47,711 nucleotides of DNA. Origin: a virus. Shown piece by piece: positions 1 through 47,711 of the stretch (positions are counted from its first letter, which is position 1; each line of letters starts with the position of its first letter). Under the pieces are notes generated by a model that was not told where the DNA came from, made no database searches, and worked only from the letters and a program-made list of their open reading frames with translations. The stretch is taken from positions 1 to 47,711 of IMG/VR virus record IMGVR_UViG_3300027970_000904. One strand, 5' to 3'. Both the position numbers and the translations under genes were made by a program.

Positions 1-557
1 TATTCGGACAAAATAATGTTGATAAAGATTTCAGATAGGTCTGCGTCAGCAGAAGCCCGAGCAGCATCAGCAGCAGCAGCACGAGCAGCATCAGCAGCAG
101 CAGCATAAGCAGCAGCACGAGCAGCAGCATAAGCAGCACGAGCAGCAGCACGAGCAGCATAAGCAGCAGCACGAGCAGCATAAGCAGCATTAACAGCAGC
201 AGCATTAGCAGCAGCATCAGCAGCAGCATTAGCAGCATCAGCAGCACTAGCAGCAGCCAAATCACCATTACCATTCAAGGCATCGATGACCTGTCGACAG
301 GCATCTTCTACCGGTTGCCAGTAATCAGGCAGAATAGTTGGTTGTACTTTTCTCGCCTTAGCTAAGGCATATTCGATACATGCGATATGAAACTTGCGCA
401 TCACTATATCTATATCGATAGTATTCCAAGTAAACGAAGTTCTGTTGAACTTTTTCTTGAATTCTACTGTATCGAAATGGCGTATCAGGTCGTTGAACTG
501 CTCGGGCGGTTCACAGAGAACCGCCCACATCTCAGCTTGATGGTCTATATTCAACAT
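1..557 (-). CDS. Alanine-rich repeat protein, C-terminus beyond the window
   Basis: The start codon is at 557, after an AGGTGA ribosome-binding site about nine bases upstream, and the frame stays open to the window edge, so only the first 185 residues are visible. Residues 1-97 are an ordinary mixed domain starting MLNIDHQAEMW. They are followed by roughly 65 residues of Ala-Ala-X repeats, where X is Asn, Asp, Arg or Tyr, and then a non-repetitive tail entering the edge. The repeats are encoded by the GCAGCA-like tract at about 50-260. Such AA-X runs form long helices or coiled coils and are common in phage proteins of unknown role. I do not recognise the N-terminal domain. Confidence 0.7.
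   Translation of the reverse strand, partial: MLNIDHQAEMWAVLCEPPEQFNDLIRHFDTVEFKKKFNRTSFTWNTIDIDIVMRKFHIACIEYALAKARKVQPTILPDYWQPVEDACRQVIDALNGNGDLAAASAADAANAAADAAANAAAVNAAYAARAAAYAARAAARAAYAAARAAAYAAAADAARAAAADAARASADADLSEIFINIILSE
50..260. repeat. Degenerate GCAGCA / GCAGCATAA tract
   Basis: About 210 bases are built from GCAGCA, GCATCA, GCACGA and GCATAA units. On the minus strand all units stay in frame and encode Ala-Ala-X. The tract is therefore protein-coding repeat DNA inside the partial gene at the left edge. It is prone to slippage, so repeat number may vary between isolates. Confidence 0.85.
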
Positions 558-641
558 AACTTATGTCACCTATTTTTCAACTAAGAGCGAATTATTTTTA
601 GAGGTTAAATATCAACGCCGCGCCGAATTAAAGCAACAGTA

Positions 642-749
642 TTATTCTTTGTCCTGAGATTCATCTTGTCCGCGACTATCAGCCCAATGAAAGAAGCCAA
701 AAAGAATAGCAATAGTTATCACGGTAAGAACGATTTCTAGTAAGGTCAT
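642..749 (-). CDS. Small single-pass membrane protein
   Basis: A 35-residue product starting MTLLEIVLTVITIA. Residues 3-19 form one hydrophobic helix, and the tail is charged (DSRGQDESQDKE). A longer frame reaches 857, but the ATG at 749 places the hydrophobic helix at the N-terminus, as in many short phage membrane peptides. The ribosome-binding site is weak (GGAA about 12 bases upstream). Inner-membrane location is inferred only from hydrophobicity. No function is recognised. Confidence 0.4.
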   Translation of the reverse strand: MTLLEIVLTVITIAILFGFFHWADSRGQDESQDKE

Positions 750-888
750 GAGGTATTGTTCCGTAGTATTAAAAAGTAAACTTATTGCGCGCTGATTGAG
801 ATCCAAATGGTTATCGCTAATACTAGGATTGCGATAACCATTCCACCGTTCAAACAATTGCGGATAATAAAGTTAATTATGGCCTCCA

Positions 889-1212
889 TCAACGATGCGC
901 CCGGACTTCGGCATCAGGATTACCCACACAAGCCTCCAGATAGTCCTCCACGAACGGAACGAAATGCTCATACATTCCCCAGCCGTTAGGCGCATTGAAC
1001 TGCTTATAGTGTTCAGGTTCGGCCTTCAGCTTCTCCAGCCCCTCAGTCAGCGGCGCGATCAGTTGCTCGGCCTTTTCGATGCCAATTTCTTCGGGACGCC
1101 ACAGATGCATATAAATGCCCGCAGCTTCGGCCATCTTGTTCAGATTGTGGGTGATATTACGGCTGTACACTTCTGTGGGACGAACAGCAGTCAGATAAAC
1201 ATCCAGAGACAT
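889..1212 (-). CDS. Conserved hypothetical protein, MSLDVYL family
   Basis: A 107-residue acidic protein. It begins MSLDVYLTAVRPTEVY and contains ITHNLNKMAEAAGIY and LWRPEEIGI, a pattern I recognise from conserved hypothetical proteins of many proteobacteria and their phages. No function is known to me. AAAGGAA precedes the start, and a TATATT -10 box with a weak TTGCTT -35 at 17-base spacing lies further upstream. It is monocistronic between a small membrane protein gene and the beta-helix repeat gene. Confidence 0.75.
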   Translation of the reverse strand: MSLDVYLTAVRPTEVYSRNITHNLNKMAEAAGIYMHLWRPEEIGIEKAEQLIAPLTEGLEKLKAEPEHYKQFNAPNGWGMYEHFVPFVEDYLEACVGNPDAEVRAHR

Positions 1213-1276
1213 ATCATAAGTTCCTTTAATTGATCCTATAATTTAATATAGACTCTTTATGAGAATAAAGCAACTG

Positions 1277-1639
1277 TTATTCAGAGACCCAAGCATTGCC
1301 AGAGACCCTAGCATTGCCAGAGACCCTAGCATTGCCAGAGACCCTAGCATAGCCAGAGACCCAAGCATTGCCAGAGACCCTAGCATTGCCAAAGACCCAA
1401 GCATTGCCAAAGACCCAAGCATTGCCAGAGACCCTAGCATTGCCAGAGACCACAGCATCGTCATAGACCTTAGCATTGCCAGAGACCCAAGCGTTCTCTT
1501 GGAGGTTCTCGAATTTTTCGATAAAGCCACCAAGATCACCAGCCTTAACATCATGAATAGGCATATCTACAAGCGCACGAATGCGATGCAGGGTGGTACC
1601 GGTATGTTCGATGGTTTCATCGGTCAGTTCGTAGTTCAT
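1277..1639 (-). CDS. Left-handed beta-helix (hexapeptide repeat) protein
   Basis: A 120-residue protein. An N-terminal cap (about residues 1-50, containing HRIRALVDMPIHDVKAGDLGG) is followed by roughly eleven hexapeptides of the form G-N-A-x-V-S/F, the signature of a left-handed parallel beta-helix. This GNAxVxGNA family with a DLGGF cap recurs in phages and bacteria; its role is not established. The ATG at 1639 is preferred over the one at 1645 because AGGA then lies eight bases upstream. A good sigma70 promoter (1670-1698) drives it. The tract is read in frame on the minus strand only. Confidence 0.75.
   Translation of the reverse strand: MNYELTDETIEHTGTTLHRIRALVDMPIHDVKAGDLGGFIEKFENLQENAWVSGNAKVYDDAVVSGNARVSGNAWVFGNAWVFGNARVSGNAWVSGYARVSGNARVSGNARVSGNAWVSE
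1281..1500. repeat. Tandem 18-bp repeat coding for hexapeptides
   Basis: About twelve imperfect copies of an 18-base unit (CAGAGACCCTAGCATTGC and variants) run head to tail with no spacers. Each unit encodes six residues of the minus-strand beta-helix protein. Most differences are single substitutions (CCCAAG/CCCTAG, AGAGAC/AAAGAC), as expected from recent unequal duplication. Confidence 0.9.
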
Positions 1640-1669
1640 GATCATTTCCTATTTCTCAGCTTATAATTT

Positions 1670-1698
1670 AATATAGCAAAATAGATAGCCGAAGTCAA
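1670..1698 (-). promoter_or_regulatory. Sigma70-type early promoter
   Basis: On the minus strand TTGACT is followed after 17 bases by TATATT, with TGC just before the -10. It lies about 30 bases upstream of the beta-helix gene. The TTGACT...TTTGCTATA pattern recurs at 41402-41430. Confidence 0.75.
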
Positions 1699-1826
1699 CT
1701 TTTTTTTGCCAAAATAATAATTATTTTGGTTCAGGTTACCGCCCAAATCAGTAACCATTAGAATTCAGGAAATGCTGACTTTAGCTAATTCTTTTTCTCG
1801 AAATAACACTAATGGGTATATCACTT

Positions 1827-2411
1827 TTATCGAGAAACAAGAACCTTATCCGCTAGTCCAAACTCGACAGATGCTTGAGCGTCCATATAGTTGTCACGTG
1901 CCATAGCAATCTTAAGTTCTTCGACGGTCTTGCCAGTATTAGTTGCATAAATCTCAGTGAGAAGATTATTCAATCGAACCATTTCTTCCATTTGAATTTC
2001 AGCGTCCCATATCGTGCCACGAGAACCGCCGGACACAGAGTGCACCATGTGGCGAGCCCTAGGAAGAATGAATCTCTTTCCTTTGGTGCCGGAACTTGCT
2101 AGAAGTGATCCCATTGAACAGACACTTCCGATTGCGATAGTAGAAATGTCTGACTTGACAAATTGCATAGCATCAAGAATAGCTAATCCAGCAGTCACCG
2201 AACCACCTGGGCTGTTGATGTAAAGTGAGATGTCGGCGGAGGGATTTTCTGATTCAAGATAGAGCAATTGCGCAACGATGAGATTAGCCATATAATCATT
2301 GACTTCCCCCTCTAAAAGAATCACCCGGTCCTTTAGTAATCGACTGTAGATATCCATTACTCTTTCGCCACGACTGGACTGTTCGATTACCATTGGAACT
2401 AAGTTAGACAT
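1827..2411 (-). CDS. clpP: ATP-dependent Clp protease proteolytic subunit ClpP
   Basis: A 194-residue serine peptidase of normal ClpP length. The catalytic triad is Ser99 (CSMG), His124 (RHMVHS) and Asp173 (ARDNYM). The oxyanion-region motif INSPGGSV is at 66-72. ClpP forms a double heptamer that degrades substrates unfolded by a Clp ATPase. The gene is monocistronic behind its own promoter (2444-2472) with GAAGG before the start. ClpX and ClpS are encoded 3-5 kb away, so the phage can assemble its own ClpXP or engage host partners. Myoviruses sometimes carry clpP for late protein processing; the substrate here is unknown. Confidence 0.93.
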
Positions 2412-2443
2412 ATTTTTTTTACCTTCATTGTTAATGTAAGTGT

Positions 2444-2472
2444 ATGTTACTTCATCGCAACCACAATGTCAA
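2444..2472 (-). promoter_or_regulatory. Promoter of clpP
   Basis: Minus strand TTGACA, 17 bases, then TAACAT. The -35 is perfect and the -10 matches four of six bases. It lies about 30 bases before the clpP start. Confidence 0.6.
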
Positions 2473-2498
2473 TGACTTTGGGATAAACAAAAGTGTTA

Positions 2499-3311
2499 TT
2501 ACTTTCGTAATGAACGTCCAACATTTCCCATAGTAGATATGCGCTTTTCTTTTGGCTTTTTTCTACCAAGGGCAATGTCGGCTGCTTGTTTGGTAAACTC
2601 AGATGAAGTGGGAATACGCTTTTCTCTACCTATCTCGGCATCTATAATAGGTTGATCTTTGGCTACGCCCTTGCCGCTGTCGATCTTAAATGTGAAGTTT
2701 CCCTTGATGCCTGTACTGTAATATGTCTTGCTTGCCGAAAGATAAACACCCTTGATACTATCACCTGGGTAGACTGTGTTGAATTCGTCAAGAGTCCATT
2801 GACCTTTGCTTTCTTTAGCTTTAGTATAAACCTGAATCAACGCCCCTTGATTGAGGATGTCTGCCGCAGCTTTGCTGAAGTCAGTTTTCTCGTTGACTTC
2901 CTCTGCTGCTTTATGGGCTACAGCAGCAAGCAAGAGATAGTAAAAATTAACTTTGTCTCTATCCAATGATTTTCTGGTCTGTGCTAGCTTTAGCAGATTG
3001 TCAGATAACCCGAGATTATCTAATTCACTCATTGTCAAAGGACTATCATTCTTGAGTGATAATATCATCCTAGCATCTGTTTCATCGATGATGTCAAATT
3101 TCAGTCCCAAATAGATAGGCGCGAGTGCTTGGCCCCGACGTTTTATCTCGCGTATAATCTCAATCGTGTCAGCATATTTTTCACGTAATTTATTGCCCCC
3201 TTCAGTCTGAGATAATTCGTCAACGCTGTTGATTAGATTAGTCGTACTCGCAGTAGCTCCTTTGCCACCTTTAGTACTGACCTTGATCGACTTGCCTTCA
3301 TCACTGGTCAT
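2499..3311 (-). CDS. Unknown phage protein, second of a late pair
   Basis: A 270-residue protein I do not recognise. The first 25 residues are Lys/Gly/Ser/Thr-rich and look disordered. The middle (about 40-160) is mostly helical. The C-terminal third has beta-type sequence (GVYLSASKTYYST, GNFTFKID) and ends in a very basic tail (RKKPKEKR). Its start overlaps the stop of the upstream gene by ATGA, so the two are translationally coupled and probably act together. The basic tail suggests nucleic-acid contact, which is inference only. Confidence 0.7.
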   Translation of the reverse strand: MTSDEGKSIKVSTKGGKGATASTTNLINSVDELSQTEGGNKLREKYADTIEIIREIKRRGQALAPIYLGLKFDIIDETDARMILSLKNDSPLTMSELDNLGLSDNLLKLAQTRKSLDRDKVNFYYLLLAAVAHKAAEEVNEKTDFSKAAADILNQGALIQVYTKAKESKGQWTLDEFNTVYPGDSIKGVYLSASKTYYSTGIKGNFTFKIDSGKGVAKDQPIIDAEIGREKRIPTSSEFTKQAADIALGRKKPKEKRISTMGNVGRSLRK

Positions 3312-4039
3312 GATGCTATTCCAGCAGTTTTCGTAGAATCAAACGAGATAAGGGTGTTTTTAAAATTTCCATTTAGAAAAATTTCAGCAGCTTCTCCTGC
3401 ATTACCTTCGTATTGCCCCATCTGCAATGCGATCGGCTGCAATATCTCACAAAAATAATCTCTAAATGCAGAGAAGCTAAGATTCTCGGGTGCGTCAAAC
3501 GTCATCGGAAGGGGTTCACCTGCTACTAATCGGTATGTAACGTCATATAATATATTATCGGTACCCAATTTCTCGGCCAATTGCTTAAGGATGTCGTTAG
3601 CAGTCAAATCATTTTTATTTGTCAATAGATCCTGAGGGCTCAAGCCAGCTTGAGCCTTCTCAGCCGATTTGCTAGCTAATTTATAGTCTCCTACTAAATT
3701 GGGAACATAGTTGTCTGTGAAATTTGGCTTGATCTGTTCTAGATATCTACCGAAATACAAAGGACCGTCTGTACCGGTGAACGTAGCGAGCGCAAATCCT
3801 CCCATTCTAATAGTGCGAGTATTCATCCATTGAATATTATGATCAGTCTGACTATTGATATCTAACAACACATGATCTAATTGTTCAGGAGTATATCTTC
3901 CGATTTTTTCTGGAAAGAACTCAAGTTTGTCAAATATGATTTCTTCGCCGGCTGAATTACGAAATACAGCACCGGCTTTCCTACCAGCAAGGCCAGTACT
4001 TTCGGCTAGAGTTTCAATTTTATCAAGAAGATCACGCAT
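3308..4039 (-). CDS. Unknown late protein with capsid-targeting-like N-terminus
   Basis: A 243-residue protein of unknown fold. The N-terminus MRDLLDKIETLAE ends in L-A-E before Ser, resembling the T4 gp21-cleaved leader found on several late proteins in this window. The remainder contains GGFALATFTGTDGPLYFGRYLEQIKP and a helical C-terminal region. A minus-strand AATAAATA late box lies only four bases before the ATG, leaving little room for a leader or ribosome-binding site. It is the first gene of a coupled pair with the 270-residue protein downstream. A packaged structural or internal protein is the best guess. Confidence 0.7.
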   Translation of the reverse strand: MRDLLDKIETLAESTGLAGRKAGAVFRNSAGEEIIFDKLEFFPEKIGRYTPEQLDHVLLDINSQTDHNIQWMNTRTIRMGGFALATFTGTDGPLYFGRYLEQIKPNFTDNYVPNLVGDYKLASKSAEKAQAGLSPQDLLTNKNDLTANDILKQLAEKLGTDNILYDVTYRLVAGEPLPMTFDAPENLSFSAFRDYFCEILQPIALQMGQYEGNAGEAAEIFLNGNFKNTLISFDSTKTAGIAS

Positions 4040-4071
4040 GAAGTATTTATTCTAATCAAATATTAAACAAT

Positions 4072-4079
4072 CATAAATA
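4072..4079 (+). promoter_or_regulatory. Late-type promoter box (CATAAATA)
   Basis: CATAAATA matches the T4 late -10 consensus TATAAATA at seven of eight positions. It lies 29 bases before the basic protein gene at 4108 and is divergent from the AATAAATA box of the minus-strand gene starting at 4039. Confidence 0.6.
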
Positions 4080-4107
4080 CTAGCAGAATATCAACAATAG
4101 GAGATTC

Positions 4108-4302
4108 ATGATGTTATTTTTGAAAAAGCTGCTAACTAAATTTACGGCTACTGTTGCTTCCGCAAAAGTTGAACCCGTAACTGAAGTAAACGAGCCTGCA
4201 ACAGTAGAAGAAGTAGAACCCGCGCAAGAAAAAACGAAAACTAAGAAAGCAACAGGTAAAAAAACAACCAGTCGTAAGCCAAAGTTAAACATAGCTAAAT
4301 AA
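4108..4302 (+). CDS. Small basic protein with Lys-rich tail
   Basis: A 64-residue product. It has a hydrophobic/basic N-terminal helix (MMLFLKKLLTKFTATVASAK), an acidic middle rich in Glu/Val/Pro, and a C-terminus made mostly of Lys, Thr and Arg (KTKKATGKKTTSRKPK) that resembles histone H1-like tails. AGGAG lies five bases before the ATG, and a late promoter box is upstream. The tail points to DNA or RNA binding, perhaps DNA condensation in the head; this is inferred from composition. It is followed 10 bases later by the metallophosphoesterase-like gene. Confidence 0.65.
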   Translation: MMLFLKKLLTKFTATVASAKVEPVTEVNEPATVEEVEPAQEKTKTKKATGKKTTSRKPKLNIAK

Positions 4303-4312
4303 AATATATTTT

Positions 4313-5011
4313 ATGCAAGACATTGGCTTTGACATAATAGGCGACCTGCATCTTGCGCCCGATGACCATTTTAATTGGGAAAACAAAGCGACCAGTTTGT
4401 ATTGTATTATAGCAGGTAATGTTAGTTCTGATCTACGAACGATCATACAAACACTCTCTCATCTTAGCAGATTTTACCAAGGCGTGTTTTATGTTCCTGG
4501 TCCACTCGAATATGTTGATGCAGTCGATATTTCTACTAAAACAAAAGAACTTATTGCTATTGCAGGTAGTATTCCTAATATCTGTTTGTTGCATCAACAA
4601 GTAGCTATTATTGATGGTATTGCCTTGCTAGGCTCGAATGGCTGGGCCGATTCGGGAGACACATCAACGATCGGAGAAACAGTAAGAACGGTAGCCAGAG
4701 ACGAAGATATGTTCTATCTTCGCAAGTCGATTGAAAAACTGCAAAAACACTTAGATGTCAAAAACATAATAGTGATATCGAATGCGGTACCGTTGGAAGA
4801 ACTTTATTTTGGTGAGGCTCCTCACCAAATGAATGATCAAATACCTCTTAAAGAGGTACTAGGTAGCGATACTGAACATAAAGTCACTCACTGGGTATTT
4901 GGTACTTACCGCAAAACTGTTGATACCTATATCAATGATATCAACTTTGTCAATAATCCTTATTTAAGTAAGAATCCCTATTGGGCAAAAAGAATCACAT
5001 TAGTTGTGTGA
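4313..5011 (+). CDS. Metallophosphoesterase-like protein with lost metal ligands
   Basis: A 232-residue protein with the outline of a calcineurin-like phosphoesterase. Motif I is intact (GDLHL, Asp11 and His13). The other metal motifs are changed: the expected GD is G-N (IAGNVSSD), GNHE is GPLEY at 63-67, the His of the H-x-P-P loop is Asn (ISNAVP), and GHTH is GTYRK. With so many ligands missing, catalysis is unlikely, and a structural or binding role is more plausible. The gene follows the basic protein closely, lacks a clear ribosome-binding site and ends in a convergent hairpin. The family call rests on motif order. Confidence 0.65.
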   Translation: MQDIGFDIIGDLHLAPDDHFNWENKATSLYCIIAGNVSSDLRTIIQTLSHLSRFYQGVFYVPGPLEYVDAVDISTKTKELIAIAGSIPNICLLHQQVAIIDGIALLGSNGWADSGDTSTIGETVRTVARDEDMFYLRKSIEKLQKHLDVKNIIVISNAVPLEELYFGEAPHQMNDQIPLKEVLGSDTEHKVTHWVFGTYRKTVDTYINDINFVNNPYLSKNPYWAKRITLVV

Positions 5012-5058
5012 GTCATCATGAAAGAGGCATTCTGTCGCTACAACAAATCTATAAGAAT

Positions 5059-5091
5059 TTGCGGCTCTGAATTTTAGACTCAGAGCCGCAA
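5059..5091. terminator. Strong hairpin between convergent genes
   Basis: A perfect 12-bp stem (TTGCGGCTCTGA paired with TCAGAGCCGCAA) with a nine-base loop lies between the plus-strand phosphoesterase-like gene and the minus-strand clpS. Neither side has a long T-tract, so it may act as a bidirectional terminator or an RNA-end stabiliser. Confidence 0.6.
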
Positions 5092-5095
5092 TATA

Positions 5096-5404
5096 CTAAC
5101 TGTCGGCTTCAACCTTAACTTGAAGCGGATACCCTTGGGCACGAGCATCAAGCGTAACTTCAATGCCGCGCTGTTCCGCAATCTCATAAGGTAGAACAGC
5201 AACGATTGCACTGCCCTTTTCATGTATTTCAGTCGTGATGTGACTAGCAGTATCTGGGTTATAATTGAAATAGTCTATCAGTGACCCGACCACAAATTCC
5301 ATCGAGGTCACCTCATCGTTGATGTAGATGATCCTAAAAAGCGGCGGCTCCTTTAAGGCAATATTAGGCTTGATCTTGCTACGGGTATCTGTGTTCGCTG
5401 ACAT
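5096..5404 (-). CDS. clpS: ClpS adaptor (N-degron recognition for Clp ATPases)
   Basis: A 102-residue protein with the complete ClpS core: PPLFRIIYINDEVTSMEFVV (the N-D-E-x-T-x-M-E-F segment lines the N-degron pocket), then a helix, EIHEKGSAIVAVLPYEIAEQ, and PLQVKVE. The first 19 residues form the usual flexible extension. ClpS delivers proteins with bulky N-terminal residues to a Clp ATPase, normally ClpA. Here the phage supplies ClpX and ClpP but no ClpA is seen, so it may work with host ClpA or redirect it. AAGGAAG precedes the start. Confidence 0.93.
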   Translation of the reverse strand: MSANTDTRSKIKPNIALKEPPLFRIIYINDEVTSMEFVVGSLIDYFNYNPDTASHITTEIHEKGSAIVAVLPYEIAEQRGIEVTLDARAQGYPLQVKVEADS

Positions 5405-5422
5405 TATTATCTTCCTTTAAAT

Positions 5423-5449
5423 GTGCTAGCAGTCAATGACTGCTAGCAC
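5423..5449. terminator. Perfect intergenic hairpin between hsp20 and clpS
   Basis: A 12-bp stem (GTGCTAGCAGTC paired with GACTGCTAGCAC, loop AAT) lies in the 64-base gap between clpS and hsp20. No T-run follows on the minus strand of clpS, so function as terminator, RNA-processing site or stabiliser cannot be told from sequence. Confidence 0.5.
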
Positions 5450-5468
5450 GGTTGTTGTGTGTAGTATA

Positions 5469-5927
5469 TTATTTCTGCTGTATAGGTATATTCTTTGGTT
5501 TTTGCTCTTCAGGTATTTCACGCTTCAAGTTTATATTGAGGATGCCGTGTTCTGCTTCCGCACTTATCACTTCAACATGTTCTGCAATCGTAAAAGTACG
5601 AACAAAGTTACGCGCCGAAATACCCCGGTGCAAGTATTCAGTTTCTTTTTCTAAATCATCTAGGGGTTGACGTTGCTCGCCCTTGATTGTAAGAATTTTC
5701 TTCTCTAGCGTGATGGAAACATCTTCTGGCGTAAATCCTGCAATAGCTAGCGCGATAGAAAAGTGATCTTCATCGTGCTTTATGATATTATATGGAGGGT
5801 AGTTGGGAGCATTTGCTTGTTGTGCATTGATTCGCGATAGTTCATCAAAGATGTTATCAAATCCAATTCCAAATTTATGCAAGTTCGGAATATCCAAAGA
5901 ACGAAGGGTTAGTTGTGAATTAGTCAT
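5469..5927 (-). CDS. Small heat-shock protein (Hsp20/IbpA type)
   Basis: A 152-residue alpha-crystallin protein. The N-terminal arm is about residues 1-45. The crystallin domain is about 46-135, with the conserved IALAIAGFTPEDVSI, LTIKGEQR and LHRGISARNFVRTF segments and the A-E-H-G-I-L-N-I motif. An IPI (I-x-I) anchor sits in the C-terminal tail. These proteins hold unfolded proteins in oligomers. It lies between clpX and clpS, forming a proteostasis cluster. The promoter region (5986-6016) combines a sigma70 site and a perfect late box, so it should be expressed both early and late. AAAGGAGA lies before the ATG. Confidence 0.93.
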   Translation of the reverse strand: MTNSQLTLRSLDIPNLHKFGIGFDNIFDELSRINAQQANAPNYPPYNIIKHDEDHFSIALAIAGFTPEDVSITLEKKILTIKGEQRQPLDDLEKETEYLHRGISARNFVRTFTIAEHVEVISAEAEHGILNINLKREIPEEQKPKNIPIQQK

Positions 5928-5985
5928 ATTATTTCTCCTTTAAGCAAATAATGACAGTAGAGCCTTTAAAAGCACCCTACTGTGT

Positions 5986-6016
5986 TATTTATACAAGAAA
6001 TTTCGGTAGTTGTAAA
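5986..6016 (-). promoter_or_regulatory. Overlapping early and late promoter of hsp20
   Basis: Minus strand TTTACA-17-TATAAA gives a sigma70 site whose -10 is embedded in TATAAATA (5986-5993), the exact T4 late consensus. Downstream, ACAGTAG...CTACTGT can form a hairpin in the leader (about 5953-5982). Confidence 0.7.
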
Positions 6017-6047
6017 GTATTTTGGGTCAAGTTATTTGCTTTTCGAG

Positions 6048-7265
6048 TCAAACACCAGTTTTAGGTAAAAGATATTTTGCTATTACTAAACTAGGATCCT
6101 TGATGTGTTCAGTAGTGATTATTAATTCAGTGACCCCGTGTTCTCTAAACTTGCTAACGTGGAACATCGCTGGCATCAATACTCGCTCTATCTCAGTATG
6201 AAGACCACGCGCCCCAACGTTTAACTCTATACACCGCTGCGCAAGCTGTGCTATAGCTTCGTCAGTGAAAGACAATTTAATGTTGTCTATCTTAAATAGA
6301 TGCGTGAATTGGTCGATAAAATTGTTTTTTACTGAGGTCAGTACCAAAATCAATTCGTCTACTGTAAGTTCGTTCAATGCAACAGTCGTAGTGAATCTGC
6401 CGATAAATTCAGGAATCATTCCAAATTTGATCAGATCATCTGGAGTGACAGCACTACTTTTCTTATCCTTAGTCTTTATATTTTGCACGAACCCGATCGA
6501 AGCACCCTGAATTCTATTTTTGATTATAAGATCAAGGCCCGTAAAGGCGCCTCCGGCAATAAAGAGAATATTTTTAGTGTCGACCTCAATCATATCTCCT
6601 TGTGGATTCTTGCGTTTGCCGGTTACTGGCACACGGCACGTCGTCCCTTCGATCATCTTCAATAGTGCTTGCTGAACGCCTTCTCCGCTTACGTCGCGCG
6701 TAACAGAAGCATTTTCACTTTTACGTGACACCTTGTCAATCTCATCTATGAAGACGATACCTCTCTCTGCTAATGCAACATCACCGCCTGCACTAGCCAA
6801 GAGCATACTAATCATACTTTCTACGTCTTCGCCAACATACCCTGATTCAGTTAAACTAGTCGCGTCAGCAACCACGAACGGAACACTTAGATACTTCGCA
6901 ACTGCTCGGGCGATCAAGGTCTTGCCGGATCCTGTAGGACCAACAAGCAATACATTTCCTTTTCGAATCTCTAGGTCGGTTGACGGATATGTGATTCTTT
7001 TATAATGATTAGCTATAGCAACTGCCAACACTTCTTTAGCAGCGTCTTGGCCAATAACATGTTGATCTAAATGTTTCTTAATACTATATGCATCAAAACT
7101 TTCAGGTTCAGCGGCTACTGGTTCCTCTGCTTGCTCGTTGATAACAAGTTGGTTACATAATGCAATGCAATCGCTGCATATAGCCGCGTCGTCGCCCACA
7201 ATCAATTTAGTTACATTGTCTTTGTGCGTCCCGCAGAAAGAACAATACTGAAGTTTATCTGGCAT
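6048..7265 (-). CDS. clpX: ATP-dependent unfoldase ClpX
   Basis: A 405-residue AAA+ protein, close to bacterial ClpX length. The N-terminal zinc-binding domain has Cys8, Cys11, Cys30 and Cys33. Walker A is GPTGSGKT (109-116), Walker B is VFIDE (171-175), the pore loop is GYVG (142-145), the ClpP-docking loop is SIGF (256-259), and the sensor-2 motif is GARGLHTEIER. All elements for ATP hydrolysis, threading and ClpP binding are present, so it should be an active partner for ClpP. No strong ribosome-binding site is visible before the ATG, and the upstream membrane-protein gene ends 33 bases away. Confidence 0.95.
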   Translation of the reverse strand: MPDKLQYCSFCGTHKDNVTKLIVGDDAAICSDCIALCNQLVINEQAEEPVAAEPESFDAYSIKKHLDQHVIGQDAAKEVLAVAIANHYKRITYPSTDLEIRKGNVLLVGPTGSGKTLIARAVAKYLSVPFVVADATSLTESGYVGEDVESMISMLLASAGGDVALAERGIVFIDEIDKVSRKSENASVTRDVSGEGVQQALLKMIEGTTCRVPVTGKRKNPQGDMIEVDTKNILFIAGGAFTGLDLIIKNRIQGASIGFVQNIKTKDKKSSAVTPDDLIKFGMIPEFIGRFTTTVALNELTVDELILVLTSVKNNFIDQFTHLFKIDNIKLSFTDEAIAQLAQRCIELNVGARGLHTEIERVLMPAMFHVSKFREHGVTELIITTEHIKDPSLVIAKYLLPKTGV

Positions 7266-7298
7266 TATTTTACTCTACTCTTTGATGACTGAAACTGC

Positions 7299-8846
7299 CT
7301 AGGTATCTTTTTTGATGTATTCTTCTATTTGTAACTTTTCGTTTTCGGTCAGCAAGTCAACATCATATTCGCCTCGTTCGATTTGGGCAATAAGGTGTTT
7401 TATATAAGCATCATCATACAAATAAGAATCAGATTGTTCTTTGTTAATTTCTATCCATTTATAGCTATCAAACTTATAAACACGATTCGGTAACATATCT
7501 ACACGCACAAACACGTCTCCTTTTTGTGCAATCTTGGGAAACTGTGTTCCAAAATTAGTATTGATAGGATGATCTATATCCGCAACAATGGCAAATAAAT
7601 CAGGGCGCATCGTCTTTAGTGCTGCTGTACTCATAGATTTTCCGTCATATTCTACATAGTCACCACCGGTAGACCGTAAAGTTACCCCTTCAGTCTTGAT
7701 GCTGGGTTCTGCTAGTCTATGTCGTTTTTCAGTTTCGTTTTTAGGCTCACCCAATCGTTCCACATCTTTACCTGAGACGGCCAAAGATGTTTCGTCAGGC
7801 TCTTCTCTAATTGGTTCATCGAAATCAACAGGTAGCGCTTCATTGCGCTCTGGTATAGGTTTAGCATCATTGTATGCATCCTCTGCATAAGGGAAAATAT
7901 CGTTTATAATTAATACCGGCTCTGGTATTAATTCTATCTCGGTTGTTTTTAGAAGTTCGTGTTCTAGTGATTCCGTTTTTTCTTCCTTCGGAACAACATC
8001 CTCCTGAACTTTAGGTTTAGACTGTTCTGCGGATGGCAAAACTTCTATACTATCTGTGGATTTATCTTCATTTTGATTTTTTGCTAAATCTTCATTTAAC
8101 CATTTATAGCTGCTCTGTGCAGCTACCATAAGTGCAAGCGCCAGTGGATCAAACACTAGTACGAGAAGAATGATAACCCAACGTACCGCGCGTTCTAATA
8201 AATTAGTATCTGGGTCGTCACCGTATATCATTGCGGCGATGTACTTGATCGGACCTATTTCGGCCTCAACTTTGCGAATCTCGGCACGAATGGGCGCAAC
8301 TTCTTCGTTAAGTTTTGCTATTTCAGCTTGTTCAGCTTCTATCTCTTGTATTAATCGATTGCGTTCGGTGGCTTGTTGCCTACGAACCTGAATCGCACGA
8401 TTAGCACCCCTGTCATCGTCGGTTCTACCCAATAACTGATCAACCTGACTGTTCATTTGCTCAAGAGCCTTTTGGCTCATGGCAATGTTTTCGCGCGAAA
8501 TCTTGATCTTTTCATCAACTAGCTCAACTTTAGCAGCGGTGTCGCCACTTACTAAAGTCTGGTCACTGTGAGCCTTTGCCAAATATCCATATGTCCCCAT
8601 AGAGGTGATTAGCATCAATGACACAACTGCCAGCACTAGATACGATTTCAGCGCCCATCCGGCTTTGGTCCAGTATTTGTGAAGCCATACCACCGCCGTG
8701 ATTTTACCTAACTCTAATGCACTTCCCATAACCATCACTGGCACTGCTGCCGCTGAAAAGATGACGGCCAAACCAGTGATGGAATAGAAAGCACTAATTG
8801 CGGAAATAAACAGGGCAACTAGCAGTACGATGGCATTAAATATCAT
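7299..8846 (-). CDS. Membrane protein with periplasmic-type coiled coil
   Basis: About 515 residues from the ATG at 8846 (AGGGA nine bases upstream); a TTG at 8879 would add 11. Two or three hydrophobic helices span about residues 5-90. A long charged coiled coil rich in Glu, Lys, Gln and Arg follows (about 110-205), then another hydrophobic segment (VRWVIILLVLVFDPLALALM). The C-terminal half is acidic and low in complexity, ending in a small folded region (about 380-515). Proteins of this layout occur in marine T4-like phages without known function. An inner-membrane location is inferred. Confidence 0.75.
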   Translation of the reverse strand: MIFNAIVLLVALFISAISAFYSITGLAVIFSAAAVPVMVMGSALELGKITAVVWLHKYWTKAGWALKSYLVLAVVSLMLITSMGTYGYLAKAHSDQTLVSGDTAAKVELVDEKIKISRENIAMSQKALEQMNSQVDQLLGRTDDDRGANRAIQVRRQQATERNRLIQEIEAEQAEIAKLNEEVAPIRAEIRKVEAEIGPIKYIAAMIYGDDPDTNLLERAVRWVIILLVLVFDPLALALMVAAQSSYKWLNEDLAKNQNEDKSTDSIEVLPSAEQSKPKVQEDVVPKEEKTESLEHELLKTTEIELIPEPVLIINDIFPYAEDAYNDAKPIPERNEALPVDFDEPIREEPDETSLAVSGKDVERLGEPKNETEKRHRLAEPSIKTEGVTLRSTGGDYVEYDGKSMSTAALKTMRPDLFAIVADIDHPINTNFGTQFPKIAQKGDVFVRVDMLPNRVYKFDSYKWIEINKEQSDSYLYDDAYIKHLIAQIERGEYDVDLLTENEKLQIEEYIKKDT

Positions 8847-9002
8847 TTGTGTTTTCCCTGCTGGAGCAACGATATCCAAATTTTGGATAGGTCACGGCCA
8901 TAGTGAGGGATCCTACATACCATTTGTCTGTAGATAGGCGAGTCCATTTGTATGCATAAAGTGTCATTAGCTATTTAGTCTAATTTTCTGTTTCTGTTGG
9001 AT

Positions 9003-9245
9003 TTAAAACAGATGACCATATGTAATATGAAATTCGTCGAGCATCATCAACAACTTTCTGGGAATACCCGGTCCTTGCTGAACATGATATGTTACCCATG
9101 GACCAGTCTCTCTACGTTTGATCTGCACGATCTCAATACTGTCACCGTCTTCGAAAACATATTTCTTACCGACCATCTTTTGAAGTTCTAGGTAATCGAC
9201 TGGATCTTCTTCCCAACCTTCTATATTGTCAGTGTTCTCGTTCAT
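9003..9245 (-). CDS. Small acidic phage protein
   Basis: An 80-residue protein with an acidic N-terminus (MNENTDNIEGWEEDPVDY) and a compact beta-type core (KKYVFEDGDSIEIVQIKRR, GPWVTYHVQQGPG). Its ATG overlaps the TGA of the 59-residue zinc-binding protein upstream, so it is translationally coupled. I do not recognise the family. The 120 bases between it and the membrane-protein gene hold no clear gene. Confidence 0.6.
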   Translation of the reverse strand: MNENTDNIEGWEEDPVDYLELQKMVGKKYVFEDGDSIEIVQIKRRETGPWVTYHVQQGPGIPRKLLMMLDEFHITYGHLF

Positions 9246-9421
9246 TCTTCGTCACCAAACAAAAACTCCTTCATGCGTATCTGGGTAACCGCTTCATCCT
9301 TCATAGCACAATCAAAGCAGATTTCTTCATGATTGATGCCAAACGGTCGAGTCTCTGCAATAATACCACAACCTTCGCAGCGTTGAGGTAGTTCTTCGAA
9401 AATAATATTTAAACCAGACAT
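9242..9421 (-). CDS. Small zinc-ribbon protein (59 aa)
   Basis: A 59-residue product starting MSGLNIIFEELPQ. Two CxxC knuckles (Cys15/Cys18 in CEGC and Cys35/Cys38 in CFDC) are spaced as in zinc ribbons. GAGGAAC lies eight bases before the ATG, and the stop overlaps the start of the next gene (ATGA). The gene follows the ligase C-terminal half by nine bases and is probably in the same transcript. Zinc binding is inferred from the cysteines; no function is assigned. Confidence 0.7.
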   Translation of the reverse strand: MSGLNIIFEELPQRCEGCGIIAETRPFGINHEEICFDCAMKDEAVTQIRMKEFLFGDEE

Positions 9422-9430
9422 TTTAGTTCC

Positions 9431-10393
9431 TCACTTGTCATATCGAAATGATTTAAATCTAGGAAAACGTAGACTATAAGTGCCGTTTTGATTAAGAGTT
9501 ATCGCATCTGCCATAATTACCACCGATCGCCCGATCAGATCGTTTCGGTTATCCCAATATTCTTGTCGTTCAGCATCAGTAAACCCGCTACCCACATTGA
9601 CTACAATGTGTTTTCCGTCGTCCATTCCTTCACAGACCAATGCTCCCATTCTGTCCTTGTTCTTTCCGGTACCGGATTCCACACCGATTACAGTGAGGTC
9701 GTAATCATGCACGGGCTTGTACTTCATCCAGGCGGTGTTACGCTTACATTCATACGAGGTCGCAAGATCCTTGATCATGATGCCCTCAAATCCAGCAGTA
9801 ACCATATCTTTTGCATAACGATCAAGCTGATTTCTGCCCTCGAGTGTAGTAAGATCAACAAGTAGATGTGGAAGTAATTCTAGGTTGGACATCTTGTCAA
9901 TGGCAGACTTCATTGCGTCAAGCAATGCGAGACGTTTGGTCAGGGATGCGTTCCAGTATCCCCTGCTAAAATCAAGAATAGGAATAATGTCAAATACGTG
10001 AAACACACTGTCCTCGCTCGCAACATTTTCTTTACGACGAGCCTGGCGCATCAGTTCTTGAAAACTATTACCCACAACTTCACCATCAAGCACAAATCCA
10101 AGAGTTAGGTCTGCCCCAAGGCCTCCTACCTCATGCCTAGCAGCAATCATTTCAGGTAAGTTATCAAGTACTTGTTTTTCGATGTGGTTAAAGTTTTCAA
10201 ATACCTTACCATTACGGCTATAGCATGTGACATGTGCCCCGCTGTCAAGAACTTGCACTACTAGTAGAACACGGCAGTTGTGGACTAGCACCCCATTTGC
10301 AAAAAAGTTTTCGGTATTCTTTACTTGTATGTCATACCGTGCCATTTTGGTTGGAGGTAGTTTTTTAATACTTTTGATTTTTAGGGTGGTCAT
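9431..10393 (-). CDS. DNA ligase, C-terminal half, preceded by a split-intein C-fragment
   Basis: Residues 1-39 are the C-terminal fragment of an intein: KMARYDIQVKNTENFFANG is block F, and LVHN before Cys40 is block G. From Cys40 the sequence is ATP-dependent DNA ligase: RNGK (60-63), LDGEVVG (102-108), EGIMIKD (203-209) and WMKYKP (222-227), then an OB-fold domain. Joined to the 168-residue N-half it gives about 449 residues, near T4 gp30 (487). The +1 Cys and the intact KLDG-CR junction fit trans-splicing. Its ATG overlaps the stop of the endonuclease gene (ATGA). Confidence 0.9.
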   Translation of the reverse strand: MTTLKIKSIKKLPPTKMARYDIQVKNTENFFANGVLVHNCRVLLVVQVLDSGAHVTCYSRNGKVFENFNHIEKQVLDNLPEMIAARHEVGGLGADLTLGFVLDGEVVGNSFQELMRQARRKENVASEDSVFHVFDIIPILDFSRGYWNASLTKRLALLDAMKSAIDKMSNLELLPHLLVDLTTLEGRNQLDRYAKDMVTAGFEGIMIKDLATSYECKRNTAWMKYKPVHDYDLTVIGVESGTGKNKDRMGALVCEGMDDGKHIVVNVGSGFTDAERQEYWDNRNDLIGRSVVIMADAITLNQNGTYSLRFPRFKSFRYDK

Positions 10394-11244
10394 GTCAATC
10401 TTTCAGTTAGCATTAGTTTGATGTCTTCAAAGTGATATTTGATATCATATTCCCAAATTACAATTATGTCAACCCCAAAATAGCGGATATGGTTATTTCG
10501 TATTTCATCACCTAACCAGACCTCAGCGGCCGTACACGGACCGTCAAAAAACACGACAACATCAGACTCGTGGTATATTCTTGGATTCATGTGCCATCTA
10601 TCACCGAATATTTCTATTACGACATTTTTATCAGGAATAAAAATATCAGGGATAGGTGAATACGTTCTTTTTAACTCGTCATTAAATTTTCTAAATAGAC
10701 CAGCTTTGTCATTGTCGTGTTCTATAGTCAGAGTATGTAGGAAATCTGATATTTTTTTGTGAGGTTTAGAGAATCTCCCATTGTTTTTGGTATACTATGG
10801 CAGTTCAACTGGGTTAAGAACTCCGTATTTTTTATATAGGGTTTCTTTTGATTTTTGCTTTACTTCTTCTCGTTGAAACGGATTTATTACTCCATACCTA
10901 TCTAAGTTTGTATTATTTTTCTTTTCTTTGATTAGTTTGGATTGAGATACATTGGTTATTCCATGACCATATGTTTTTTCTACAGTAGACTTATACAAAT
11001 CTCGTGTTATTCTACTGTTTGCAGTATCTTTTAAACTGGGTATTTTAATACCGTGGTGCTTGCAGGTTGTAGATATCATGTCATATGATATTTTCTCTCC
11101 GAATAAGGTCAACGAATTCTTGGATAGGTACAAGATAGAATATCCTGCTAGTATCATATCACTGATCTTATCCTTATACTGTTCACCTATTAGGTGATAG
11201 TCAATGTTCCTCACTATTTTTCCACATATATGACATACCGGCAT
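10390..11244 (-). pseudogene. Vsr-like homing endonuclease with one in-frame amber codon, between the ligase halves
   Basis: One frame of 285 codons is interrupted only by TAG at 10797-10795 (codon 150). The first 149 residues hold a zinc-knuckle start (CHICGK) and repeats of the KYGVxNP / RYGVINP type. After the amber codon the same frame continues with an endonuclease domain: IPDIFIPDKNVVIEIFGDRWHMNPRIY and a final IIVIWEYD strand, matching the endonuclease between the polymerase halves (EFNGDYWHANPSLY). A CATAAATA late box (11264-11271) and AGGAG precede the start. It is either recently inactivated or needs amber suppression. Confidence 0.85.
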
Positions 11245-11263
11245 AATAATCTCCTATAATAGT

Positions 11264-11271
11264 TATTTATG
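11264..11271 (-). promoter_or_regulatory. Late-type promoter of the ligase-associated endonuclease
   Basis: CATAAATA on the minus strand lies 19 bases before the endonuclease ATG, between it and the end of the ligase N-half. AGGAG is seven bases before the ATG. The AATAA and TTATT flanks could pair loosely around the ribosome-binding site. Confidence 0.6.
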
Positions 11272-11292
11272 CCTGTAGCAGAAATTAGATGG

Positions 11293-12117
11293 TTAAATGT
11301 GCTCTAATAATTCATCATTGTCAGTTAGCAAGTCTACTCTACGATAGCATTTTAACTTAGGAAGATAGACCAAATGATTACCCGTTAGCGGTGGCAAAGT
11401 TTTACCGTTCTCTAATGTTATCTCGTACCATTCATAATCATCGACCGAGTCATCAATTCCGTCCACCGCCCAGCCGGTAATTTCGTTAAATTCGACCTTA
11501 CCGGTAATCATATTGTATGATTTGACCTTACCTGCTAATTTGTTGTCAACTACTTCCTTGATTGTGACTTTACTGCCATCTTCAAACTCAACTACCCAAT
11601 CTGAACTTAAACAGCCATCAAGTTTAGGTTCGAGACGTTTGATACCGGTCATCTCGGGTCTGCCTTCAGAATTGGTTGCCAGTTGACACCCAAAAACTGA
11701 AATTTCGTACTCTGTCTTTTTGCAAACTTTGTTGATTGTGGTTGACGATATGCCACAGCGTATGTCGCGCCGCAAAACGGGAGCAAGAAAAGTATTCCAC
11801 TCGTCACTGTCGAATCGGTCTGCCATTGTTTGGATAGCGTCACGTGCATCATGTCCGGTGAGTTCACGAGTGCCGAGCTTTACAGTAAGATCGCCAAACT
11901 CGTCCCAAGGGTTTTCTGCATCAGTAATTCCAAAAGTTTCTGGTATCTGTCTTACCCCAAACACGATGTATGGATCATAACAAAGCTTCAGCATATTAAG
12001 AAAAAACTTAGCAGTTGTGTTGCCAAGTAATGCTGCTGTTAGCGCCTGACTGATAATGTGTTCTTTGTGAATGCGAGAATCGCTACTGTTGAGTGCGTTA
12101 ATCCACGATGCCGACAT
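11293..12117 (-). CDS. DNA ligase, N-terminal half, followed by a split-intein N-fragment
   Basis: Residues 1-168 are the N-terminal DNA-binding domain and the start of the adenylation domain of a T4-type ATP-dependent DNA ligase, ending in KLDG with the AMP-accepting Lys165. At Cys169 an intein N-fragment of 106 residues begins: CLSSDWVVEFEDGSKV is block A and LTGNHLVYL is block B. The break thus falls inside the catalytic motif KxDGxR. Without trans-splicing neither half could ligate. A near-perfect promoter (12136-12164) and AAGGAG precede the start, so it is expressed early. Confidence 0.9.
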   Translation of the reverse strand: MSASWINALNSSDSRIHKEHIISQALTAALLGNTTAKFFLNMLKLCYDPYIVFGVRQIPETFGITDAENPWDEFGDLTVKLGTRELTGHDARDAIQTMADRFDSDEWNTFLAPVLRRDIRCGISSTTINKVCKKTEYEISVFGCQLATNSEGRPEMTGIKRLEPKLDGCLSSDWVVEFEDGSKVTIKEVVDNKLAGKVKSYNMITGKVEFNEITGWAVDGIDDSVDDYEWYEITLENGKTLPPLTGNHLVYLPKLKCYRRVDLLTDNDELLEHI

Positions 12118-12135
12118 GAGTGCTCCTTGAATTAT

Positions 12136-12164
12136 AGTATACTATCAAATTAGGTTGATGTCAA
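12136..12164 (-). promoter_or_regulatory. Strong early promoter of the ligase N-half
   Basis: TTGACA, 17 bases, TATACT on the minus strand. The -10 overlaps a perfect 12-bp palindrome (ATAGTATACTAT, 12134-12145). Its half-site also occurs in the dyad at 18644-18663 and could be an operator. Confidence 0.85.
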
Positions 12165-12166
12165 GT

Positions 12167-12376
12167 TCAAAGATCGGGTATGCGCCAGCGATTAAGCTTA
12201 TTGCACGAGGCGCATCGACGTTCCTGGATATGACTCGGAACGTATACATTTTCGCGGACTTTTTCAGGTTCACGATATTTGGTCCAACTGTGCCAACCAA
12301 ACCTACACCAAAAACTGCTCACAAGCAATTCCTCATCACGCAAGGCCCTAAATGTGTTTTCTTTGCTGTTGTTCAT
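12167..12376 (-). CDS. Small Cys/Trp-rich protein, possible zinc binder
   Basis: A 69-residue basic protein with FWCRFGWHSWTKYREPEKV, a QERRCASCNK CxxC pair near the C-terminus and an Arg-rich end. Cys24, His28 and the CxxC could bind one zinc ion. The FGWHSWTK...RCxxCxK pattern recurs in small phage and bacterial proteins of unknown function. The promoter at 12389-12417 lies partly in the left arm of a 93-bp inverted repeat. Confidence 0.65.
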   Translation of the reverse strand: MNNSKENTFRALRDEELLVSSFWCRFGWHSWTKYREPEKVRENVYVPSHIQERRCASCNKLNRWRIPDL

Positions 12377-12388
12377 GGCTGTTTTAAT

Positions 12389-12417
12389 AATATAAATGAT
12401 AGTTGGGTGTTCGTCAA
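12389..12417 (-). promoter_or_regulatory. Promoter with -35 inside an inverted-repeat arm
   Basis: Minus strand TTGACG, 17 bases, TATATT. The -35 hexamer lies inside the 17-bp repeat arm at 12404-12420, so a factor or RNA fold that recognises the repeat could affect transcription of the 69-residue gene. Confidence 0.6.
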
Positions 12418-12496
12418 ACAGTCCACTTAGGGAATTTACAACCCTTTAAAGGGAGACCCACTTTACGAAAGACCATTCGTGTTTGACGAACACCCA
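12404..12496. repeat. 93-bp element with perfect 17-bp inverted ends
   Basis: The left arm TGGGTGTTCGTCAAACA (12404-12420) is perfectly inverted at 12480-12496. The 59 bases between contain a 12-bp palindrome CCCTTTAAAGGG (12442-12453). AAAGTGGGT is repeated on the minus strand. A separate 9-bp hairpin (TTAAGGTTC/GAACCTTAA, 12499-12519) overlaps the stop codon of the upstream gene. No target-site duplication is evident. It could be a structured RNA, operator or origin-like element. Confidence 0.8.
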
Positions 12497-12505
12497 CTTT
12501 AAGGT

Positions 12506-13165
12506 TCAGAGAACCTTAACACGGGAAAGCTGAGAAGACCCATCACAATGAGACTTAACAGTACCCCTAACATTCAGCGACTTGCCGATATCAATCTGAT
12601 TACGGCTGCTGAAAAACACAGACTTATTATTTTCAGTGATCGCAGTAATGAAATATACGTTCCAGTTACGAGAATAAAAACACTTCACTACGTTAACTTT
12701 GAGATCAACCCTATCACCCATGTCACCAACAAAACCATTCGTGTCACGGACACGGCGATCAGTTTCTGCACGAGCTTTATAACGCTCATACGAAGCAGGG
12801 AGAGACGAAACAACAGCAATCTCGTAGAAGCTGTCAACAGTCTCTTTGTCAGCAACACTGAGCATAACTTGCTCAAAATCACTCAGAGTCTTTCCCTGCA
12901 GGATCTTGAACGTCAGGGAGTTACAGTACTGACGCACTTCTTGTCCCAGTGCACGGTCCTCATCGTTGATGTCAAAGTCACCGCGAAGAAACTGAGAAGT
13001 CAGCTTCTTGTTAGCGATCTTCTCAACCTTCTCGACATGCCCATCAGTATCATACAGAATCTTGTCGTCCTTAAGATATTCGCCGTTGATGCGCTGTGCT
13101 GCACAAGCAGCGGCAAACACTTCGTCAGTCGAATAAGAAATCTTCGGAGCCTGATAACGAGCCAT
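12506..13165 (-). CDS. Probable nucleic-acid-binding protein with OB-like C-terminus
   Basis: A 219-residue protein. The first 150 residues are helical and charged. The last 65 (DLKVNVVKCFYSRNWNVYFI..., IGKSLNVRGTVKSH, QLSRVKVL) have alternating strands and a G-x-V-K-x-H motif like OB-folds. Position among replication genes, a strong early promoter (13198-13226) and AAAGGAC before the start suggest an abundant early DNA- or RNA-binding protein. The OB-fold call is inference from strand pattern. Its stop lies within a hairpin. Confidence 0.6.
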   Translation of the reverse strand: MARYQAPKISYSTDEVFAAACAAQRINGEYLKDDKILYDTDGHVEKVEKIANKKLTSQFLRGDFDINDEDRALGQEVRQYCNSLTFKILQGKTLSDFEQVMLSVADKETVDSFYEIAVVSSLPASYERYKARAETDRRVRDTNGFVGDMGDRVDLKVNVVKCFYSRNWNVYFITAITENNKSVFFSSRNQIDIGKSLNVRGTVKSHCDGSSQLSRVKVL

Positions 13166-13197
13166 TTGCTAGTCCTTTGCTTCAATCTATGATCTTA

Positions 13198-13226
13198 AAT
13201 ATAGCAAAGGAGATTCAGAATGTCAA
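13198..13226 (-). promoter_or_regulatory. Strong early promoter
   Basis: Minus strand TTGACA-17-TATATT with TTTGC directly before the -10, 33 bases upstream of the OB-like protein gene. Its sequence closely resembles the promoter at 17148-17176 (GGTTGACATTC...TTGCTATA). Confidence 0.85.
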
Positions 13227-13260
13227 CCAAAAACGACCCATTAAAGAAATTCTTTTACCA

Positions 13261-13285
13261 CCCTATCAGGCATTGCCTGATAGGG
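13261..13285. terminator. 11-bp perfect hairpin
   Basis: CCCTATCAGGC paired with GCCTGATAGGG, loop ATT, lies just past the stop of the 87-residue gene and before the next promoter on the minus strand. A terminator is likely from position, although the following sequence (TGGTAAAAG) is not a T-tract. Confidence 0.6.
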
Positions 13286-13301
13286 TATGGCTGGAGTAAA
13301 T

Positions 13302-13565
13302 TTATTCGGAAGACTTCTTGTTATTCACGAAGTCATACATCTTCTGTGCAGCTTCTAGGACCTTATCGAGCCCTGGAAATTCTGGAGCTGCAACCTTAGT
13401 CACAATTTGACCAGTTTTTGGATCACGTTCCCGAGATACTTCCCATCCCATGTATTTGGCATGATATTCTTCAGTAACTAATTGCTTCGCCATCTCTAGT
13501 ACGTCAGCACGGATCTCATATCCGTTCTTTGTTGTTCGGAATTCAGGAAATTTTGGAAGTTCCAC
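13302..13565 (-). CDS. Small conserved phage protein (87 aa)
   Basis: An 87-residue protein (MELPKFPEFRTTKNGYEIRADVLEMAK...) with a short N-terminal strand region followed by helices; the middle (GWEVSRERDPKTGQIVTKVAAPEFPG) looks like a beta hairpin. It starts at a GTG with AAGGAG ten bases upstream; no ATG is available. I recognise the pattern from T4-like phage hypothetical proteins but know no function. A strong hairpin follows its stop. Confidence 0.65.
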   Translation of the reverse strand: MELPKFPEFRTTKNGYEIRADVLEMAKQLVTEEYHAKYMGWEVSRERDPKTGQIVTKVAAPEFPGLDKVLEAAQKMYDFVNNKKSSE

Positions 13566-13578
13566 TTAAGTCTTCTCC

Positions 13579-13683
13579 TTAATATATTAGGCTTGTGAAA
13601 ACAAATAACATGTATACGCATATAGCACCCATAACAGTGCCTCCGGCGCAACTTGTCAGTTGAGTTGCTTTATAAGTAGTCAT
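13579..13683 (-). CDS. 34-residue membrane peptide
   Basis: MTTYKATQLTSCAGGTVMGAICVYM... has one hydrophobic helix (about residues 12-33). The ATG lies four bases after the stop of the 47-residue gene, and the ribosome-binding site is weak, so coupling is likely. It belongs to a tight run of small genes (14102 to 13579). Existence is supported by packing and hydrophobic pattern only. Confidence 0.4.
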   Translation of the reverse strand: MTTYKATQLTSCAGGTVMGAICVYMLFVFTSLIY

Positions 13684-13687
13684 TATT

Positions 13688-13831
13688 TTAATTATCTTTC
13701 TTTGTGCCTTGGTTAAAAATTTTCTTTGACTCTGACCACATCGCTTGATGCATAAAAGCCTGATTCTCTCCGTTGATTATCAATCCACGGAGGTAAAACT
13801 CTAGTGCCCGTTTGAAAAACTGCTTAATCAT
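13688..13831 (-). CDS. 47-residue basic protein
   Basis: MIKQFFKRALEFYLRGLIING... is a short amphipathic, Lys/Arg-rich protein, probably helical. Its start overlaps the end of the 92-residue phasin-like gene by eight bases and its stop lies four bases before the next start, which supports translation by coupling. No family is recognised. Confidence 0.45.
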   Translation of the reverse strand: MIKQFFKRALEFYLRGLIINGENQAFMHQAMWSESKKIFNQGTKKDN

Positions 13832-14102
13832 TTTGCTTTTCTTTTTTAGGCAAAACAGTTTTTACGCTTTCTTGGGCAGTATTAACCAAATCAGTATAAA
13901 AATCCTTATCAGTAATTAACTGAAAAAGTGAAGACCCGGCTTCAGACATGGCTGTAACGGCATTCTTGGTATACACGGTTTGTGCATCTACGAATTTGTT
14001 GAATGAATTAGCAAGGGGTTCGTGTTTGACAAAAGAGTCAATGGCAATCTTTTGCATTGCCTGCACCGATTCAACGGTGTTGTTGATTAAAGTTTTAAAC
14101 AT
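13824..14102 (-). CDS. Phasin-like helical protein
   Basis: A 92-residue, wholly helical protein. The segment NSFNKFVDAQTVYTKNAVTAMSEAG resembles the F-x-K-F-x-D-A-Q-x-x-Y-T-K pattern of phasins and similar coiled proteins. The tail is basic (KKEKQND). Phasins coat polyhydroxyalkanoate granules, but small phage versions have no established role. AAAGGAA lies before the start. A TTTACT-17-TAGACT site about 80 bases upstream is a weak promoter candidate. Confidence 0.6.
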   Translation of the reverse strand: MFKTLINNTVESVQAMQKIAIDSFVKHEPLANSFNKFVDAQTVYTKNAVTAMSEAGSSLFQLITDKDFYTDLVNTAQESVKTVLPKKEKQND

Positions 14103-14189
14103 AGTATTCCTTTCTGTGTGTGTGGTAGTAGATCGACTACAGTGTCAGTCTACGATACTATTTAGTGTAAGTAAACTGGTTCGGGTTAA

Positions 14190-14600
14190 TTATGCTATGA
14201 CAGATTCGACATATTCAGTTAGTGACCCAAACAAACCTAGCATCATCGCGATACGATGATCATATACCCATACACGTAGATGTTGTTGTTCTATGCTAGA
14301 AGAAATAAAATATGGACAGTGTAGTTTCTTGTTGACGAAAACTGAATACCTCTCCCACGCCGCTGCCGTCCAAACTTGTCCACTATTGTCAACTGGAAAA
14401 TCGTAGTGTGCGATCTGTGCATATGCGAAAGCTTTTGATCCTTCTACTGTTAGTCGTAATCCAGATCCCGTACGCCCGCTAATAAACCAAGAGAACACAA
14501 GTTTATCCACTGGTATATTTTTCCAAGGATTATCGGGGTCGTCACCTATCGCCGCTAAGATAGTTTTTACTATCTCTGTCTTCGATTTGGGATAGGTCAC
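14190..14600 (-). CDS. Unknown conserved phage protein (136 aa)
   Basis: A 136-residue protein. It starts MTYPKSKTEIVKTILAAIG and contains FSWFISGRTGSGLRLTVEG and a C-terminal VWVYDHRIAMMLGLFG stretch. GRTGSG resembles a P-loop but lacks GK[ST], so nucleotide binding is not supported. It is the last gene of a minus-strand run beginning at 17121 and is preceded by the 101-residue gene 11 bases upstream. No family is recognised. Confidence 0.6.
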   Translation of the reverse strand: MTYPKSKTEIVKTILAAIGDDPDNPWKNIPVDKLVFSWFISGRTGSGLRLTVEGSKAFAYAQIAHYDFPVDNSGQVWTAAAWERYSVFVNKKLHCPYFISSSIEQQHLRVWVYDHRIAMMLGLFGSLTEYVESVIA

Positions 14601-14611
14601 AATCGGATTAC

Positions 14612-14917
14612 CTACTCATCAGTGATGGATTCTGGGTAAACCGTTCTACCTTGGTTTAAAAAACAAACAGTAAACTTGTCAGTCTTAAACTGTGCATTCA
14701 GCTTGCGACATAGGTTCCTAGCATGACCAGGATTTGAGAAACTAGTCTTTTTATACTTGGGAGCAGAATCGTTAGTGAGGTAATGTGATGACTTGAGATT
14801 GATGGGTTGACCATCAAGAAATACAGCCCATATTCCAGCAGCCTCTACAATCTGATCACATTTATAGGTCTGTCTATCTACATGTTCGAGCAAAATATTA
14901 GGTTGATTTCTAGACAT
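14612..14917 (-). CDS. Unknown conserved phage protein (101 aa)
   Basis: A 101-residue basic protein with mixed strands and helices (IVEAAGIWAVFLDGQPINLK, GHARNLCRKLNAQFKTDKFTVCFLNQG). The layout suggests one small alpha/beta domain. It lies nine bases after the 70-residue gene and eleven before the 136-residue gene, so it is part of one transcript. No function is recognised. Confidence 0.6.
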   Translation of the reverse strand: MSRNQPNILLEHVDRQTYKCDQIVEAAGIWAVFLDGQPINLKSSHYLTNDSAPKYKKTSFSNPGHARNLCRKLNAQFKTDKFTVCFLNQGRTVYPESITDE

Positions 14918-14926
14918 TTAGATCAT

Positions 14927-15139
14927 TCATTTAAATGAACCTCCTCTTATTTGTATCTCAAACACTTCATTTTTTCGATCTTCATCATGTTTCGTACTAT
15001 GCTCGTACAGTTCCGCTAATAGCTTAGTAAGCTCATCTCGCAATCCACGTGCTTCGGCGATCGGAATAACCACATCTTTGGCATTCTTTGTTTCGACTAC
15101 TGTCATCTTTTCCATGAATCGCTTTATATGAAGGAACAT
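14927..15139 (-). CDS. Small helical protein (70 aa)
   Basis: A helical, charged product (AEARGLRDELTKLLAELYEHSTKHDEDRKNEVFEIQIRGG) that could form a short coiled coil ending in one strand. The ATG at 15139 has no clear ribosome-binding site; internal Met9 or Met12 may be the real start. A GATAAATA box lies seven bases before the first ATG, overlapping the end of the preceding gene, so late transcription is possible. Confidence 0.5.
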   Translation of the reverse strand: MFLHIKRFMEKMTVVETKNAKDVVIPIAEARGLRDELTKLLAELYEHSTKHDEDRKNEVFEIQIRGGSFK

Positions 15140-15141
15140 CG

Positions 15142-15597
15142 CTAGATATTTATCTTATTAAGAGCTTCAGTTTCCGTTTTAAACGGACCCTCATATGGGT
15201 AACGTTGAATGAAAATATACTTTGGGCAGAACATGACTGTCTTGATTCCGTTCTGCTCTAACAAGAACCATCCTGCAGCGTGTAAACATTTACTTTTCGT
15301 AGAGGTAGTAAACAGATGTAAGCCACGCGTGATGTCAAAAATAGAATTATATACATGTTCTGGCGTAGGATATTCAGGGTAGGGCAGAGATATCTTCGTA
15401 CGATCTGACTTGATAGGGTCGAAACGAATCCTAGTCTTTTTCTTTAACTCGACTGCATTGTCAAACTGGAACAAATGTCCGTTAAGTTGAACACCGTAAC
15501 CAGAGTTATTAGCTTCGATATTTCCTACCTTTTTAGTACCATCCGTAACGATCCAAAATTGGTCTTTGACGATTGTTTTCGCGATTAGATCAGTCAT
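15142..15597 (-). CDS. Unknown conserved phage protein (151 aa)
   Basis: A 151-residue protein. The N-terminal half is beta-rich (FWIVTDGTKKVGNIEANNSGYGVQLNG), followed by FPYPEYPTP-like linker sequence and a second domain with AAGWFLLEQNGIKTVMFCPKYIFIQRYPYEGPF. The start overlaps the stop of the Cys-rich gene by eight bases. The type is familiar from T4-like phages but the function is unknown. Confidence 0.6.
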   Translation of the reverse strand: MTDLIAKTIVKDQFWIVTDGTKKVGNIEANNSGYGVQLNGHLFQFDNAVELKKKTRIRFDPIKSDRTKISLPYPEYPTPEHVYNSIFDITRGLHLFTTSTKSKCLHAAGWFLLEQNGIKTVMFCPKYIFIQRYPYEGPFKTETEALNKINI

Positions 15598-15886
15598 GGT
15601 GTGTTTCCTTTGTCAACATTTTAAATAAATCTTTCTTGTGCTTTGGTGCCCACATGATTGCTGCGGGCTTGCAATCCCCATAGTTTGCCCTGTTTGAATT
15701 ACAAGAACGATATGTACCTTTGACATTTTGATTGCCGTATACGGGGTCAAAAACGACCCTATTAGGCTTAAACGCTTTGCGACATCGATGCATATCCGAA
15801 GTAGGAAACCCAAATGTAAAAAATAGGTTACCTAATGAAACGAAAGAATACTTACAGTCTTTGCACAGAAGTTCAATCTGGTTCAT
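15590..15886 (-). CDS. Cys-rich small protein, possible zinc binder
   Basis: A 98-residue protein starting MNQIELLCKDCKYSF from the ATG at 15886, which has GGAGAG upstream; the ORF could open at 15913. Cysteines in CKDC, HRCRK, RSCNSNR and DCKP could bind one or two zinc ions, as in short phage zinc proteins. The start overlaps the end of the 86-residue gene. Zinc binding is inferred from cysteine spacing. Confidence 0.6.
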   Translation of the reverse strand: MNQIELLCKDCKYSFVSLGNLFFTFGFPTSDMHRCRKAFKPNRVVFDPVYGNQNVKGTYRSCNSNRANYGDCKPAAIMWAPKHKKDLFKMLTKETHHD

Positions 15887-16133
15887 TGCATATTCTCTCC
15901 GCAGTAAGAACAATCCAGGACATTTTTTTTAATTCTTCTTCATTCAGAAATCGTAGGTCGCCTCCGCGATGTTTGAAATACTTGAACTTACCATCAGGCG
16001 TTTTTTCTATCGCAATGTCGGCATGCCAAACTTCATGCATCCGTGTATCTGTTTTATATACCCACAGTCCGCCGATGCGCATCCAAAGTGTATGACTTCG
16101 CGAGTAACGGCCGTCATCATACCGACTCGTCAA
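15873..16133 (-). CDS. Unknown small protein (86 aa)
   Basis: An 86-residue basic protein (SHTLWMRIGGLWVYKTDTRMHEVWHADIAIEK) with beta-type sequence in the middle and a helical C-terminus. The start overlaps the end of the FEN-like nuclease gene by 17 bases. No family is recognised. Confidence 0.55.
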   Translation of the reverse strand: MTSRYDDGRYSRSHTLWMRIGGLWVYKTDTRMHEVWHADIAIEKTPDGKFKYFKHRGGDLRFLNEEELKKMSWIVLTAERICNEPD

Positions 16134-17121
16134 GCAAAACTCCCTTGTAGGTGTTGTTGAGCCACTTAGAATAAGTCTCGGCTTGCTCGCTTATTTTAGT
16201 AAGCTCATACTTACCGCAGAATTTCATAAGTTGCACGCCGACTTGCGGTACATGTTCGGTCTTTACTCCTGTGCGTATTGATTGATCAACCATATCTTTA
16301 ATTTCTTGCGGTTGTGCTGTCAGATCGATCAGGGTACGATTACGCGCGTAATCATCCCTAACTCGATGCTCAGCGCCATCGTGGTCAATCCAGCTTTGCA
16401 ACATCAGATTGTTCCAATTAAAGCCCTGTTTGTTGCGATCAGCATATGCTTCGACAATGCCGATCTTATTCTTTGTGCCCTTCTCACGAACACCAGGATA
16501 TGCAGAGAACACGTTGTCAGATGCATCACCACGAATGATTTTCTTGAACAATAGATATTCAGGATCCTCAAGCAATTTAGGTTCCTTAGTCTTCTTATCT
16601 TTGACAGGCTTACCGCGATCATCGAAGTAACCCTCAAGTGTGATCAACTGACCAGCAACACCGTTGTACTGCTTTACGTTAGGTGCGATCAGTTGAACAA
16701 AGTCAGTGTCGGAAGAAATAATGAAATGCTCGTCTTCGGGGTGCAGTGCGATGAAGCGGGCGATGAGGTCATCTGCTTCAGCAGTAGGATGACGTAGTAA
16801 GCTAGCGTTTGTGCGCTCACGAATGAACGTAGTAAACGATTCGTACGTTTCCCAGAACATCTGATTTTCTTCGATCTCAGCCTCGGTCGCGTCAGTTTTT
16901 ACTCGATTAGCCTTGTATGGCTTGTAGAAGTCCTTACGCCAAGAACGACCCTCGAGACAGAACACGACATGATCGATGCCAAACTTACGTACCATCTGAT
17001 TGACAGACGACAATGTAAGGTGCATCGCCATTCCTACTTTTTCCCACGTGTCAGTGTTGCGAGACGCAACGTGCCTAGCGCGAAAGAAGGTATTAGCCGT
17101 GTCGATCAGTGCATATTTCAT
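16117..17121 (-). CDS. T4 RNase H-type 5'-3' exonuclease (FEN/PIN family)
   Basis: A 334-residue structure-specific nuclease; T4 RNase H is 305. It has Asp6 in ALIDTAN, a helical-arch segment (GRSWRKDFYKPYKANR), the acidic pairs AEADDL and SSDTDF, and the H3TH region with RGDASDNV. These acidic residues bind two metal ions in FEN-like nucleases. The family removes RNA primers and flaps before ligation, which fits the nearby ligase and polymerase. The promoter region has a perfect sigma70 site plus a perfect late box, so both early and late expression are expected. Confidence 0.88.
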   Translation of the reverse strand: MKYALIDTANTFFRARHVASRNTDTWEKVGMAMHLTLSSVNQMVRKFGIDHVVFCLEGRSWRKDFYKPYKANRVKTDATEAEIEENQMFWETYESFTTFIRERTNASLLRHPTAEADDLIARFIALHPEDEHFIISSDTDFVQLIAPNVKQYNGVAGQLITLEGYFDDRGKPVKDKKTKEPKLLEDPEYLLFKKIIRGDASDNVFSAYPGVREKGTKNKIGIVEAYADRNKQGFNWNNLMLQSWIDHDGAEHRVRDDYARNRTLIDLTAQPQEIKDMVDQSIRTGVKTEHVPQVGVQLMKFCGKYELTKISEQAETYSKWLNNTYKGVLLDESV

Positions 17122-17134
17122 ATGAGGCTTTCTC

Positions 17135-17176
17135 TATTTATACGCATATTATAGCAAGGATTAGGCTGAATGTCAA
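17135..17176 (-). promoter_or_regulatory. Tandem early (sigma70) and late promoters of the FEN-like nuclease
   Basis: Minus strand TTGACA-17-TATAAT (17148-17176) is a perfect sigma70 promoter with TTGC before the -10. Five bases downstream, TATAAATA (17135-17142) is the exact T4 late consensus. The same gene can be read under both programmes. Confidence 0.9.
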
Positions 17177-17179
17177 CCA

Positions 17180-17551
17180 TTATTTTTTGTTGTAGTGATA
17201 CACGCCTTGATTCTTAAAGTCACCGGTAAGCATACCTTTGTATTGATGACAGAGAGGACAAAGTTCAACCACATTTTCTAGAATATTATTTAAATGGTTA
17301 CCGTCAATATGATCAATGTGCGTTTTGCCTATTACCCACGGTGCCTTTTTGTAATCAATAGCGCACGGAAAACCCAAATGACTATCAGTGTTAGTGCAAT
17401 AACCGGTTCGAAATGGGGTAACGCCGAAAGCAAAAGTACCTTTCCCATACCCTGCTTTATGGCATCGATAACAGGTAGGCCTCCAGCGACTTCCGTCATT
17501 AGCAACTGGGCGATTGCAGCCGTGATTAATACAAGTAGGACGAATTTGCAT
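17180..17551 (-). CDS. HNH endonuclease (probable free-standing homing enzyme)
   Basis: About 123 residues from the ATG at 17551; a GTG at 17596 would add 15 without a visible ribosome-binding site. CINHGC and CYRCHK are two zinc-knuckle pairs. The HNH core is IDHIDGNHLNN and ENVVELCPLCHQYKG. This layout is typical of small phage HNH nucleases that nick DNA and spread into neighbouring genes. It sits just upstream of the FEN-like nuclease gene. Unlike the other endonucleases here it has no late promoter or leader hairpin; a TTGACA with 19-base spacing to TATTAA lies upstream. Confidence 0.8.
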   Translation of the reverse strand: MQIRPTCINHGCNRPVANDGSRWRPTCYRCHKAGYGKGTFAFGVTPFRTGYCTNTDSHLGFPCAIDYKKAPWVIGKTHIDHIDGNHLNNILENVVELCPLCHQYKGMLTGDFKNQGVYHYNKK

Positions 17552-17620
17552 ATCAATTAAACTTTCATTTCTGTGTTCAATTTTTAATACACGCACTTAA
17601 TGGATAGGTGTCAAGTCTTT

Positions 17621-18199
17621 TTATCCGATTTCAAACAAGTCTAAAAAGGTGCTTTTTCTCAACCCCCGATATGTTTTATTTAGGGTAGGATCTACAATGT
17701 TTAAATGCGGGAGACGGCCGTGATGTTCGACATACTGTTCACACAACTCGCTTTCAGTATATGCTGCAAGTTCTTTTCTAGTTAACGGGTATCCCGAGAT
17801 GTTAGTACGTTTGTCAACCGACCAAATTGCAATTTCAATATCAGTGTAATTTGTATCTTTGGGGAGAATTTCTTGATTAATCAAAGAGGTGCAACCGTGC
17901 CAAAATTCAAATCCATGAGAACTTGACACATTAACATTCCAGCCTGGAAGCCAAGCAATTTGCCGAACCAACCGTTCACCTTTTTGAATAGCCTTTACAT
18001 TTGGTTCTGGGGCACTAAATCCAAATTTAAGCTGTTTGGTTAAATAACTGTTACGAACAAACCTAAACCCATATCCAAAATGAGAAATATTGTTAGTTCT
18101 GCAAAAATTATATATGTCCGTAGGACTTTGAATATTTCGTAATGGAATTACGAAATCTGGAGCATCAAGTTCAATTGGTCGGTCAAACATTTTCTTCAT
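17621..18199 (-). CDS. Unknown protein (192 aa)
   Basis: A 192-residue protein starting MKKMFDRPIEL. The ATG at 18199 overlaps the TGA of the upstream gene and has GAGG seven bases before it; a TTG three bases earlier is less likely. Central segments HFGYGFRFVRN, FGFSAPEPNVKAIQKGERLVRQIAWLPGW and SSHGFEFWHG look like one alpha/beta domain. The G-E-R-x-x-R-Q and W-x-x-G-W pattern is slightly reminiscent of GIY-YIG-like folds, but I cannot support a nuclease call. Confidence 0.55.
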   Translation of the reverse strand: MKKMFDRPIELDAPDFVIPLRNIQSPTDIYNFCRTNNISHFGYGFRFVRNSYLTKQLKFGFSAPEPNVKAIQKGERLVRQIAWLPGWNVNVSSSHGFEFWHGCTSLINQEILPKDTNYTDIEIAIWSVDKRTNISGYPLTRKELAAYTESELCEQYVEHHGRLPHLNIVDPTLNKTYRGLRKSTFLDLFEIG

Positions 18200-18621
18200 C
18201 AACTTACCTCAGTAAATCCGCCACCAATATCACGTTGTCTAATGATACGTAGTTCTGATTCACGCTTTTCAGGATCAGCAATCTCTTGCTCATACACTTC
18301 TAAAGCGATATTCCTGCACACGGTCTGGAACCAACGATCAACGATCATTGAATCAGTATCTTTAGGTGAGAACTTATATCCCTGCTTGACTAGATTAAGC
18401 ACGAACTTATCATTCCAATCTAAGTCGAATGATCCATTGTTGATATCGTTAGGATCAAGCTCCACACTCAAGATAGAGATATAAGGCTCGCCTGCAAGTG
18501 TTGCCTTTTCCTTAGGAGTTAATTCAGGCTTTTTAACCTTGGGCTCTTTCTTTACTTCGGGTTCAGGAACCGGGATAGGTGGGGGAGGGGGACTGATCCA
18601 GTCTTTGATTGCTTTAAACAT
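18199..18621 (-). CDS. Conserved phage protein with Pro-rich linker
   Basis: A 140-residue protein. After MFKAIKDWIS comes a Pro/Lys/Glu-rich linker (residues 11-38) and a folded acidic domain (YISILSVELDPNDINNGSFDLDWNDKFVLNL...). A family of this shape, with an SVELDPxDIxxGSFELDWN-like core, is widespread in T4-like phages without known function. Promoter 18645-18674 and AAGG before the ATG. Its stop overlaps the next start (TGATG). Confidence 0.7.
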   Translation of the reverse strand: MFKAIKDWISPPPPPIPVPEPEVKKEPKVKKPELTPKEKATLAGEPYISILSVELDPNDINNGSFDLDWNDKFVLNLVKQGYKFSPKDTDSMIVDRWFQTVCRNIALEVYEQEIADPEKRESELRIIRQRDIGGGFTEVS

Positions 18622-18643
18622 TAATTACCTTTCTTAATATATG

Positions 18644-18674
18644 TATACTATCATAATAGTATATATGTTGTCAA
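18644..18674 (-). promoter_or_regulatory. Early promoter with an 8-bp dyad at the -10
   Basis: Minus strand TTGACA (18669-18674), 18 bases, TAGTAT. The -10 lies inside TATACTAT-CATA-ATAGTATA (18644-18663), a perfect dyad whose half-site matches the 12136-12164 promoter. Operator function is a guess. Confidence 0.55.
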
Positions 18675-18681
18675 TCAAAAA

Positions 18682-18753
18682 GATAAATAAAGATGTAGTT
18701 CGCGGTACTGCAAATACCCAACTACTCTAATGCTAAGAGGAGCGATCAGCATG
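18682..18753 (+). promoter_or_regulatory. Late promoter plus two-hairpin leader of homing endonuclease (copy 1)
   Basis: GATAAATA (18682-18689), then stem GTAGTT/AACTAC (18695-18700 with 18720-18725) enclosing GGTA/TACC (18704-18707 with 18715-18718), conserved TCTAAT, then TGCT/AGCG (18731-18734 with 18741-18744) with AGAGG in the loop, then ATG at 18751. Copies 2 and 3 (25901 and 45621) change both sides of each stem, which supports RNA pairing. Confidence 0.8.
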
Positions 18754-19419
18754 ACTATTTATACCCACCATCTTTATTGGATTCATCTTCCAGAGCATAC
18801 TGACTACACTAAGGAAGGGTACATAGGCGTTTCTAATAACCCAGCCAGACGACTTTACGAGCATAAGAATGATTCTAAAAACCGCAACGACAAAAATCCT
18901 TATTTCGGTAGAGTCCTCAAAAAACATCAAGATAAAATAATCCAAACAATATTGTTGACCGACACCAAAGAAAATTGTTACAGACAAGAGGAAATACTAA
19001 GACCTGAAAAAAACATAGGATGGAATGCTAATAAAGGCGGAACAAAACCTCCGTCTAAATTAGGCTGGAAACCAAGTGAAGATACCTTAAAGAAAAGATC
19101 AGAATCATTAGCAGGCATTCCTAGGAATGATGTTTGGCGTAAAAATTTATCAAAAGCTAAAAAAGGCGAAAGGAACGGAATGTATGGGAAAAAAATATCC
19201 TGCACCGACAAGAGAAAATTATCTATTATAGTAGCAAAATATAAAAACAGGGGCGAAAATCTAAGGTTAGCACTTGATTTGCTAGAAAAAAGCAATCACC
19301 GAATACGAGAAATTTCAAAACTAACAGGTATCTCTACTGGCGTTATATGTAAGATAAAGAAAGAAACAGAGTTATATAATTTAGCTCTTCCAATAATCAT
19401 ACAATCTAAAGCTAGCTAG
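18751..19419 (+). CDS. GIY-YIG homing endonuclease
   Basis: A 222-residue free-standing endonuclease starting MTIYTHHLYWI. The GIY-YIG domain is about residues 6-90, with YWI...GYIGVSNNPARRLYEHK and the catalytic Glu in RQEEIL. NUMOD-like and helix-turn-helix DNA-binding segments follow (WRKNLSKAKKGERNGMYGKK; IREISKLTGISTGVICKIKK). An in-frame ATG at 18730 is rejected because the two sister leaders place the start at 18751 after AGAGGAG. The 3' end overlaps the convergent uvdE-like gene by 39 bases, a sign of insertion next to it. Confidence 0.9.
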   Translation: MTIYTHHLYWIHLPEHTDYTKEGYIGVSNNPARRLYEHKNDSKNRNDKNPYFGRVLKKHQDKIIQTILLTDTKENCYRQEEILRPEKNIGWNANKGGTKPPSKLGWKPSEDTLKKRSESLAGIPRNDVWRKNLSKAKKGERNGMYGKKISCTDKRKLSIIVAKYKNRGENLRLALDLLEKSNHRIREISKLTGISTGVICKIKKETELYNLALPIIIQSKAS

Positions 19420-20397
19420 GTTCTTGGCCTTTGCCTCCACCATAACATCTGCCCAATCCCAGTGCCCTTTAGCCCAATCATTGACTGCTTTATTCCACAT
19501 ATAGTCAGAATGTGCCCGCAACTTCTGCTTGTTCAACCCTTGTTCTAGCAGAAGTTGAAGGTTAGGCAATTCATTAGTAAGATGTGATGACAAATATTCT
19601 TCACGACTTACACTGTAATGAATGACAGGACGTACACCACGCCAGCTATCGATCACGCGCTTGATACGGTCGTCATTGGGTTCGATATATTCACCAGTCA
19701 TTACATAGTGATGATGGATATCTAGTACGAGAGCGCAGGTATCAGCGAGTTCTAGACTGCTATCGATACCCCAAGTCATCTCGTCATTCTCGATAGTGAT
19801 GCAATTACGAGCCTCGGGGCTTAGTCGAGACATTACCTTCTTGATACCGTCGGGGCCCTGACGACCACTGATATGAACATTGATCTTCATGTCCTGAAAA
19901 GTCTTGCCATAGCCCATCCAACGTGCCATGTCAACATGATATTCGAATTCTCGGATACTGTTTTCTACGACTTCTTCGCGATCACTAGCAAGGACTACAA
20001 ATTGATCGGGATGAAATGATAGACGGACACTGTTCTTGCGTGCAGTCTCACCAATCGGAGCCATCCAACGTGCTAGACTGTCTTGCACATCTTGCCGCGA
20101 CCAAAAATAATGATAATCGGGATGCGTGTAGAAACTCAACATATCACTGGTGATACGCAACATGCGTAGTTCGACAGGAAGAGTCGCAATTTTTTTGACG
20201 AGTGCGTGAGTGTTTAGGATGTTACGCTTTGCGACATCTAGGATCTTTTCTTCGACCACACGTGAGTTGTTCTGACGTTTTGCCCATGCGAGTGTGGTAC
20301 CGCCTGTATTGAATCCATCGACACTAGCGATCTCACCCTTAGTATTGATTTCTGCAAACTTACATGCGAAACCAATTCGTTTGACACCATCATTCAT
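19381..20397 (-). CDS. UV-damage endonuclease (UvdE/UvsE family)
   Basis: A 338-residue TIM-barrel repair nuclease. It begins RIGFACKFAEIN and has LRITSDMLSF, VRLSFHPDQFVVLAS, ITIENDEMTWG, ALVLDIHHHYV and VIHYSVSREEY, the metal-binding His/Glu/Asp segments of UvdE. The enzyme nicks DNA 5' of UV photoproducts. T4 instead uses the DenV glycosylase, so this phage has a different repair route. No clear ribosome-binding site is seen; divergent from the GP88-like gene, whose late box lies 5 bases upstream. Confidence 0.9.
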   Translation of the reverse strand: MNDGVKRIGFACKFAEINTKGEIASVDGFNTGGTTLAWAKRQNNSRVVEEKILDVAKRNILNTHALVKKIATLPVELRMLRITSDMLSFYTHPDYHYFWSRQDVQDSLARWMAPIGETARKNSVRLSFHPDQFVVLASDREEVVENSIREFEYHVDMARWMGYGKTFQDMKINVHISGRQGPDGIKKVMSRLSPEARNCITIENDEMTWGIDSSLELADTCALVLDIHHHYVMTGEYIEPNDDRIKRVIDSWRGVRPVIHYSVSREEYLSSHLTNELPNLQLLLEQGLNKQKLRAHSDYMWNKAVNDWAKGHWDWADVMVEAKAKNLASFRLYDYWKS

Positions 20398-20400
20398 AGA

Positions 20401-20408
20401 TAAATACT
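20401..20408 (+). promoter_or_regulatory. Late-type promoter (GATAAATA) of the GP88-like gene
   Basis: GATAAATA lies about 25 bases before the ATG at 20431, with AAGGAA seven bases before the start. It fits the T4 late consensus at seven of eight positions. Confidence 0.6.
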
Positions 20409-20430
20409 CTCATAATATAAGGAACCGTTA

Positions 20431-21657
20431 ATGGATATTCGTAACATCTTAGATATCATAAGTGAAAATTCTCGGCCTGTCAAGCAAAAAACACCTGTTT
20501 CGGGTGGGTTGCCGGCGATGTCTCTTGAAGATTTTCTTCTCAGTGCAGGGGTAAACCCACAAGAAGTAGAAATTGACGAAGCAAAATTAGCGGCCCCCGC
20601 AAGACCTTTTCCAAAAGACGAATTAACAAAATACTTAAGCAGGACTGTAGGTACCGATACAGGCAAGGTCAACAAAGCAGGCGGCAAGATTCGCAAGAGT
20701 GAAAAGACTAAACAAGATAAGTTCAATATGCCATACATTCATAATAAGAATGTTCCCATCGTCGATGAAGCAAATAAAGAATATGATCTAGAAAAGCTAA
20801 GAGCTATGATTACCAAACGTCCGGCAAAAGTTCTCAAGCAAAATGAAAAGATGCAACATAGTGATGGTACTGCTAGTGCGTTTTACAACATTGGACTTCC
20901 TGCTCTGAAAGGCCTAGCAGTTGATGAAGATACCGGTGAGTTCGTGATCATTGACACTTGTCCTGGCGCCGGCGAATGCCAGACATATTGCTATGCAATG
21001 AAAGGTGGCTATATCATGTGGACGAGCCCATCACTCGAACAGTCTAAGCTATTGAACTTCTTGTATAATGATCCGCAAGGATTCATGGATATGCTAGGAA
21101 ACGAGATCGAAGAACAATATAAAAAGCTAAAAAAAGTCGATAAGAAGAAAGGTACTGAAACTAAACTTATCATTCGTTGGCATGATGCTGGTGATTTCTT
21201 CTCACCGGAATACCTTAACTATGCGTATACCTTAGCTAAGAAGTATCCTGACGTATCTTTCTATGCGTATACTAAATTAGCAAACGTTGCTCAAGGTAAA
21301 TCTCCGGCTAATTTTAAAATGAATTACTCGATGGGCGCGAAGCCCAAAGAAGAACAACAGATCGATTTCGCAACTACTAAGAATAGCCGAGTTGTTCCTG
21401 AAGTATTATTCAAAGACGTTCTTGATAGGGTAGAAGGTAAGCTCGTATATAAAGATCAATCATCGATCAATGTATTGAAGGCTCGAATCGCTGCTAAATA
21501 TAGTGTCAAGCCTAATACAATATTGACCTATGACGAGATGATGAAGAAGCCAGTCAGTAATGAAAAGGGTAAGTATAATGTCATTGTTAAACCGGGAGAC
21601 GGAGATGACTCTGCTAACCGCAATGACGTGCTTAACACATTTCTATTAATGCATTAG
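20431..21657 (+). CDS. GP88-like protein with capsid-targeting-like N-terminus
   Basis: A 408-residue protein. MDIRNILDIISE ends in I-S-E before Asn, like a prohead-protease site. The main domain has CPGAGECQTYCYAMKGGY, SPSLEQSKLLNFLYND, IIRWHDAGDFFSPEYLNYAY and SFYAYTKLANV, the pattern I recognise from the phage GP88 family. Cysteines in C-x5-C-x3-C could bind metal or Fe-S; function is unknown. The late box upstream and the leader suggest a virion protein. Its tail overlaps the convergent epimerase by four bases. Confidence 0.75.
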   Translation: MDIRNILDIISENSRPVKQKTPVSGGLPAMSLEDFLLSAGVNPQEVEIDEAKLAAPARPFPKDELTKYLSRTVGTDTGKVNKAGGKIRKSEKTKQDKFNMPYIHNKNVPIVDEANKEYDLEKLRAMITKRPAKVLKQNEKMQHSDGTASAFYNIGLPALKGLAVDEDTGEFVIIDTCPGAGECQTYCYAMKGGYIMWTSPSLEQSKLLNFLYNDPQGFMDMLGNEIEEQYKKLKKVDKKKGTETKLIIRWHDAGDFFSPEYLNYAYTLAKKYPDVSFYAYTKLANVAQGKSPANFKMNYSMGAKPKEEQQIDFATTKNSRVVPEVLFKDVLDRVEGKLVYKDQSSINVLKARIAAKYSVKPNTILTYDEMMKKPVSNEKGKYNVIVKPGDGDDSANRNDVLNTFLLMH

Positions 21658-22505
21658 GAAAGTTTCAACAACTCGTTAAACGAATATAGATTTTTCATAT
21701 AGGGGGACACTTCTTCTAGTACGCTACAAGATATGTCCCCTTTTCTGCGGGGTCCAATCTTTATCTTGATACCTGCTTCGTCATCATCAGAATAAATGGT
21801 TTCTGCGTTTACCATTTCAAATTTCTCAAAGATTTCCAGTACCGAATATCCTACACCATGACCCAAGCATTCTACTTTATTGGCAGGTTGCTCGATAGCC
21901 ATCTTGATTGCTTCACATACTTCGTCTACGTGAACATAATCTCGAATGCAGGTACCGTCTGGGGTATCATAATCATCACCAAAAATAGTAAACTCTTTCG
22001 TGTCAGCAGCCTTCATCAGGTTGTACATCAACCCGTCTGGATTAGTAGGAGGATAACCCGATGAACCGATCACGTTATAGAATCTAAAAATCGTATATGG
22101 CATAGTCTTATGCTGGGTACAATATTCACGAACCACATCTTCTGCTGCTCGTTTCGAGATTCCATATGCACTCTTGCAATGTTCTGCTGCACCGGTCGAT
22201 GCAAAAATAAAGTTCTGTGTCTTTACTTTATTGATTACATTCATCGTCCCATTCAAATTAGTAATATAATACTGAATAGGCATATTTTCACTCTCGCCAA
22301 CATTTACAAGTGCAGCAAGATGCACAACTATATCGAATTCTAAATCAATATTCAACGGACGATTGATATCAAGTTGAAAGAATTCCTTGACTGGATGCAA
22401 TGGCTGCCTAATGTCAAGTCCATATACTTCGTAATCTTTCTCAAGCAATTTACAAAGATGTGATCCAATGTAGCCCGAACATCCTGTTACTAATATCTTT
22501 TTCAT
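21654..22505 (-). CDS. NAD-dependent sugar epimerase (GalE-like)
   Basis: A 283-residue short-chain dehydrogenase/reductase. GCSGYIG at 8-14 is the NAD-binding glycine motif, HLAALVNVGESE follows, and YGISK gives the catalytic Tyr and Lys. IRDYVHVDEVCEA is typical of UDP-glucose 4-epimerase relatives. It is about 50 residues shorter than GalE. It is last in a six-gene minus-strand operon from the promoter at 25865-25893 and overlaps the glycosyltransferase by four bases, so it probably supplies that enzyme's sugar donor. Confidence 0.85.
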   Translation of the reverse strand: MKKILVTGCSGYIGSHLCKLLEKDYEVYGLDIRQPLHPVKEFFQLDINRPLNIDLEFDIVVHLAALVNVGESENMPIQYYITNLNGTMNVINKVKTQNFIFASTGAAEHCKSAYGISKRAAEDVVREYCTQHKTMPYTIFRFYNVIGSSGYPPTNPDGLMYNLMKAADTKEFTIFGDDYDTPDGTCIRDYVHVDEVCEAIKMAIEQPANKVECLGHGVGYSVLEIFEKFEMVNAETIYSDDDEAGIKIKIGPRRKGDISCSVLEEVSPYMKNLYSFNELLKLS

Positions 22506-23845
22506 AGTCCCTCGAATAATCCCAATCCAACCATTTCCTCAGCTGGTTCAAAGTTGGGTTCTTTAGTCAGATATGTATTGGTATCTGTATAAATCACCCT
22601 AAACTTATTCTTGTTCATCAACACCGACTTGATGTCATCGATGCATAGGATACCCCGATTCAATCCATTTATAAAATCTATGTACTTAATAGTAGTTTCT
22701 TTACAAATCTTAGCCGTATTGCTATTAGACGTTTTTGGTTTGAATGAATTGAAACACTCATTCCATTTATGGAACACTTGGCTTTCGATCTTATTCGCAT
22801 TTACCAAAGCTCCCTTAATATACCATGCTTCAGCGGTATCGAACATCTCATATGCCTCTCGCACGTCGTTTGCCATGTTTTTCTTGTCGGTTTCAAAGAA
22901 AAACTGAGAAGAAAAGTTTTGAGTCCATCGTTGATTCATTAAGCAGAAAGTAGGTAATTGCATAGTCTGTTCATAGAAAGCCATACCATAGCTTTCGACT
23001 GTGCTGGGGTTAAATGCTATCCTAGCACTCGTGATGAAGTCTACTTTTTCTTTGCCGATAATGCCCACCTTGATCTCATAAGTAGCATTGATTTTCTTCA
23101 ATCGTTCTTCAAACTTCTTAGCTCCGGCTGCGCTTGTCATTACCTTAGCTGGCAAGTTAGTCTGTTCGATCAGATCGATAAACAACTCGGGGTTCTTCCC
23201 TTCTTCCCAACGTCCAATGAACAACACACCTTCTCTAGGCTTGACGTACTGATTTAGTAATTCTTTCTCAGTTACTGGAATAGGAAGATGAGTAGCTGTA
23301 TTATCGAACTGAAGTTCATTGAACTTGCTTTGTGTACCGATAGTGATGTTATTCATCTGCAACTGCAATCGCATCATCTCATTGGTGCTATGAAAGAATG
23401 GATTCTTCGTATCTTTGAAAATCTGACTCTCAAGATGAGTATATGCGATGACCTGTACGCATTCATCAAGTCCCATAGTACTCGCTACTTGAATAGTTTC
23501 ATAGGTATTACATACTAGTACGTCATAGATGTTGGTAGTGAATGCTTTAACGATAGCATTACGGAAATTGGCCATTCTTTCATAGCAAAAACTATCTTCA
23601 TACATAAAGATAGCACTATGATCGGTATACTTGAGTGGGATGTCTGGATAGATCACCCTAGCATCGAATGATTCTAAGAACTCTGTGCTAAGTCCTTGCG
23701 GAGCTTTGTCGGTTATGATATCTACTTTAATTCCATGACTATTCATCGTTTCACAGAAACTCTTAGCGAACTGTCCTATTCCGCCGTGTGGAATTAAGGT
23801 CTGAGAACTGACTAGAAATCCAATACGTTTGTTATAGGTATTCAT
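22502..23845 (-). CDS. GT4-type glycosyltransferase
   Basis: A 447-residue GT-B enzyme. The N-terminal domain has the donor/acceptor loop HGGIGQFAKSF, and the C-terminal domain has VLFIGRWEEGKNPELFIDL and FNPSTVESYGMAFYEQTM, the E-x7-E nucleotide-sugar motif of family GT4. A C-terminal extension of about 90 residues is unusual. It is coupled to the epimerase gene. The target could be DNA, a capsid protein or a host envelope sugar; nothing in the sequence decides this. AAAGGTAAAAT precedes the start. Confidence 0.85.
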   Translation of the reverse strand: MNTYNKRIGFLVSSQTLIPHGGIGQFAKSFCETMNSHGIKVDIITDKAPQGLSTEFLESFDARVIYPDIPLKYTDHSAIFMYEDSFCYERMANFRNAIVKAFTTNIYDVLVCNTYETIQVASTMGLDECVQVIAYTHLESQIFKDTKNPFFHSTNEMMRLQLQMNNITIGTQSKFNELQFDNTATHLPIPVTEKELLNQYVKPREGVLFIGRWEEGKNPELFIDLIEQTNLPAKVMTSAAGAKKFEERLKKINATYEIKVGIIGKEKVDFITSARIAFNPSTVESYGMAFYEQTMQLPTFCLMNQRWTQNFSSQFFFETDKKNMANDVREAYEMFDTAEAWYIKGALVNANKIESQVFHKWNECFNSFKPKTSNSNTAKICKETTIKYIDFINGLNRGILCIDDIKSVLMNKNKFRVIYTDTNTYLTKEPNFEPAEEMVGLGLFEGL

Positions 23846-23854
23846 ATTTTACCT

Positions 23855-24709
23855 TTACGTTCCCCAGCGGTTACCAAACAAAGGTAGATGTAGTCGATCA
23901 CTATATCTGACACCATACTTCATTGCTAACTCGGCAACTGTAAGGTTATTCAATTGATATACACTCTCTACTCCACCGACGGGCATGAAATATACAGGCC
24001 CCTCAAAACCCTCATCACGATATAGCTTAGATACTTCAAGTGCTTCCTGAGCATCTTCTTCTGTAGAGATCACAAACTTGAGGTATGCATAGCCAAATTT
24101 CTCATATTCACGCACAACCTTAGGTTTGATCGCACTCTTATGAGACTCACCGGAACAACTTAACTTAGGACTGACGCTAAAAGTGATTTCTCGTTCAAAT
24201 CCCGGATATACTTCTGGCCAGCTCCAGTCTTCAAGATAGTGTGCGAACTCAGGTGAAAGTTCCTGTGTACCATTAGTCTCAAAAGTAATCTCTTTGAGAC
24301 CCGCCATCTTAGGATGACTCAAGAGTTTTGGGAAAGCTCGCTGCCATCCAAGTAGTGGTTCTCCTCCTGTGATGACAAGATGTTCGTTTTTCCATTCTTT
24401 AAACGGTAGTAGTTCCATGATGTCATCAACAATGGTATCAATGTCCTTACTAGGAGAAAGATGCTTAAATCGAGGGTCCCATGAGGCGTAAGAATCGCAA
24501 CCAGTGGTGACGAGTGGGAGAGAATTGTAATCTTTGTAAACTTTCGGGTCGATCTTTTTCCGTTCAACAGACGTTTCTCCCTTAGGCATACCAAATCCTC
24601 CACACGTGAAGTTGCAGCCAAACGTTCTTAGGAAAATGCTAGGTACGCCTTGATACCTGCCTTCACCCTGAATAGAATAAAATAGTTCACTAATCTTGAT
24701 TTGCGTCAT
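23855..24709 (-). CDS. queE: 7-carboxy-7-deazaguanine synthase QueE (radical SAM), variant cysteine motif
   Basis: A 284-residue radical SAM protein. YSIQGEG near the start and TGGEPLL are QueE hallmarks, followed by FETNGT and SVSPK. The cluster cysteines are Cys32, Cys36 and probably Cys71 (TTGCDSYASWD), so a loop of 34 residues separates the second and third Cys instead of the usual two. Similar variants occur in phages. QueE makes CDG, a precursor of preQ0. Together with FolE, QueD and DpdA it implies 7-deazaguanine modification of DNA. Confidence 0.9.
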   Translation of the reverse strand: MTQIKISELFYSIQGEGRYQGVPSIFLRTFGCNFTCGGFGMPKGETSVERKKIDPKVYKDYNSLPLVTTGCDSYASWDPRFKHLSPSKDIDTIVDDIMELLPFKEWKNEHLVITGGEPLLGWQRAFPKLLSHPKMAGLKEITFETNGTQELSPEFAHYLEDWSWPEVYPGFEREITFSVSPKLSCSGESHKSAIKPKVVREYEKFGYAYLKFVISTEEDAQEALEVSKLYRDEGFEGPVYFMPVGGVESVYQLNNLTVAELAMKYGVRYSDRLHLPLFGNRWGT

Positions 24710-24863
24710 TGTCTCGTTCTTTTAGATATTCTTCATATGTCTTATATTTGTCGCCCGATTTGTAAATCCAACCTTCATATAAGTTATCTGGATCGTAGAA
24801 AGGAATAGAATACAAATGCCTACCATTCTTAGCATCTATATAATTCACAATTTTATTATGCAT
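24690..24863 (-). CDS. Small protein between glycosylase and queE (57 aa)
   Basis: MHNKIVNYIDAKNGRHLYSI..., 57 residues, acidic and rich in Tyr (SGDKYKTYEEYLKERDND). Its start overlaps the end of the glycosylase gene by eight bases and its stop overlaps the start of queE by 20, so the whole operon is continuously translated. No family is recognised. Confidence 0.65.
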   Translation of the reverse strand: MHNKIVNYIDAKNGRHLYSIPFYDPDNLYEGWIYKSGDKYKTYEEYLKERDNDANQD

Positions 24864-25278
24864 CTATGCATTCTTCTCTTAGGTATCGCACTAATTCTTT
24901 ATCAGTAGGTTGTACAGCATAGTTGTTCTTAAAGAAAATCTCATAACTATCACTGCCATACTTTCCTATACCATAAAGAACTTTAGCATCACTCTTGTCC
25001 CATGTCAAGTATTGATTGGACATCCTTCTAATTCGGTTTTCCCGAACAATGACTAATCCAAGCGGACGTATAACTTCATATACTTCTTCGCTCGTACTTG
25101 TCAAGAACTTCTCACATGTGTCCCATCTAGATAAGAATTCAGGAAGGACCCTTTTTACCAACAACCTATGAGTCTGGTTCAGCATGATCACCCCTACCAT
25201 ATGTTGCCACTCGGATGTAATCTGTTGTTGAACCATTAGCTCGTCACATAACGGAACGATATTCACTACTTCCACCAC
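24856..25278 (-). CDS. HhH-GPD DNA glycosylase, MBD4-like
   Basis: A 140-residue minimal HhH-GPD enzyme. LNQTHRLLVKRVLPEFL is the N-terminal helix pair. LYGIGKYGSDSYEIFF is the helix-hairpin-helix, followed by PTDKEL with candidate catalytic Asp126. This closely resembles the MBD4 glycosylase core (GIGKYGNDSY...HPEDHKL), which removes T or U from G mismatches. There is no Fe-S loop. In this operon it may repair deaminated or modified bases. It overlaps its neighbours on both sides. Confidence 0.8.
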   Translation of the reverse strand: MVEVVNIVPLCDELMVQQQITSEWQHMVGVIMLNQTHRLLVKRVLPEFLSRWDTCEKFLTSTSEEVYEVIRPLGLVIVRENRIRRMSNQYLTWDKSDAKVLYGIGKYGSDSYEIFFKNNYAVQPTDKELVRYLREECIDA

Positions 25279-25820
25279 CGCTCCCAGGGAAATCGAATAG
25301 CGACCGGATCTTCAATTTTGTTTATGGCTTCCCCAAAATAGTCGATTCCTTCAAAATCACTTGCTTCGTTCTCTACCAAAACAGCAAACTTCACATTATG
25401 ATTCCAAACTGAATCCCAAGCTTCTTTTTGATCCGGGAAGCAGCTATTAATCCAATCTTGTTTAATCCAATCAAAGGTCATGCCGCTATCATTGATGTCA
25501 TCCACGATCAGGATATTTTTACGCTTTTTGGTATCCCAACGACTTTTTATGACAGGGCGATCATCCGACGAAACATACCCAAATGCATCTTCAGACATCC
25601 AGGCATTTAGTTCAGTATCAGGGGGATCGCTGCGCAAACTGACTTTTAGTGTATGCATTGGAATATTCAAATAATGGCTAATCATTAGAGCAGGAACTAA
25701 TCCTCCTCTGGTAATGCCTACAACATAATCAGGTCGAAACTGGTCTACAGTAATCTGTCTTATGATGTTATGAACCATACCGTCAATCTGTTTGTCAGTG
25801 TAATATACTTTCTTAGTCAT
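25266..25820 (-). CDS. Phosphoribosyltransferase (type I PRTase)
   Basis: A 184-residue enzyme. ILIVDDINDSGMTF (113-126) is the PRPP-binding motif, VVGITRGGLVPALMIS is the PP-loop, and the C-terminus is Trp-rich (RFPWERWWK), as in xanthine/guanine PRTases. It probably salvages a purine base by adding ribose-5-phosphate. First gene of the operon from the promoter at 25865-25893. A 20-bp tandem duplication covers the start codon, so a short upstream frame MTKKVYND precedes the true start. Confidence 0.85.
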   Translation of the reverse strand: MTKKVYYTDKQIDGMVHNIIRQITVDQFRPDYVVGITRGGLVPALMISHYLNIPMHTLKVSLRSDPPDTELNAWMSEDAFGYVSSDDRPVIKSRWDTKKRKNILIVDDINDSGMTFDWIKQDWINSCFPDQKEAWDSVWNHNVKFAVLVENEASDFEGIDYFGEAINKIEDPVAIRFPWERWWK

Positions 25821-25840
25821 TATATACTTTCTTAGTCATT
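25801..25840. repeat. 20-bp tandem duplication over a start codon
   Basis: TATACTTTCTTAGTCATTA is present twice in tandem at the 5' end of the phosphoribosyltransferase gene. The unit is 20 bases, not a multiple of three, so the upstream copy gives an eight-codon frame whose stop overlaps the real start region. Confidence 0.85.
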
Positions 25841-25864
25841 ATATACTTTTTATATCAATAAATT

Positions 25865-25893
25865 ATTATATACTATTTAGGTTAGGTTGTCAA
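25865..25893 (-). promoter_or_regulatory. Perfect early promoter of the PRTase-to-epimerase operon
   Basis: Minus strand TTGACA-17-TATAAT, all twelve positions consensus. The plus-strand late promoter of the GIY-YIG-like gene begins eight bases to the right. Confidence 0.9.
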
Positions 25894-25900
25894 GAAAAAA

Positions 25901-25971
25901 GATAAATAAGCGTGAGTCACGGAACTCCCATTCCCACTCACTCTAATAGTTGAAAAGGAACTACCAGCATG
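25901..25971 (+). promoter_or_regulatory. Late promoter plus two-hairpin leader of homing endonuclease (copy 2)
   Basis: GATAAATA (25901-25908), stem GTGAGT/ACTCAC (25912-25917 with 25936-25941) enclosing GGAA/TTCC (25921-25924 with 25931-25934), TCTAAT, then AGTT/AACT (25948-25951 with 25959-25962) with AAAAGG in the loop, and ATG at 25969. Every stem differs from copy 1 by paired changes. Confidence 0.8.
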
Positions 25972-26667
25972 TCTATTTATTCTGTCTTTACACCCTATAC
26001 TTACTTTATTATGTGGCGAGGCACCAATACCAAATATTATGGCTGTCAGTACGGCAAAAAAGCTAACCCAGAGAACATACTGACCGGTCGATATACTACA
26101 TCGTCAGTTAGTGTCAATGAACATTGGCAAAAGTACGGGCCTCCAGATATAGTTGTTATTCATCGTACTTTTACTACAGCAGCAGAATGTAGATTATATG
26201 AGCATACTTACATAAAAAGAGTAAAGGCGGTGTATAAGGAAGATTGGCTTAATAAATCCGATAGTAAAGCAATTTTAACAGACAACTACTCGGATTCTTC
26301 ATGGAAGAATAGTCACAAAAGTAGGCGGAGGCACATGGAAGAGGATCCGGAATTTCGGAAATTTATGGTAGATAGATTCGTTAACCTGATGCAATCGGAT
26401 GCAGCAAATTTAAAACGAAAAGAAACGTTCGTCCGAACAAAGCATTCGCAAGGAGAGAACAATCCTAGATTTGGTGCTATACTGACCCCTGAAATTTTAA
26501 CAAAAATCTCAGAGGCCAGAAAGAAACAATATTCTTTAAATAAATCATTGGCAAATAAGCTAAACCAAAAGAATCGTTCGTGTGAATATTGCGGCAAGTC
26601 AGGACTTAATGCTGGAAATTATAAAAGATGGCATGGAAATAAATGCAAAATAGCGGGAAATAAATAA
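25969..26667 (+). CDS. GIY-YIG-like homing endonuclease
   Basis: A 232-residue endonuclease starting MSIYSVFTPYTYFI. YTYFIMWRGTNTKYYGCQYGK resembles the GIY-YIG strand pair, with TGRYTTSS and a candidate catalytic Glu in RLYEHTYIKR. A basic helical region follows, and the C-terminus carries a zinc knuckle (CEYCGKSGLNAGNYKRWHGNKC, with two Cys, His and Cys). This class is common in T4-like phages as free-standing homing enzymes. It shares its leader and the M-x-I-Y start with two other endonucleases in the window. Confidence 0.8.
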   Translation: MSIYSVFTPYTYFIMWRGTNTKYYGCQYGKKANPENILTGRYTTSSVSVNEHWQKYGPPDIVVIHRTFTTAAECRLYEHTYIKRVKAVYKEDWLNKSDSKAILTDNYSDSSWKNSHKSRRRHMEEDPEFRKFMVDRFVNLMQSDAANLKRKETFVRTKHSQGENNPRFGAILTPEILTKISEARKKQYSLNKSLANKLNQKNRSCEYCGKSGLNAGNYKRWHGNKCKIAGNK

Positions 26668-26686
26668 TTATTCCCCACTGATTCTA

Positions 26687-27166
26687 TTATAGAAACTCGC
26701 CGTCTTCTCTATGGCCTTGCCTGTATGCCATGTTTGATGGGGTTTCTCTCACTTCTACTTTCGCACACCAAACTCTTGCAGCCTCTGCCTCGCCGCAGGA
26801 TGGAAGGAAAATAGTATTCACATATTCATACAGGTAATCTGCAAGTCCCTCGCATCCGGTCTTTTCAACCTCAATTATCTTTGCCAATCCTAATTCTCCT
26901 AGTTGCTTAATGGTATCATAGTATGGATCATCTTGGGCTAAAAGTAATACGTGGTCAAAATTATCTTCTAGGAAATCCTTAAGTGGCCGGAGCCCACCGT
27001 AATCAAAACACCAATTTCGGGCGTCAAGGTCATCGCATTCAAATTCAAATTTGAAAGACAATGCATAGCCGTGTATTAAACGACAGTGACTATCCGCTCG
27101 CCATTGCCGATACGCCAGAGGCGCAAGGTGTGAATATTCTTTAGTTGATACATATTTTTTTGTCAT
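26687..27166 (-). CDS. queD: 6-carboxytetrahydropterin synthase QueD, variant zinc site
   Basis: A 159-residue T-fold protein. The motif normally C-x-x-x-H-G-H reads C28-R-L-I-H32-G-Y34, so one zinc ligand is a Tyr. CFDYGGLRPLKDFLE and the catalytic region KVEVRETPSNMAY are as in QueD. The enzyme turns dihydroneopterin triphosphate from FolE into CPH4, the substrate of QueE. AAAGGAGA precedes the start. The HGY variant also appears in other phage QueD proteins as I recall, so it may be functional. Confidence 0.85.
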   Translation of the reverse strand: MTKKYVSTKEYSHLAPLAYRQWRADSHCRLIHGYALSFKFEFECDDLDARNWCFDYGGLRPLKDFLEDNFDHVLLLAQDDPYYDTIKQLGELGLAKIIEVEKTGCEGLADYLYEYVNTIFLPSCGEAEAARVWCAKVEVRETPSNMAYRQGHREDGEFL

Positions 27167-27189
27167 CTTTTTTCTCCTTTAGATGACAC

Positions 27190-27235
27190 GCAGAATGTTT
27201 ATAGTGGGAATGAGTGTCAAAGACCACTGTTAATA
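27190..27235. repeat. Stop-proximal hairpin element, copy A
   Basis: Minus strand reads AACAGTGG...CATTCCCACT followed by ATTCTGC. Its stem AGTGG/CCACT corresponds to AGCGG/CCGCT in copy B (27408-27454), a compensatory change. It begins at the stop codon of the disrupted small gene. Confidence 0.65.
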
Positions 27236-27378
27236 AGCATACCGACGATTGATGTAGTCAAGGATATCCTCAACTTCACAAAAGCCTTCTGCATTATAAA
27301 TCTGATTTAGATCAAGACCATGATCCTGATATCCTTCTCCGAGCATATTTGATAATAGTTGCCTGGTTGATTTGCCAT
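27230..27378 (-). pseudogene. Small phage gene with a frameshift at its start
   Basis: A coherent reading frame (KYGKSTRQLLSNMLGEGY, then EGFCEVEDILDYINRRY) runs to a stop at 27232-27230. Its only good start, the ATG at 27378 with AGGAG eight bases upstream, is in another frame that stops after 23 codons. Restoring one G (ATGGGC for ATGGC) would give MGKSTRQLLSN.... It is either a one-base deletion or a sequencing error. An internal ATG would give a 38-residue product without ribosome-binding site. Promoter at 27397-27425. Confidence 0.6.
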
Positions 27379-27396
27379 ATTTTAATCTCCTATATT

Positions 27397-27425
27397 AGCA
27401 TAACATAGGCGGCAGAATTTGTCAA
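27397..27425 (-). promoter_or_regulatory. Early promoter before the disrupted gene
   Basis: Minus strand TTGACA-17-TATGCT. The -35 is perfect and lies in the distal part of hairpin element B. Confidence 0.65.
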
Positions 27426-27454
27426 GCGGGAATGACGCCAAGACCGCTGTTTAT
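27408..27454. repeat. Stop-proximal hairpin element, copy B
   Basis: Minus strand AACAGCGG...CATTCCCGCT then ATTCTGC, starting at the stop codon of the Smr gene. About three quarters of positions match copy A, and the stem change AGCGG/CCGCT versus AGTGG/CCACT preserves pairing. Confidence 0.65.
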
Positions 27455-27687
27455 TTGATACGCTGAATAACTATGAATCCATGTCTGATCATAGTTGCAT
27501 CGCATCCAATCCTATTTATCGTATTCTCAACCAGCTTAATCATTTTAATGCTGTTACCGCAGATGATAGTTAGTGGGAACTCATTCTGGTTCATTAGAAC
27601 GAAGTTCTCCACTAACAGATCAACATCCTGGTGTCTAACACCGTGAAGGTCTAGCTGGGCCATTGATATGATAAATTCCGTTAGCAC
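27451..27687 (-). CDS. Small Smr-domain protein
   Basis: A 78-residue protein consisting almost only of an Smr (MutS2-related) domain: LDLHGVRHQDVDLLVENFV, the IICGNSIKMIKLVENTI loop where TGxG is usual, and a final strand. Smr domains bind or cut branched DNA or RNA. The typical H-G-x-G-x-G loop is not conserved (CGNSIK), so activity is uncertain. The GTG start overlaps the folE stop by seven bases; an ATG at 27663 is an alternative. Confidence 0.75.
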   Translation of the reverse strand: MLTEFIISMAQLDLHGVRHQDVDLLVENFVLMNQNEFPLTIICGNSIKMIKLVENTINRIGCDATMIRHGFIVIQRIK

Positions 27688-28361
27688 TTACTCATGCGAG
27701 CGATACTAAGAAACTCTGCACGAGCAGCAGGGTCAGACTTGAATCCGCCGCCCAGCTTACACGTTACTGTGCTTGACCCTGTATCTTCTACACCGCGCGA
27801 CTTAACACAATAGTGCTGGGCATCAATCATGACTGCAACATCTTCGGTTTCAAGAATGTAGCAAAGAGTGTGAAATACCTGTTCAGTCAAACGCTCCTGA
27901 ATCTGTGGCCGCTTGCTGAAATATTCAACAATACGATTGATCTTGGATAGACCAAGAACCTTTTCGTTGGGTACATACGCAACAGTAGCAAGACCGTCAA
28001 TTTGGACAAAATGATGTTCACAGTTACTCATAACAATAATGTTACGCTCTACTACCATTTCATCGTAGTTCATCTTGTTGTCAACTGTAGTACACTTGGG
28101 AAATGCTTCGTAGTCGAGGCCCCAAAAGATTTCACCTACATACATTTTGGCAACACGCTTGGGAGTTTCAATAAGACTATCATCACTTAGGTCAAGCCCT
28201 AAGGTTTCCATGATATCCTTAAACTTGCGTTCAATGATCTCAATTTTGTCGGTTCTGCTGAGATTGTTTTCGATAGTGGGAGTTTCAACCCCCATCTTTA
28301 CAAGATGTTCATGGACGAGACGACCCAATTCGGGGTCACATTTATTTTTATTAAAAGACAT
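27681..28361 (-). CDS. folE: GTP cyclohydrolase I (FolE type)
   Basis: A 226-residue enzyme. SNCEHHFVQIDGLATVAYVP carries the zinc Cys and His, followed by VLGLSKINRIVEYFSKRPQIQERLTEQ, and CVKSRGVEDTGSSTVT has the second zinc Cys and the GTP-binding segment. The first product of the 7-deazaguanine pathway, dihydroneopterin triphosphate, comes from this enzyme. Expression follows GMP reductase after an 83-base leader that can fold as a branched structure (28368-28436). AAAGGAAA lies before the ATG. Confidence 0.93.
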   Translation of the reverse strand: MSFNKNKCDPELGRLVHEHLVKMGVETPTIENNLSRTDKIEIIERKFKDIMETLGLDLSDDSLIETPKRVAKMYVGEIFWGLDYEAFPKCTTVDNKMNYDEMVVERNIIVMSNCEHHFVQIDGLATVAYVPNEKVLGLSKINRIVEYFSKRPQIQERLTEQVFHTLCYILETEDVAVMIDAQHYCVKSRGVEDTGSSTVTCKLGGGFKSDPAARAEFLSIARMSKC

Positions 28362-28367
28362 ATTTTT

Positions 28368-28436
28368 TTCCTTTCAAAGTATCTAACGTTAATACCCAAC
28401 GGAGAGTTCACTCTCACTTTGTAGCCTTTGTGCTAC
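28368..28436 (-). promoter_or_regulatory. Branched 5' leader structure before folE
   Basis: Minus strand can form GTAGC/GCTAC (loop ACAAAG), then AAAGT/ACTTT closing a junction with GAGAG-TGAA-CTCTC and GTAT/ATAC hairpins; AAAGGA follows directly. A GATAAATA late box sits just upstream (28442-28449), overlapping the GMP reductase stop. Candidate regulatory leader; no known riboswitch class was matched. Confidence 0.4.
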
Positions 28437-28444
28437 ATTATTAT

Positions 28445-29509
28445 TTATCGCTTGACGTATGTATCATTAAATTGTTTATTTACCCGAACAAAGGTTGTGC
28501 ATTTACTTAAGTGTTTAAGTTCGGAAGCCCCGGTATACGTACACGCACTTCTTAAACCGCCTAGAATATCCTTAACAGTATCTTCTACCGGACCCTTATA
28601 AGGAATCTCTACCGTTCGTCCTTCACTACTACGATAGTCAGCAACACTGCCGTGATGCTTACGCATAGCCGAATCGGAACTCATACCATAGAACTGTACT
28701 CGATATTCGCAATCGCGAATGGGTTTACCTAGTTCACTAGAATATTCAGTTTTTACCCAGCGTTTGAATATTTTTCCGCCGCCCTCGTCGTGGCCAGCAA
28801 GCATACCACCTAGCATCACGAAATCTGCACCGGCGCCGAATGCCTTAGCAACATCTCCTGGACAGGTGCAGCCTCCGTCGGCAATGATATGGCCACCAAG
28901 ACCGTGAGCAGCATCACTGCACTCCACAATAGCACTAAGCTGAGGATAACCAACGCCAGTTTGAATACGAGTTGTGCAAACGCTCCCTGGCCCGATGCCC
29001 ACCTTAACAATATCTGCTCCACGTAAAATTAACTCCTGTGTCATGTCTGCGGTAACAACATTGCCCGCGATAATTGTGTGGCTGGGGTATTCTTTTCTAA
29101 TCTTAGTAACAAAGTCACCAAAGTGTTCGCTATATCCGTTAGCAACATCAATACAGATAAAATGAATATAAGGATGCTTGTTTAATAGCATTTGTAAGCG
29201 TTCAAAGTCTCTGTCGCTTGTACCAGTGCTGATAGCATATCTATCAGAATTTAACCCAGGGGGAATTTCAATATTATCTTTGGTTAAGCAAGTAAATATG
29301 TCTTGAGTTTGCAATGCCAAAGCCATTTCGACGGTGCCTACGCCATCCATGTTAGCAGCCATAATAGGGATACCATTCCAAACATGACCGCTATGCTTAA
29401 ATGTATAGGTTCGATGCAGATGTACGTCTTTACGGCTAGCTAGTGTTGACCTTTTTGGCCGAATCAACACGTCACTAAAGTCTAGTAGAATTTCGTTTTC
29501 AATATGCAT
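28445..29509 (-). CDS. guaC: GMP reductase
   Basis: A 354-residue TIM-barrel enzyme. [20 protein letters not shown] contains the catalytic Cys, and [35 protein letters not shown] and [10 protein letters not shown] follow, all closer to GMP reductase than to IMP dehydrogenase; the CBS domains of IMPDH are absent. It converts GMP to IMP with NADPH. In a phage that alters guanine chemistry it may shift the purine pool. The start overlaps the end of the upstream glycosyltransferase by one base. Confidence 0.92.
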
Positions 29510-30696
29510 TAGTACTTTGCTTCCTTAGAATACTTACGATAGTCAGTTGACATGCGTAACCACCCTTCACCTTTACCTTCGATGATATCAACGATGCGAT
29601 CAACAGTACCATTAGTCCAATCACTGATCTTGCCCATGTTGACATGAGGTTTCCTGAGAAGAGGATCCAACTTATTAACTGCATCTTCTAACGACCATGG
29701 CGTATAGAGACGTTCATGATCATTTGCGAATGTTTCAGGGAACGAGCGATACGCTGGATAAAGTACGTTACAACCTAATGCATCTGCTTCGCTTACCGTG
29801 TTTGAGACCCAATCTTGCAATGCACAATTGAAGACTACACGACTATCGTTAAGAATCTCGTAATACTGATCCTTTTCGAGGTTTTCGTAGATAGTCAGCT
29901 TGCCGCTATCTTGCATCTTACGAGTACGGACCATGTAACTTTCATTGTTTGACTTCAGTGAACTACCACTACAAACAACGAACTCAACATCTTTACTGGG
30001 ATATCTTTCACTCCATGCTTCAATCAAATCCATATAGAAGTCTGGCTGCTTCTCCTGATCCCAGCGGGCGCTAAATACCACTCGCATACGACGATCAGTA
30101 AAAGCCTTAATCTTTTCTACTCGTCCAATAACTTCATACTTGCCAAAAGCAAGTCCTGAGATATTGTAGATAGGAGCAGTCCAACCTGCGACCTTCATGT
30201 TCATGACCATTTCTTCACTAGTTGCGAGAATTGCACCCTTAGAGAAAGAAACGATGTCATTAACCATATGTTCGTAGTTGCTCATCCACTTGTTCATGCC
30301 CCAGACATGAACAAAGTCATCGGGGTCGATAGTCTGTGCTAGACAACGAACAAAGATGCGTGGACGTAGTTTATCAGGAACCTGATTCAAGATATACCCA
30401 AGACTCTCAAAGCCCGGCTGAAACATATCTTCGAAGTAGATTACGTCTTCGTTAGTAATTTCACCTTTTTGCATCATCGCTACCAGATTCATCATCTGAC
30501 TCATGGCAAAATAGCTGCGACCATGTGCATCTAGTACTTGTCCAACAACGATCTTTTGCCTATTATCGAGCGTTGTTCCGGGAACATACACGACCTTGAG
30601 TTTACGGTCATGAAATACCCGACTGTTCCAATCGGTCAACTGTAGCGTGTAACGAGCGGTATAGGCCTCAAGCCCCATGTAGTAAAGTTTACGCAT
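29509..30696 (-). CDS. Glycosyltransferase (GT-B fold)
   Basis: A 395-residue enzyme. [26 protein letters not shown] begins the nucleotide-sugar domain, and [31 protein letters not shown] is the donor-binding C-terminal segment of GT4-like proteins. The N-terminal half contains [16 protein letters not shown] and an [11 protein letters not shown] turn. It is coupled to the upstream nucleotidyltransferase-cupin gene by eight bases and probably uses its product. The acceptor is unknown. Confidence 0.8.
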
Positions 30697-31453
30697 TGTG
30701 TTTTCTCTCTATGTCTTCTTCGTTGCATTCTGTGCCATATTGAATCTCGATGATCTTTAATGGAACATCTGGTGATGCATTTGATAGTTGGTGCCAACTA
30801 TCTTTGGGAATATGAATAATATCAAACTGCTTGTGTACTGTTGTAACATCAGCTAGGCTTTTTAGCAGAGCTACTCCTTCTGCAACAAACCACAGTTCTG
30901 ACCTATTTTTATGCCGCTGCATACTCAAACATTTGCCTGGATCGATCACAAGTTCTTTGAGTTTTACTTCGGGGTGCTGCTCGTGTAATACTCGATAGTA
31001 TCCCCAGCTACGAGTTGTTTTGGGCACTTTCCATTCGTGTAGTAGCTGGCTTGAACTATTGACTTTGTTACTGCCGCCAACACCAAATACAAATTCGATA
31101 TTGTCATCATCTATATCCATTTCAGGAATATTTTCGATAGTACGGTCGCCTCCATTAGCAAAGATTAGTTTCGAATTTGGAAACATGTTTCTTGCTATTC
31201 GAATAGCATCTTTTCCGCTACCATCGGTATCATCGAATGTCCACACATAATCTACACCTAGTAAAGCTGCCATGATAGCCGATCTTTCTTGGTGTGACAT
31301 GAATGGCCGATCCTTCTTACGTATCAGCCACTCATCACTGTTAATTCCCACAACGAGAATGTCACCTAATGCACGCGCTGCATTGATATAACTCAAGTGC
31401 CCGCTATGCAGTGGATCGAAGCCTCCCGTTACGATGACAACTACTTTATCCAC
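30689..31453 (-). CDS. Fusion of a cytidylyltransferase-like domain and a cupin
   Basis: A 254-residue two-domain protein. Residues 1-135 are a nucleotidyltransferase of the RfaE/GlyCT type: GGFDPLHSGHLSYI contains the HxGH motif, and NSDEWLIRKK follows. Residues about 150-240 form a cupin like the C-terminus of mannose-1-phosphate guanylyltransferases (LSMQRHKNRSELWFVAEGVA, HIPKDSWHQLSN). Together they suggest activation or isomerisation of a phosphorylated sugar or alcohol for the downstream glycosyltransferase. This pairing is unusual. Confidence 0.82.
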   Translation of the reverse strand: MDKVVVIVTGGFDPLHSGHLSYINAARALGDILVVGINSDEWLIRKKDRPFMSHQERSAIMAALLGVDYVWTFDDTDGSGKDAIRIARNMFPNSKLIFANGGDRTIENIPEMDIDDDNIEFVFGVGGSNKVNSSSQLLHEWKVPKTTRSWGYYRVLHEQHPEVKLKELVIDPGKCLSMQRHKNRSELWFVAEGVALLKSLADVTTVHKQFDIIHIPKDSWHQLSNASPDVPLKIIEIQYGTECNEEDIERKHNA

Positions 31454-31688
31454 GACGACTGGTTGTCGCCTGTTCTTTAAATCGTGCTAAATCAATCTCC
31501 CATTGATTCTTCACTGGCTTACCAGCAATAAATTTCTGATATTGCCGATAAACATAGCTCTTATTACTATATAGATCACGCTCATCGAATCCATAACCGA
31601 AATCTCGGCAGAAAGTACGATAAGTATCAAGGTCATCAAAAACCTGACGAACACGGACGGCATTAGACTTAATTGGGCTCTTAGACAT
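31446..31688 (-). CDS. Small conserved phage protein (80 aa)
   Basis: An 80-residue basic protein (VRVRQVFDDLDTYRTFCRDFGYGFDERDLYSNKSYVYRQYQKF) that looks helical, with a motif known from T4-like phage hypotheticals. It starts 11 bases after the T-fold protein gene and overlaps the fusion gene by eight bases, so it is part of the long minus-strand operon down to the Smr gene. No function is known. Confidence 0.6.
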   Translation of the reverse strand: MSKSPIKSNAVRVRQVFDDLDTYRTFCRDFGYGFDERDLYSNKSYVYRQYQKFIAGKPVKNQWEIDLARFKEQATTSRRG

Positions 31689-31699
31689 TTTATATTCCT

Positions 31700-32176
31700 T
31701 TAGATGGGGATTGATTGAGAAGGACGAGTTGCATTATAGTAGATAGTGGCACCGTTCTCACCGTCTTCTGAAACAGTAATCTCAATGTCACGTTTTGGAT
31801 AGCGAGTCGCAATCATATCATAGAGTTCATCGCTAACCATTTCACACGAACGATAGTCTAGTTGCATCAGTCCATCATTGAAACTCTTTTCGAGCCAACG
31901 CTTGAACTGAATAAACTCTATATCTCGGTCGTTATGAAATACTTGTATTCCCACTGTAAAGTGGAAAATATGTCTGTGCGGGAAACCTAGAAAACTGACA
32001 TCATATTCGTCTCCCGTTGCCAGACTCGGATCAGTGTCTGCTCCCGGATACTTGTGGATACCTTCTCGCTGAAAAGTTACCCAGATCATGCGCTTTGCAT
32101 GTTCCCTGATACGAACACGCTTTTCAGCCTGTGCTTGTTCTCTAACAGAGAGTATAGTTGTTACAGTATTTTCCAT
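31700..32176 (-). CDS. Second T-fold (PTPS/QueD-like) protein
   Basis: A 158-residue protein. GFPHRHIFHFTVGI has closely spaced His residues like the zinc site, NDRDIEFIQFKRWLEKSF is the D-x-x-x-K-x-x-L helix, LDYRSCEMVSDELYDMI matches the catalytic helix, and ITVSEDGENGATIYY matches the V-S-E-T end of 6-pyruvoyl-tetrahydropterin synthases. It is a divergent T-fold paralogue of the QueD at 26687. It may be a partner subunit or bind another pterin. Promoter at 32203-32231. Confidence 0.72.
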   Translation of the reverse strand: MENTVTTILSVREQAQAEKRVRIREHAKRMIWVTFQREGIHKYPGADTDPSLATGDEYDVSFLGFPHRHIFHFTVGIQVFHNDRDIEFIQFKRWLEKSFNDGLMQLDYRSCEMVSDELYDMIATRYPKRDIEITVSEDGENGATIYYNATRPSQSIPI

Positions 32177-32202
32177 TAGTAATATCTCACTACCATATTT
32201 TT

Positions 32203-32231
32203 AATATAACACGGAGTCGTGTCGATTGCAA
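32203..32231 (-). promoter_or_regulatory. Early promoter of the T-fold operon
   Basis: Minus strand TTGCAA-17-TATATT, five of six at each box. It lies between the DpdA-like gene and the T-fold gene and should drive the genes from 32176 down to at least 27451. Confidence 0.65.
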
Positions 32232-32240
32232 GTGTTTTAT

Positions 32241-33827
32241 TCAATCTAGTACTTCCAAAATCGCATCGTCGCTATCTTCAACGACTTCTTCGATCTCTGG
32301 TTCCTCTTCTATAGTGAACAATTGACTGAACATCGTTTGTGCGTTGACGGTTTTCTTACCTGAGAAACCTTGACCAGCTTTAATCTGCTGCCAAAATGTA
32401 TCATAATTGTCGATCATGTCAAGACTTTTTTGACGATCCTTCAGAGAAAAAATCTCATCAACAATGTCAGCAAATTTAAGGTGTCCGAGAGGATCCATAA
32501 CCATCTTAGGTTTGACCCCAGTTTCATACCTGCGATTAGCTTCTTGAACAGCACTCATATGCTGGTAAACGTTGTGAGCCTGAATCAATGTATAACTCAA
32601 TGTATCCCAACTAGTCTTGGTCTCTTTGCCATGCTGACCCAAGAATCCTTGTCCGCGATAGCAAATGTCTTTCACAGTTAATAGATCAGTTACCGGACTG
32701 TCAGTAAACAACATATGAATACCATCAGCTAATACACCGTCACTGAACTTGCGAGTATCTGTTGCATACTTCTTGTTTTCAGCAGTCTTCTCCATTGCAT
32801 ACGCCCATTTCTTATCATGCTCAAACGTATTGTTGTTGTAAGCAAGACCCTTAGCAGCCGCAAAGAACGGACTAGCACAGTCAAAGGTGATCTGTAGTTT
32901 AGGATTGTGATACTTACGTATTGCTTTCTGGATATCAGTAAACAATACCGCATATTCCATAATCGAAGTTCCAAGACAGTGAACTAAGTCCTGCTTACCT
33001 TCTTCAAGATAACCATCATGAATGATGCCAACAAGACGCTTGAGCATCAGGTGGATATCGATCTTGTTTTGGCCGCCGAATGCCCAACCATTGAATGCAC
33101 GATCTCCGTACACTGTTGTATCGCAGTACTTCTTCATCTCTTCATACCAAACGTCTGACTGAGTATGATTGCGACCCTGTAGAACGTTTAGAAACTTGCA
33201 ACGACCGTCACGATTAGCAACAAAATACTCATTGTTGATATGGGTAGCGGTGATAGCATCTTGAATAGTTGCAATGCCATGCATAGATATACCCGTACCC
33301 GGTATAGGCTTTTTAGTTACCGGGTCTTTTTTCTGAGTTTTTGGATCTTCAATGTGATAAGTCGTAAGAGACTGTGATGGAATATCAAGACACATGCCAT
33401 AGTCAGCATTGTCGTCCATCCACTTAAGAACTTCTGTGCGCTTCTTCATCGCACGGGGACAGCTAGGGTTCTTCCAGTCAGCGGGCCACTGACACTTTAA
33501 TATTTGAAACCCTCCCGAGTCTGCTAACATAAATGTGTTATTACGGTCTCTATTAACAACTAGATGTTCGTTGGGATTAGTTTTATAATTTACTAAATCA
33601 GCATGTCCTGCGCTGTATAGTACCCATTTATAACTAAAAATGCCATTTTTTTCGTCAAGAAAGTTTAGTCTATTAGTGTTTTTTAATCCACTCGGGACTC
33701 TTTCTGTTGGAAAATAGTTACCTTCTACTTCTTGTTTACCCAATCCGGATATAAAGAAACTACTCAGTGCAGGTAAGAATAGGGCCCATTCTGGATCATG
33801 TGACGCCGAGAGATTAATTTGTTCCAA
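32241..33827 (-). CDS. dpdA: DpdA-like 7-deazaguanine DNA transglycosylase (TGT superfamily)
   Basis: A 528-residue TGT-like TIM barrel. FMLADSGGFQIL gives the base-binding Asp103 (DSGGFQ), FLNVLQGRN and GWAFGGQNK match the Q-G and A-x-G-G substrate loops, and ITFDCASP supplies the candidate nucleophile Asp316. A long Glu/Asp-rich tail follows. In phages this family replaces guanine in DNA with preQ0-type bases. FolE, QueD and QueE encoded nearby support this role. It overlaps the preceding gene by 14 bases and is transcribed with the sliding clamp. Confidence 0.85.
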   Translation of the reverse strand: MEQINLSASHDPEWALFLPALSSFFISGLGKQEVEGNYFPTERVPSGLKNTNRLNFLDEKNGIFSYKWVLYSAGHADLVNYKTNPNEHLVVNRDRNNTFMLADSGGFQILKCQWPADWKNPSCPRAMKKRTEVLKWMDDNADYGMCLDIPSQSLTTYHIEDPKTQKKDPVTKKPIPGTGISMHGIATIQDAITATHINNEYFVANRDGRCKFLNVLQGRNHTQSDVWYEEMKKYCDTTVYGDRAFNGWAFGGQNKIDIHLMLKRLVGIIHDGYLEEGKQDLVHCLGTSIMEYAVLFTDIQKAIRKYHNPKLQITFDCASPFFAAAKGLAYNNNTFEHDKKWAYAMEKTAENKKYATDTRKFSDGVLADGIHMLFTDSPVTDLLTVKDICYRGQGFLGQHGKETKTSWDTLSYTLIQAHNVYQHMSAVQEANRRYETGVKPKMVMDPLGHLKFADIVDEIFSLKDRQKSLDMIDNYDTFWQQIKAGQGFSGKKTVNAQTMFSQLFTIEEEPEIEEVVEDSDDAILEVLD

Positions 33828-34191
33828 ATTTCGGCTCTTCTCTAACTAAGATTTGTACCATCTTGATCTTGTCATCAAGATTTTTTTTCTGTTCGATTAA
33901 GCCAGCGATAGTAGGATTGTGTTTTGCTAATCTATCAAGTTCAGTTTCTTCATGCATCTTTTTCTTAGCCCAATCAAGGATATTCGCCGCTTCAGGAGTT
34001 AGACTCACACTAGTATGCCCTTGCACAATCGATATCCAAGATATACCATCGTATACTTCAAACCATTGAAAGTTAGTATTCCATCGCACATTCCCCGCGC
34101 CCAAAGCACTCGACGAGTGAGTGAAGTAAGTTCCTCCCGGAGACCCCCCCTCGACCGTTATATATCTATTACCAACGACGGTCTTGATCAT
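33814..34191 (-). CDS. Unknown conserved phage protein (125 aa)
   Basis: A 125-residue protein. The N-terminal half is beta-rich (VVGNRYITVEGGSPGGTYF, NVRWNTNFQWFEVYDGISW), as in carbohydrate- or receptor-binding small domains. The C-terminal half is a charged coil (IAGLIEQKKNLDDKIKMVQILV). It lies between the clamp and dpdA genes with a one-base overlap upstream. I recognise no family. Confidence 0.6.
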   Translation of the reverse strand: MIKTVVGNRYITVEGGSPGGTYFTHSSSALGAGNVRWNTNFQWFEVYDGISWISIVQGHTSVSLTPEAANILDWAKKKMHEETELDRLAKHNPTIAGLIEQKKNLDDKIKMVQILVREEPKFGTN

Positions 34192-34922
34192 TACTTAGCC
34201 TGTGCGGGAAGATAATAGTGATACTTAGAGATTGGGTTATCAACCACAATCTGAGCAACACCCTGATCAGAAAAACTGACGGTCTTGTCACCGGGAAGAT
34301 CCATAATGGCAAGAAACACCTTCACGGGCCAATTCCAAGGCCGTGCAAGACTTCCAGAGACACCCGACTGAAATACAAAATTGCCAGAGTGTGAAGACGG
34401 ATCACCAAAGTACACAACTAAATTGTTGTTTTCTGTCTTAGTTTTGAAATGAAGGTCTTCACTGTGAACTGACGACTGCTTCTTAAGACGCTGGACACCA
34501 GCTATACTAGGATCGAACGAAACGTCCCAGCCTGCGCCATTGAATGTTACTTTCTTGATCTTGTCTTCGACCAATGTCTTTGACATCAGCCGATAGTCAT
34601 TAACGAAATCACCCGTTTTCGTTTCGAAGTGAATACTTGCAGGAGCTTGTGGATCTTCCTTAGTTCCTCGCCCCACGTTGATAGTAGAAGTGTCGTCGTA
34701 GTCATCGAACGACAAGATAGTCCTCAACTTCGACAAATTAGGCATGCCGAAGGTACCAATAAATTCTGCGATCGGGGCCTTAAACGTGCCGTTAACAATA
34801 ACAGTCTTGTCGTCTGATACCGCAGAAACTAATGTTTCTGTATCAGTACCGACAATCTTTACGAGATCAACAACACCCAGACCATGAGTGTGTTGGATCA
34901 AATCAAGCAGATAATCCTTCAT
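34191..34922 (-). CDS. Sliding clamp (T4 gp45-like)
   Basis: About 243 residues from MKDYLLDLIQH (ATG at 34922, AAAGGAA upstream); the frame extends upstream without signals. VIVNGTFKAPIAEFIGTFGM, LSKLRTILSF, and the end VDNPISKYHYYLP match the two-domain T4 gp45 plan (228 residues). The clamp holds the polymerase on DNA and, in T4, activates late transcription; the many TATAAATA boxes here are consistent with that. A strong promoter lies at 34962-34990. Confidence 0.85.
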   Translation of the reverse strand: MKDYLLDLIQHTHGLGVVDLVKIVGTDTETLVSAVSDDKTVIVNGTFKAPIAEFIGTFGMPNLSKLRTILSFDDYDDTSTINVGRGTKEDPQAPASIHFETKTGDFVNDYRLMSKTLVEDKIKKVTFNGAGWDVSFDPSIAGVQRLKKQSSVHSEDLHFKTKTENNNLVVYFGDPSSHSGNFVFQSGVSGSLARPWNWPVKVFLAIMDLPGDKTVSFSDQGVAQIVVDNPISKYHYYLPAQAK

Positions 34923-34961
34923 TTCTTTTTCCTTTGTAGTATTTAGGTATCTATAATGTGT

Positions 34962-34990
34962 ATAATATCGGAAGTTATTACGATTGTCAA
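34962..34990 (-). promoter_or_regulatory. Strong early promoter of the clamp operon
   Basis: Minus strand TTGACA-17-TATTAT, eleven of twelve consensus positions. It lies between the polymerase C-half and the clamp gene and should drive clamp, the 125-residue gene and dpdA. Confidence 0.85.
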
Positions 34991-34998
34991 GGATGTTG

Positions 34999-35982
34999 TT
35001 AACCGAAACTGAACAGATCACTGAATGTACTGTTAGTGTTAGTATCTGTTCTGATATCCCAGTCAAGTACACCTAATAGGTTATCGATTTTCTCATCGAC
35101 TAGCTTACGTTCCATTTCATTATCATCAAAAGGAAGTTCAAGGAACCATTGTGGTAGCCTAAGCTCATCAGTTGGATATGCAATCGAAGTCAACCCTAAT
35201 GGATTTGATTTGAGAGTACACACAACAACCTTCATACCATCTACGATCTTCTGACTATACTGGTCACCGTTCATCTTACGCAAGTAGTTATAATTGATAG
35301 CAGCTTTCGCATGTCCAACACTACACTGACCGGTCTTCTCATACTTGATCGTATGTTTAGTAAGATTGTTAACTGACTTAGGAGAACCTTTAGTCCAACT
35401 ATCTTGTTCAGAAAGCCAAGTCTTGAATTCTCTGATCTTAGTGATAACTTCGGCGCGAGGAACGCCACCCAATACCTGCTCAAGTACTTCCATCAAGAAC
35501 GTCTGAACATACTTAGGAGTATCTGCTCGTTTCAAGTCAAGACCCATAGCCTTGATCTCACCCATCTTACCATTCACATCTTTACGCTTGCCTTCTTTAT
35601 CAAAGATATTGATTGCATAACGCTTCTTTGTGATGAATAGAGTACGATCCCCGATCAGTTCACGACCAGCTTTGATGATCTCACCGTTCTTGCGGGGACA
35701 ATGAAATGCCTTCTCCATGAAGCCTGGAAAACTATCGTTTGCGATATCAGCAATATTATCGTATAATTGGATGCATACTTCCTTGTTCCATTCAATCTCA
35801 CCCTTATCGATCTGTGGTTTGATCGCGTGATATGCACTGAAATAACAGCTATCAGTGTTATGAACTAGGATATCATTTGCAAAGAAAAACGGATCACTAT
35901 CTACAATACTCAAGTCGTATACATAGTCATCAACTTCACCAAGACATTCTACCTTTTTTATTTTTGTCCACTCTGCATCCAT
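34999..35982 (-). CDS. DNA polymerase, C-terminal half, preceded by a split-intein C-fragment
   Basis: Residues 1-42 are an intein C-fragment: DDYVYDLSIVDSDPFFFAND is block F, and ILVHN ends before Thr43. Extein sequence starts TDSCYFS, completing YGD-TDS, the metal-binding motif C of family B polymerases. ITKKRYAINIF is the conserved KKRY motif, and the thumb domain ends at 327. Adding the N-half gives about 901 residues (T4 gp43 898, RB69 903). The start lies within the endonuclease gene end (25-base overlap), coupling their translation. Confidence 0.93.
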   Translation of the reverse strand: MDAEWTKIKKVECLGEVDDYVYDLSIVDSDPFFFANDILVHNTDSCYFSAYHAIKPQIDKGEIEWNKEVCIQLYDNIADIANDSFPGFMEKAFHCPRKNGEIIKAGRELIGDRTLFITKKRYAINIFDKEGKRKDVNGKMGEIKAMGLDLKRADTPKYVQTFLMEVLEQVLGGVPRAEVITKIREFKTWLSEQDSWTKGSPKSVNNLTKHTIKYEKTGQCSVGHAKAAINYNYLRKMNGDQYSQKIVDGMKVVVCTLKSNPLGLTSIAYPTDELRLPQWFLELPFDDNEMERKLVDEKIDNLLGVLDWDIRTDTNTNSTFSDLFSFG

Positions 35983-36920
35983 GCTTTCACCTTATTAATT
36001 GTATTTTGTTTATCTAATTTAAATTCAGATTCCCACACCGTATACGTGCGAAACCCAAGATCAGTTGCTGTCTTCAATTTTTTACTATCATATTCTTGAA
36101 TCTCTAATGCAGTACGACCCCGAATAACTGCATCATTTTTATATAAAGACGGATTCGCATGCCAGTAATCACCGTTAAATTCAATTATACAGTCTTTGTG
36201 TTTTATATCGTATATCACATATGTTCCTAAGAAAGAAGACCATCTTCCGTAGGGTCTAGTAAACGTAGTATACTCTAATGATCCATAATTGTCAATCAGC
36301 ATGGTCGTAAATTCTTTTTCTATGTTGGAACCCCAAATATTACCGGGATATACTACCCGGTTTAAAATTAGTGTGACCGCTTCATCAAGGGATATTCCCA
36401 ATTTAGTTGCTACTAATTGCGGATTAAATGAGCTACCTTTTTCGATATTTAACTGTAGAAATCTAGACGTACCCTCTTCAGTTCCATACTTGTTAACGAA
36501 ATAGGTTTTACTATTGGTGTATGCTTGTCGTTCACAATACGCTAGCCACTTAGTAGTACCTAACTTTTCCCCATGACGGGCAATCATTTTTTCTAAGGTC
36601 TGTGCCCTAGACGAATTATACTCATTATACTGTTCAACTGTCCATCCGTGTTTTTTACGTTTGTACTCAAATGAATTAGAATCCGCTTGTTTAACTTTGT
36701 ATTGGTTCCATCGAATCGTACCCTCTTCTATCCCATACTTTTCAATCAATCTCTCTTTTGTAATAGCCGTTTTTGCGGCAACATCCGCTGATACTAACAC
36801 GGCTTGAGGATATGCCAACTTGTATTCTTTGGAATTAGAAAATTTACCTGTGCAGTTATACTTAAAATGAGTCCACTGTAGTCTACTAGTTTCCATTCCA
36901 CATTCTAAACACTTTATCAT
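35958..36920 (-). CDS. Vsr-like homing endonuclease between the polymerase halves
   Basis: A 320-residue endonuclease. A zinc-knuckle start (CLECGM) is followed by several repeats of the type KYGxEEGTxRW, then the nuclease domain: YVIYDIKHKDCIIEFNGDYWHANPSLY and LGFRTYTVWESEF, as in very-short-patch-repair-type enzymes of split-intein loci. Unlike its relative in the ligase locus it is intact. A CATAAATA late box (36944-36951) and a 9-bp hairpin with GGAG as its loop (36921-36942) lie directly before the ATG. Confidence 0.9.
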   Translation of the reverse strand: MIKCLECGMETSRLQWTHFKYNCTGKFSNSKEYKLAYPQAVLVSADVAAKTAITKERLIEKYGIEEGTIRWNQYKVKQADSNSFEYKRKKHGWTVEQYNEYNSSRAQTLEKMIARHGEKLGTTKWLAYCERQAYTNSKTYFVNKYGTEEGTSRFLQLNIEKGSSFNPQLVATKLGISLDEAVTLILNRVVYPGNIWGSNIEKEFTTMLIDNYGSLEYTTFTRPYGRWSSFLGTYVIYDIKHKDCIIEFNGDYWHANPSLYKNDAVIRGRTALEIQEYDSKKLKTATDLGFRTYTVWESEFKLDKQNTINKVKAWMQSGQK

Positions 36921-36951
36921 ATGCTGATACTCCTATCAGCATATATTTATG
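36921..36951 (-). promoter_or_regulatory. Late promoter and hairpin with GGAG loop
   Basis: Minus strand CATAAATA (36944-36951), then a perfect 9-bp stem ATGCTGATA/TATCAGCAT (36934-36942 with 36921-36929) whose four-base loop is exactly GGAG, the ribosome-binding site. The stem abuts the ATG at 36920. Confidence 0.85.
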
Positions 36952-36953
36952 CG

Positions 36954-39152
36954 TTATGGCACAAAAGTAATAATTCCATCAGTTTCAAGAATTTCATTAG
37001 GTTTACATTCTACTAAGAATCCATCCCGATCGACCATTATACTATGATCTTCAGTGACAGTTACCTGTTTCCCGTTCTCTGTTGTGATTTTATAAAGTTT
37101 TTTCCTAGTTTTATGTCGCATAACGTAACTAATTTTTGCCCCAGTAGGTTGCATATCATGTGAATTAAATCCAAGCACAGTGGAATCATTCCATACTCCA
37201 TACTCTTTTTCACCCACAACTGAATGCTCAATGCACTCATCAAAAAGTTGCGCTATTGTTTTATCACCATCGGTTGTTCTAATAATAGAATCACCAGTAA
37301 CACTGTCACCGTATACGATTGCATCACCGTCATGTTGATATTTTTCGGTGATAGTCTCGTTGATCTGACTCATCATGTGCTTTACGATCTGTCTACCGGA
37401 CAACGTAACTGACTGCCCGATACGCTTATCATAGAACCTACAATGCTCATTGAGAAGCGCGCCGTATGCAGAGTTAAGCAAAATCTTACGAACAAGCTGT
37501 CGCTTGTCATAATATTCGTACATATCAGTGCCATACGCTTCTTTAGCTTGCTTCTGAAGTATTTTACGTTCAGAATACCAACGTGAGAGCAATCCGGGAA
37601 TAATGCCTTCTTTCTCATAGGTAAAGATGGTCCCGTTCGCCGATAGCATATAAGGCTTGTGACTATCAAAAATCATCTTCCAAATTTCAGCAGCAGACAT
37701 CTCTTTTGATCGACCATCTTCATAATCGATGGTGAGCATAGTGCCGCGTTCTTGGTTCATGATAGCGGTATATTCTAATGAACCGAATAGGTTTTCCCAA
37801 AGAATAGCACCAATCACAGCTTCTGCATCGTCGCCGTTCTTTTTCTTACGCTTTTCTTTAGCAAGAGCAATACTCTTTTCATGCATATACTGATCAGTAA
37901 GTGTTTGACGAACCTGCCCGATAATAGTTTCTGGAGCCATGTTAAGGGCTCTGATGGCAGAGGGGTAGAGTGAGTTGATATCAACTGCGCCGACGTATTC
38001 GTGAATCCCCGTCTTCGGTACAGCAACATATGCACCTGCTGCTTGTTGTCCGTCACTAAACGAATCCCTACGCTTCTTGTCAGGGACGATAAATCCTCGT
38101 TCATGTGCTTCATTATAAACTGCCATTTCAATCATGGCCACCGAACCCATAACAGTTGGTAGCAGTACTGTGTTTTCATGCGCTAGTGCATTCGCAAGAT
38201 CAAGAAATTTGAGTTTGTTGTGGATCTTGAATACAAGCATAGTGTCTTGCCTGTTGTATTCTACGAAAGTTTTGAAGTCTCGGTTGTACAATTGATCCAG
38301 TGTGCCCTCATACTGAGTCTTGCGCTCGCCTAGTTCATATTCACCGATAGCATCGAGTGAATAACTATGTCGTGACTCGTAGTTATACTTCTTATACAAT
38401 TGAAGATAGTCCATATGAATTCTACCAACTAGATCATAGGTCTGTTCTTCTTTACCGAATCTCTCGTATGTGCGAGTCTTTGGTAGTTGTCCCATGAGGC
38501 AGAACTTGCGAGTATCATCTTTAGACATCACACGAGTAATACGATTTACCATATATGGAATGTCGTATCCTTCTGAGTTCCAACCAGTCAATACATCTGC
38601 ATCTTCGATCAGATCAAAAAATGTCTCGAACATTTCTATCTCACTGCGATATAGGAAAGTGTTCGGGAAATCTTTGATCAGTTCTTGGGCAGTCTCATCC
38701 GTCATGTGTTTCGGTGGAATAACTAACGTAACAAGCTGATCCAACCAATCTAGATAACAACTGATCGCTGTTACTGGATTGAATGGATCTGAAGTTGGAC
38801 TGAAACCCTTTTCAGGATCAAAGTCCACTTCAATATCGAAGAAACAAGTGTGAAGCTTTGGAGGTTCTGCTCTTAGGTAGTTTTCAGACAAACATCTGAA
38901 AATTACGTTGACATCACTTTCGAAAAGCTTTTTATTAGAATGAATCCTGCGCTCTTTTTCGAACTCACTGCGTTTACGGCTAGAGAAGCGAGTTACAGGA
39001 TCACCGTAGATAGAGCGATGCTTCCCTTTAGGATCCTGGTAATAAAGAACATAATTGGTATGATATTCTTTATACGCTCGTTTCCCGTCGGCGCCCCGCT
39101 CAACTACACGAATGCGGTCAGAATTGCTATCTAATATCGCATCAATATACAT
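36954..39152 (-). CDS. DNA polymerase, N-terminal half, followed by a split-intein N-fragment
   Basis: Residues 1-616 are family B polymerase: exonuclease motifs D106-I-E108, NSEGYD197 and Y299-x3-D303, motif A D391-INSLYPS and motif B K556-x3-NSAYG, ending in YGD616. At Ser617 an intein N-fragment of 116 residues begins (SVTGDSIIRTTDGD is block A; TVTEDHSIM is block B). This insertion site, within YGDTDS, is also used by archaeal polymerase inteins. It overlaps the dsbA-like gene by one base and is transcribed from the promoter at 39432-39459. Confidence 0.95.
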   Translation of the reverse strand: MYIDAILDSNSDRIRVVERGADGKRAYKEYHTNYVLYYQDPKGKHRSIYGDPVTRFSSRKRSEFEKERRIHSNKKLFESDVNVIFRCLSENYLRAEPPKLHTCFFDIEVDFDPEKGFSPTSDPFNPVTAISCYLDWLDQLVTLVIPPKHMTDETAQELIKDFPNTFLYRSEIEMFETFFDLIEDADVLTGWNSEGYDIPYMVNRITRVMSKDDTRKFCLMGQLPKTRTYERFGKEEQTYDLVGRIHMDYLQLYKKYNYESRHSYSLDAIGEYELGERKTQYEGTLDQLYNRDFKTFVEYNRQDTMLVFKIHNKLKFLDLANALAHENTVLLPTVMGSVAMIEMAVYNEAHERGFIVPDKKRRDSFSDGQQAAGAYVAVPKTGIHEYVGAVDINSLYPSAIRALNMAPETIIGQVRQTLTDQYMHEKSIALAKEKRKKKNGDDAEAVIGAILWENLFGSLEYTAIMNQERGTMLTIDYEDGRSKEMSAAEIWKMIFDSHKPYMLSANGTIFTYEKEGIIPGLLSRWYSERKILQKQAKEAYGTDMYEYYDKRQLVRKILLNSAYGALLNEHCRFYDKRIGQSVTLSGRQIVKHMMSQINETITEKYQHDGDAIVYGDSVTGDSIIRTTDGDKTIAQLFDECIEHSVVGEKEYGVWNDSTVLGFNSHDMQPTGAKISYVMRHKTRKKLYKITTENGKQVTVTEDHSIMVDRDGFLVECKPNEILETDGIITFVP

Positions 39153-39409
39153 TAATCAGTACGACCAACAGTCTCCAAGATATTATTTAGTTCAGCGTTT
39201 TCGTCATTCGTCTCATTCAAACGAGCCTTATGAGCCACTTTAATCGCTTTCTTGAGAGTGCTTGGCTTGATCTCAAGTTCCTCAGCGATTGCCTTAATTG
39301 TGTCATTGAGGCCTTCGTTTAATGCCTCAACCTCTTGTAATACACCCATACCTTCATGGACTAAGTTAGTTAGTTTTAGTTTAGCTTCGGAATTGAATAC
39401 TCTAGACAT
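39152..39409 (-). CDS. DsbA-like double-stranded DNA-binding protein
   Basis: An 85-residue helical protein from the ATG at 39409 (AAGGAG upstream); the frame extends to 39484 without signals. VHEGMGVLQEVEALNEGLNDTIKAIAEELEIKPSTLKKAIKVAHK resembles the DsbA protein of T4-like phages, which binds DNA and assists late transcription. The call is based on similarity of layout and location next to polymerase. A sigma70 promoter lies just upstream. Confidence 0.7.
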   Translation of the reverse strand: MSRVFNSEAKLKLTNLVHEGMGVLQEVEALNEGLNDTIKAIAEELEIKPSTLKKAIKVAHKARLNETNDENAELNNILETVGRTD

Positions 39410-39431
39410 GTTTACTCCTTCTAGTCTGTTC

Positions 39432-39459
39432 AGTATATAGCAACAGCAAAGCAAGTCAA
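39432..39459 (-). promoter_or_regulatory. Early promoter of dsbA-like and polymerase genes
   Basis: Minus strand TTGACT-16-TATACT with TTGC upstream of the -10. Confidence 0.7.
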
Positions 39460-39486
39460 GGTTTTTATTGAGCAGTGTGCCCAATA

Positions 39487-40200
39487 CTATTGGAAGATAT
39501 AATTGTGATCTGCGCCATATATCTTGATGTATTTTCCGGCTAAGAGGTCTGCCATCGCCTCAATAGGACTACCGGGATAACTGGAATCTGGCTTGATCAT
39601 GTTAAGCTCACCTTGTCTTACGTGTACGAGTTCGTGAAAGGTGGTTCTCAATATGTCTACCAGATTACGATTCTTAGCATAGACCCAGATACTGTCGGCA
39701 CCTGGCGTATGACCGCCGGTATGATGGTTGGTTTGGGCCTCTTCGGTGTCCATACTTAATTCGATTTTTACAGGATTCTGTAGGTTAATTTTCTTGCTGG
39801 CCCAATTGGCAAACTTCTGCACTTCATCAGCTAAATCAATTTCACTAGTTGTCTCGTTTAGCTTATTTTTTATCCAATGATCAGGTGTAGATTTGAATTT
39901 CTTTTTAAACAAGTCATGTAATGCTTTGCTGGTGATTTTGTGCTTACGAGCAATTTTTTTCATCAATGTGTCAATCGCATTATAATCATGCTTTGCGAGT
40001 GAGGGGAGTCTTTTGGCTAACTCTAACTCTGGCGCCTCGTTGATGCTCTCTCCGCCCCCGCCATCGCCCCCGCCACCTGACTCGCCCGAATCACTAACGC
40101 CAAAAAAGGTATACCCTGGATAGAAATATCCTCCATACGCCTTTTTCCCGGGCTTTTTTCTTTTACGCTTACGTTCGGTGATGAATTCAGTAGCTCTCAT
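39487..40200 (-). CDS. Zinc metallopeptidase with capsid-targeting-like N-terminus
   Basis: About 237 residues from MRATEFITE (ATG at 40200). ITE before Arg10 resembles the T4 gp21 site; more such sites follow (INE, LNE). A basic stretch (RKRKRKKPGKK) and a Gly-rich linker lead to a peptidase domain with HELVH (HExxH) and a downstream E-A-M-A-D, the usual zinc ligands. It may be packaged and injected, or process head proteins. A GATAAATA late box lies about eight bases before the ATG, with no clear ribosome-binding site. Confidence 0.75.
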   Translation of the reverse strand: MRATEFITERKRKRKKPGKKAYGGYFYPGYTFFGVSDSGESGGGGDGGGGESINEAPELELAKRLPSLAKHDYNAIDTLMKKIARKHKITSKALHDLFKKKFKSTPDHWIKNKLNETTSEIDLADEVQKFANWASKKINLQNPVKIELSMDTEEAQTNHHTGGHTPGADSIWVYAKNRNLVDILRTTFHELVHVRQGELNMIKPDSSYPGSPIEAMADLLAGKYIKIYGADHNYIFQ

Positions 40201-40268
40201 AATATATATATTTATCATTAGATATGGAAATGGCGACAATGTTAATTGCCGCCACTCCGTTAGTCTAT

Positions 40269-40832
40269 TTAGAAATTACGAGTTACCGAAACACCGACAG
40301 TTTCGTTATCGAAAGTACCTCGAGTACGATAGTATCCTGCACCAAATGAGGTCTTGTCACTAAATGCATAAGAAAGTCCGAGATTCAAACGATCTTCATT
40401 GAGGTAGTCATTCGCAAATCCTTCACGATGACGATATCCAGCAACCACTGACACTGGACCAAATATAGGCCTAGTAAGCTTCACGCCAGCACCCCAAAAC
40501 TCACCGTTGTTACCATCAGCGAGAACTCCCCCCAATTCGCCGTATACAGCAGTTTGGACGCCGAAGTAAGACGGACCGTCGACTCCTGCCTTGACAGAAA
40601 AGGCAGCTTGGAGCTCACCTTCACGAGCAGCTTGGTTAGCTTGAAGCTCAGCTCCGACATTAACCTTTCCAATAGTATCCCAGGCTTCGACCCTATATTC
40701 AGTCGAATCAGCACGGGCACCGCCCCGTGCATCACCAAAATGAACTTCACCTGTCACCATCGGTTCTGCTAAAGCAGGGGTAGTAAAGGCAACTAGCGAC
40801 ATAGCCGCTGCGATTGTAAATAGATTCTTCAT
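40269..40832 (-). CDS. Phage-encoded outer-membrane beta-barrel
   Basis: A 187-residue protein with a signal peptide (MKNLFTIAAAMSLVAFTTPALA, cut before EP), about eight amphipathic strands (VAGYRHREGF, GLSYAFS, GAGYYRTRG) and a C-terminal Phe (VTRNF) as needed for BAM insertion. It should be placed in the host outer membrane. A role in blocking superinfection or altering permeability is inference. Promoter at 40882-40910 and AAAGGAAA before the ATG. Confidence 0.85.
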   Translation of the reverse strand: MKNLFTIAAAMSLVAFTTPALAEPMVTGEVHFGDARGGARADSTEYRVEAWDTIGKVNVGAELQANQAAREGELQAAFSVKAGVDGPSYFGVQTAVYGELGGVLADGNNGEFWGAGVKLTRPIFGPVSVVAGYRHREGFANDYLNEDRLNLGLSYAFSDKTSFGAGYYRTRGTFDNETVGVSVTRNF

Positions 40833-40881
40833 GCTTTTCCTTTGTTTAAATCTGACTACGATTATCGATAGTCAGTAATAG

Positions 40882-40910
40882 TATATAGCATTGGCCCATG
40901 CTGTTGTAAA
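40882..40910 (-). promoter_or_regulatory. Early promoter of the beta-barrel gene
   Basis: Minus strand TTTACA-17-TATATA with ATGC before the -10, separate from the late genes around it. Confidence 0.65.
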
Positions 40911-40962
40911 TTTTTATCGGGTGATTGGGATAATGCCGGTGCCCTTTTTGCGGTAGCCATTT

Positions 40963-40994
40963 AAAAAGTGTCTCAGTTTTCACCGAGACACTTT
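40963..40994 (-). terminator. Rho-independent terminator
   Basis: Minus strand GTGTCTC...GAGACAC stem (10 bp including AAAG/CTTT flanks) followed by TTTTTAA. It ends the late operon whose last gene stops at 41020. Confidence 0.85.
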
Positions 40995-41019
40995 CTAGTT
41001 GATAGGAACACGAATAGAT

Positions 41020-41346
41020 TTAGGAATAGATGCTTTTCGGTGCAGGGGGTGCTGAGAAAGTAGCAAGAACTTCGTTGAACTTTTCGAGGCTCTGTGAAGC
41101 CAGTTCTTGCATTACTTCACGATCTGAAGGTATCATTTTGGAGTACCGATTCAGGAATTGTTGAATGATGTGGCGAGGAATTATAGATTTGCTACCGTCC
41201 TTAAACGTGATAGGATAGTTCTTAAGGTTAAGTGCTTTCCTAAGCTGCATAACAATATGAGGAATCTTGTCCTGTTCAGGATCGGGAGCTTCTTCTTCAT
41301 CCCAATCGTCGTGTGCCGATTCATTAAGCAATTCGTTAATCTTCAT
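41020..41346 (-). CDS. Small late protein with capsid-targeting-like N-terminus
   Basis: A 108-residue acidic protein. MKINELLNE ends in L-N-E before Ser, like a gp21-type cleavage site, followed by an acidic stretch (DDWDEEEAPDPEQDK) and a helical domain. It has both an early promoter (41402-41430) and a GATAAATA box near 41370, and AAGGA before the ATG. A strong terminator follows. Function unknown. Confidence 0.65.
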   Translation of the reverse strand: MKINELLNESAHDDWDEEEAPDPEQDKIPHIVMQLRKALNLKNYPITFKDGSKSIIPRHIIQQFLNRYSKMIPSDREVMQELASQSLEKFNEVLATFSAPPAPKSIYS

Positions 41347-41363
41347 GTCTTAATCCTTTGTAT

Positions 41364-41371
41364 TATTTATC
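41364..41371 (-). promoter_or_regulatory. Late-type box before the 108-residue gene
   Basis: Minus strand GATAAATA about 17 bases before the ATG at 41346; AAGGA lies between them. Together with the sigma70 site at 41402-41430 this gives early plus late control. Confidence 0.6.
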
Positions 41372-41401
41372 AAAGTGAAGCGAAATGCTCTTAGTAAATT
41401 T

Positions 41402-41430
41402 ACTATAGCAAACTTAGTTTCCGAAGTCAA
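41402..41430 (-). promoter_or_regulatory. Early promoter
   Basis: Minus strand TTGACT-17-TATAGT, with TTTGC before the -10 as at 1670-1698. Confidence 0.7.
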
Positions 41431-41906
41431 GCCTTTTTTATCAATTCTCGCCAAAAAGGACCTTGAATGGGGTCTGCACTTCTCTCTGGATATAACTGGC
41501 TGTTCAATTTTTCTATCCATTCTGGAGTCATGTGACGATTACGATATTGTCTAGGGAAGATATGCACTTCTTGAACCTGTGTTCCTTCTAAATCTTGTAA
41601 GGCGATCATTCGGTTTCTACCTTCGTGTCCTGAAACTCTAGCAGGACGAGAAAGATCACCGTCTTCCCATTCTTCAGGTATGTCTATCAATAGAAACGGA
41701 GCAGCAAGTTTTCCACCTTGTTCTAGATGTTGCAAGATAGCTTTTGAACTAGTTGGTTCTGTCAGGCGTGCGGCCAACTTGAGGAAAACTGATGGACGCA
41801 TACGGACACGCAGCCCCATATAATCAACGTTTTGGTTGTTAGAGGTAGCTCCCCAACCATTTACGTTGTCCATTTGGTGTTCAGTTAAAAATTCGTGCGC
41901 TCGCAT
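41427..41906 (-). CDS. ParB-like late protein with capsid-targeting-like N-terminus
   Basis: A 159-residue protein. MRAHEFLTE ends in L-T-E before His. FLLIDIPEEWEDG and VSGHEGRNRMIAL resemble the G-x-x-R-x-x-A loop of ParB/sulfiredoxin-like domains, also seen in the protein at 46442. The domain may bind or hydrolyse nucleotides; this is inferred from a short motif. The start is three bases after the lysozyme gene stop, and no strong ribosome-binding site is present, so coupling is likely. Confidence 0.6.
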   Translation of the reverse strand: MRAHEFLTEHQMDNVNGWGATSNNQNVDYMGLRVRMRPSVFLKLAARLTEPTSSKAILQHLEQGGKLAAPFLLIDIPEEWEDGDLSRPARVSGHEGRNRMIALQDLEGTQVQEVHIFPRQYRNRHMTPEWIEKLNSQLYPERSADPIQGPFWRELIKKA

Positions 41907-41909
41907 TGT

Positions 41910-43109
41910 TTATCCAGATGCAGGTTGATTATAAAATTGCATGATGGCATTAAATTTCTCTTCCCGATCGGATAATCCCCTCAAGCCTGAATTGATTGGT
42001 TTAGTGACTTCACGAGTATCTTTAAAATTACTAACTTTAGGTTGTACTCTAGTCTGCCAATACCATAGTGTTGCTTTAGCTGCGATGTCAGGACGTTCTA
42101 ACAGTTCGGGTTGATCTTCTAGCGGGAGACCTAATGCTTCGCCTGCTTTCCTATAATTGTAACGACCGGTCAATTGAATGTATCCGCGCCCACGATAGCG
42201 GGCGCCGTCACCTGGTTCAGTATTCCCGAGCATCTTGGCTTTCTGCGGATCATGTTGTATGTCGTATTTTCTAAAATAAGTGGGGCCACCAAACTCCTTT
42301 AGTGAAGTAAAGTTTTGAGTTTCATGGGCACATTGTGCGATAAGTTGTGCTAACTCTGCGCCCTCGATTCCGGCAATAGCAGCTTCTCTCCTAAGTGCCT
42401 TCGCTATTGGATTATTGATAAGTGCATTAACTCGTTGTGTTATTTCTGAGTCAACTTTTGGTAGTTGTTTGCTGATTGGTCGAGGAGTAGGAGCAGGTTT
42501 ATTTGGGTCAGGAAGAAAAGTGTGACCAGCTAAAGCTAGAGCACCAGCAGCCGCAAGACCCTTGGCCGCGCCCTTCCAACCTTCTTCTAACTCTGATTCT
42601 TTTAATGCCTGTTTGAGAAAATTTGCACCGATGACGACCGTGTCACCGACTTTTACTGATACTTTCTTACCAGGAATTATCTCAGCGTTAACGATTTGTA
42701 TCTTGTACTTTCCTTTAGGTGAGATATCAAGTATCTTACCTTTAAGGATGGAATAATGCGGATAGTTCTTAGTGAGATCAAGTACTCTACCTACTTCTTC
42801 ATATATAAATTCATGTAATCTCATAATTTCACCTTCAAACACACTTCCGCTAGGGCTGCCGGTTCTTCTGATAGCGTGAATGCCTTTACTACCTGGCTTA
42901 TTGGTACCGCGTTTTGTCAACGATTGTGTTTCACCAAGTTTTCTAGAACGATGTAGGAAAAGTCCCATTGTTTGTGGAGTAATTTTATATTCCTTAGCGA
43001 TATCAGCCCTGCTAAACCCTGACGCATACAGGTCAGCAATCTCTTGTTGTTGTTCAGGTGTTGGGCTAAAGGGAGGCCTTCCTTCAGTTATAAATTCAAA
43101 CGCTCTCAT
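41910..43109 (-). CDS. GH19 lysozyme with two capsid-targeting-like segments
   Basis: A 399-residue multidomain protein. MRAFEFITE (I-T-E site) is followed by a helix-turn-helix-like region (residues 15-52), then an internal MRLHEFIYE at 96-104. A beta-domain (SILKGKILDI...KVGDTVVIG, 120-160) and a hydrophobic stretch (AAKGLAAAGALALAG) lead to a GH19 domain (about 220-395) with CAHETQNF (Glu263) and YRGRGYIQLTGR. GH19 enzymes cut peptidoglycan. The internal ATG at 42824 has AAGGTGA upstream and may be a second start. Confidence 0.8.
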   Translation of the reverse strand: MRAFEFITEGRPPFSPTPEQQQEIADLYASGFSRADIAKEYKITPQTMGLFLHRSRKLGETQSLTKRGTNKPGSKGIHAIRRTGSPSGSVFEGEIMRLHEFIYEEVGRVLDLTKNYPHYSILKGKILDISPKGKYKIQIVNAEIIPGKKVSVKVGDTVVIGANFLKQALKESELEEGWKGAAKGLAAAGALALAGHTFLPDPNKPAPTPRPISKQLPKVDSEITQRVNALINNPIAKALRREAAIAGIEGAELAQLIAQCAHETQNFTSLKEFGGPTYFRKYDIQHDPQKAKMLGNTEPGDGARYRGRGYIQLTGRYNYRKAGEALGLPLEDQPELLERPDIAAKATLWYWQTRVQPKVSNFKDTREVTKPINSGLRGLSDREEKFNAIMQFYNQPASG

Positions 43110-44113
43110 CGCTGTGCTTGATCAGGACGTCCAAATAGATGATTCATCTCTTCTTGACTAGCAGTATTTTCCGTAGTAGAGTTGTATGCAGTTGGATACA
43201 TCCTTTTAATTCTTTCAATTTCTTCAGGAATATTCCAACCGCCCCGTGTACCCATTTGTTCAGATGCATTCTTTAATTCTTCTGAACGTGACGATAATGC
43301 ATCGGCGATTTTCTTCATCAAGCCAGGAAACAAATCAGCGAATTGATCTTCGCCCACGTTATAATCTTGTGTAGCATTCTTTAATTGACGAGTTGAAGTG
43401 TGCATCTGCCACTTGCCGTTTTTATCATCCATGTTCTTTTTATCAACGATACTAACGATAGGGCCATCTCTTGAATAACGTTCGAACCAAGTTAAGCCGC
43501 TGCTGCTTCCTGTGCAGAACTGTCCTTGAGCACCTTCTGCATTATTAAAGATATAGCAAGAACCATAGTTCAACGGAACAATAACATAATATCTGTCATC
43601 ATCAATAAGAACGATTTGTTTAGAATTTTTCTTCATAGATGCCAACTTTTCAGCATCGGCAATTTTTCTTAATGCTGCACCATACTTTTCTTTGCGAACT
43701 ACACTTTGCAGTTGTGCAATAGATGTAAAACGATTGAAGTCTTGATCTACAGGATCAAGTAAGTTGCGAACACTCAATGCTTTCCACGCACCTAATGCGT
43801 CACCGCCTTCGCCGTTAATGTCTTCATAGTCGTTAATGTGATTGATGTACAACTTTGTTAGCCAACTATCAAATTTACCATCTCTAGACAAGTCACCGTA
43901 GTTAGTGTTTGATAGAGTTCTATCGATCAGATCACTCCACATTTTAACTACATCTTCGTCGCTTGCTTTGGGTCCCAATCTTGCTAGCATAGGTCCAGGA
44001 ATGGTATGATCATGCTTAACAGCAATTGCTAGCATTTTTGCCATCTTGGGATCTCTGAGGACCTTCTCCCCTGGATTGGCTTCTGATAATTTAGTTCTTG
44101 ATAGTTGTTTCAT
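43106..44113 (-). CDS. Unknown late protein (335 aa)
   Basis: A 335-residue protein. MKQLSRTKLSE ends in L-S-E before Ala, a gp21-type site. The body has TLSNTNYGDLSRDGKFDSWLTKLYI, GSCYIFNNAEGAQGQFCTGSSSGLTWF and DGPIVSIVDKKNMDDKNGKWQMH, a pattern familiar from large phages but of unknown function. It could be a packaged protein. AAGG precedes the ATG; the stop overlaps the lysozyme gene by four bases. Confidence 0.65.
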   Translation of the reverse strand: MKQLSRTKLSEANPGEKVLRDPKMAKMLAIAVKHDHTIPGPMLARLGPKASDEDVVKMWSDLIDRTLSNTNYGDLSRDGKFDSWLTKLYINHINDYEDINGEGGDALGAWKALSVRNLLDPVDQDFNRFTSIAQLQSVVRKEKYGAALRKIADAEKLASMKKNSKQIVLIDDDRYYVIVPLNYGSCYIFNNAEGAQGQFCTGSSSGLTWFERYSRDGPIVSIVDKKNMDDKNGKWQMHTSTRQLKNATQDYNVGEDQFADLFPGLMKKIADALSSRSEELKNASEQMGTRGGWNIPEEIERIKRMYPTAYNSTTENTASQEEMNHLFGRPDQAQR

Positions 44114-44124
44114 GTCTAGCCTTT

Positions 44125-45144
44125 TTATGGGTGCAGCAACGATTGTTTTAGGTAATTCATGAGAGTTGTTAGTTTCTGTTGATCGCCGTTTGCGATATCA
44201 TCAATCACTTTTTTCACGCCCTCTTGATTTTGTGGTCCGCCTCTGCCATATCTCTCGACCCCTAAAGTAAAATTACCTGTTTCATCTGGATAAAAATGAC
44301 TTGCTGTCAGATACAATGCGGGTTTTAATCTGTCTTTTATTTTAGCGGGGACATCTTTTGGATCGTTGATTAATTCTTGTTTTATATTTTGTAAATTATT
44401 TAGGATCTCTAACTTCTGTTTTACTTTCTGGAAAGAATCGTTCTTTAATGCCGTACCAGTGACACCTTTAATGTCAGCGATTGCTTTATCTATATATTTT
44501 ATGTAGAGAGGACGTAATTTATATAATACTGCTTGCATATTCTGTGACTGGGGTGCGTTTGGGTCTAATGTGTTTGGTTTCGTAATTTTTCTGGCCACTC
44601 TACGGTCCGCGCGTAATCTGTCTACAGGTCCTGTTGTATGTGTAGATGCCCCGCGACCCCAGGCTAATTGACCGGCATTAATAGCAGACCAGTAGTTTCT
44701 GATTTGGCCGATAGTTTCTTTGATTTGCCTAAATAAGACATTAATACTACCGTCACTAAATTTTGTTATGCCCTCTTTACTAGATAGCACGACTACCCAA
44801 CGAGAACCATCCCACTTTATCGCACCGGTACCATCTTTACCTTGAATGAGTACATAGTTAGGTGATCTACTTTTGATGTCTGCCCAGGTTATTTTTTGTT
44901 CTTCTCTCCATCGGATATCGTGCGACATAGCTAACTCTTTGTGTACATACCTAACGAGTGCGTCAGCGTATGGACTTTTGCGAACGGCTGAAGTGATGGT
45001 TGAGTCTTCATCTAGAATTTCCTCAAGTAGACTAGTCACAGTAGTGTGCAGTGCTAAACGAGCAGGATCATTCGCCGCAACTCTGTGTGTCACTCTCGGC
45101 TTGAGGATGTTGATGTTTTCTTTAAATAGTTCTGTACTTCTCAT
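44125..45144 (-). CDS. Unknown late protein (339 aa) with Alt-like N-terminus
   Basis: A 339-residue protein. MRSTELFKEN resembles the start of T4 Alt (MELITELFDED), which is packaged and cleaved. The cleavage consensus is weaker here (F-K-E). The rest is basic and helical with KWDGSRWVVVLSSKEG and a long C-terminal helical part. No enzyme motif is recognised. It starts three bases after dps, so it is cotranscribed from the dps late promoter. Confidence 0.6.
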   Translation of the reverse strand: MRSTELFKENINILKPRVTHRVAANDPARLALHTTVTSLLEEILDEDSTITSAVRKSPYADALVRYVHKELAMSHDIRWREEQKITWADIKSRSPNYVLIQGKDGTGAIKWDGSRWVVVLSSKEGITKFSDGSINVLFRQIKETIGQIRNYWSAINAGQLAWGRGASTHTTGPVDRLRADRRVARKITKPNTLDPNAPQSQNMQAVLYKLRPLYIKYIDKAIADIKGVTGTALKNDSFQKVKQKLEILNNLQNIKQELINDPKDVPAKIKDRLKPALYLTASHFYPDETGNFTLGVERYGRGGPQNQEGVKKVIDDIANGDQQKLTTLMNYLKQSLLHP

Positions 45145-45146
45145 TG

Positions 45147-45587
45147 TTATGCCCTTGCAGTCTTTAGGATACTTCTAAGCATCCATACTTTTTTAGAATA
45201 TAAGTCTTGTAAATCCGCCATGTAGTTAGCTATCCCTTGCTCTCGGGTTTCAGTAGCAACGTCAAATATAGTTTTCACTAATTCAACCATATCAGATGAA
45301 TCACTCAACAATTCTTCAAACATCAAAGCCGCTCGCGGTATTTTATGTTGTTCCCGTACTATACTAAGTTCCAATAGGCGAGACAGGTTACCTGGAGTAT
45401 AGGAATCTAGTGAGCGTATATGCTCACCCACCGTGTCGATTGATTCATATACCTCTGAATAGAATGAGCCTAGAAACTCATGGTATTGTGGGAAATCACT
45501 ACCTTCAACATTGAAATGGAAACCGTGTATCTTAGTGTACAAGACAAACGTGCTTCCTAACAATGTTTTTAAGTCATCTACTAACAT
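45147..45587 (-). CDS. Dps-like ferritin
   Basis: A 146-residue four-helix protein. His24, His36, Asp51 and Glu55 have exactly the spacing of the E. coli Dps ferroxidase ligands (12, 15 and 4 residues apart) within HFHFNVEG...HEFLGSFYSEVYESIDTVGEHI. Dps shells oxidise iron and protect DNA. A GATAAATA late box and AAGGATAA precede the ATG. It heads an operon of putative head-packaged proteins, so protection of DNA during entry is possible. Confidence 0.9.
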   Translation of the reverse strand: MLVDDLKTLLGSTFVLYTKIHGFHFNVEGSDFPQYHEFLGSFYSEVYESIDTVGEHIRSLDSYTPGNLSRLLELSIVREQHKIPRAALMFEELLSDSSDMVELVKTIFDVATETREQGIANYMADLQDLYSKKVWMLRSILKTARA

Positions 45588-45605
45588 TACTTTATCCTTA
45601 TGTAG

Positions 45606-45613
45606 TATTTATC
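45606..45613 (-). promoter_or_regulatory. Late promoter of the dps operon
   Basis: Minus strand GATAAATA about 18 bases before the dps ATG, divergent from CATAAATA of the HNH gene at 45621-45628. It should drive dps and the coupled late genes down to 41427. Confidence 0.65.
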
Positions 45614-45620
45614 ATTATGG

Positions 45621-45693
45621 CATAAATATAGATGTAGTTCGCGGATCTAGGCAATCCCAACTACTCTAATGCTATAGAGGAGCATCAGCTATG
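45621..45693 (+). promoter_or_regulatory. Late promoter plus two-hairpin leader of homing endonuclease (copy 3)
   Basis: CATAAATA (45621-45628), stem GTAGTT/AACTAC (45634-45639 with 45659-45664) enclosing GGAT/ATCC (45643-45646 with 45654-45657), TCTAAT, then TGCT/AGCA (45670-45673 with 45681-45684) with ATAGAGG in the loop, and ATG at 45691. Confidence 0.8.
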
Positions 45694-46296
45694 TGTATTT
45701 ATTGTGGTACTCAGTACCATCGCTTAATTTATGAGAATCATTTTGGACCTATTCCTTTTGATGAAGAGGATAGAAGTTACGAAATACACCACATTGACGG
45801 TAACCATAATAATAACTCGCTTGAAAACTTACAATGTGTCTCTATTAAAGAGCATTATCAAATCCATTTGAATCAAGGTGATCTTAAAGCCTGCCTTATA
45901 ATGTCTAAAAGAATGAGTTTGTCCCCGAAAGAGAAATCTAGGTTAGCTAAGATATCAAACGCCGGGCCACGCAATCCCTCATTCGGTACTATATGGATAA
46001 CAGACGGGGCAACTAATAAGAAGATACAACAAGATGATTCTATACCGATTGGTTGGATCAAAGGCCGGTCCTTTAACACCGACTTTGCTGACAAATTTAC
46101 TAAAAGAAGTAAGGTGGGTAAAAATAATCCCAGATATAACCACACACAGTATCATTTTAGAAATACAGGAACAGGTGAAGAAGTCACCCTTACCCCCGGT
46201 GAATTTTCACTTGCGTACGGAATCAACATTAAGAAAGTGCGCTGTCTGTTTCGCAAAAAGTTAGATTCAATTAAAGATTGGATTATTATTTTCTAA
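45691..46296 (+). CDS. HNH homing endonuclease
   Basis: A 201-residue endonuclease starting MCIYCGTQYHRL. Cys2 and Cys5 form the first zinc knuckle. The HNH core is YEIHHIDGNHNNNSLENLQCVS followed by a KEHYQIH helix. The C-terminal half has GxxNPRYN and HTH-like repeats typical of phage homing enzymes (NUMOD). It shares its leader and M-x-I-Y start with the GIY-YIG enzymes at 18751 and 25969, although the nuclease domain is different. Confidence 0.9.
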   Translation: MCIYCGTQYHRLIYENHFGPIPFDEEDRSYEIHHIDGNHNNNSLENLQCVSIKEHYQIHLNQGDLKACLIMSKRMSLSPKEKSRLAKISNAGPRNPSFGTIWITDGATNKKIQQDDSIPIGWIKGRSFNTDFADKFTKRSKVGKNNPRYNHTQYHFRNTGTGEEVTLTPGEFSLAYGINIKKVRCLFRKKLDSIKDWIIIF

Positions 46297-46298
46297 TA

Positions 46299-46439
46299 TT
46301 ACTTTTGGTTTAGAAGATCGCTAGCTTTTGTTTTCCAAACATCAGGGAATATGCCATGCACTATTAAAACAATCGCAATTTTCCATGCATGACATAGATG
46401 CTCAAAATATCCCTTGTTTACTTCTTTTAAGTGTGACAT
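46299..46439 (-). CDS. Small helical protein, DUF6356-like (46 aa)
   Basis: MSHLKEVNKGYFEHLCHAWK... is 46 residues with a hydrophobic middle (IAIVLIVHGIFPDV). H-L-K-E-V-N-x-x-Y-F-E-H and the I-H-x-x-F-P-D segment match small proteins I know as DUF6356, found in phages and bacteria without known role. It lies two bases after the ParB-like gene stop and is likely coupled. Confidence 0.7.
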   Translation of the reverse strand: MSHLKEVNKGYFEHLCHAWKIAIVLIVHGIFPDVWKTKASDLLNQK

Positions 46440-46441
46440 TA

Positions 46442-47711
46442 TTATTTCTTAAATGTCTTCAGTTGCAACATGTAGTGCTTGCCAGTCGCTCCCCTTTTCC
46501 AGGAATCAACAAGCTCATATTCAGGCAGTCCTCTGTCTAATCGGGCAATGAATGCGTCATATAACTTAACTCTACTAGGTTCTTCAGCGAAAAAATGTAT
46601 TTCTATAGGTTCATGCATGATGGTATACTTTTTGACAATATCGATGACGGTGGCAAAGACTCTACGCGCATCACCTGTATTTTCGATTCCGGTTTTAGGT
46701 TTTCCATTTTTATCATCGATACGAAATGATACCTCAATAGGCTCGCCGTCGGCGGTCAGTGCGGCCTGTGTGTTAGTCATACCCAATAGCCTTATAATAG
46801 TCTCATATTCAATATTATTAGCAGTCACGAAAGTAGCTATGTAATTATTTCCAATTTGGTAAAAATCATATTTGTATGGTTTAGAGTCTAGTGATTCATT
46901 TGTCATCGCAGTGAGGTGTTCGGGCCCTTTACTCTTGAGACGACCATGCTTTTGTTGATGTGTTCCTGATAACAGTAGATCGGTACTTTCTTCTACTGAG
47001 TTACTGCCAACCGACATATTAGCAACATCACTTGCTTTGATGTGAACCAATCTTAATGTACCCGTTGCTCTTGCTTCCCAGTAACCAGTATTATGAATAT
47101 GCATCATCATGTAGTATAGATACGTAGGATCTAGTACATCAGTAGCAGTGACTTTGATTCCGATATTGTCTGGTGAAAAGGTTTTAGTTGGTGTGCCAAC
47201 TGTAGATTCACTACCATTGCGTTGTAGCCAAAAGTCAGCATCAGGGAAATTAGTCTTTACCGTGCATAGGTCCTTGAGTCTTGCTGATGTTGCTTCGATT
47301 AGCTCTTCCTCACCTATATCGATGTACTTGATAGGTCTTTTAGTTAGTGCGGCTGCGATAGCACGATGATTGCCATCAACAATATAACCGTTGTCTAGTA
47401 CAATAATTCTATTTGAAAGATTTGGATCGTTGATGTATTCATCAACAATCTCGTGTTGTTCTTCGCTCAATCTTCCAAACAAGTCTTCAATAAACTCTAC
47501 TCCATACTGCTCGCACAAAAACAAGTCTAGCTTTCTAGGGCCTATTGTTCCTACTTCAAATGGGGTGTCCCAGATACCCGTGCCGTAATCCCAGATTCTC
47601 TCGTCGTTATCTGGCTTGTTATTCTTGTAAATTTGATTTAAGGTGATAGTCTGGTCACTCGTATCTTCATTAGTCATCGCAATGATTCTACGAGGACCCT
47701 TGCTTTTGAAC
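46442..47711 (-). CDS. ParB-like protein, N-terminus beyond the window
   Basis: The frame is open to the right edge, so the ATG at 47677 is probably not the start. A ParB/sulfiredoxin-like domain is visible: VLDNGYIVDGNHRAIAAALTKR with the G-N-H-R-A loop and YIDIGEEEL. A second, different domain follows (KYDFYQIGNNYIATF to the end). KSKGP-x4-AMTNE occurs twice, once at the window edge and once in the middle (about residues 243-255 of the visible part). ParB-like CTP/nuclease folds occur in many phage proteins; the exact role is unknown. Confidence 0.7.
   Translation of the reverse strand, partial: FKSKGPRRIIAMTNEDTSDQTITLNQIYKNNKPDNDERIWDYGTGIWDTPFEVGTIGPRKLDLFLCEQYGVEFIEDLFGRLSEEQHEIVDEYINDPNLSNRIIVLDNGYIVDGNHRAIAAALTKRPIKYIDIGEEELIEATSARLKDLCTVKTNFPDADFWLQRNGSESTVGTPTKTFSPDNIGIKVTATDVLDPTYLYYMMMHIHNTGYWEARATGTLRLVHIKASDVANMSVGSNSVEESTDLLLSGTHQQKHGRLKSKGPEHLTAMTNESLDSKPYKYDFYQIGNNYIATFVTANNIEYETIIRLLGMTNTQAALTADGEPIEVSFRIDDKNGKPKTGIENTGDARRVFATVIDIVKKYTIMHEPIEIHFFAEEPSRVKLYDAFIARLDRGLPEYELVDSWKRGATGKHYMLQLKTFKK

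Follow-up and report, generated by a model that had tools for sequence, protein, structure and literature searches.

The available evidence is that a conserved two-hairpin structure, encoded in front of three endonuclease genes in a 47,711-nucleotide viral DNA (IMG/VR record IMGVR_UViG_3300027970_000904; this whole stretch is termed the window), belongs to the minus strand, antisense to the endonuclease; both the structure and its strand are well supported. Structure, strand, family, nuclease association, the grammar of the promoter-type boxes and the existence of element-free sites were computed directly. The element probably encodes a cis-antisense RNA of ~70 nt lying over the endonuclease ribosome-binding site, in a layout like that of IS10 RNA-OUT.

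The three leaders start at 18683, 25902 and 45622 on the plus strand and have the order described in an initial annotation of this DNA, i.e. ATAAATA, hairpin 1, TCTAAT, hairpin 2 around AGGA, then ATG. A box-plus-linker pattern matches the whole record at exactly these leaders and its reverse matches nowhere; the paired stem changes between copies quoted in that annotation are correct. Strong covariance-model matches in the window are likewise confined to the three leaders (E 7e-20, 3e-16 and 6e-16; the next is at 0.1). Two elements of the earlier description required revision. TCTAAT, taken to be a free linker, pairs with the CAGC before the ATG (CTAAT with ATCAG or ACCAG; helix P3), completely so on the minus strand only, and the element, taken to end at the ATG, extends in all three copies to a TATTTAT, the inverse of ATAAATA, within codons 2-4. 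The nuclease labels GIY-YIG (18751) and HNH (45691) stood; the gene at 25969, labelled GIY-YIG-like, has no Pfam match and weak PHROG endonuclease matches. The features are as follows.

18683..18689, plus strand: late-type promoter box (ATAAATA) belonging to endonuclease copy 1 and placed 5 nt ahead of stem 1
18693..18750, minus strand: predicted antisense two-hairpin RNA, copy 1, reading leftwards from a putative 5′ end at 18750
18756..18762, minus strand: ATAAATA in inverted orientation within codons 2-4, the proposed promoter for antisense RNA 1
18751..19419, plus strand: endonuclease copy 1, GIY-YIG plus NUMOD3 by domain search
25902..25908, plus strand: box (ATAAATA) belonging to endonuclease copy 2 and placed 3 nt ahead of stem 1
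25910..25968, minus strand: predicted antisense two-hairpin RNA, copy 2 (covariance model R2, 56.8 bits, minus strand)
25974..25980, minus strand: ATAAATA in inverted orientation, the proposed promoter for antisense RNA 2 from its position and family statistics
25969..26667, plus strand: endonuclease-like gene copy 2, no Pfam match, weak PHROG endonuclease matches (E 3.5e-5 to 2e-4)
45622..45628, plus strand: box (ATAAATA) belonging to endonuclease copy 3 and placed 5 nt ahead of stem 1
45632..45689, minus strand: copy 3 of the predicted antisense RNA with two hairpins (72.8 bits with R2 on the minus strand; the alignment used to build R2 has this copy as its row 1)
45696..45702, minus strand: ATAAATA in inverted orientation, the proposed promoter for antisense RNA 3, with 6 nt between it and the proposed 5′ end of that RNA
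45691..46296, plus strand: endonuclease copy 3, HNH_3 by domain search

The RNA of copy 1 scores 58.4 bits with R2 on the minus strand (R1, E 2.9e-16). Calculated folds are more stable on the minus than on the plus strand in each copy (-16.1 versus -10.7, -19.6 versus -12.8 and -19.7 versus -12.6, for copies 1 to 3, respectively); in copy 2 the minus strand has a 9-bp P3/H2 helix in which two G.U pairs are A.C on the plus strand. An in-frame ATG is present at 18730, within the leader of endonuclease copy 1.

The expectation that many further copies with covarying stems exist was borne out. Model searches spanning 294 of 308 non-window loci gave at least 311 covariance-model matches, from which 39 repeats, 3 unparsed matches and 6 core repeats were removed, leaving at least 263 distinct parsed cores (scans of viral contigs, giving lower bounds). 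Up to 16 copies occur per phage genome, with 12-16 in several large phages. In a set of 102 distinct contexts chosen solely on ACTCTAAT..AGGA..CAGCATG, stem 1 has a perfect 6 bp in 91, 5/6 in 10 and 4/6 in 1, scored as the best of 33 placements with G.T allowed and the closing AC imposed by the search pattern. This exceeds chance, under which we estimate that 6/6 would be attained in roughly one random context out of 10; 3 of the 11 imperfect contexts were judged to be chance matches. A first alignment, which contributes to no count, held 76 of the 86 distinct contexts obtained from 123 matches after 26 chance matches were dropped, the rest being repeats.

The two-hairpin form, which the initial annotation did not recognise, matches no Rfam family at the curated threshold: Rfam 15 gave no gathering-level match in the window and, at E up to 10 in 18660-18790, one low-scoring unrelated match outside the hairpins. 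One strict pattern found no match in bacterial genome contigs. Searches of named phages by DNA gave short chance matches or none, and by protein matched 31 records; R2, run on 12 named phage genomes (10 of the 31, with T4 and S-PM2) under stricter filters that can lose weak matches, matched 2. One is the Pseudoalteromonas shioyasakiensis phage vB_Psh_XG4, where the copy (E 3.8e-8) was detected by the model, not by the sequence pattern, directly before the endonuclease match of the protein search; the other is phage V45v66 of Variovorax sp. SCN45, in which the nearest TATTTA begins 14 nt after CAGC.

That the structure is conserved as RNA, as first proposed, is upheld by covariation. In a minus-strand alignment of 58 rows (A4), 97.7% of 1102 cells are paired and 16 of 19 pairs are changed on both sides (156 two-sided-change cells), a level reached in none of 500 shuffles; RNAalifold, unaided, returned the same 19 pairs. 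The same rows read on the plus strand are 89.6% paired and also give 16/19 and 0/500, as the complement would; 57 of the 58 lack a pair at P3 position 3. The rows of A4/A5 comprise window copy 3 and 57 of 62 selected copies (L015, L018, L061, L078 and L289 being omitted), taken from one hairpin 1 length class and two of hairpin 2, with the commonest stem type held to at most 30; approximately seven rows that are off by one in inner hairpin 2 were retained.

The structure is assigned to the minus strand, and not to the endonuclease mRNA leader in which it was first thought to work, because wobble pairs, the P3 helix and folding energy all favour the opposite strand. Search patterns forced some letters, so to speak for strand the least biased subsets, i.e. 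those in which the tested pairs were left free, are the relevant ones: here non-Watson-Crick pairs read on the plus strand are 83 A.C versus 2 G.T, an A.C corresponding to G.U on the minus strand. In such subsets hairpin 1 (114 copies) has 33 A.C versus 1 G.T, with 2 other mismatches, P3 positions 1, 2, 4 and 5 have 50 versus 1, and P3 position 3 is A.C in 79 of 80. The direction is the same in all four neighbour arrangements (A.C:G.T of 51:2, 30:0, 10:0 and 8:0). P2 position 4 does not follow this direction (23 A.C-type versus 29 G.T-type), and the strand cannot be read clearly from the three innermost pairs of hairpin 2. The minus fold is the more stable in 250 of 259 copies, and at least two of the four outer P3 pairs appear in minimum-energy folds of 245 of 253 antisense versus 69 of 253 sense sequences; a four-pair criterion (antisense 252 versus sense 6 of 259) is unfair, since A.C rules out four pairs on the plus strand. 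Of the 263 cores, P3 was counted on 257, energies on 259 and the sense/antisense comparison on 253.

The arrangement of boxes around the hairpins is regular. NTAAATA behaves in these loci as a promoter-like signal, as had been proposed, occurring within 60 nt upstream of 1693 ORF-called genes 435 times in sense versus 91 times in antisense. A plus box is present in 252 of 263 copies, and in 240 of these lies 3-5 nt outside stem 1; an inverted box lies at about codons 2-4 of the endonuclease, in all three reading frames, as TATTTA in 233 of 263 copies. Between the inverted box and the proposed 5′ end of the RNA there are usually 5 nt, and 5 nt is the modal spacing for both boxes. Variants of the inverted box are ATAAATA, CTAAATA and ATAAGTA, the three most sense-enriched before ordinary genes, together with GTAAATA. 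Where TATTTA is missing (30 of 263), TACTTA (12), TATATA (7) or neither (11) is found; TATATA elsewhere is just 1.8-fold sense-enriched. Loci fetched by a pattern for hairpin 1 only supply 81 copies, of which 79 have the plus box, 78 a loose inverted box and 78 SD-like letters. The frame encoding M-x-I-Y is kept in 170 of 209 inverted boxes, so a protein constraint possibly adds to their conservation, and in 25 copies the reading frame is kept instead of the box distance. An outer ATAAATA/TATTTAT helix closing the whole leader was considered and rejected, the listed TACTTAT and TATATA variants being unmatched by changes in the plus box. A relative of gp55 is present in 15 of 20 large genomes picked for having a copy of the element (strong in 3), with none in the window.

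The association with nucleases of different catalytic type was correctly anticipated from the window. Among 149 downstream ORFs scanned, the PHROG homing endonuclease families phrog_314 and phrog_655 occur in 101 and 63, respectively (overlapping counts), and NUMOD3, HNH and GIY-YIG domains in 59, 16 and 12. Sites without the element exist, as joined flanks have a spanning match in another locus in 48 of 207 cases; global alignment, tried for the insertion ends, gave scattered gaps, and joined-flank alignments were used instead. RNA element and endonuclease gene probably travel as one mobile unit.

Stem types are common to copies of one genome, across different genes, and bulged constant letters are uneroded in 263 of 263 cores. 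Such near-invariant letters (the bulged G-Y-G and a P3 G.U) exceed what plain antisense action would need and hint at protein or tertiary contact. We raise, tentatively, the possibility that what defines a widespread class of phage mobile elements, and stays constant in it, is the RNA and not the enzyme. It would be a structured sRNA with a late promoter of its own that captured, or was captured by, many nucleases, and a protein of the phage or the host would recognise its lineage-specific stems and fixed bulges. If so, all endonucleases in a genome could be jointly controlled, or the RNA could have a trans function beyond its own gene. Diversification of apical loops between copies of one genome is unsupported: identical pairs number 3 of 182 within one genome versus 350 of 34453 in the pool, and within-genome loops are not more different than those between genomes.

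It is somewhat unlikely that the minus-strand structure, though real, is no regulator of its own gene and instead acts in a leftward transcript, e.g. in processing or stability, as a roadblock or as a terminator protecting the neighbour, or else in trans on another target or protein. Of the 236 copies for which a neighbour was called, 142 have the upstream gene on the minus strand, hairpin 1 is followed by a U-rich stretch, and the constant bulged Gs, the near-constant G.U and the stem types shared within a genome would fit such a role. However, 52 copies with both neighbours running with the endonuclease, where no adjacent gene uses a minus transcript, still have 30 A.C and 0 G.T. The inverted box would, moreover, make an independent transcription unit; that it merely replaces a divergent neighbour's promoter was rejected, as box and asymmetry persist when both neighbours run with the endonuclease.

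The original proposal, in which the late endonuclease mRNA starts with two hairpins that make it more stable and hold its ribosome-binding site, is unlikely. On the plus strand hairpin 1 is paired in 97.0% of cells, the SD sits in the hairpin 2 loop, part of P3 does form in the minority of sense folds given above, and hairpins at ribosome-binding sites are described for T4 endonucleases in the accessible part of a review (PMC2988022). By contrast, the wobbles run in the wrong direction, RNAalifold on the plus strand predicts hairpin 1 only, with no hairpin 2, and the TCTAAT/CAGC pairing and an inverted box kept in three frames are left unexplained. The predictions are that in sense RNA hairpin 1 can form and that the full hairpin 2 forms poorly.

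Very improbably, the minus-strand hairpins act as single-stranded DNA, in recombination, priming or nicking; DNA hairpins tolerate G.T too, homing is a DNA process and the element is at one end of the mobile unit, but its location between two promoter-type boxes and over the SD suits RNA, and we know of no such DNA hairpin signal for these nucleases, which counts against this reading. Strand-specific mutation mimicking the A.C preference (deamination of A and C on the minus strand, since T-to-C or G-to-A on the plus strand could yield every A.C state), with no structural selection there, is scarcely credible given that P1 has no mismatch other than of wobble type in 1578 cells of the 263 model-found cores, that two-sided changes are frequent and that the bulged letters are uneroded.

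For the antisense RNA over the ribosome-binding site, we infer from sequence its transcription from the inverted box, its termination and repression of the endonuclease. Each element would be a compact convergent pair of late-type promoters that enclose some 57 bp. One of them, the plus box (NTAAATA, in most cases 5 nt ahead of stem 1), would drive the endonuclease mRNA, and the inverted box in the first codons, usually 5 nt from a conserved GCTG, a small opposite-strand RNA of roughly 70 nt, with predicted ends and length: 5′-G[CUGAU..GCU]-loop with CUCCUU-[AGC..AUUAG]-A-[GUAGUU G GG..]-loop-[..CC G C G AACUAC]-U-rich tail. The U-rich tail mostly mirrors, as their complement, the plus box and its spacer and gives no separate evidence for termination. 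By position this RNA would be complementary to the mRNA 5′ leader, with the mRNA Shine-Dalgarno opposite its CUCCUU loop; the SD falls within the element whereas the ATG mostly does not, and an RNA start at GCUG would leave the start codon uncovered. Pairing with the mRNA would most likely block ribosome binding and so lower endonuclease levels, perhaps more strongly with more copies per genome, much as transposase is controlled by IS10 RNA-OUT.

These results suggest a built-in antisense brake on mobile endonuclease genes. They define an RNA family that is large, covaries strongly, has no Rfam match and accompanies free-standing homing endonucleases. Promoter and protein code overlap in an unusual way, through an inverted promoter-type box that lies in the coding start and occurs in all three frames. 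If the brake is real, it would add an antisense layer to the control of homing endonucleases, for which the T4 review, in its accessible part, describes sense hairpins, promoter timing and autorepression (PMC2988022). How phages live with more than 10 homing endonucleases per genome thereby becomes testable, and the model matches in two named isolates make experiments possible.

With the T4-type hairpins, in the same part of that review those of I-TevI, I-TevII, I-TevIII, segB and Aeh1 mobE (PMC2988022), the phage element has in common a late box, an RNA hairpin at the ribosome-binding site and an endonuclease gene. There, however, the hairpin is in sense RNA and the late promoter is so placed that late RNA lacks it (PMC2988022), whereas here the fold is on the antisense strand, both boxes are outside and late RNA would hold both hairpins; neither a sense hairpin sequestering the ribosome-binding site nor a late RNA without a hairpin is found. 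The gene seg43(25) of Aeromonas phage 25, again from the accessible review text (PMC2988022), also has a hairpin directly upstream of an endonuclease ribosome-binding site, a likeness of description; it is a single sense-strand leader hairpin and the site is not sequestered. CfrI of the T4-like cyanophage S-PM2, as far as the available text goes an antisense RNA of about 225 nt over a homing endonuclease gene and psbA (PMC2984593), likewise touches an endonuclease gene, but spans psbA as well; R2, under stricter filters, had no match in the S-PM2 genome (NC_006820). In a literature search whose scope took in few subscription papers, no RNA antisense to a phage homing endonuclease gene came up other than CfrI. 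The closest layout is that of IS10 RNA-OUT, which in the accessible portion of its source is a 69-nt RNA complementary to the transposase initiation region (PMC5006887). The phage element differs in having two hairpins, NTAAATA boxes on both sides and endonucleases of several folds in place of one transposase, and the likeness is one of layout, with neither an Rfam match nor sequence kinship shown. Nonetheless, in both systems the translation start region of a mobile nuclease has a small structured RNA (about 70 nt inferred here) encoded on its opposite strand, with several copies per genome.

Since a sense RNA would be expected to tolerate G.T on the plus (endonuclease sense) strand, and A.C is found instead, the non-Watson-Crick pairs of the leader bear on which strand carries its fold: A.C on the plus strand is G.U on the minus, so these wobbles fit a minus-strand RNA. 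Read on the plus strand over 263 distinct cores, stem 1 of hairpin 1 has 1555 Watson-Crick pairs, 22 A.C, one G.T and no other mismatches; the lone inner base pair within the C-R-C internal loop is A.C in 29 cores, G.T in none and otherwise mismatched in one; and positions 1-3 of P2, the remaining helix of hairpin 1, have nine A.C versus one G.T, with position 4, adjoining the loop, mixed (23 A.C versus 29 G.T). CTAAT and ATCAG, two constants that the sense reading leaves unexplained, are accounted for by the minus-strand reading as a helix, P3, the outer part of hairpin 2. Its position 3 is A.C in 255 of 257 copies, the other four positions give 922 Watson-Crick pairs, 101 A.C, two G.T and three others, and compensatory forms occur (CTATG/CACAG, CTATA/TACAG, CTAGA/TCCAG, TTAAT/ATCAA). 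Because search patterns forced some letters, the counts were repeated on loci fetched with the tested pairs unforced, giving 50 A.C versus one G.T for P3 (80 copies) and 33 versus one for hairpin 1 (114 copies). A longer P3 variant, CTCTAGAAC with GTTCCAGC, occurs in two loci of one genome (L331 and L335 of G009), with the A.C (minus G.U) position kept.

Folding agrees in direction. For 58 minus-strand sequences 97.7% of cells are paired and RNAalifold, unaided, returns the whole 19-pair two-hairpin fold (-19.9); for the same 58 on the plus strand 89.6% are paired and only hairpin 1 is returned (-12.4). Folded singly, the minus strand is the more stable in 250 of 259 cases, and at least two of the four outer P3 pairs form in 245/253 minus folds versus 69/253 plus folds. 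The initial annotation had placed the conserved structure in the endonuclease mRNA leader; the A.C wobbles, P3 and fold stability favour the minus strand. Structure, family and strand, taken jointly, we regard as very nearly secure.

The three leaders described there are present at the stated places in the window, a virus record of 47,711 bases, where both a pattern search and R1, a 24-row covariance model of the element (threshold E<=0.01), find just these three copies; megablast of window positions 18000-27000 matched no annotated phage. In copy 2 the minus strand forms a 9-bp helix including two G.U, which are A.C on the sense strand. The features concerned, among them ATAAATA boxes shortly upstream of several ordinary minus-strand genes, are as follows.

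18751, 25969 and 45691, plus strand: endonuclease genes (the second endonuclease-like) preceded by leader copies 1, 2 and 3
11264, 17135, 36944 and 41364: examples of ATAAATA boxes before ordinary minus-strand genes
20431-21657, plus strand: GP88-family gene, ATAAATA box upstream
35958-36920, minus strand: gene preceded by the hairpin listed next
36923-36966, minus strand: start region of that gene, with ATAAATA box, palindromic ribosome-binding-site hairpin GCTGATA-ggag-TATCAGC resembling hairpin 2 alone, then ATG
45147-45587, minus strand: ferritin-like gene immediately left of endonuclease copy 3, with its own ATAAATA box

Beyond the window, four IMG/VR pattern scans, each forcing different parts, gave at least 119-120 stretches apiece. 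The expectation of further leaders with covarying stems was borne out: R1 finds at least 308 more copies across 294 loci, and pairing on both strands (58 sequences) exceeds 500 of 500 shuffles. The total is at least 311 copies from 276 sources; at least 272 of them differ when the core is compared together with 40 nt of flank, and at least 263 are distinct parsed cores. Stem 1 is perfect in 91 of 102 contexts in a set without hairpin 1 selection, with five of six pairs in ten, some of which are chance matches. Whole-record R1 searches found 1 to 14 copies in all 21 records, i.e. the window and 20 large ones picked because they bear a copy; G002, G005, G006 and G014 (142-361 kb) have 12-14 each, and G005 has 16 by R2, a model built from the minus-strand alignment. 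Copies within one genome have in common stem-1 types that the pool seldom shows (for G014, GAGAGC/GCCCTC-like; for G005, GCGATT/AATCGC and GTTGGT/ACCAAC), a rarity comparison limited for G014, G005 and G002 (L339-L378) by the bias of the pool to GTAGTT through the search patterns; this sharing, in all three, suggests concerted change or a lineage-specific partner.

The domain scan covered 149 of the 222 distinct downstream ORFs with 110 aa or more. Domain matches are to NUMOD3 (59), HNH (16), GIY-YIG (12), HNH_5 (11), HNH_3 (8) and SegE-type GIY-YIG (6), and PHROG homing endonuclease families top the matches (101 and 63 members, overlapping). The leader is common to nucleases of different catalytic type, as the initial annotation held. 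Very short or broken ORFs (<90 aa) follow 22 of 246 leaders with complete ORFs, e.g. the minus-strand copy L048; these are possibly decaying elements with the leader intact. For 48 of 207 occupied sites, the flanks, once joined, have a match in a different locus that spans the junction, with homology resuming within about 30 nt of it in most of 14 alignments printed, which fix insertion ends only approximately; box, leader and gene therefore move as one. A neighbour was called for 236 copies; the upstream one is opposed to the endonuclease in 142 and co-directional in 94, and the strand asymmetry is alike in all arrangements.

Promoter-type boxes flank the element. The plus box, NTAAATA, precedes stem 1 in 252 of 263 copies (forced in one of the four scan sets), usually at 5 nt (175/252); its inverse, TATTTA, follows CAGC in 233 of 263, at exactly 5 nt in 184. 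In 81 copies with neither selected for, the plus box is present in 79 and a loose-type inverted box in 78. Of 209 copies, 170 have TATTTA in the M-x-I-Y frame relative to ATG. The remaining 39 use one or other of the two alternative frames, and in 27 of these TATTTA is still exactly 5 nt from CAGC; conversely, 25 copies retain the frame with TATTTA at 6 nt. In L143, L133, L172 and L156 the start codon seemingly lies upstream of CAGC, making it coding, and the AT-rich box is still 5 nt beyond. Upstream of 1693 ORF-called genes in leader loci, NTAAATA occurs 435 times in sense versus 91 in antisense, with a maximum roughly 10-40 nt ahead of the start; sense enrichment is 7.5x for ATAAATA, 5.4x for CTAAATA, 4.7x for ATAAGTA, 2.7x for GTAAATA and 1.8x for ATATATA. 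At its modal place the inverted box is ATAAATA in 154 copies, GTAAATA in 21, ATAAGTA in 11, CTAAATA in six and ATATATA in five. According to PMC2988020, the T4 late promoter is a TATA box of 8 bp, located roughly one helical turn upstream of the start. Relatives of T4 gp55 occur in 15 of the 20 large genomes (three clear, 12 weak, E 5e-8 to 2e-5); none was found in the window. With the 5-nt spacer that we infer from box to +1, the placement of the two boxes means that two RNAs would begin at opposite ends of the structured segment.

A cis-antisense RNA of this kind would occlude the endonuclease ribosome-binding site, and control of its own endonuclease gene is the role that we lean towards. 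Occlusion leaves over the constant bulged G-Y-G, the near-invariant P3 G.U and the lineage-specific stems common to copies of one genome, so there is room for a protein partner or trans function. In PMC2988022 the hairpins reported are sense-strand, and the promoter of an invading endonuclease can give rise to antisense transcripts. Among 12 named phage records, R2 matches once in Variovorax phage V45v66 (86003-86058, E 1.4e-11) and once in Pseudoalteromonas phage vB_Psh_XG4 (56142-56205, E 3.8e-8), with none in T4, S-PM2 and eight others. Within the accessible literature, CfrI of S-PM2 is the one precedent for an antisense RNA that overlaps an endonuclease gene of a phage (PMC2984593; named too in PMC9602691); given the lack of an R2 match in S-PM2, it is a different RNA from the leader element. 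In layout the proposed element is like RNA-OUT of IS10, as portrayed in PMC5006887.
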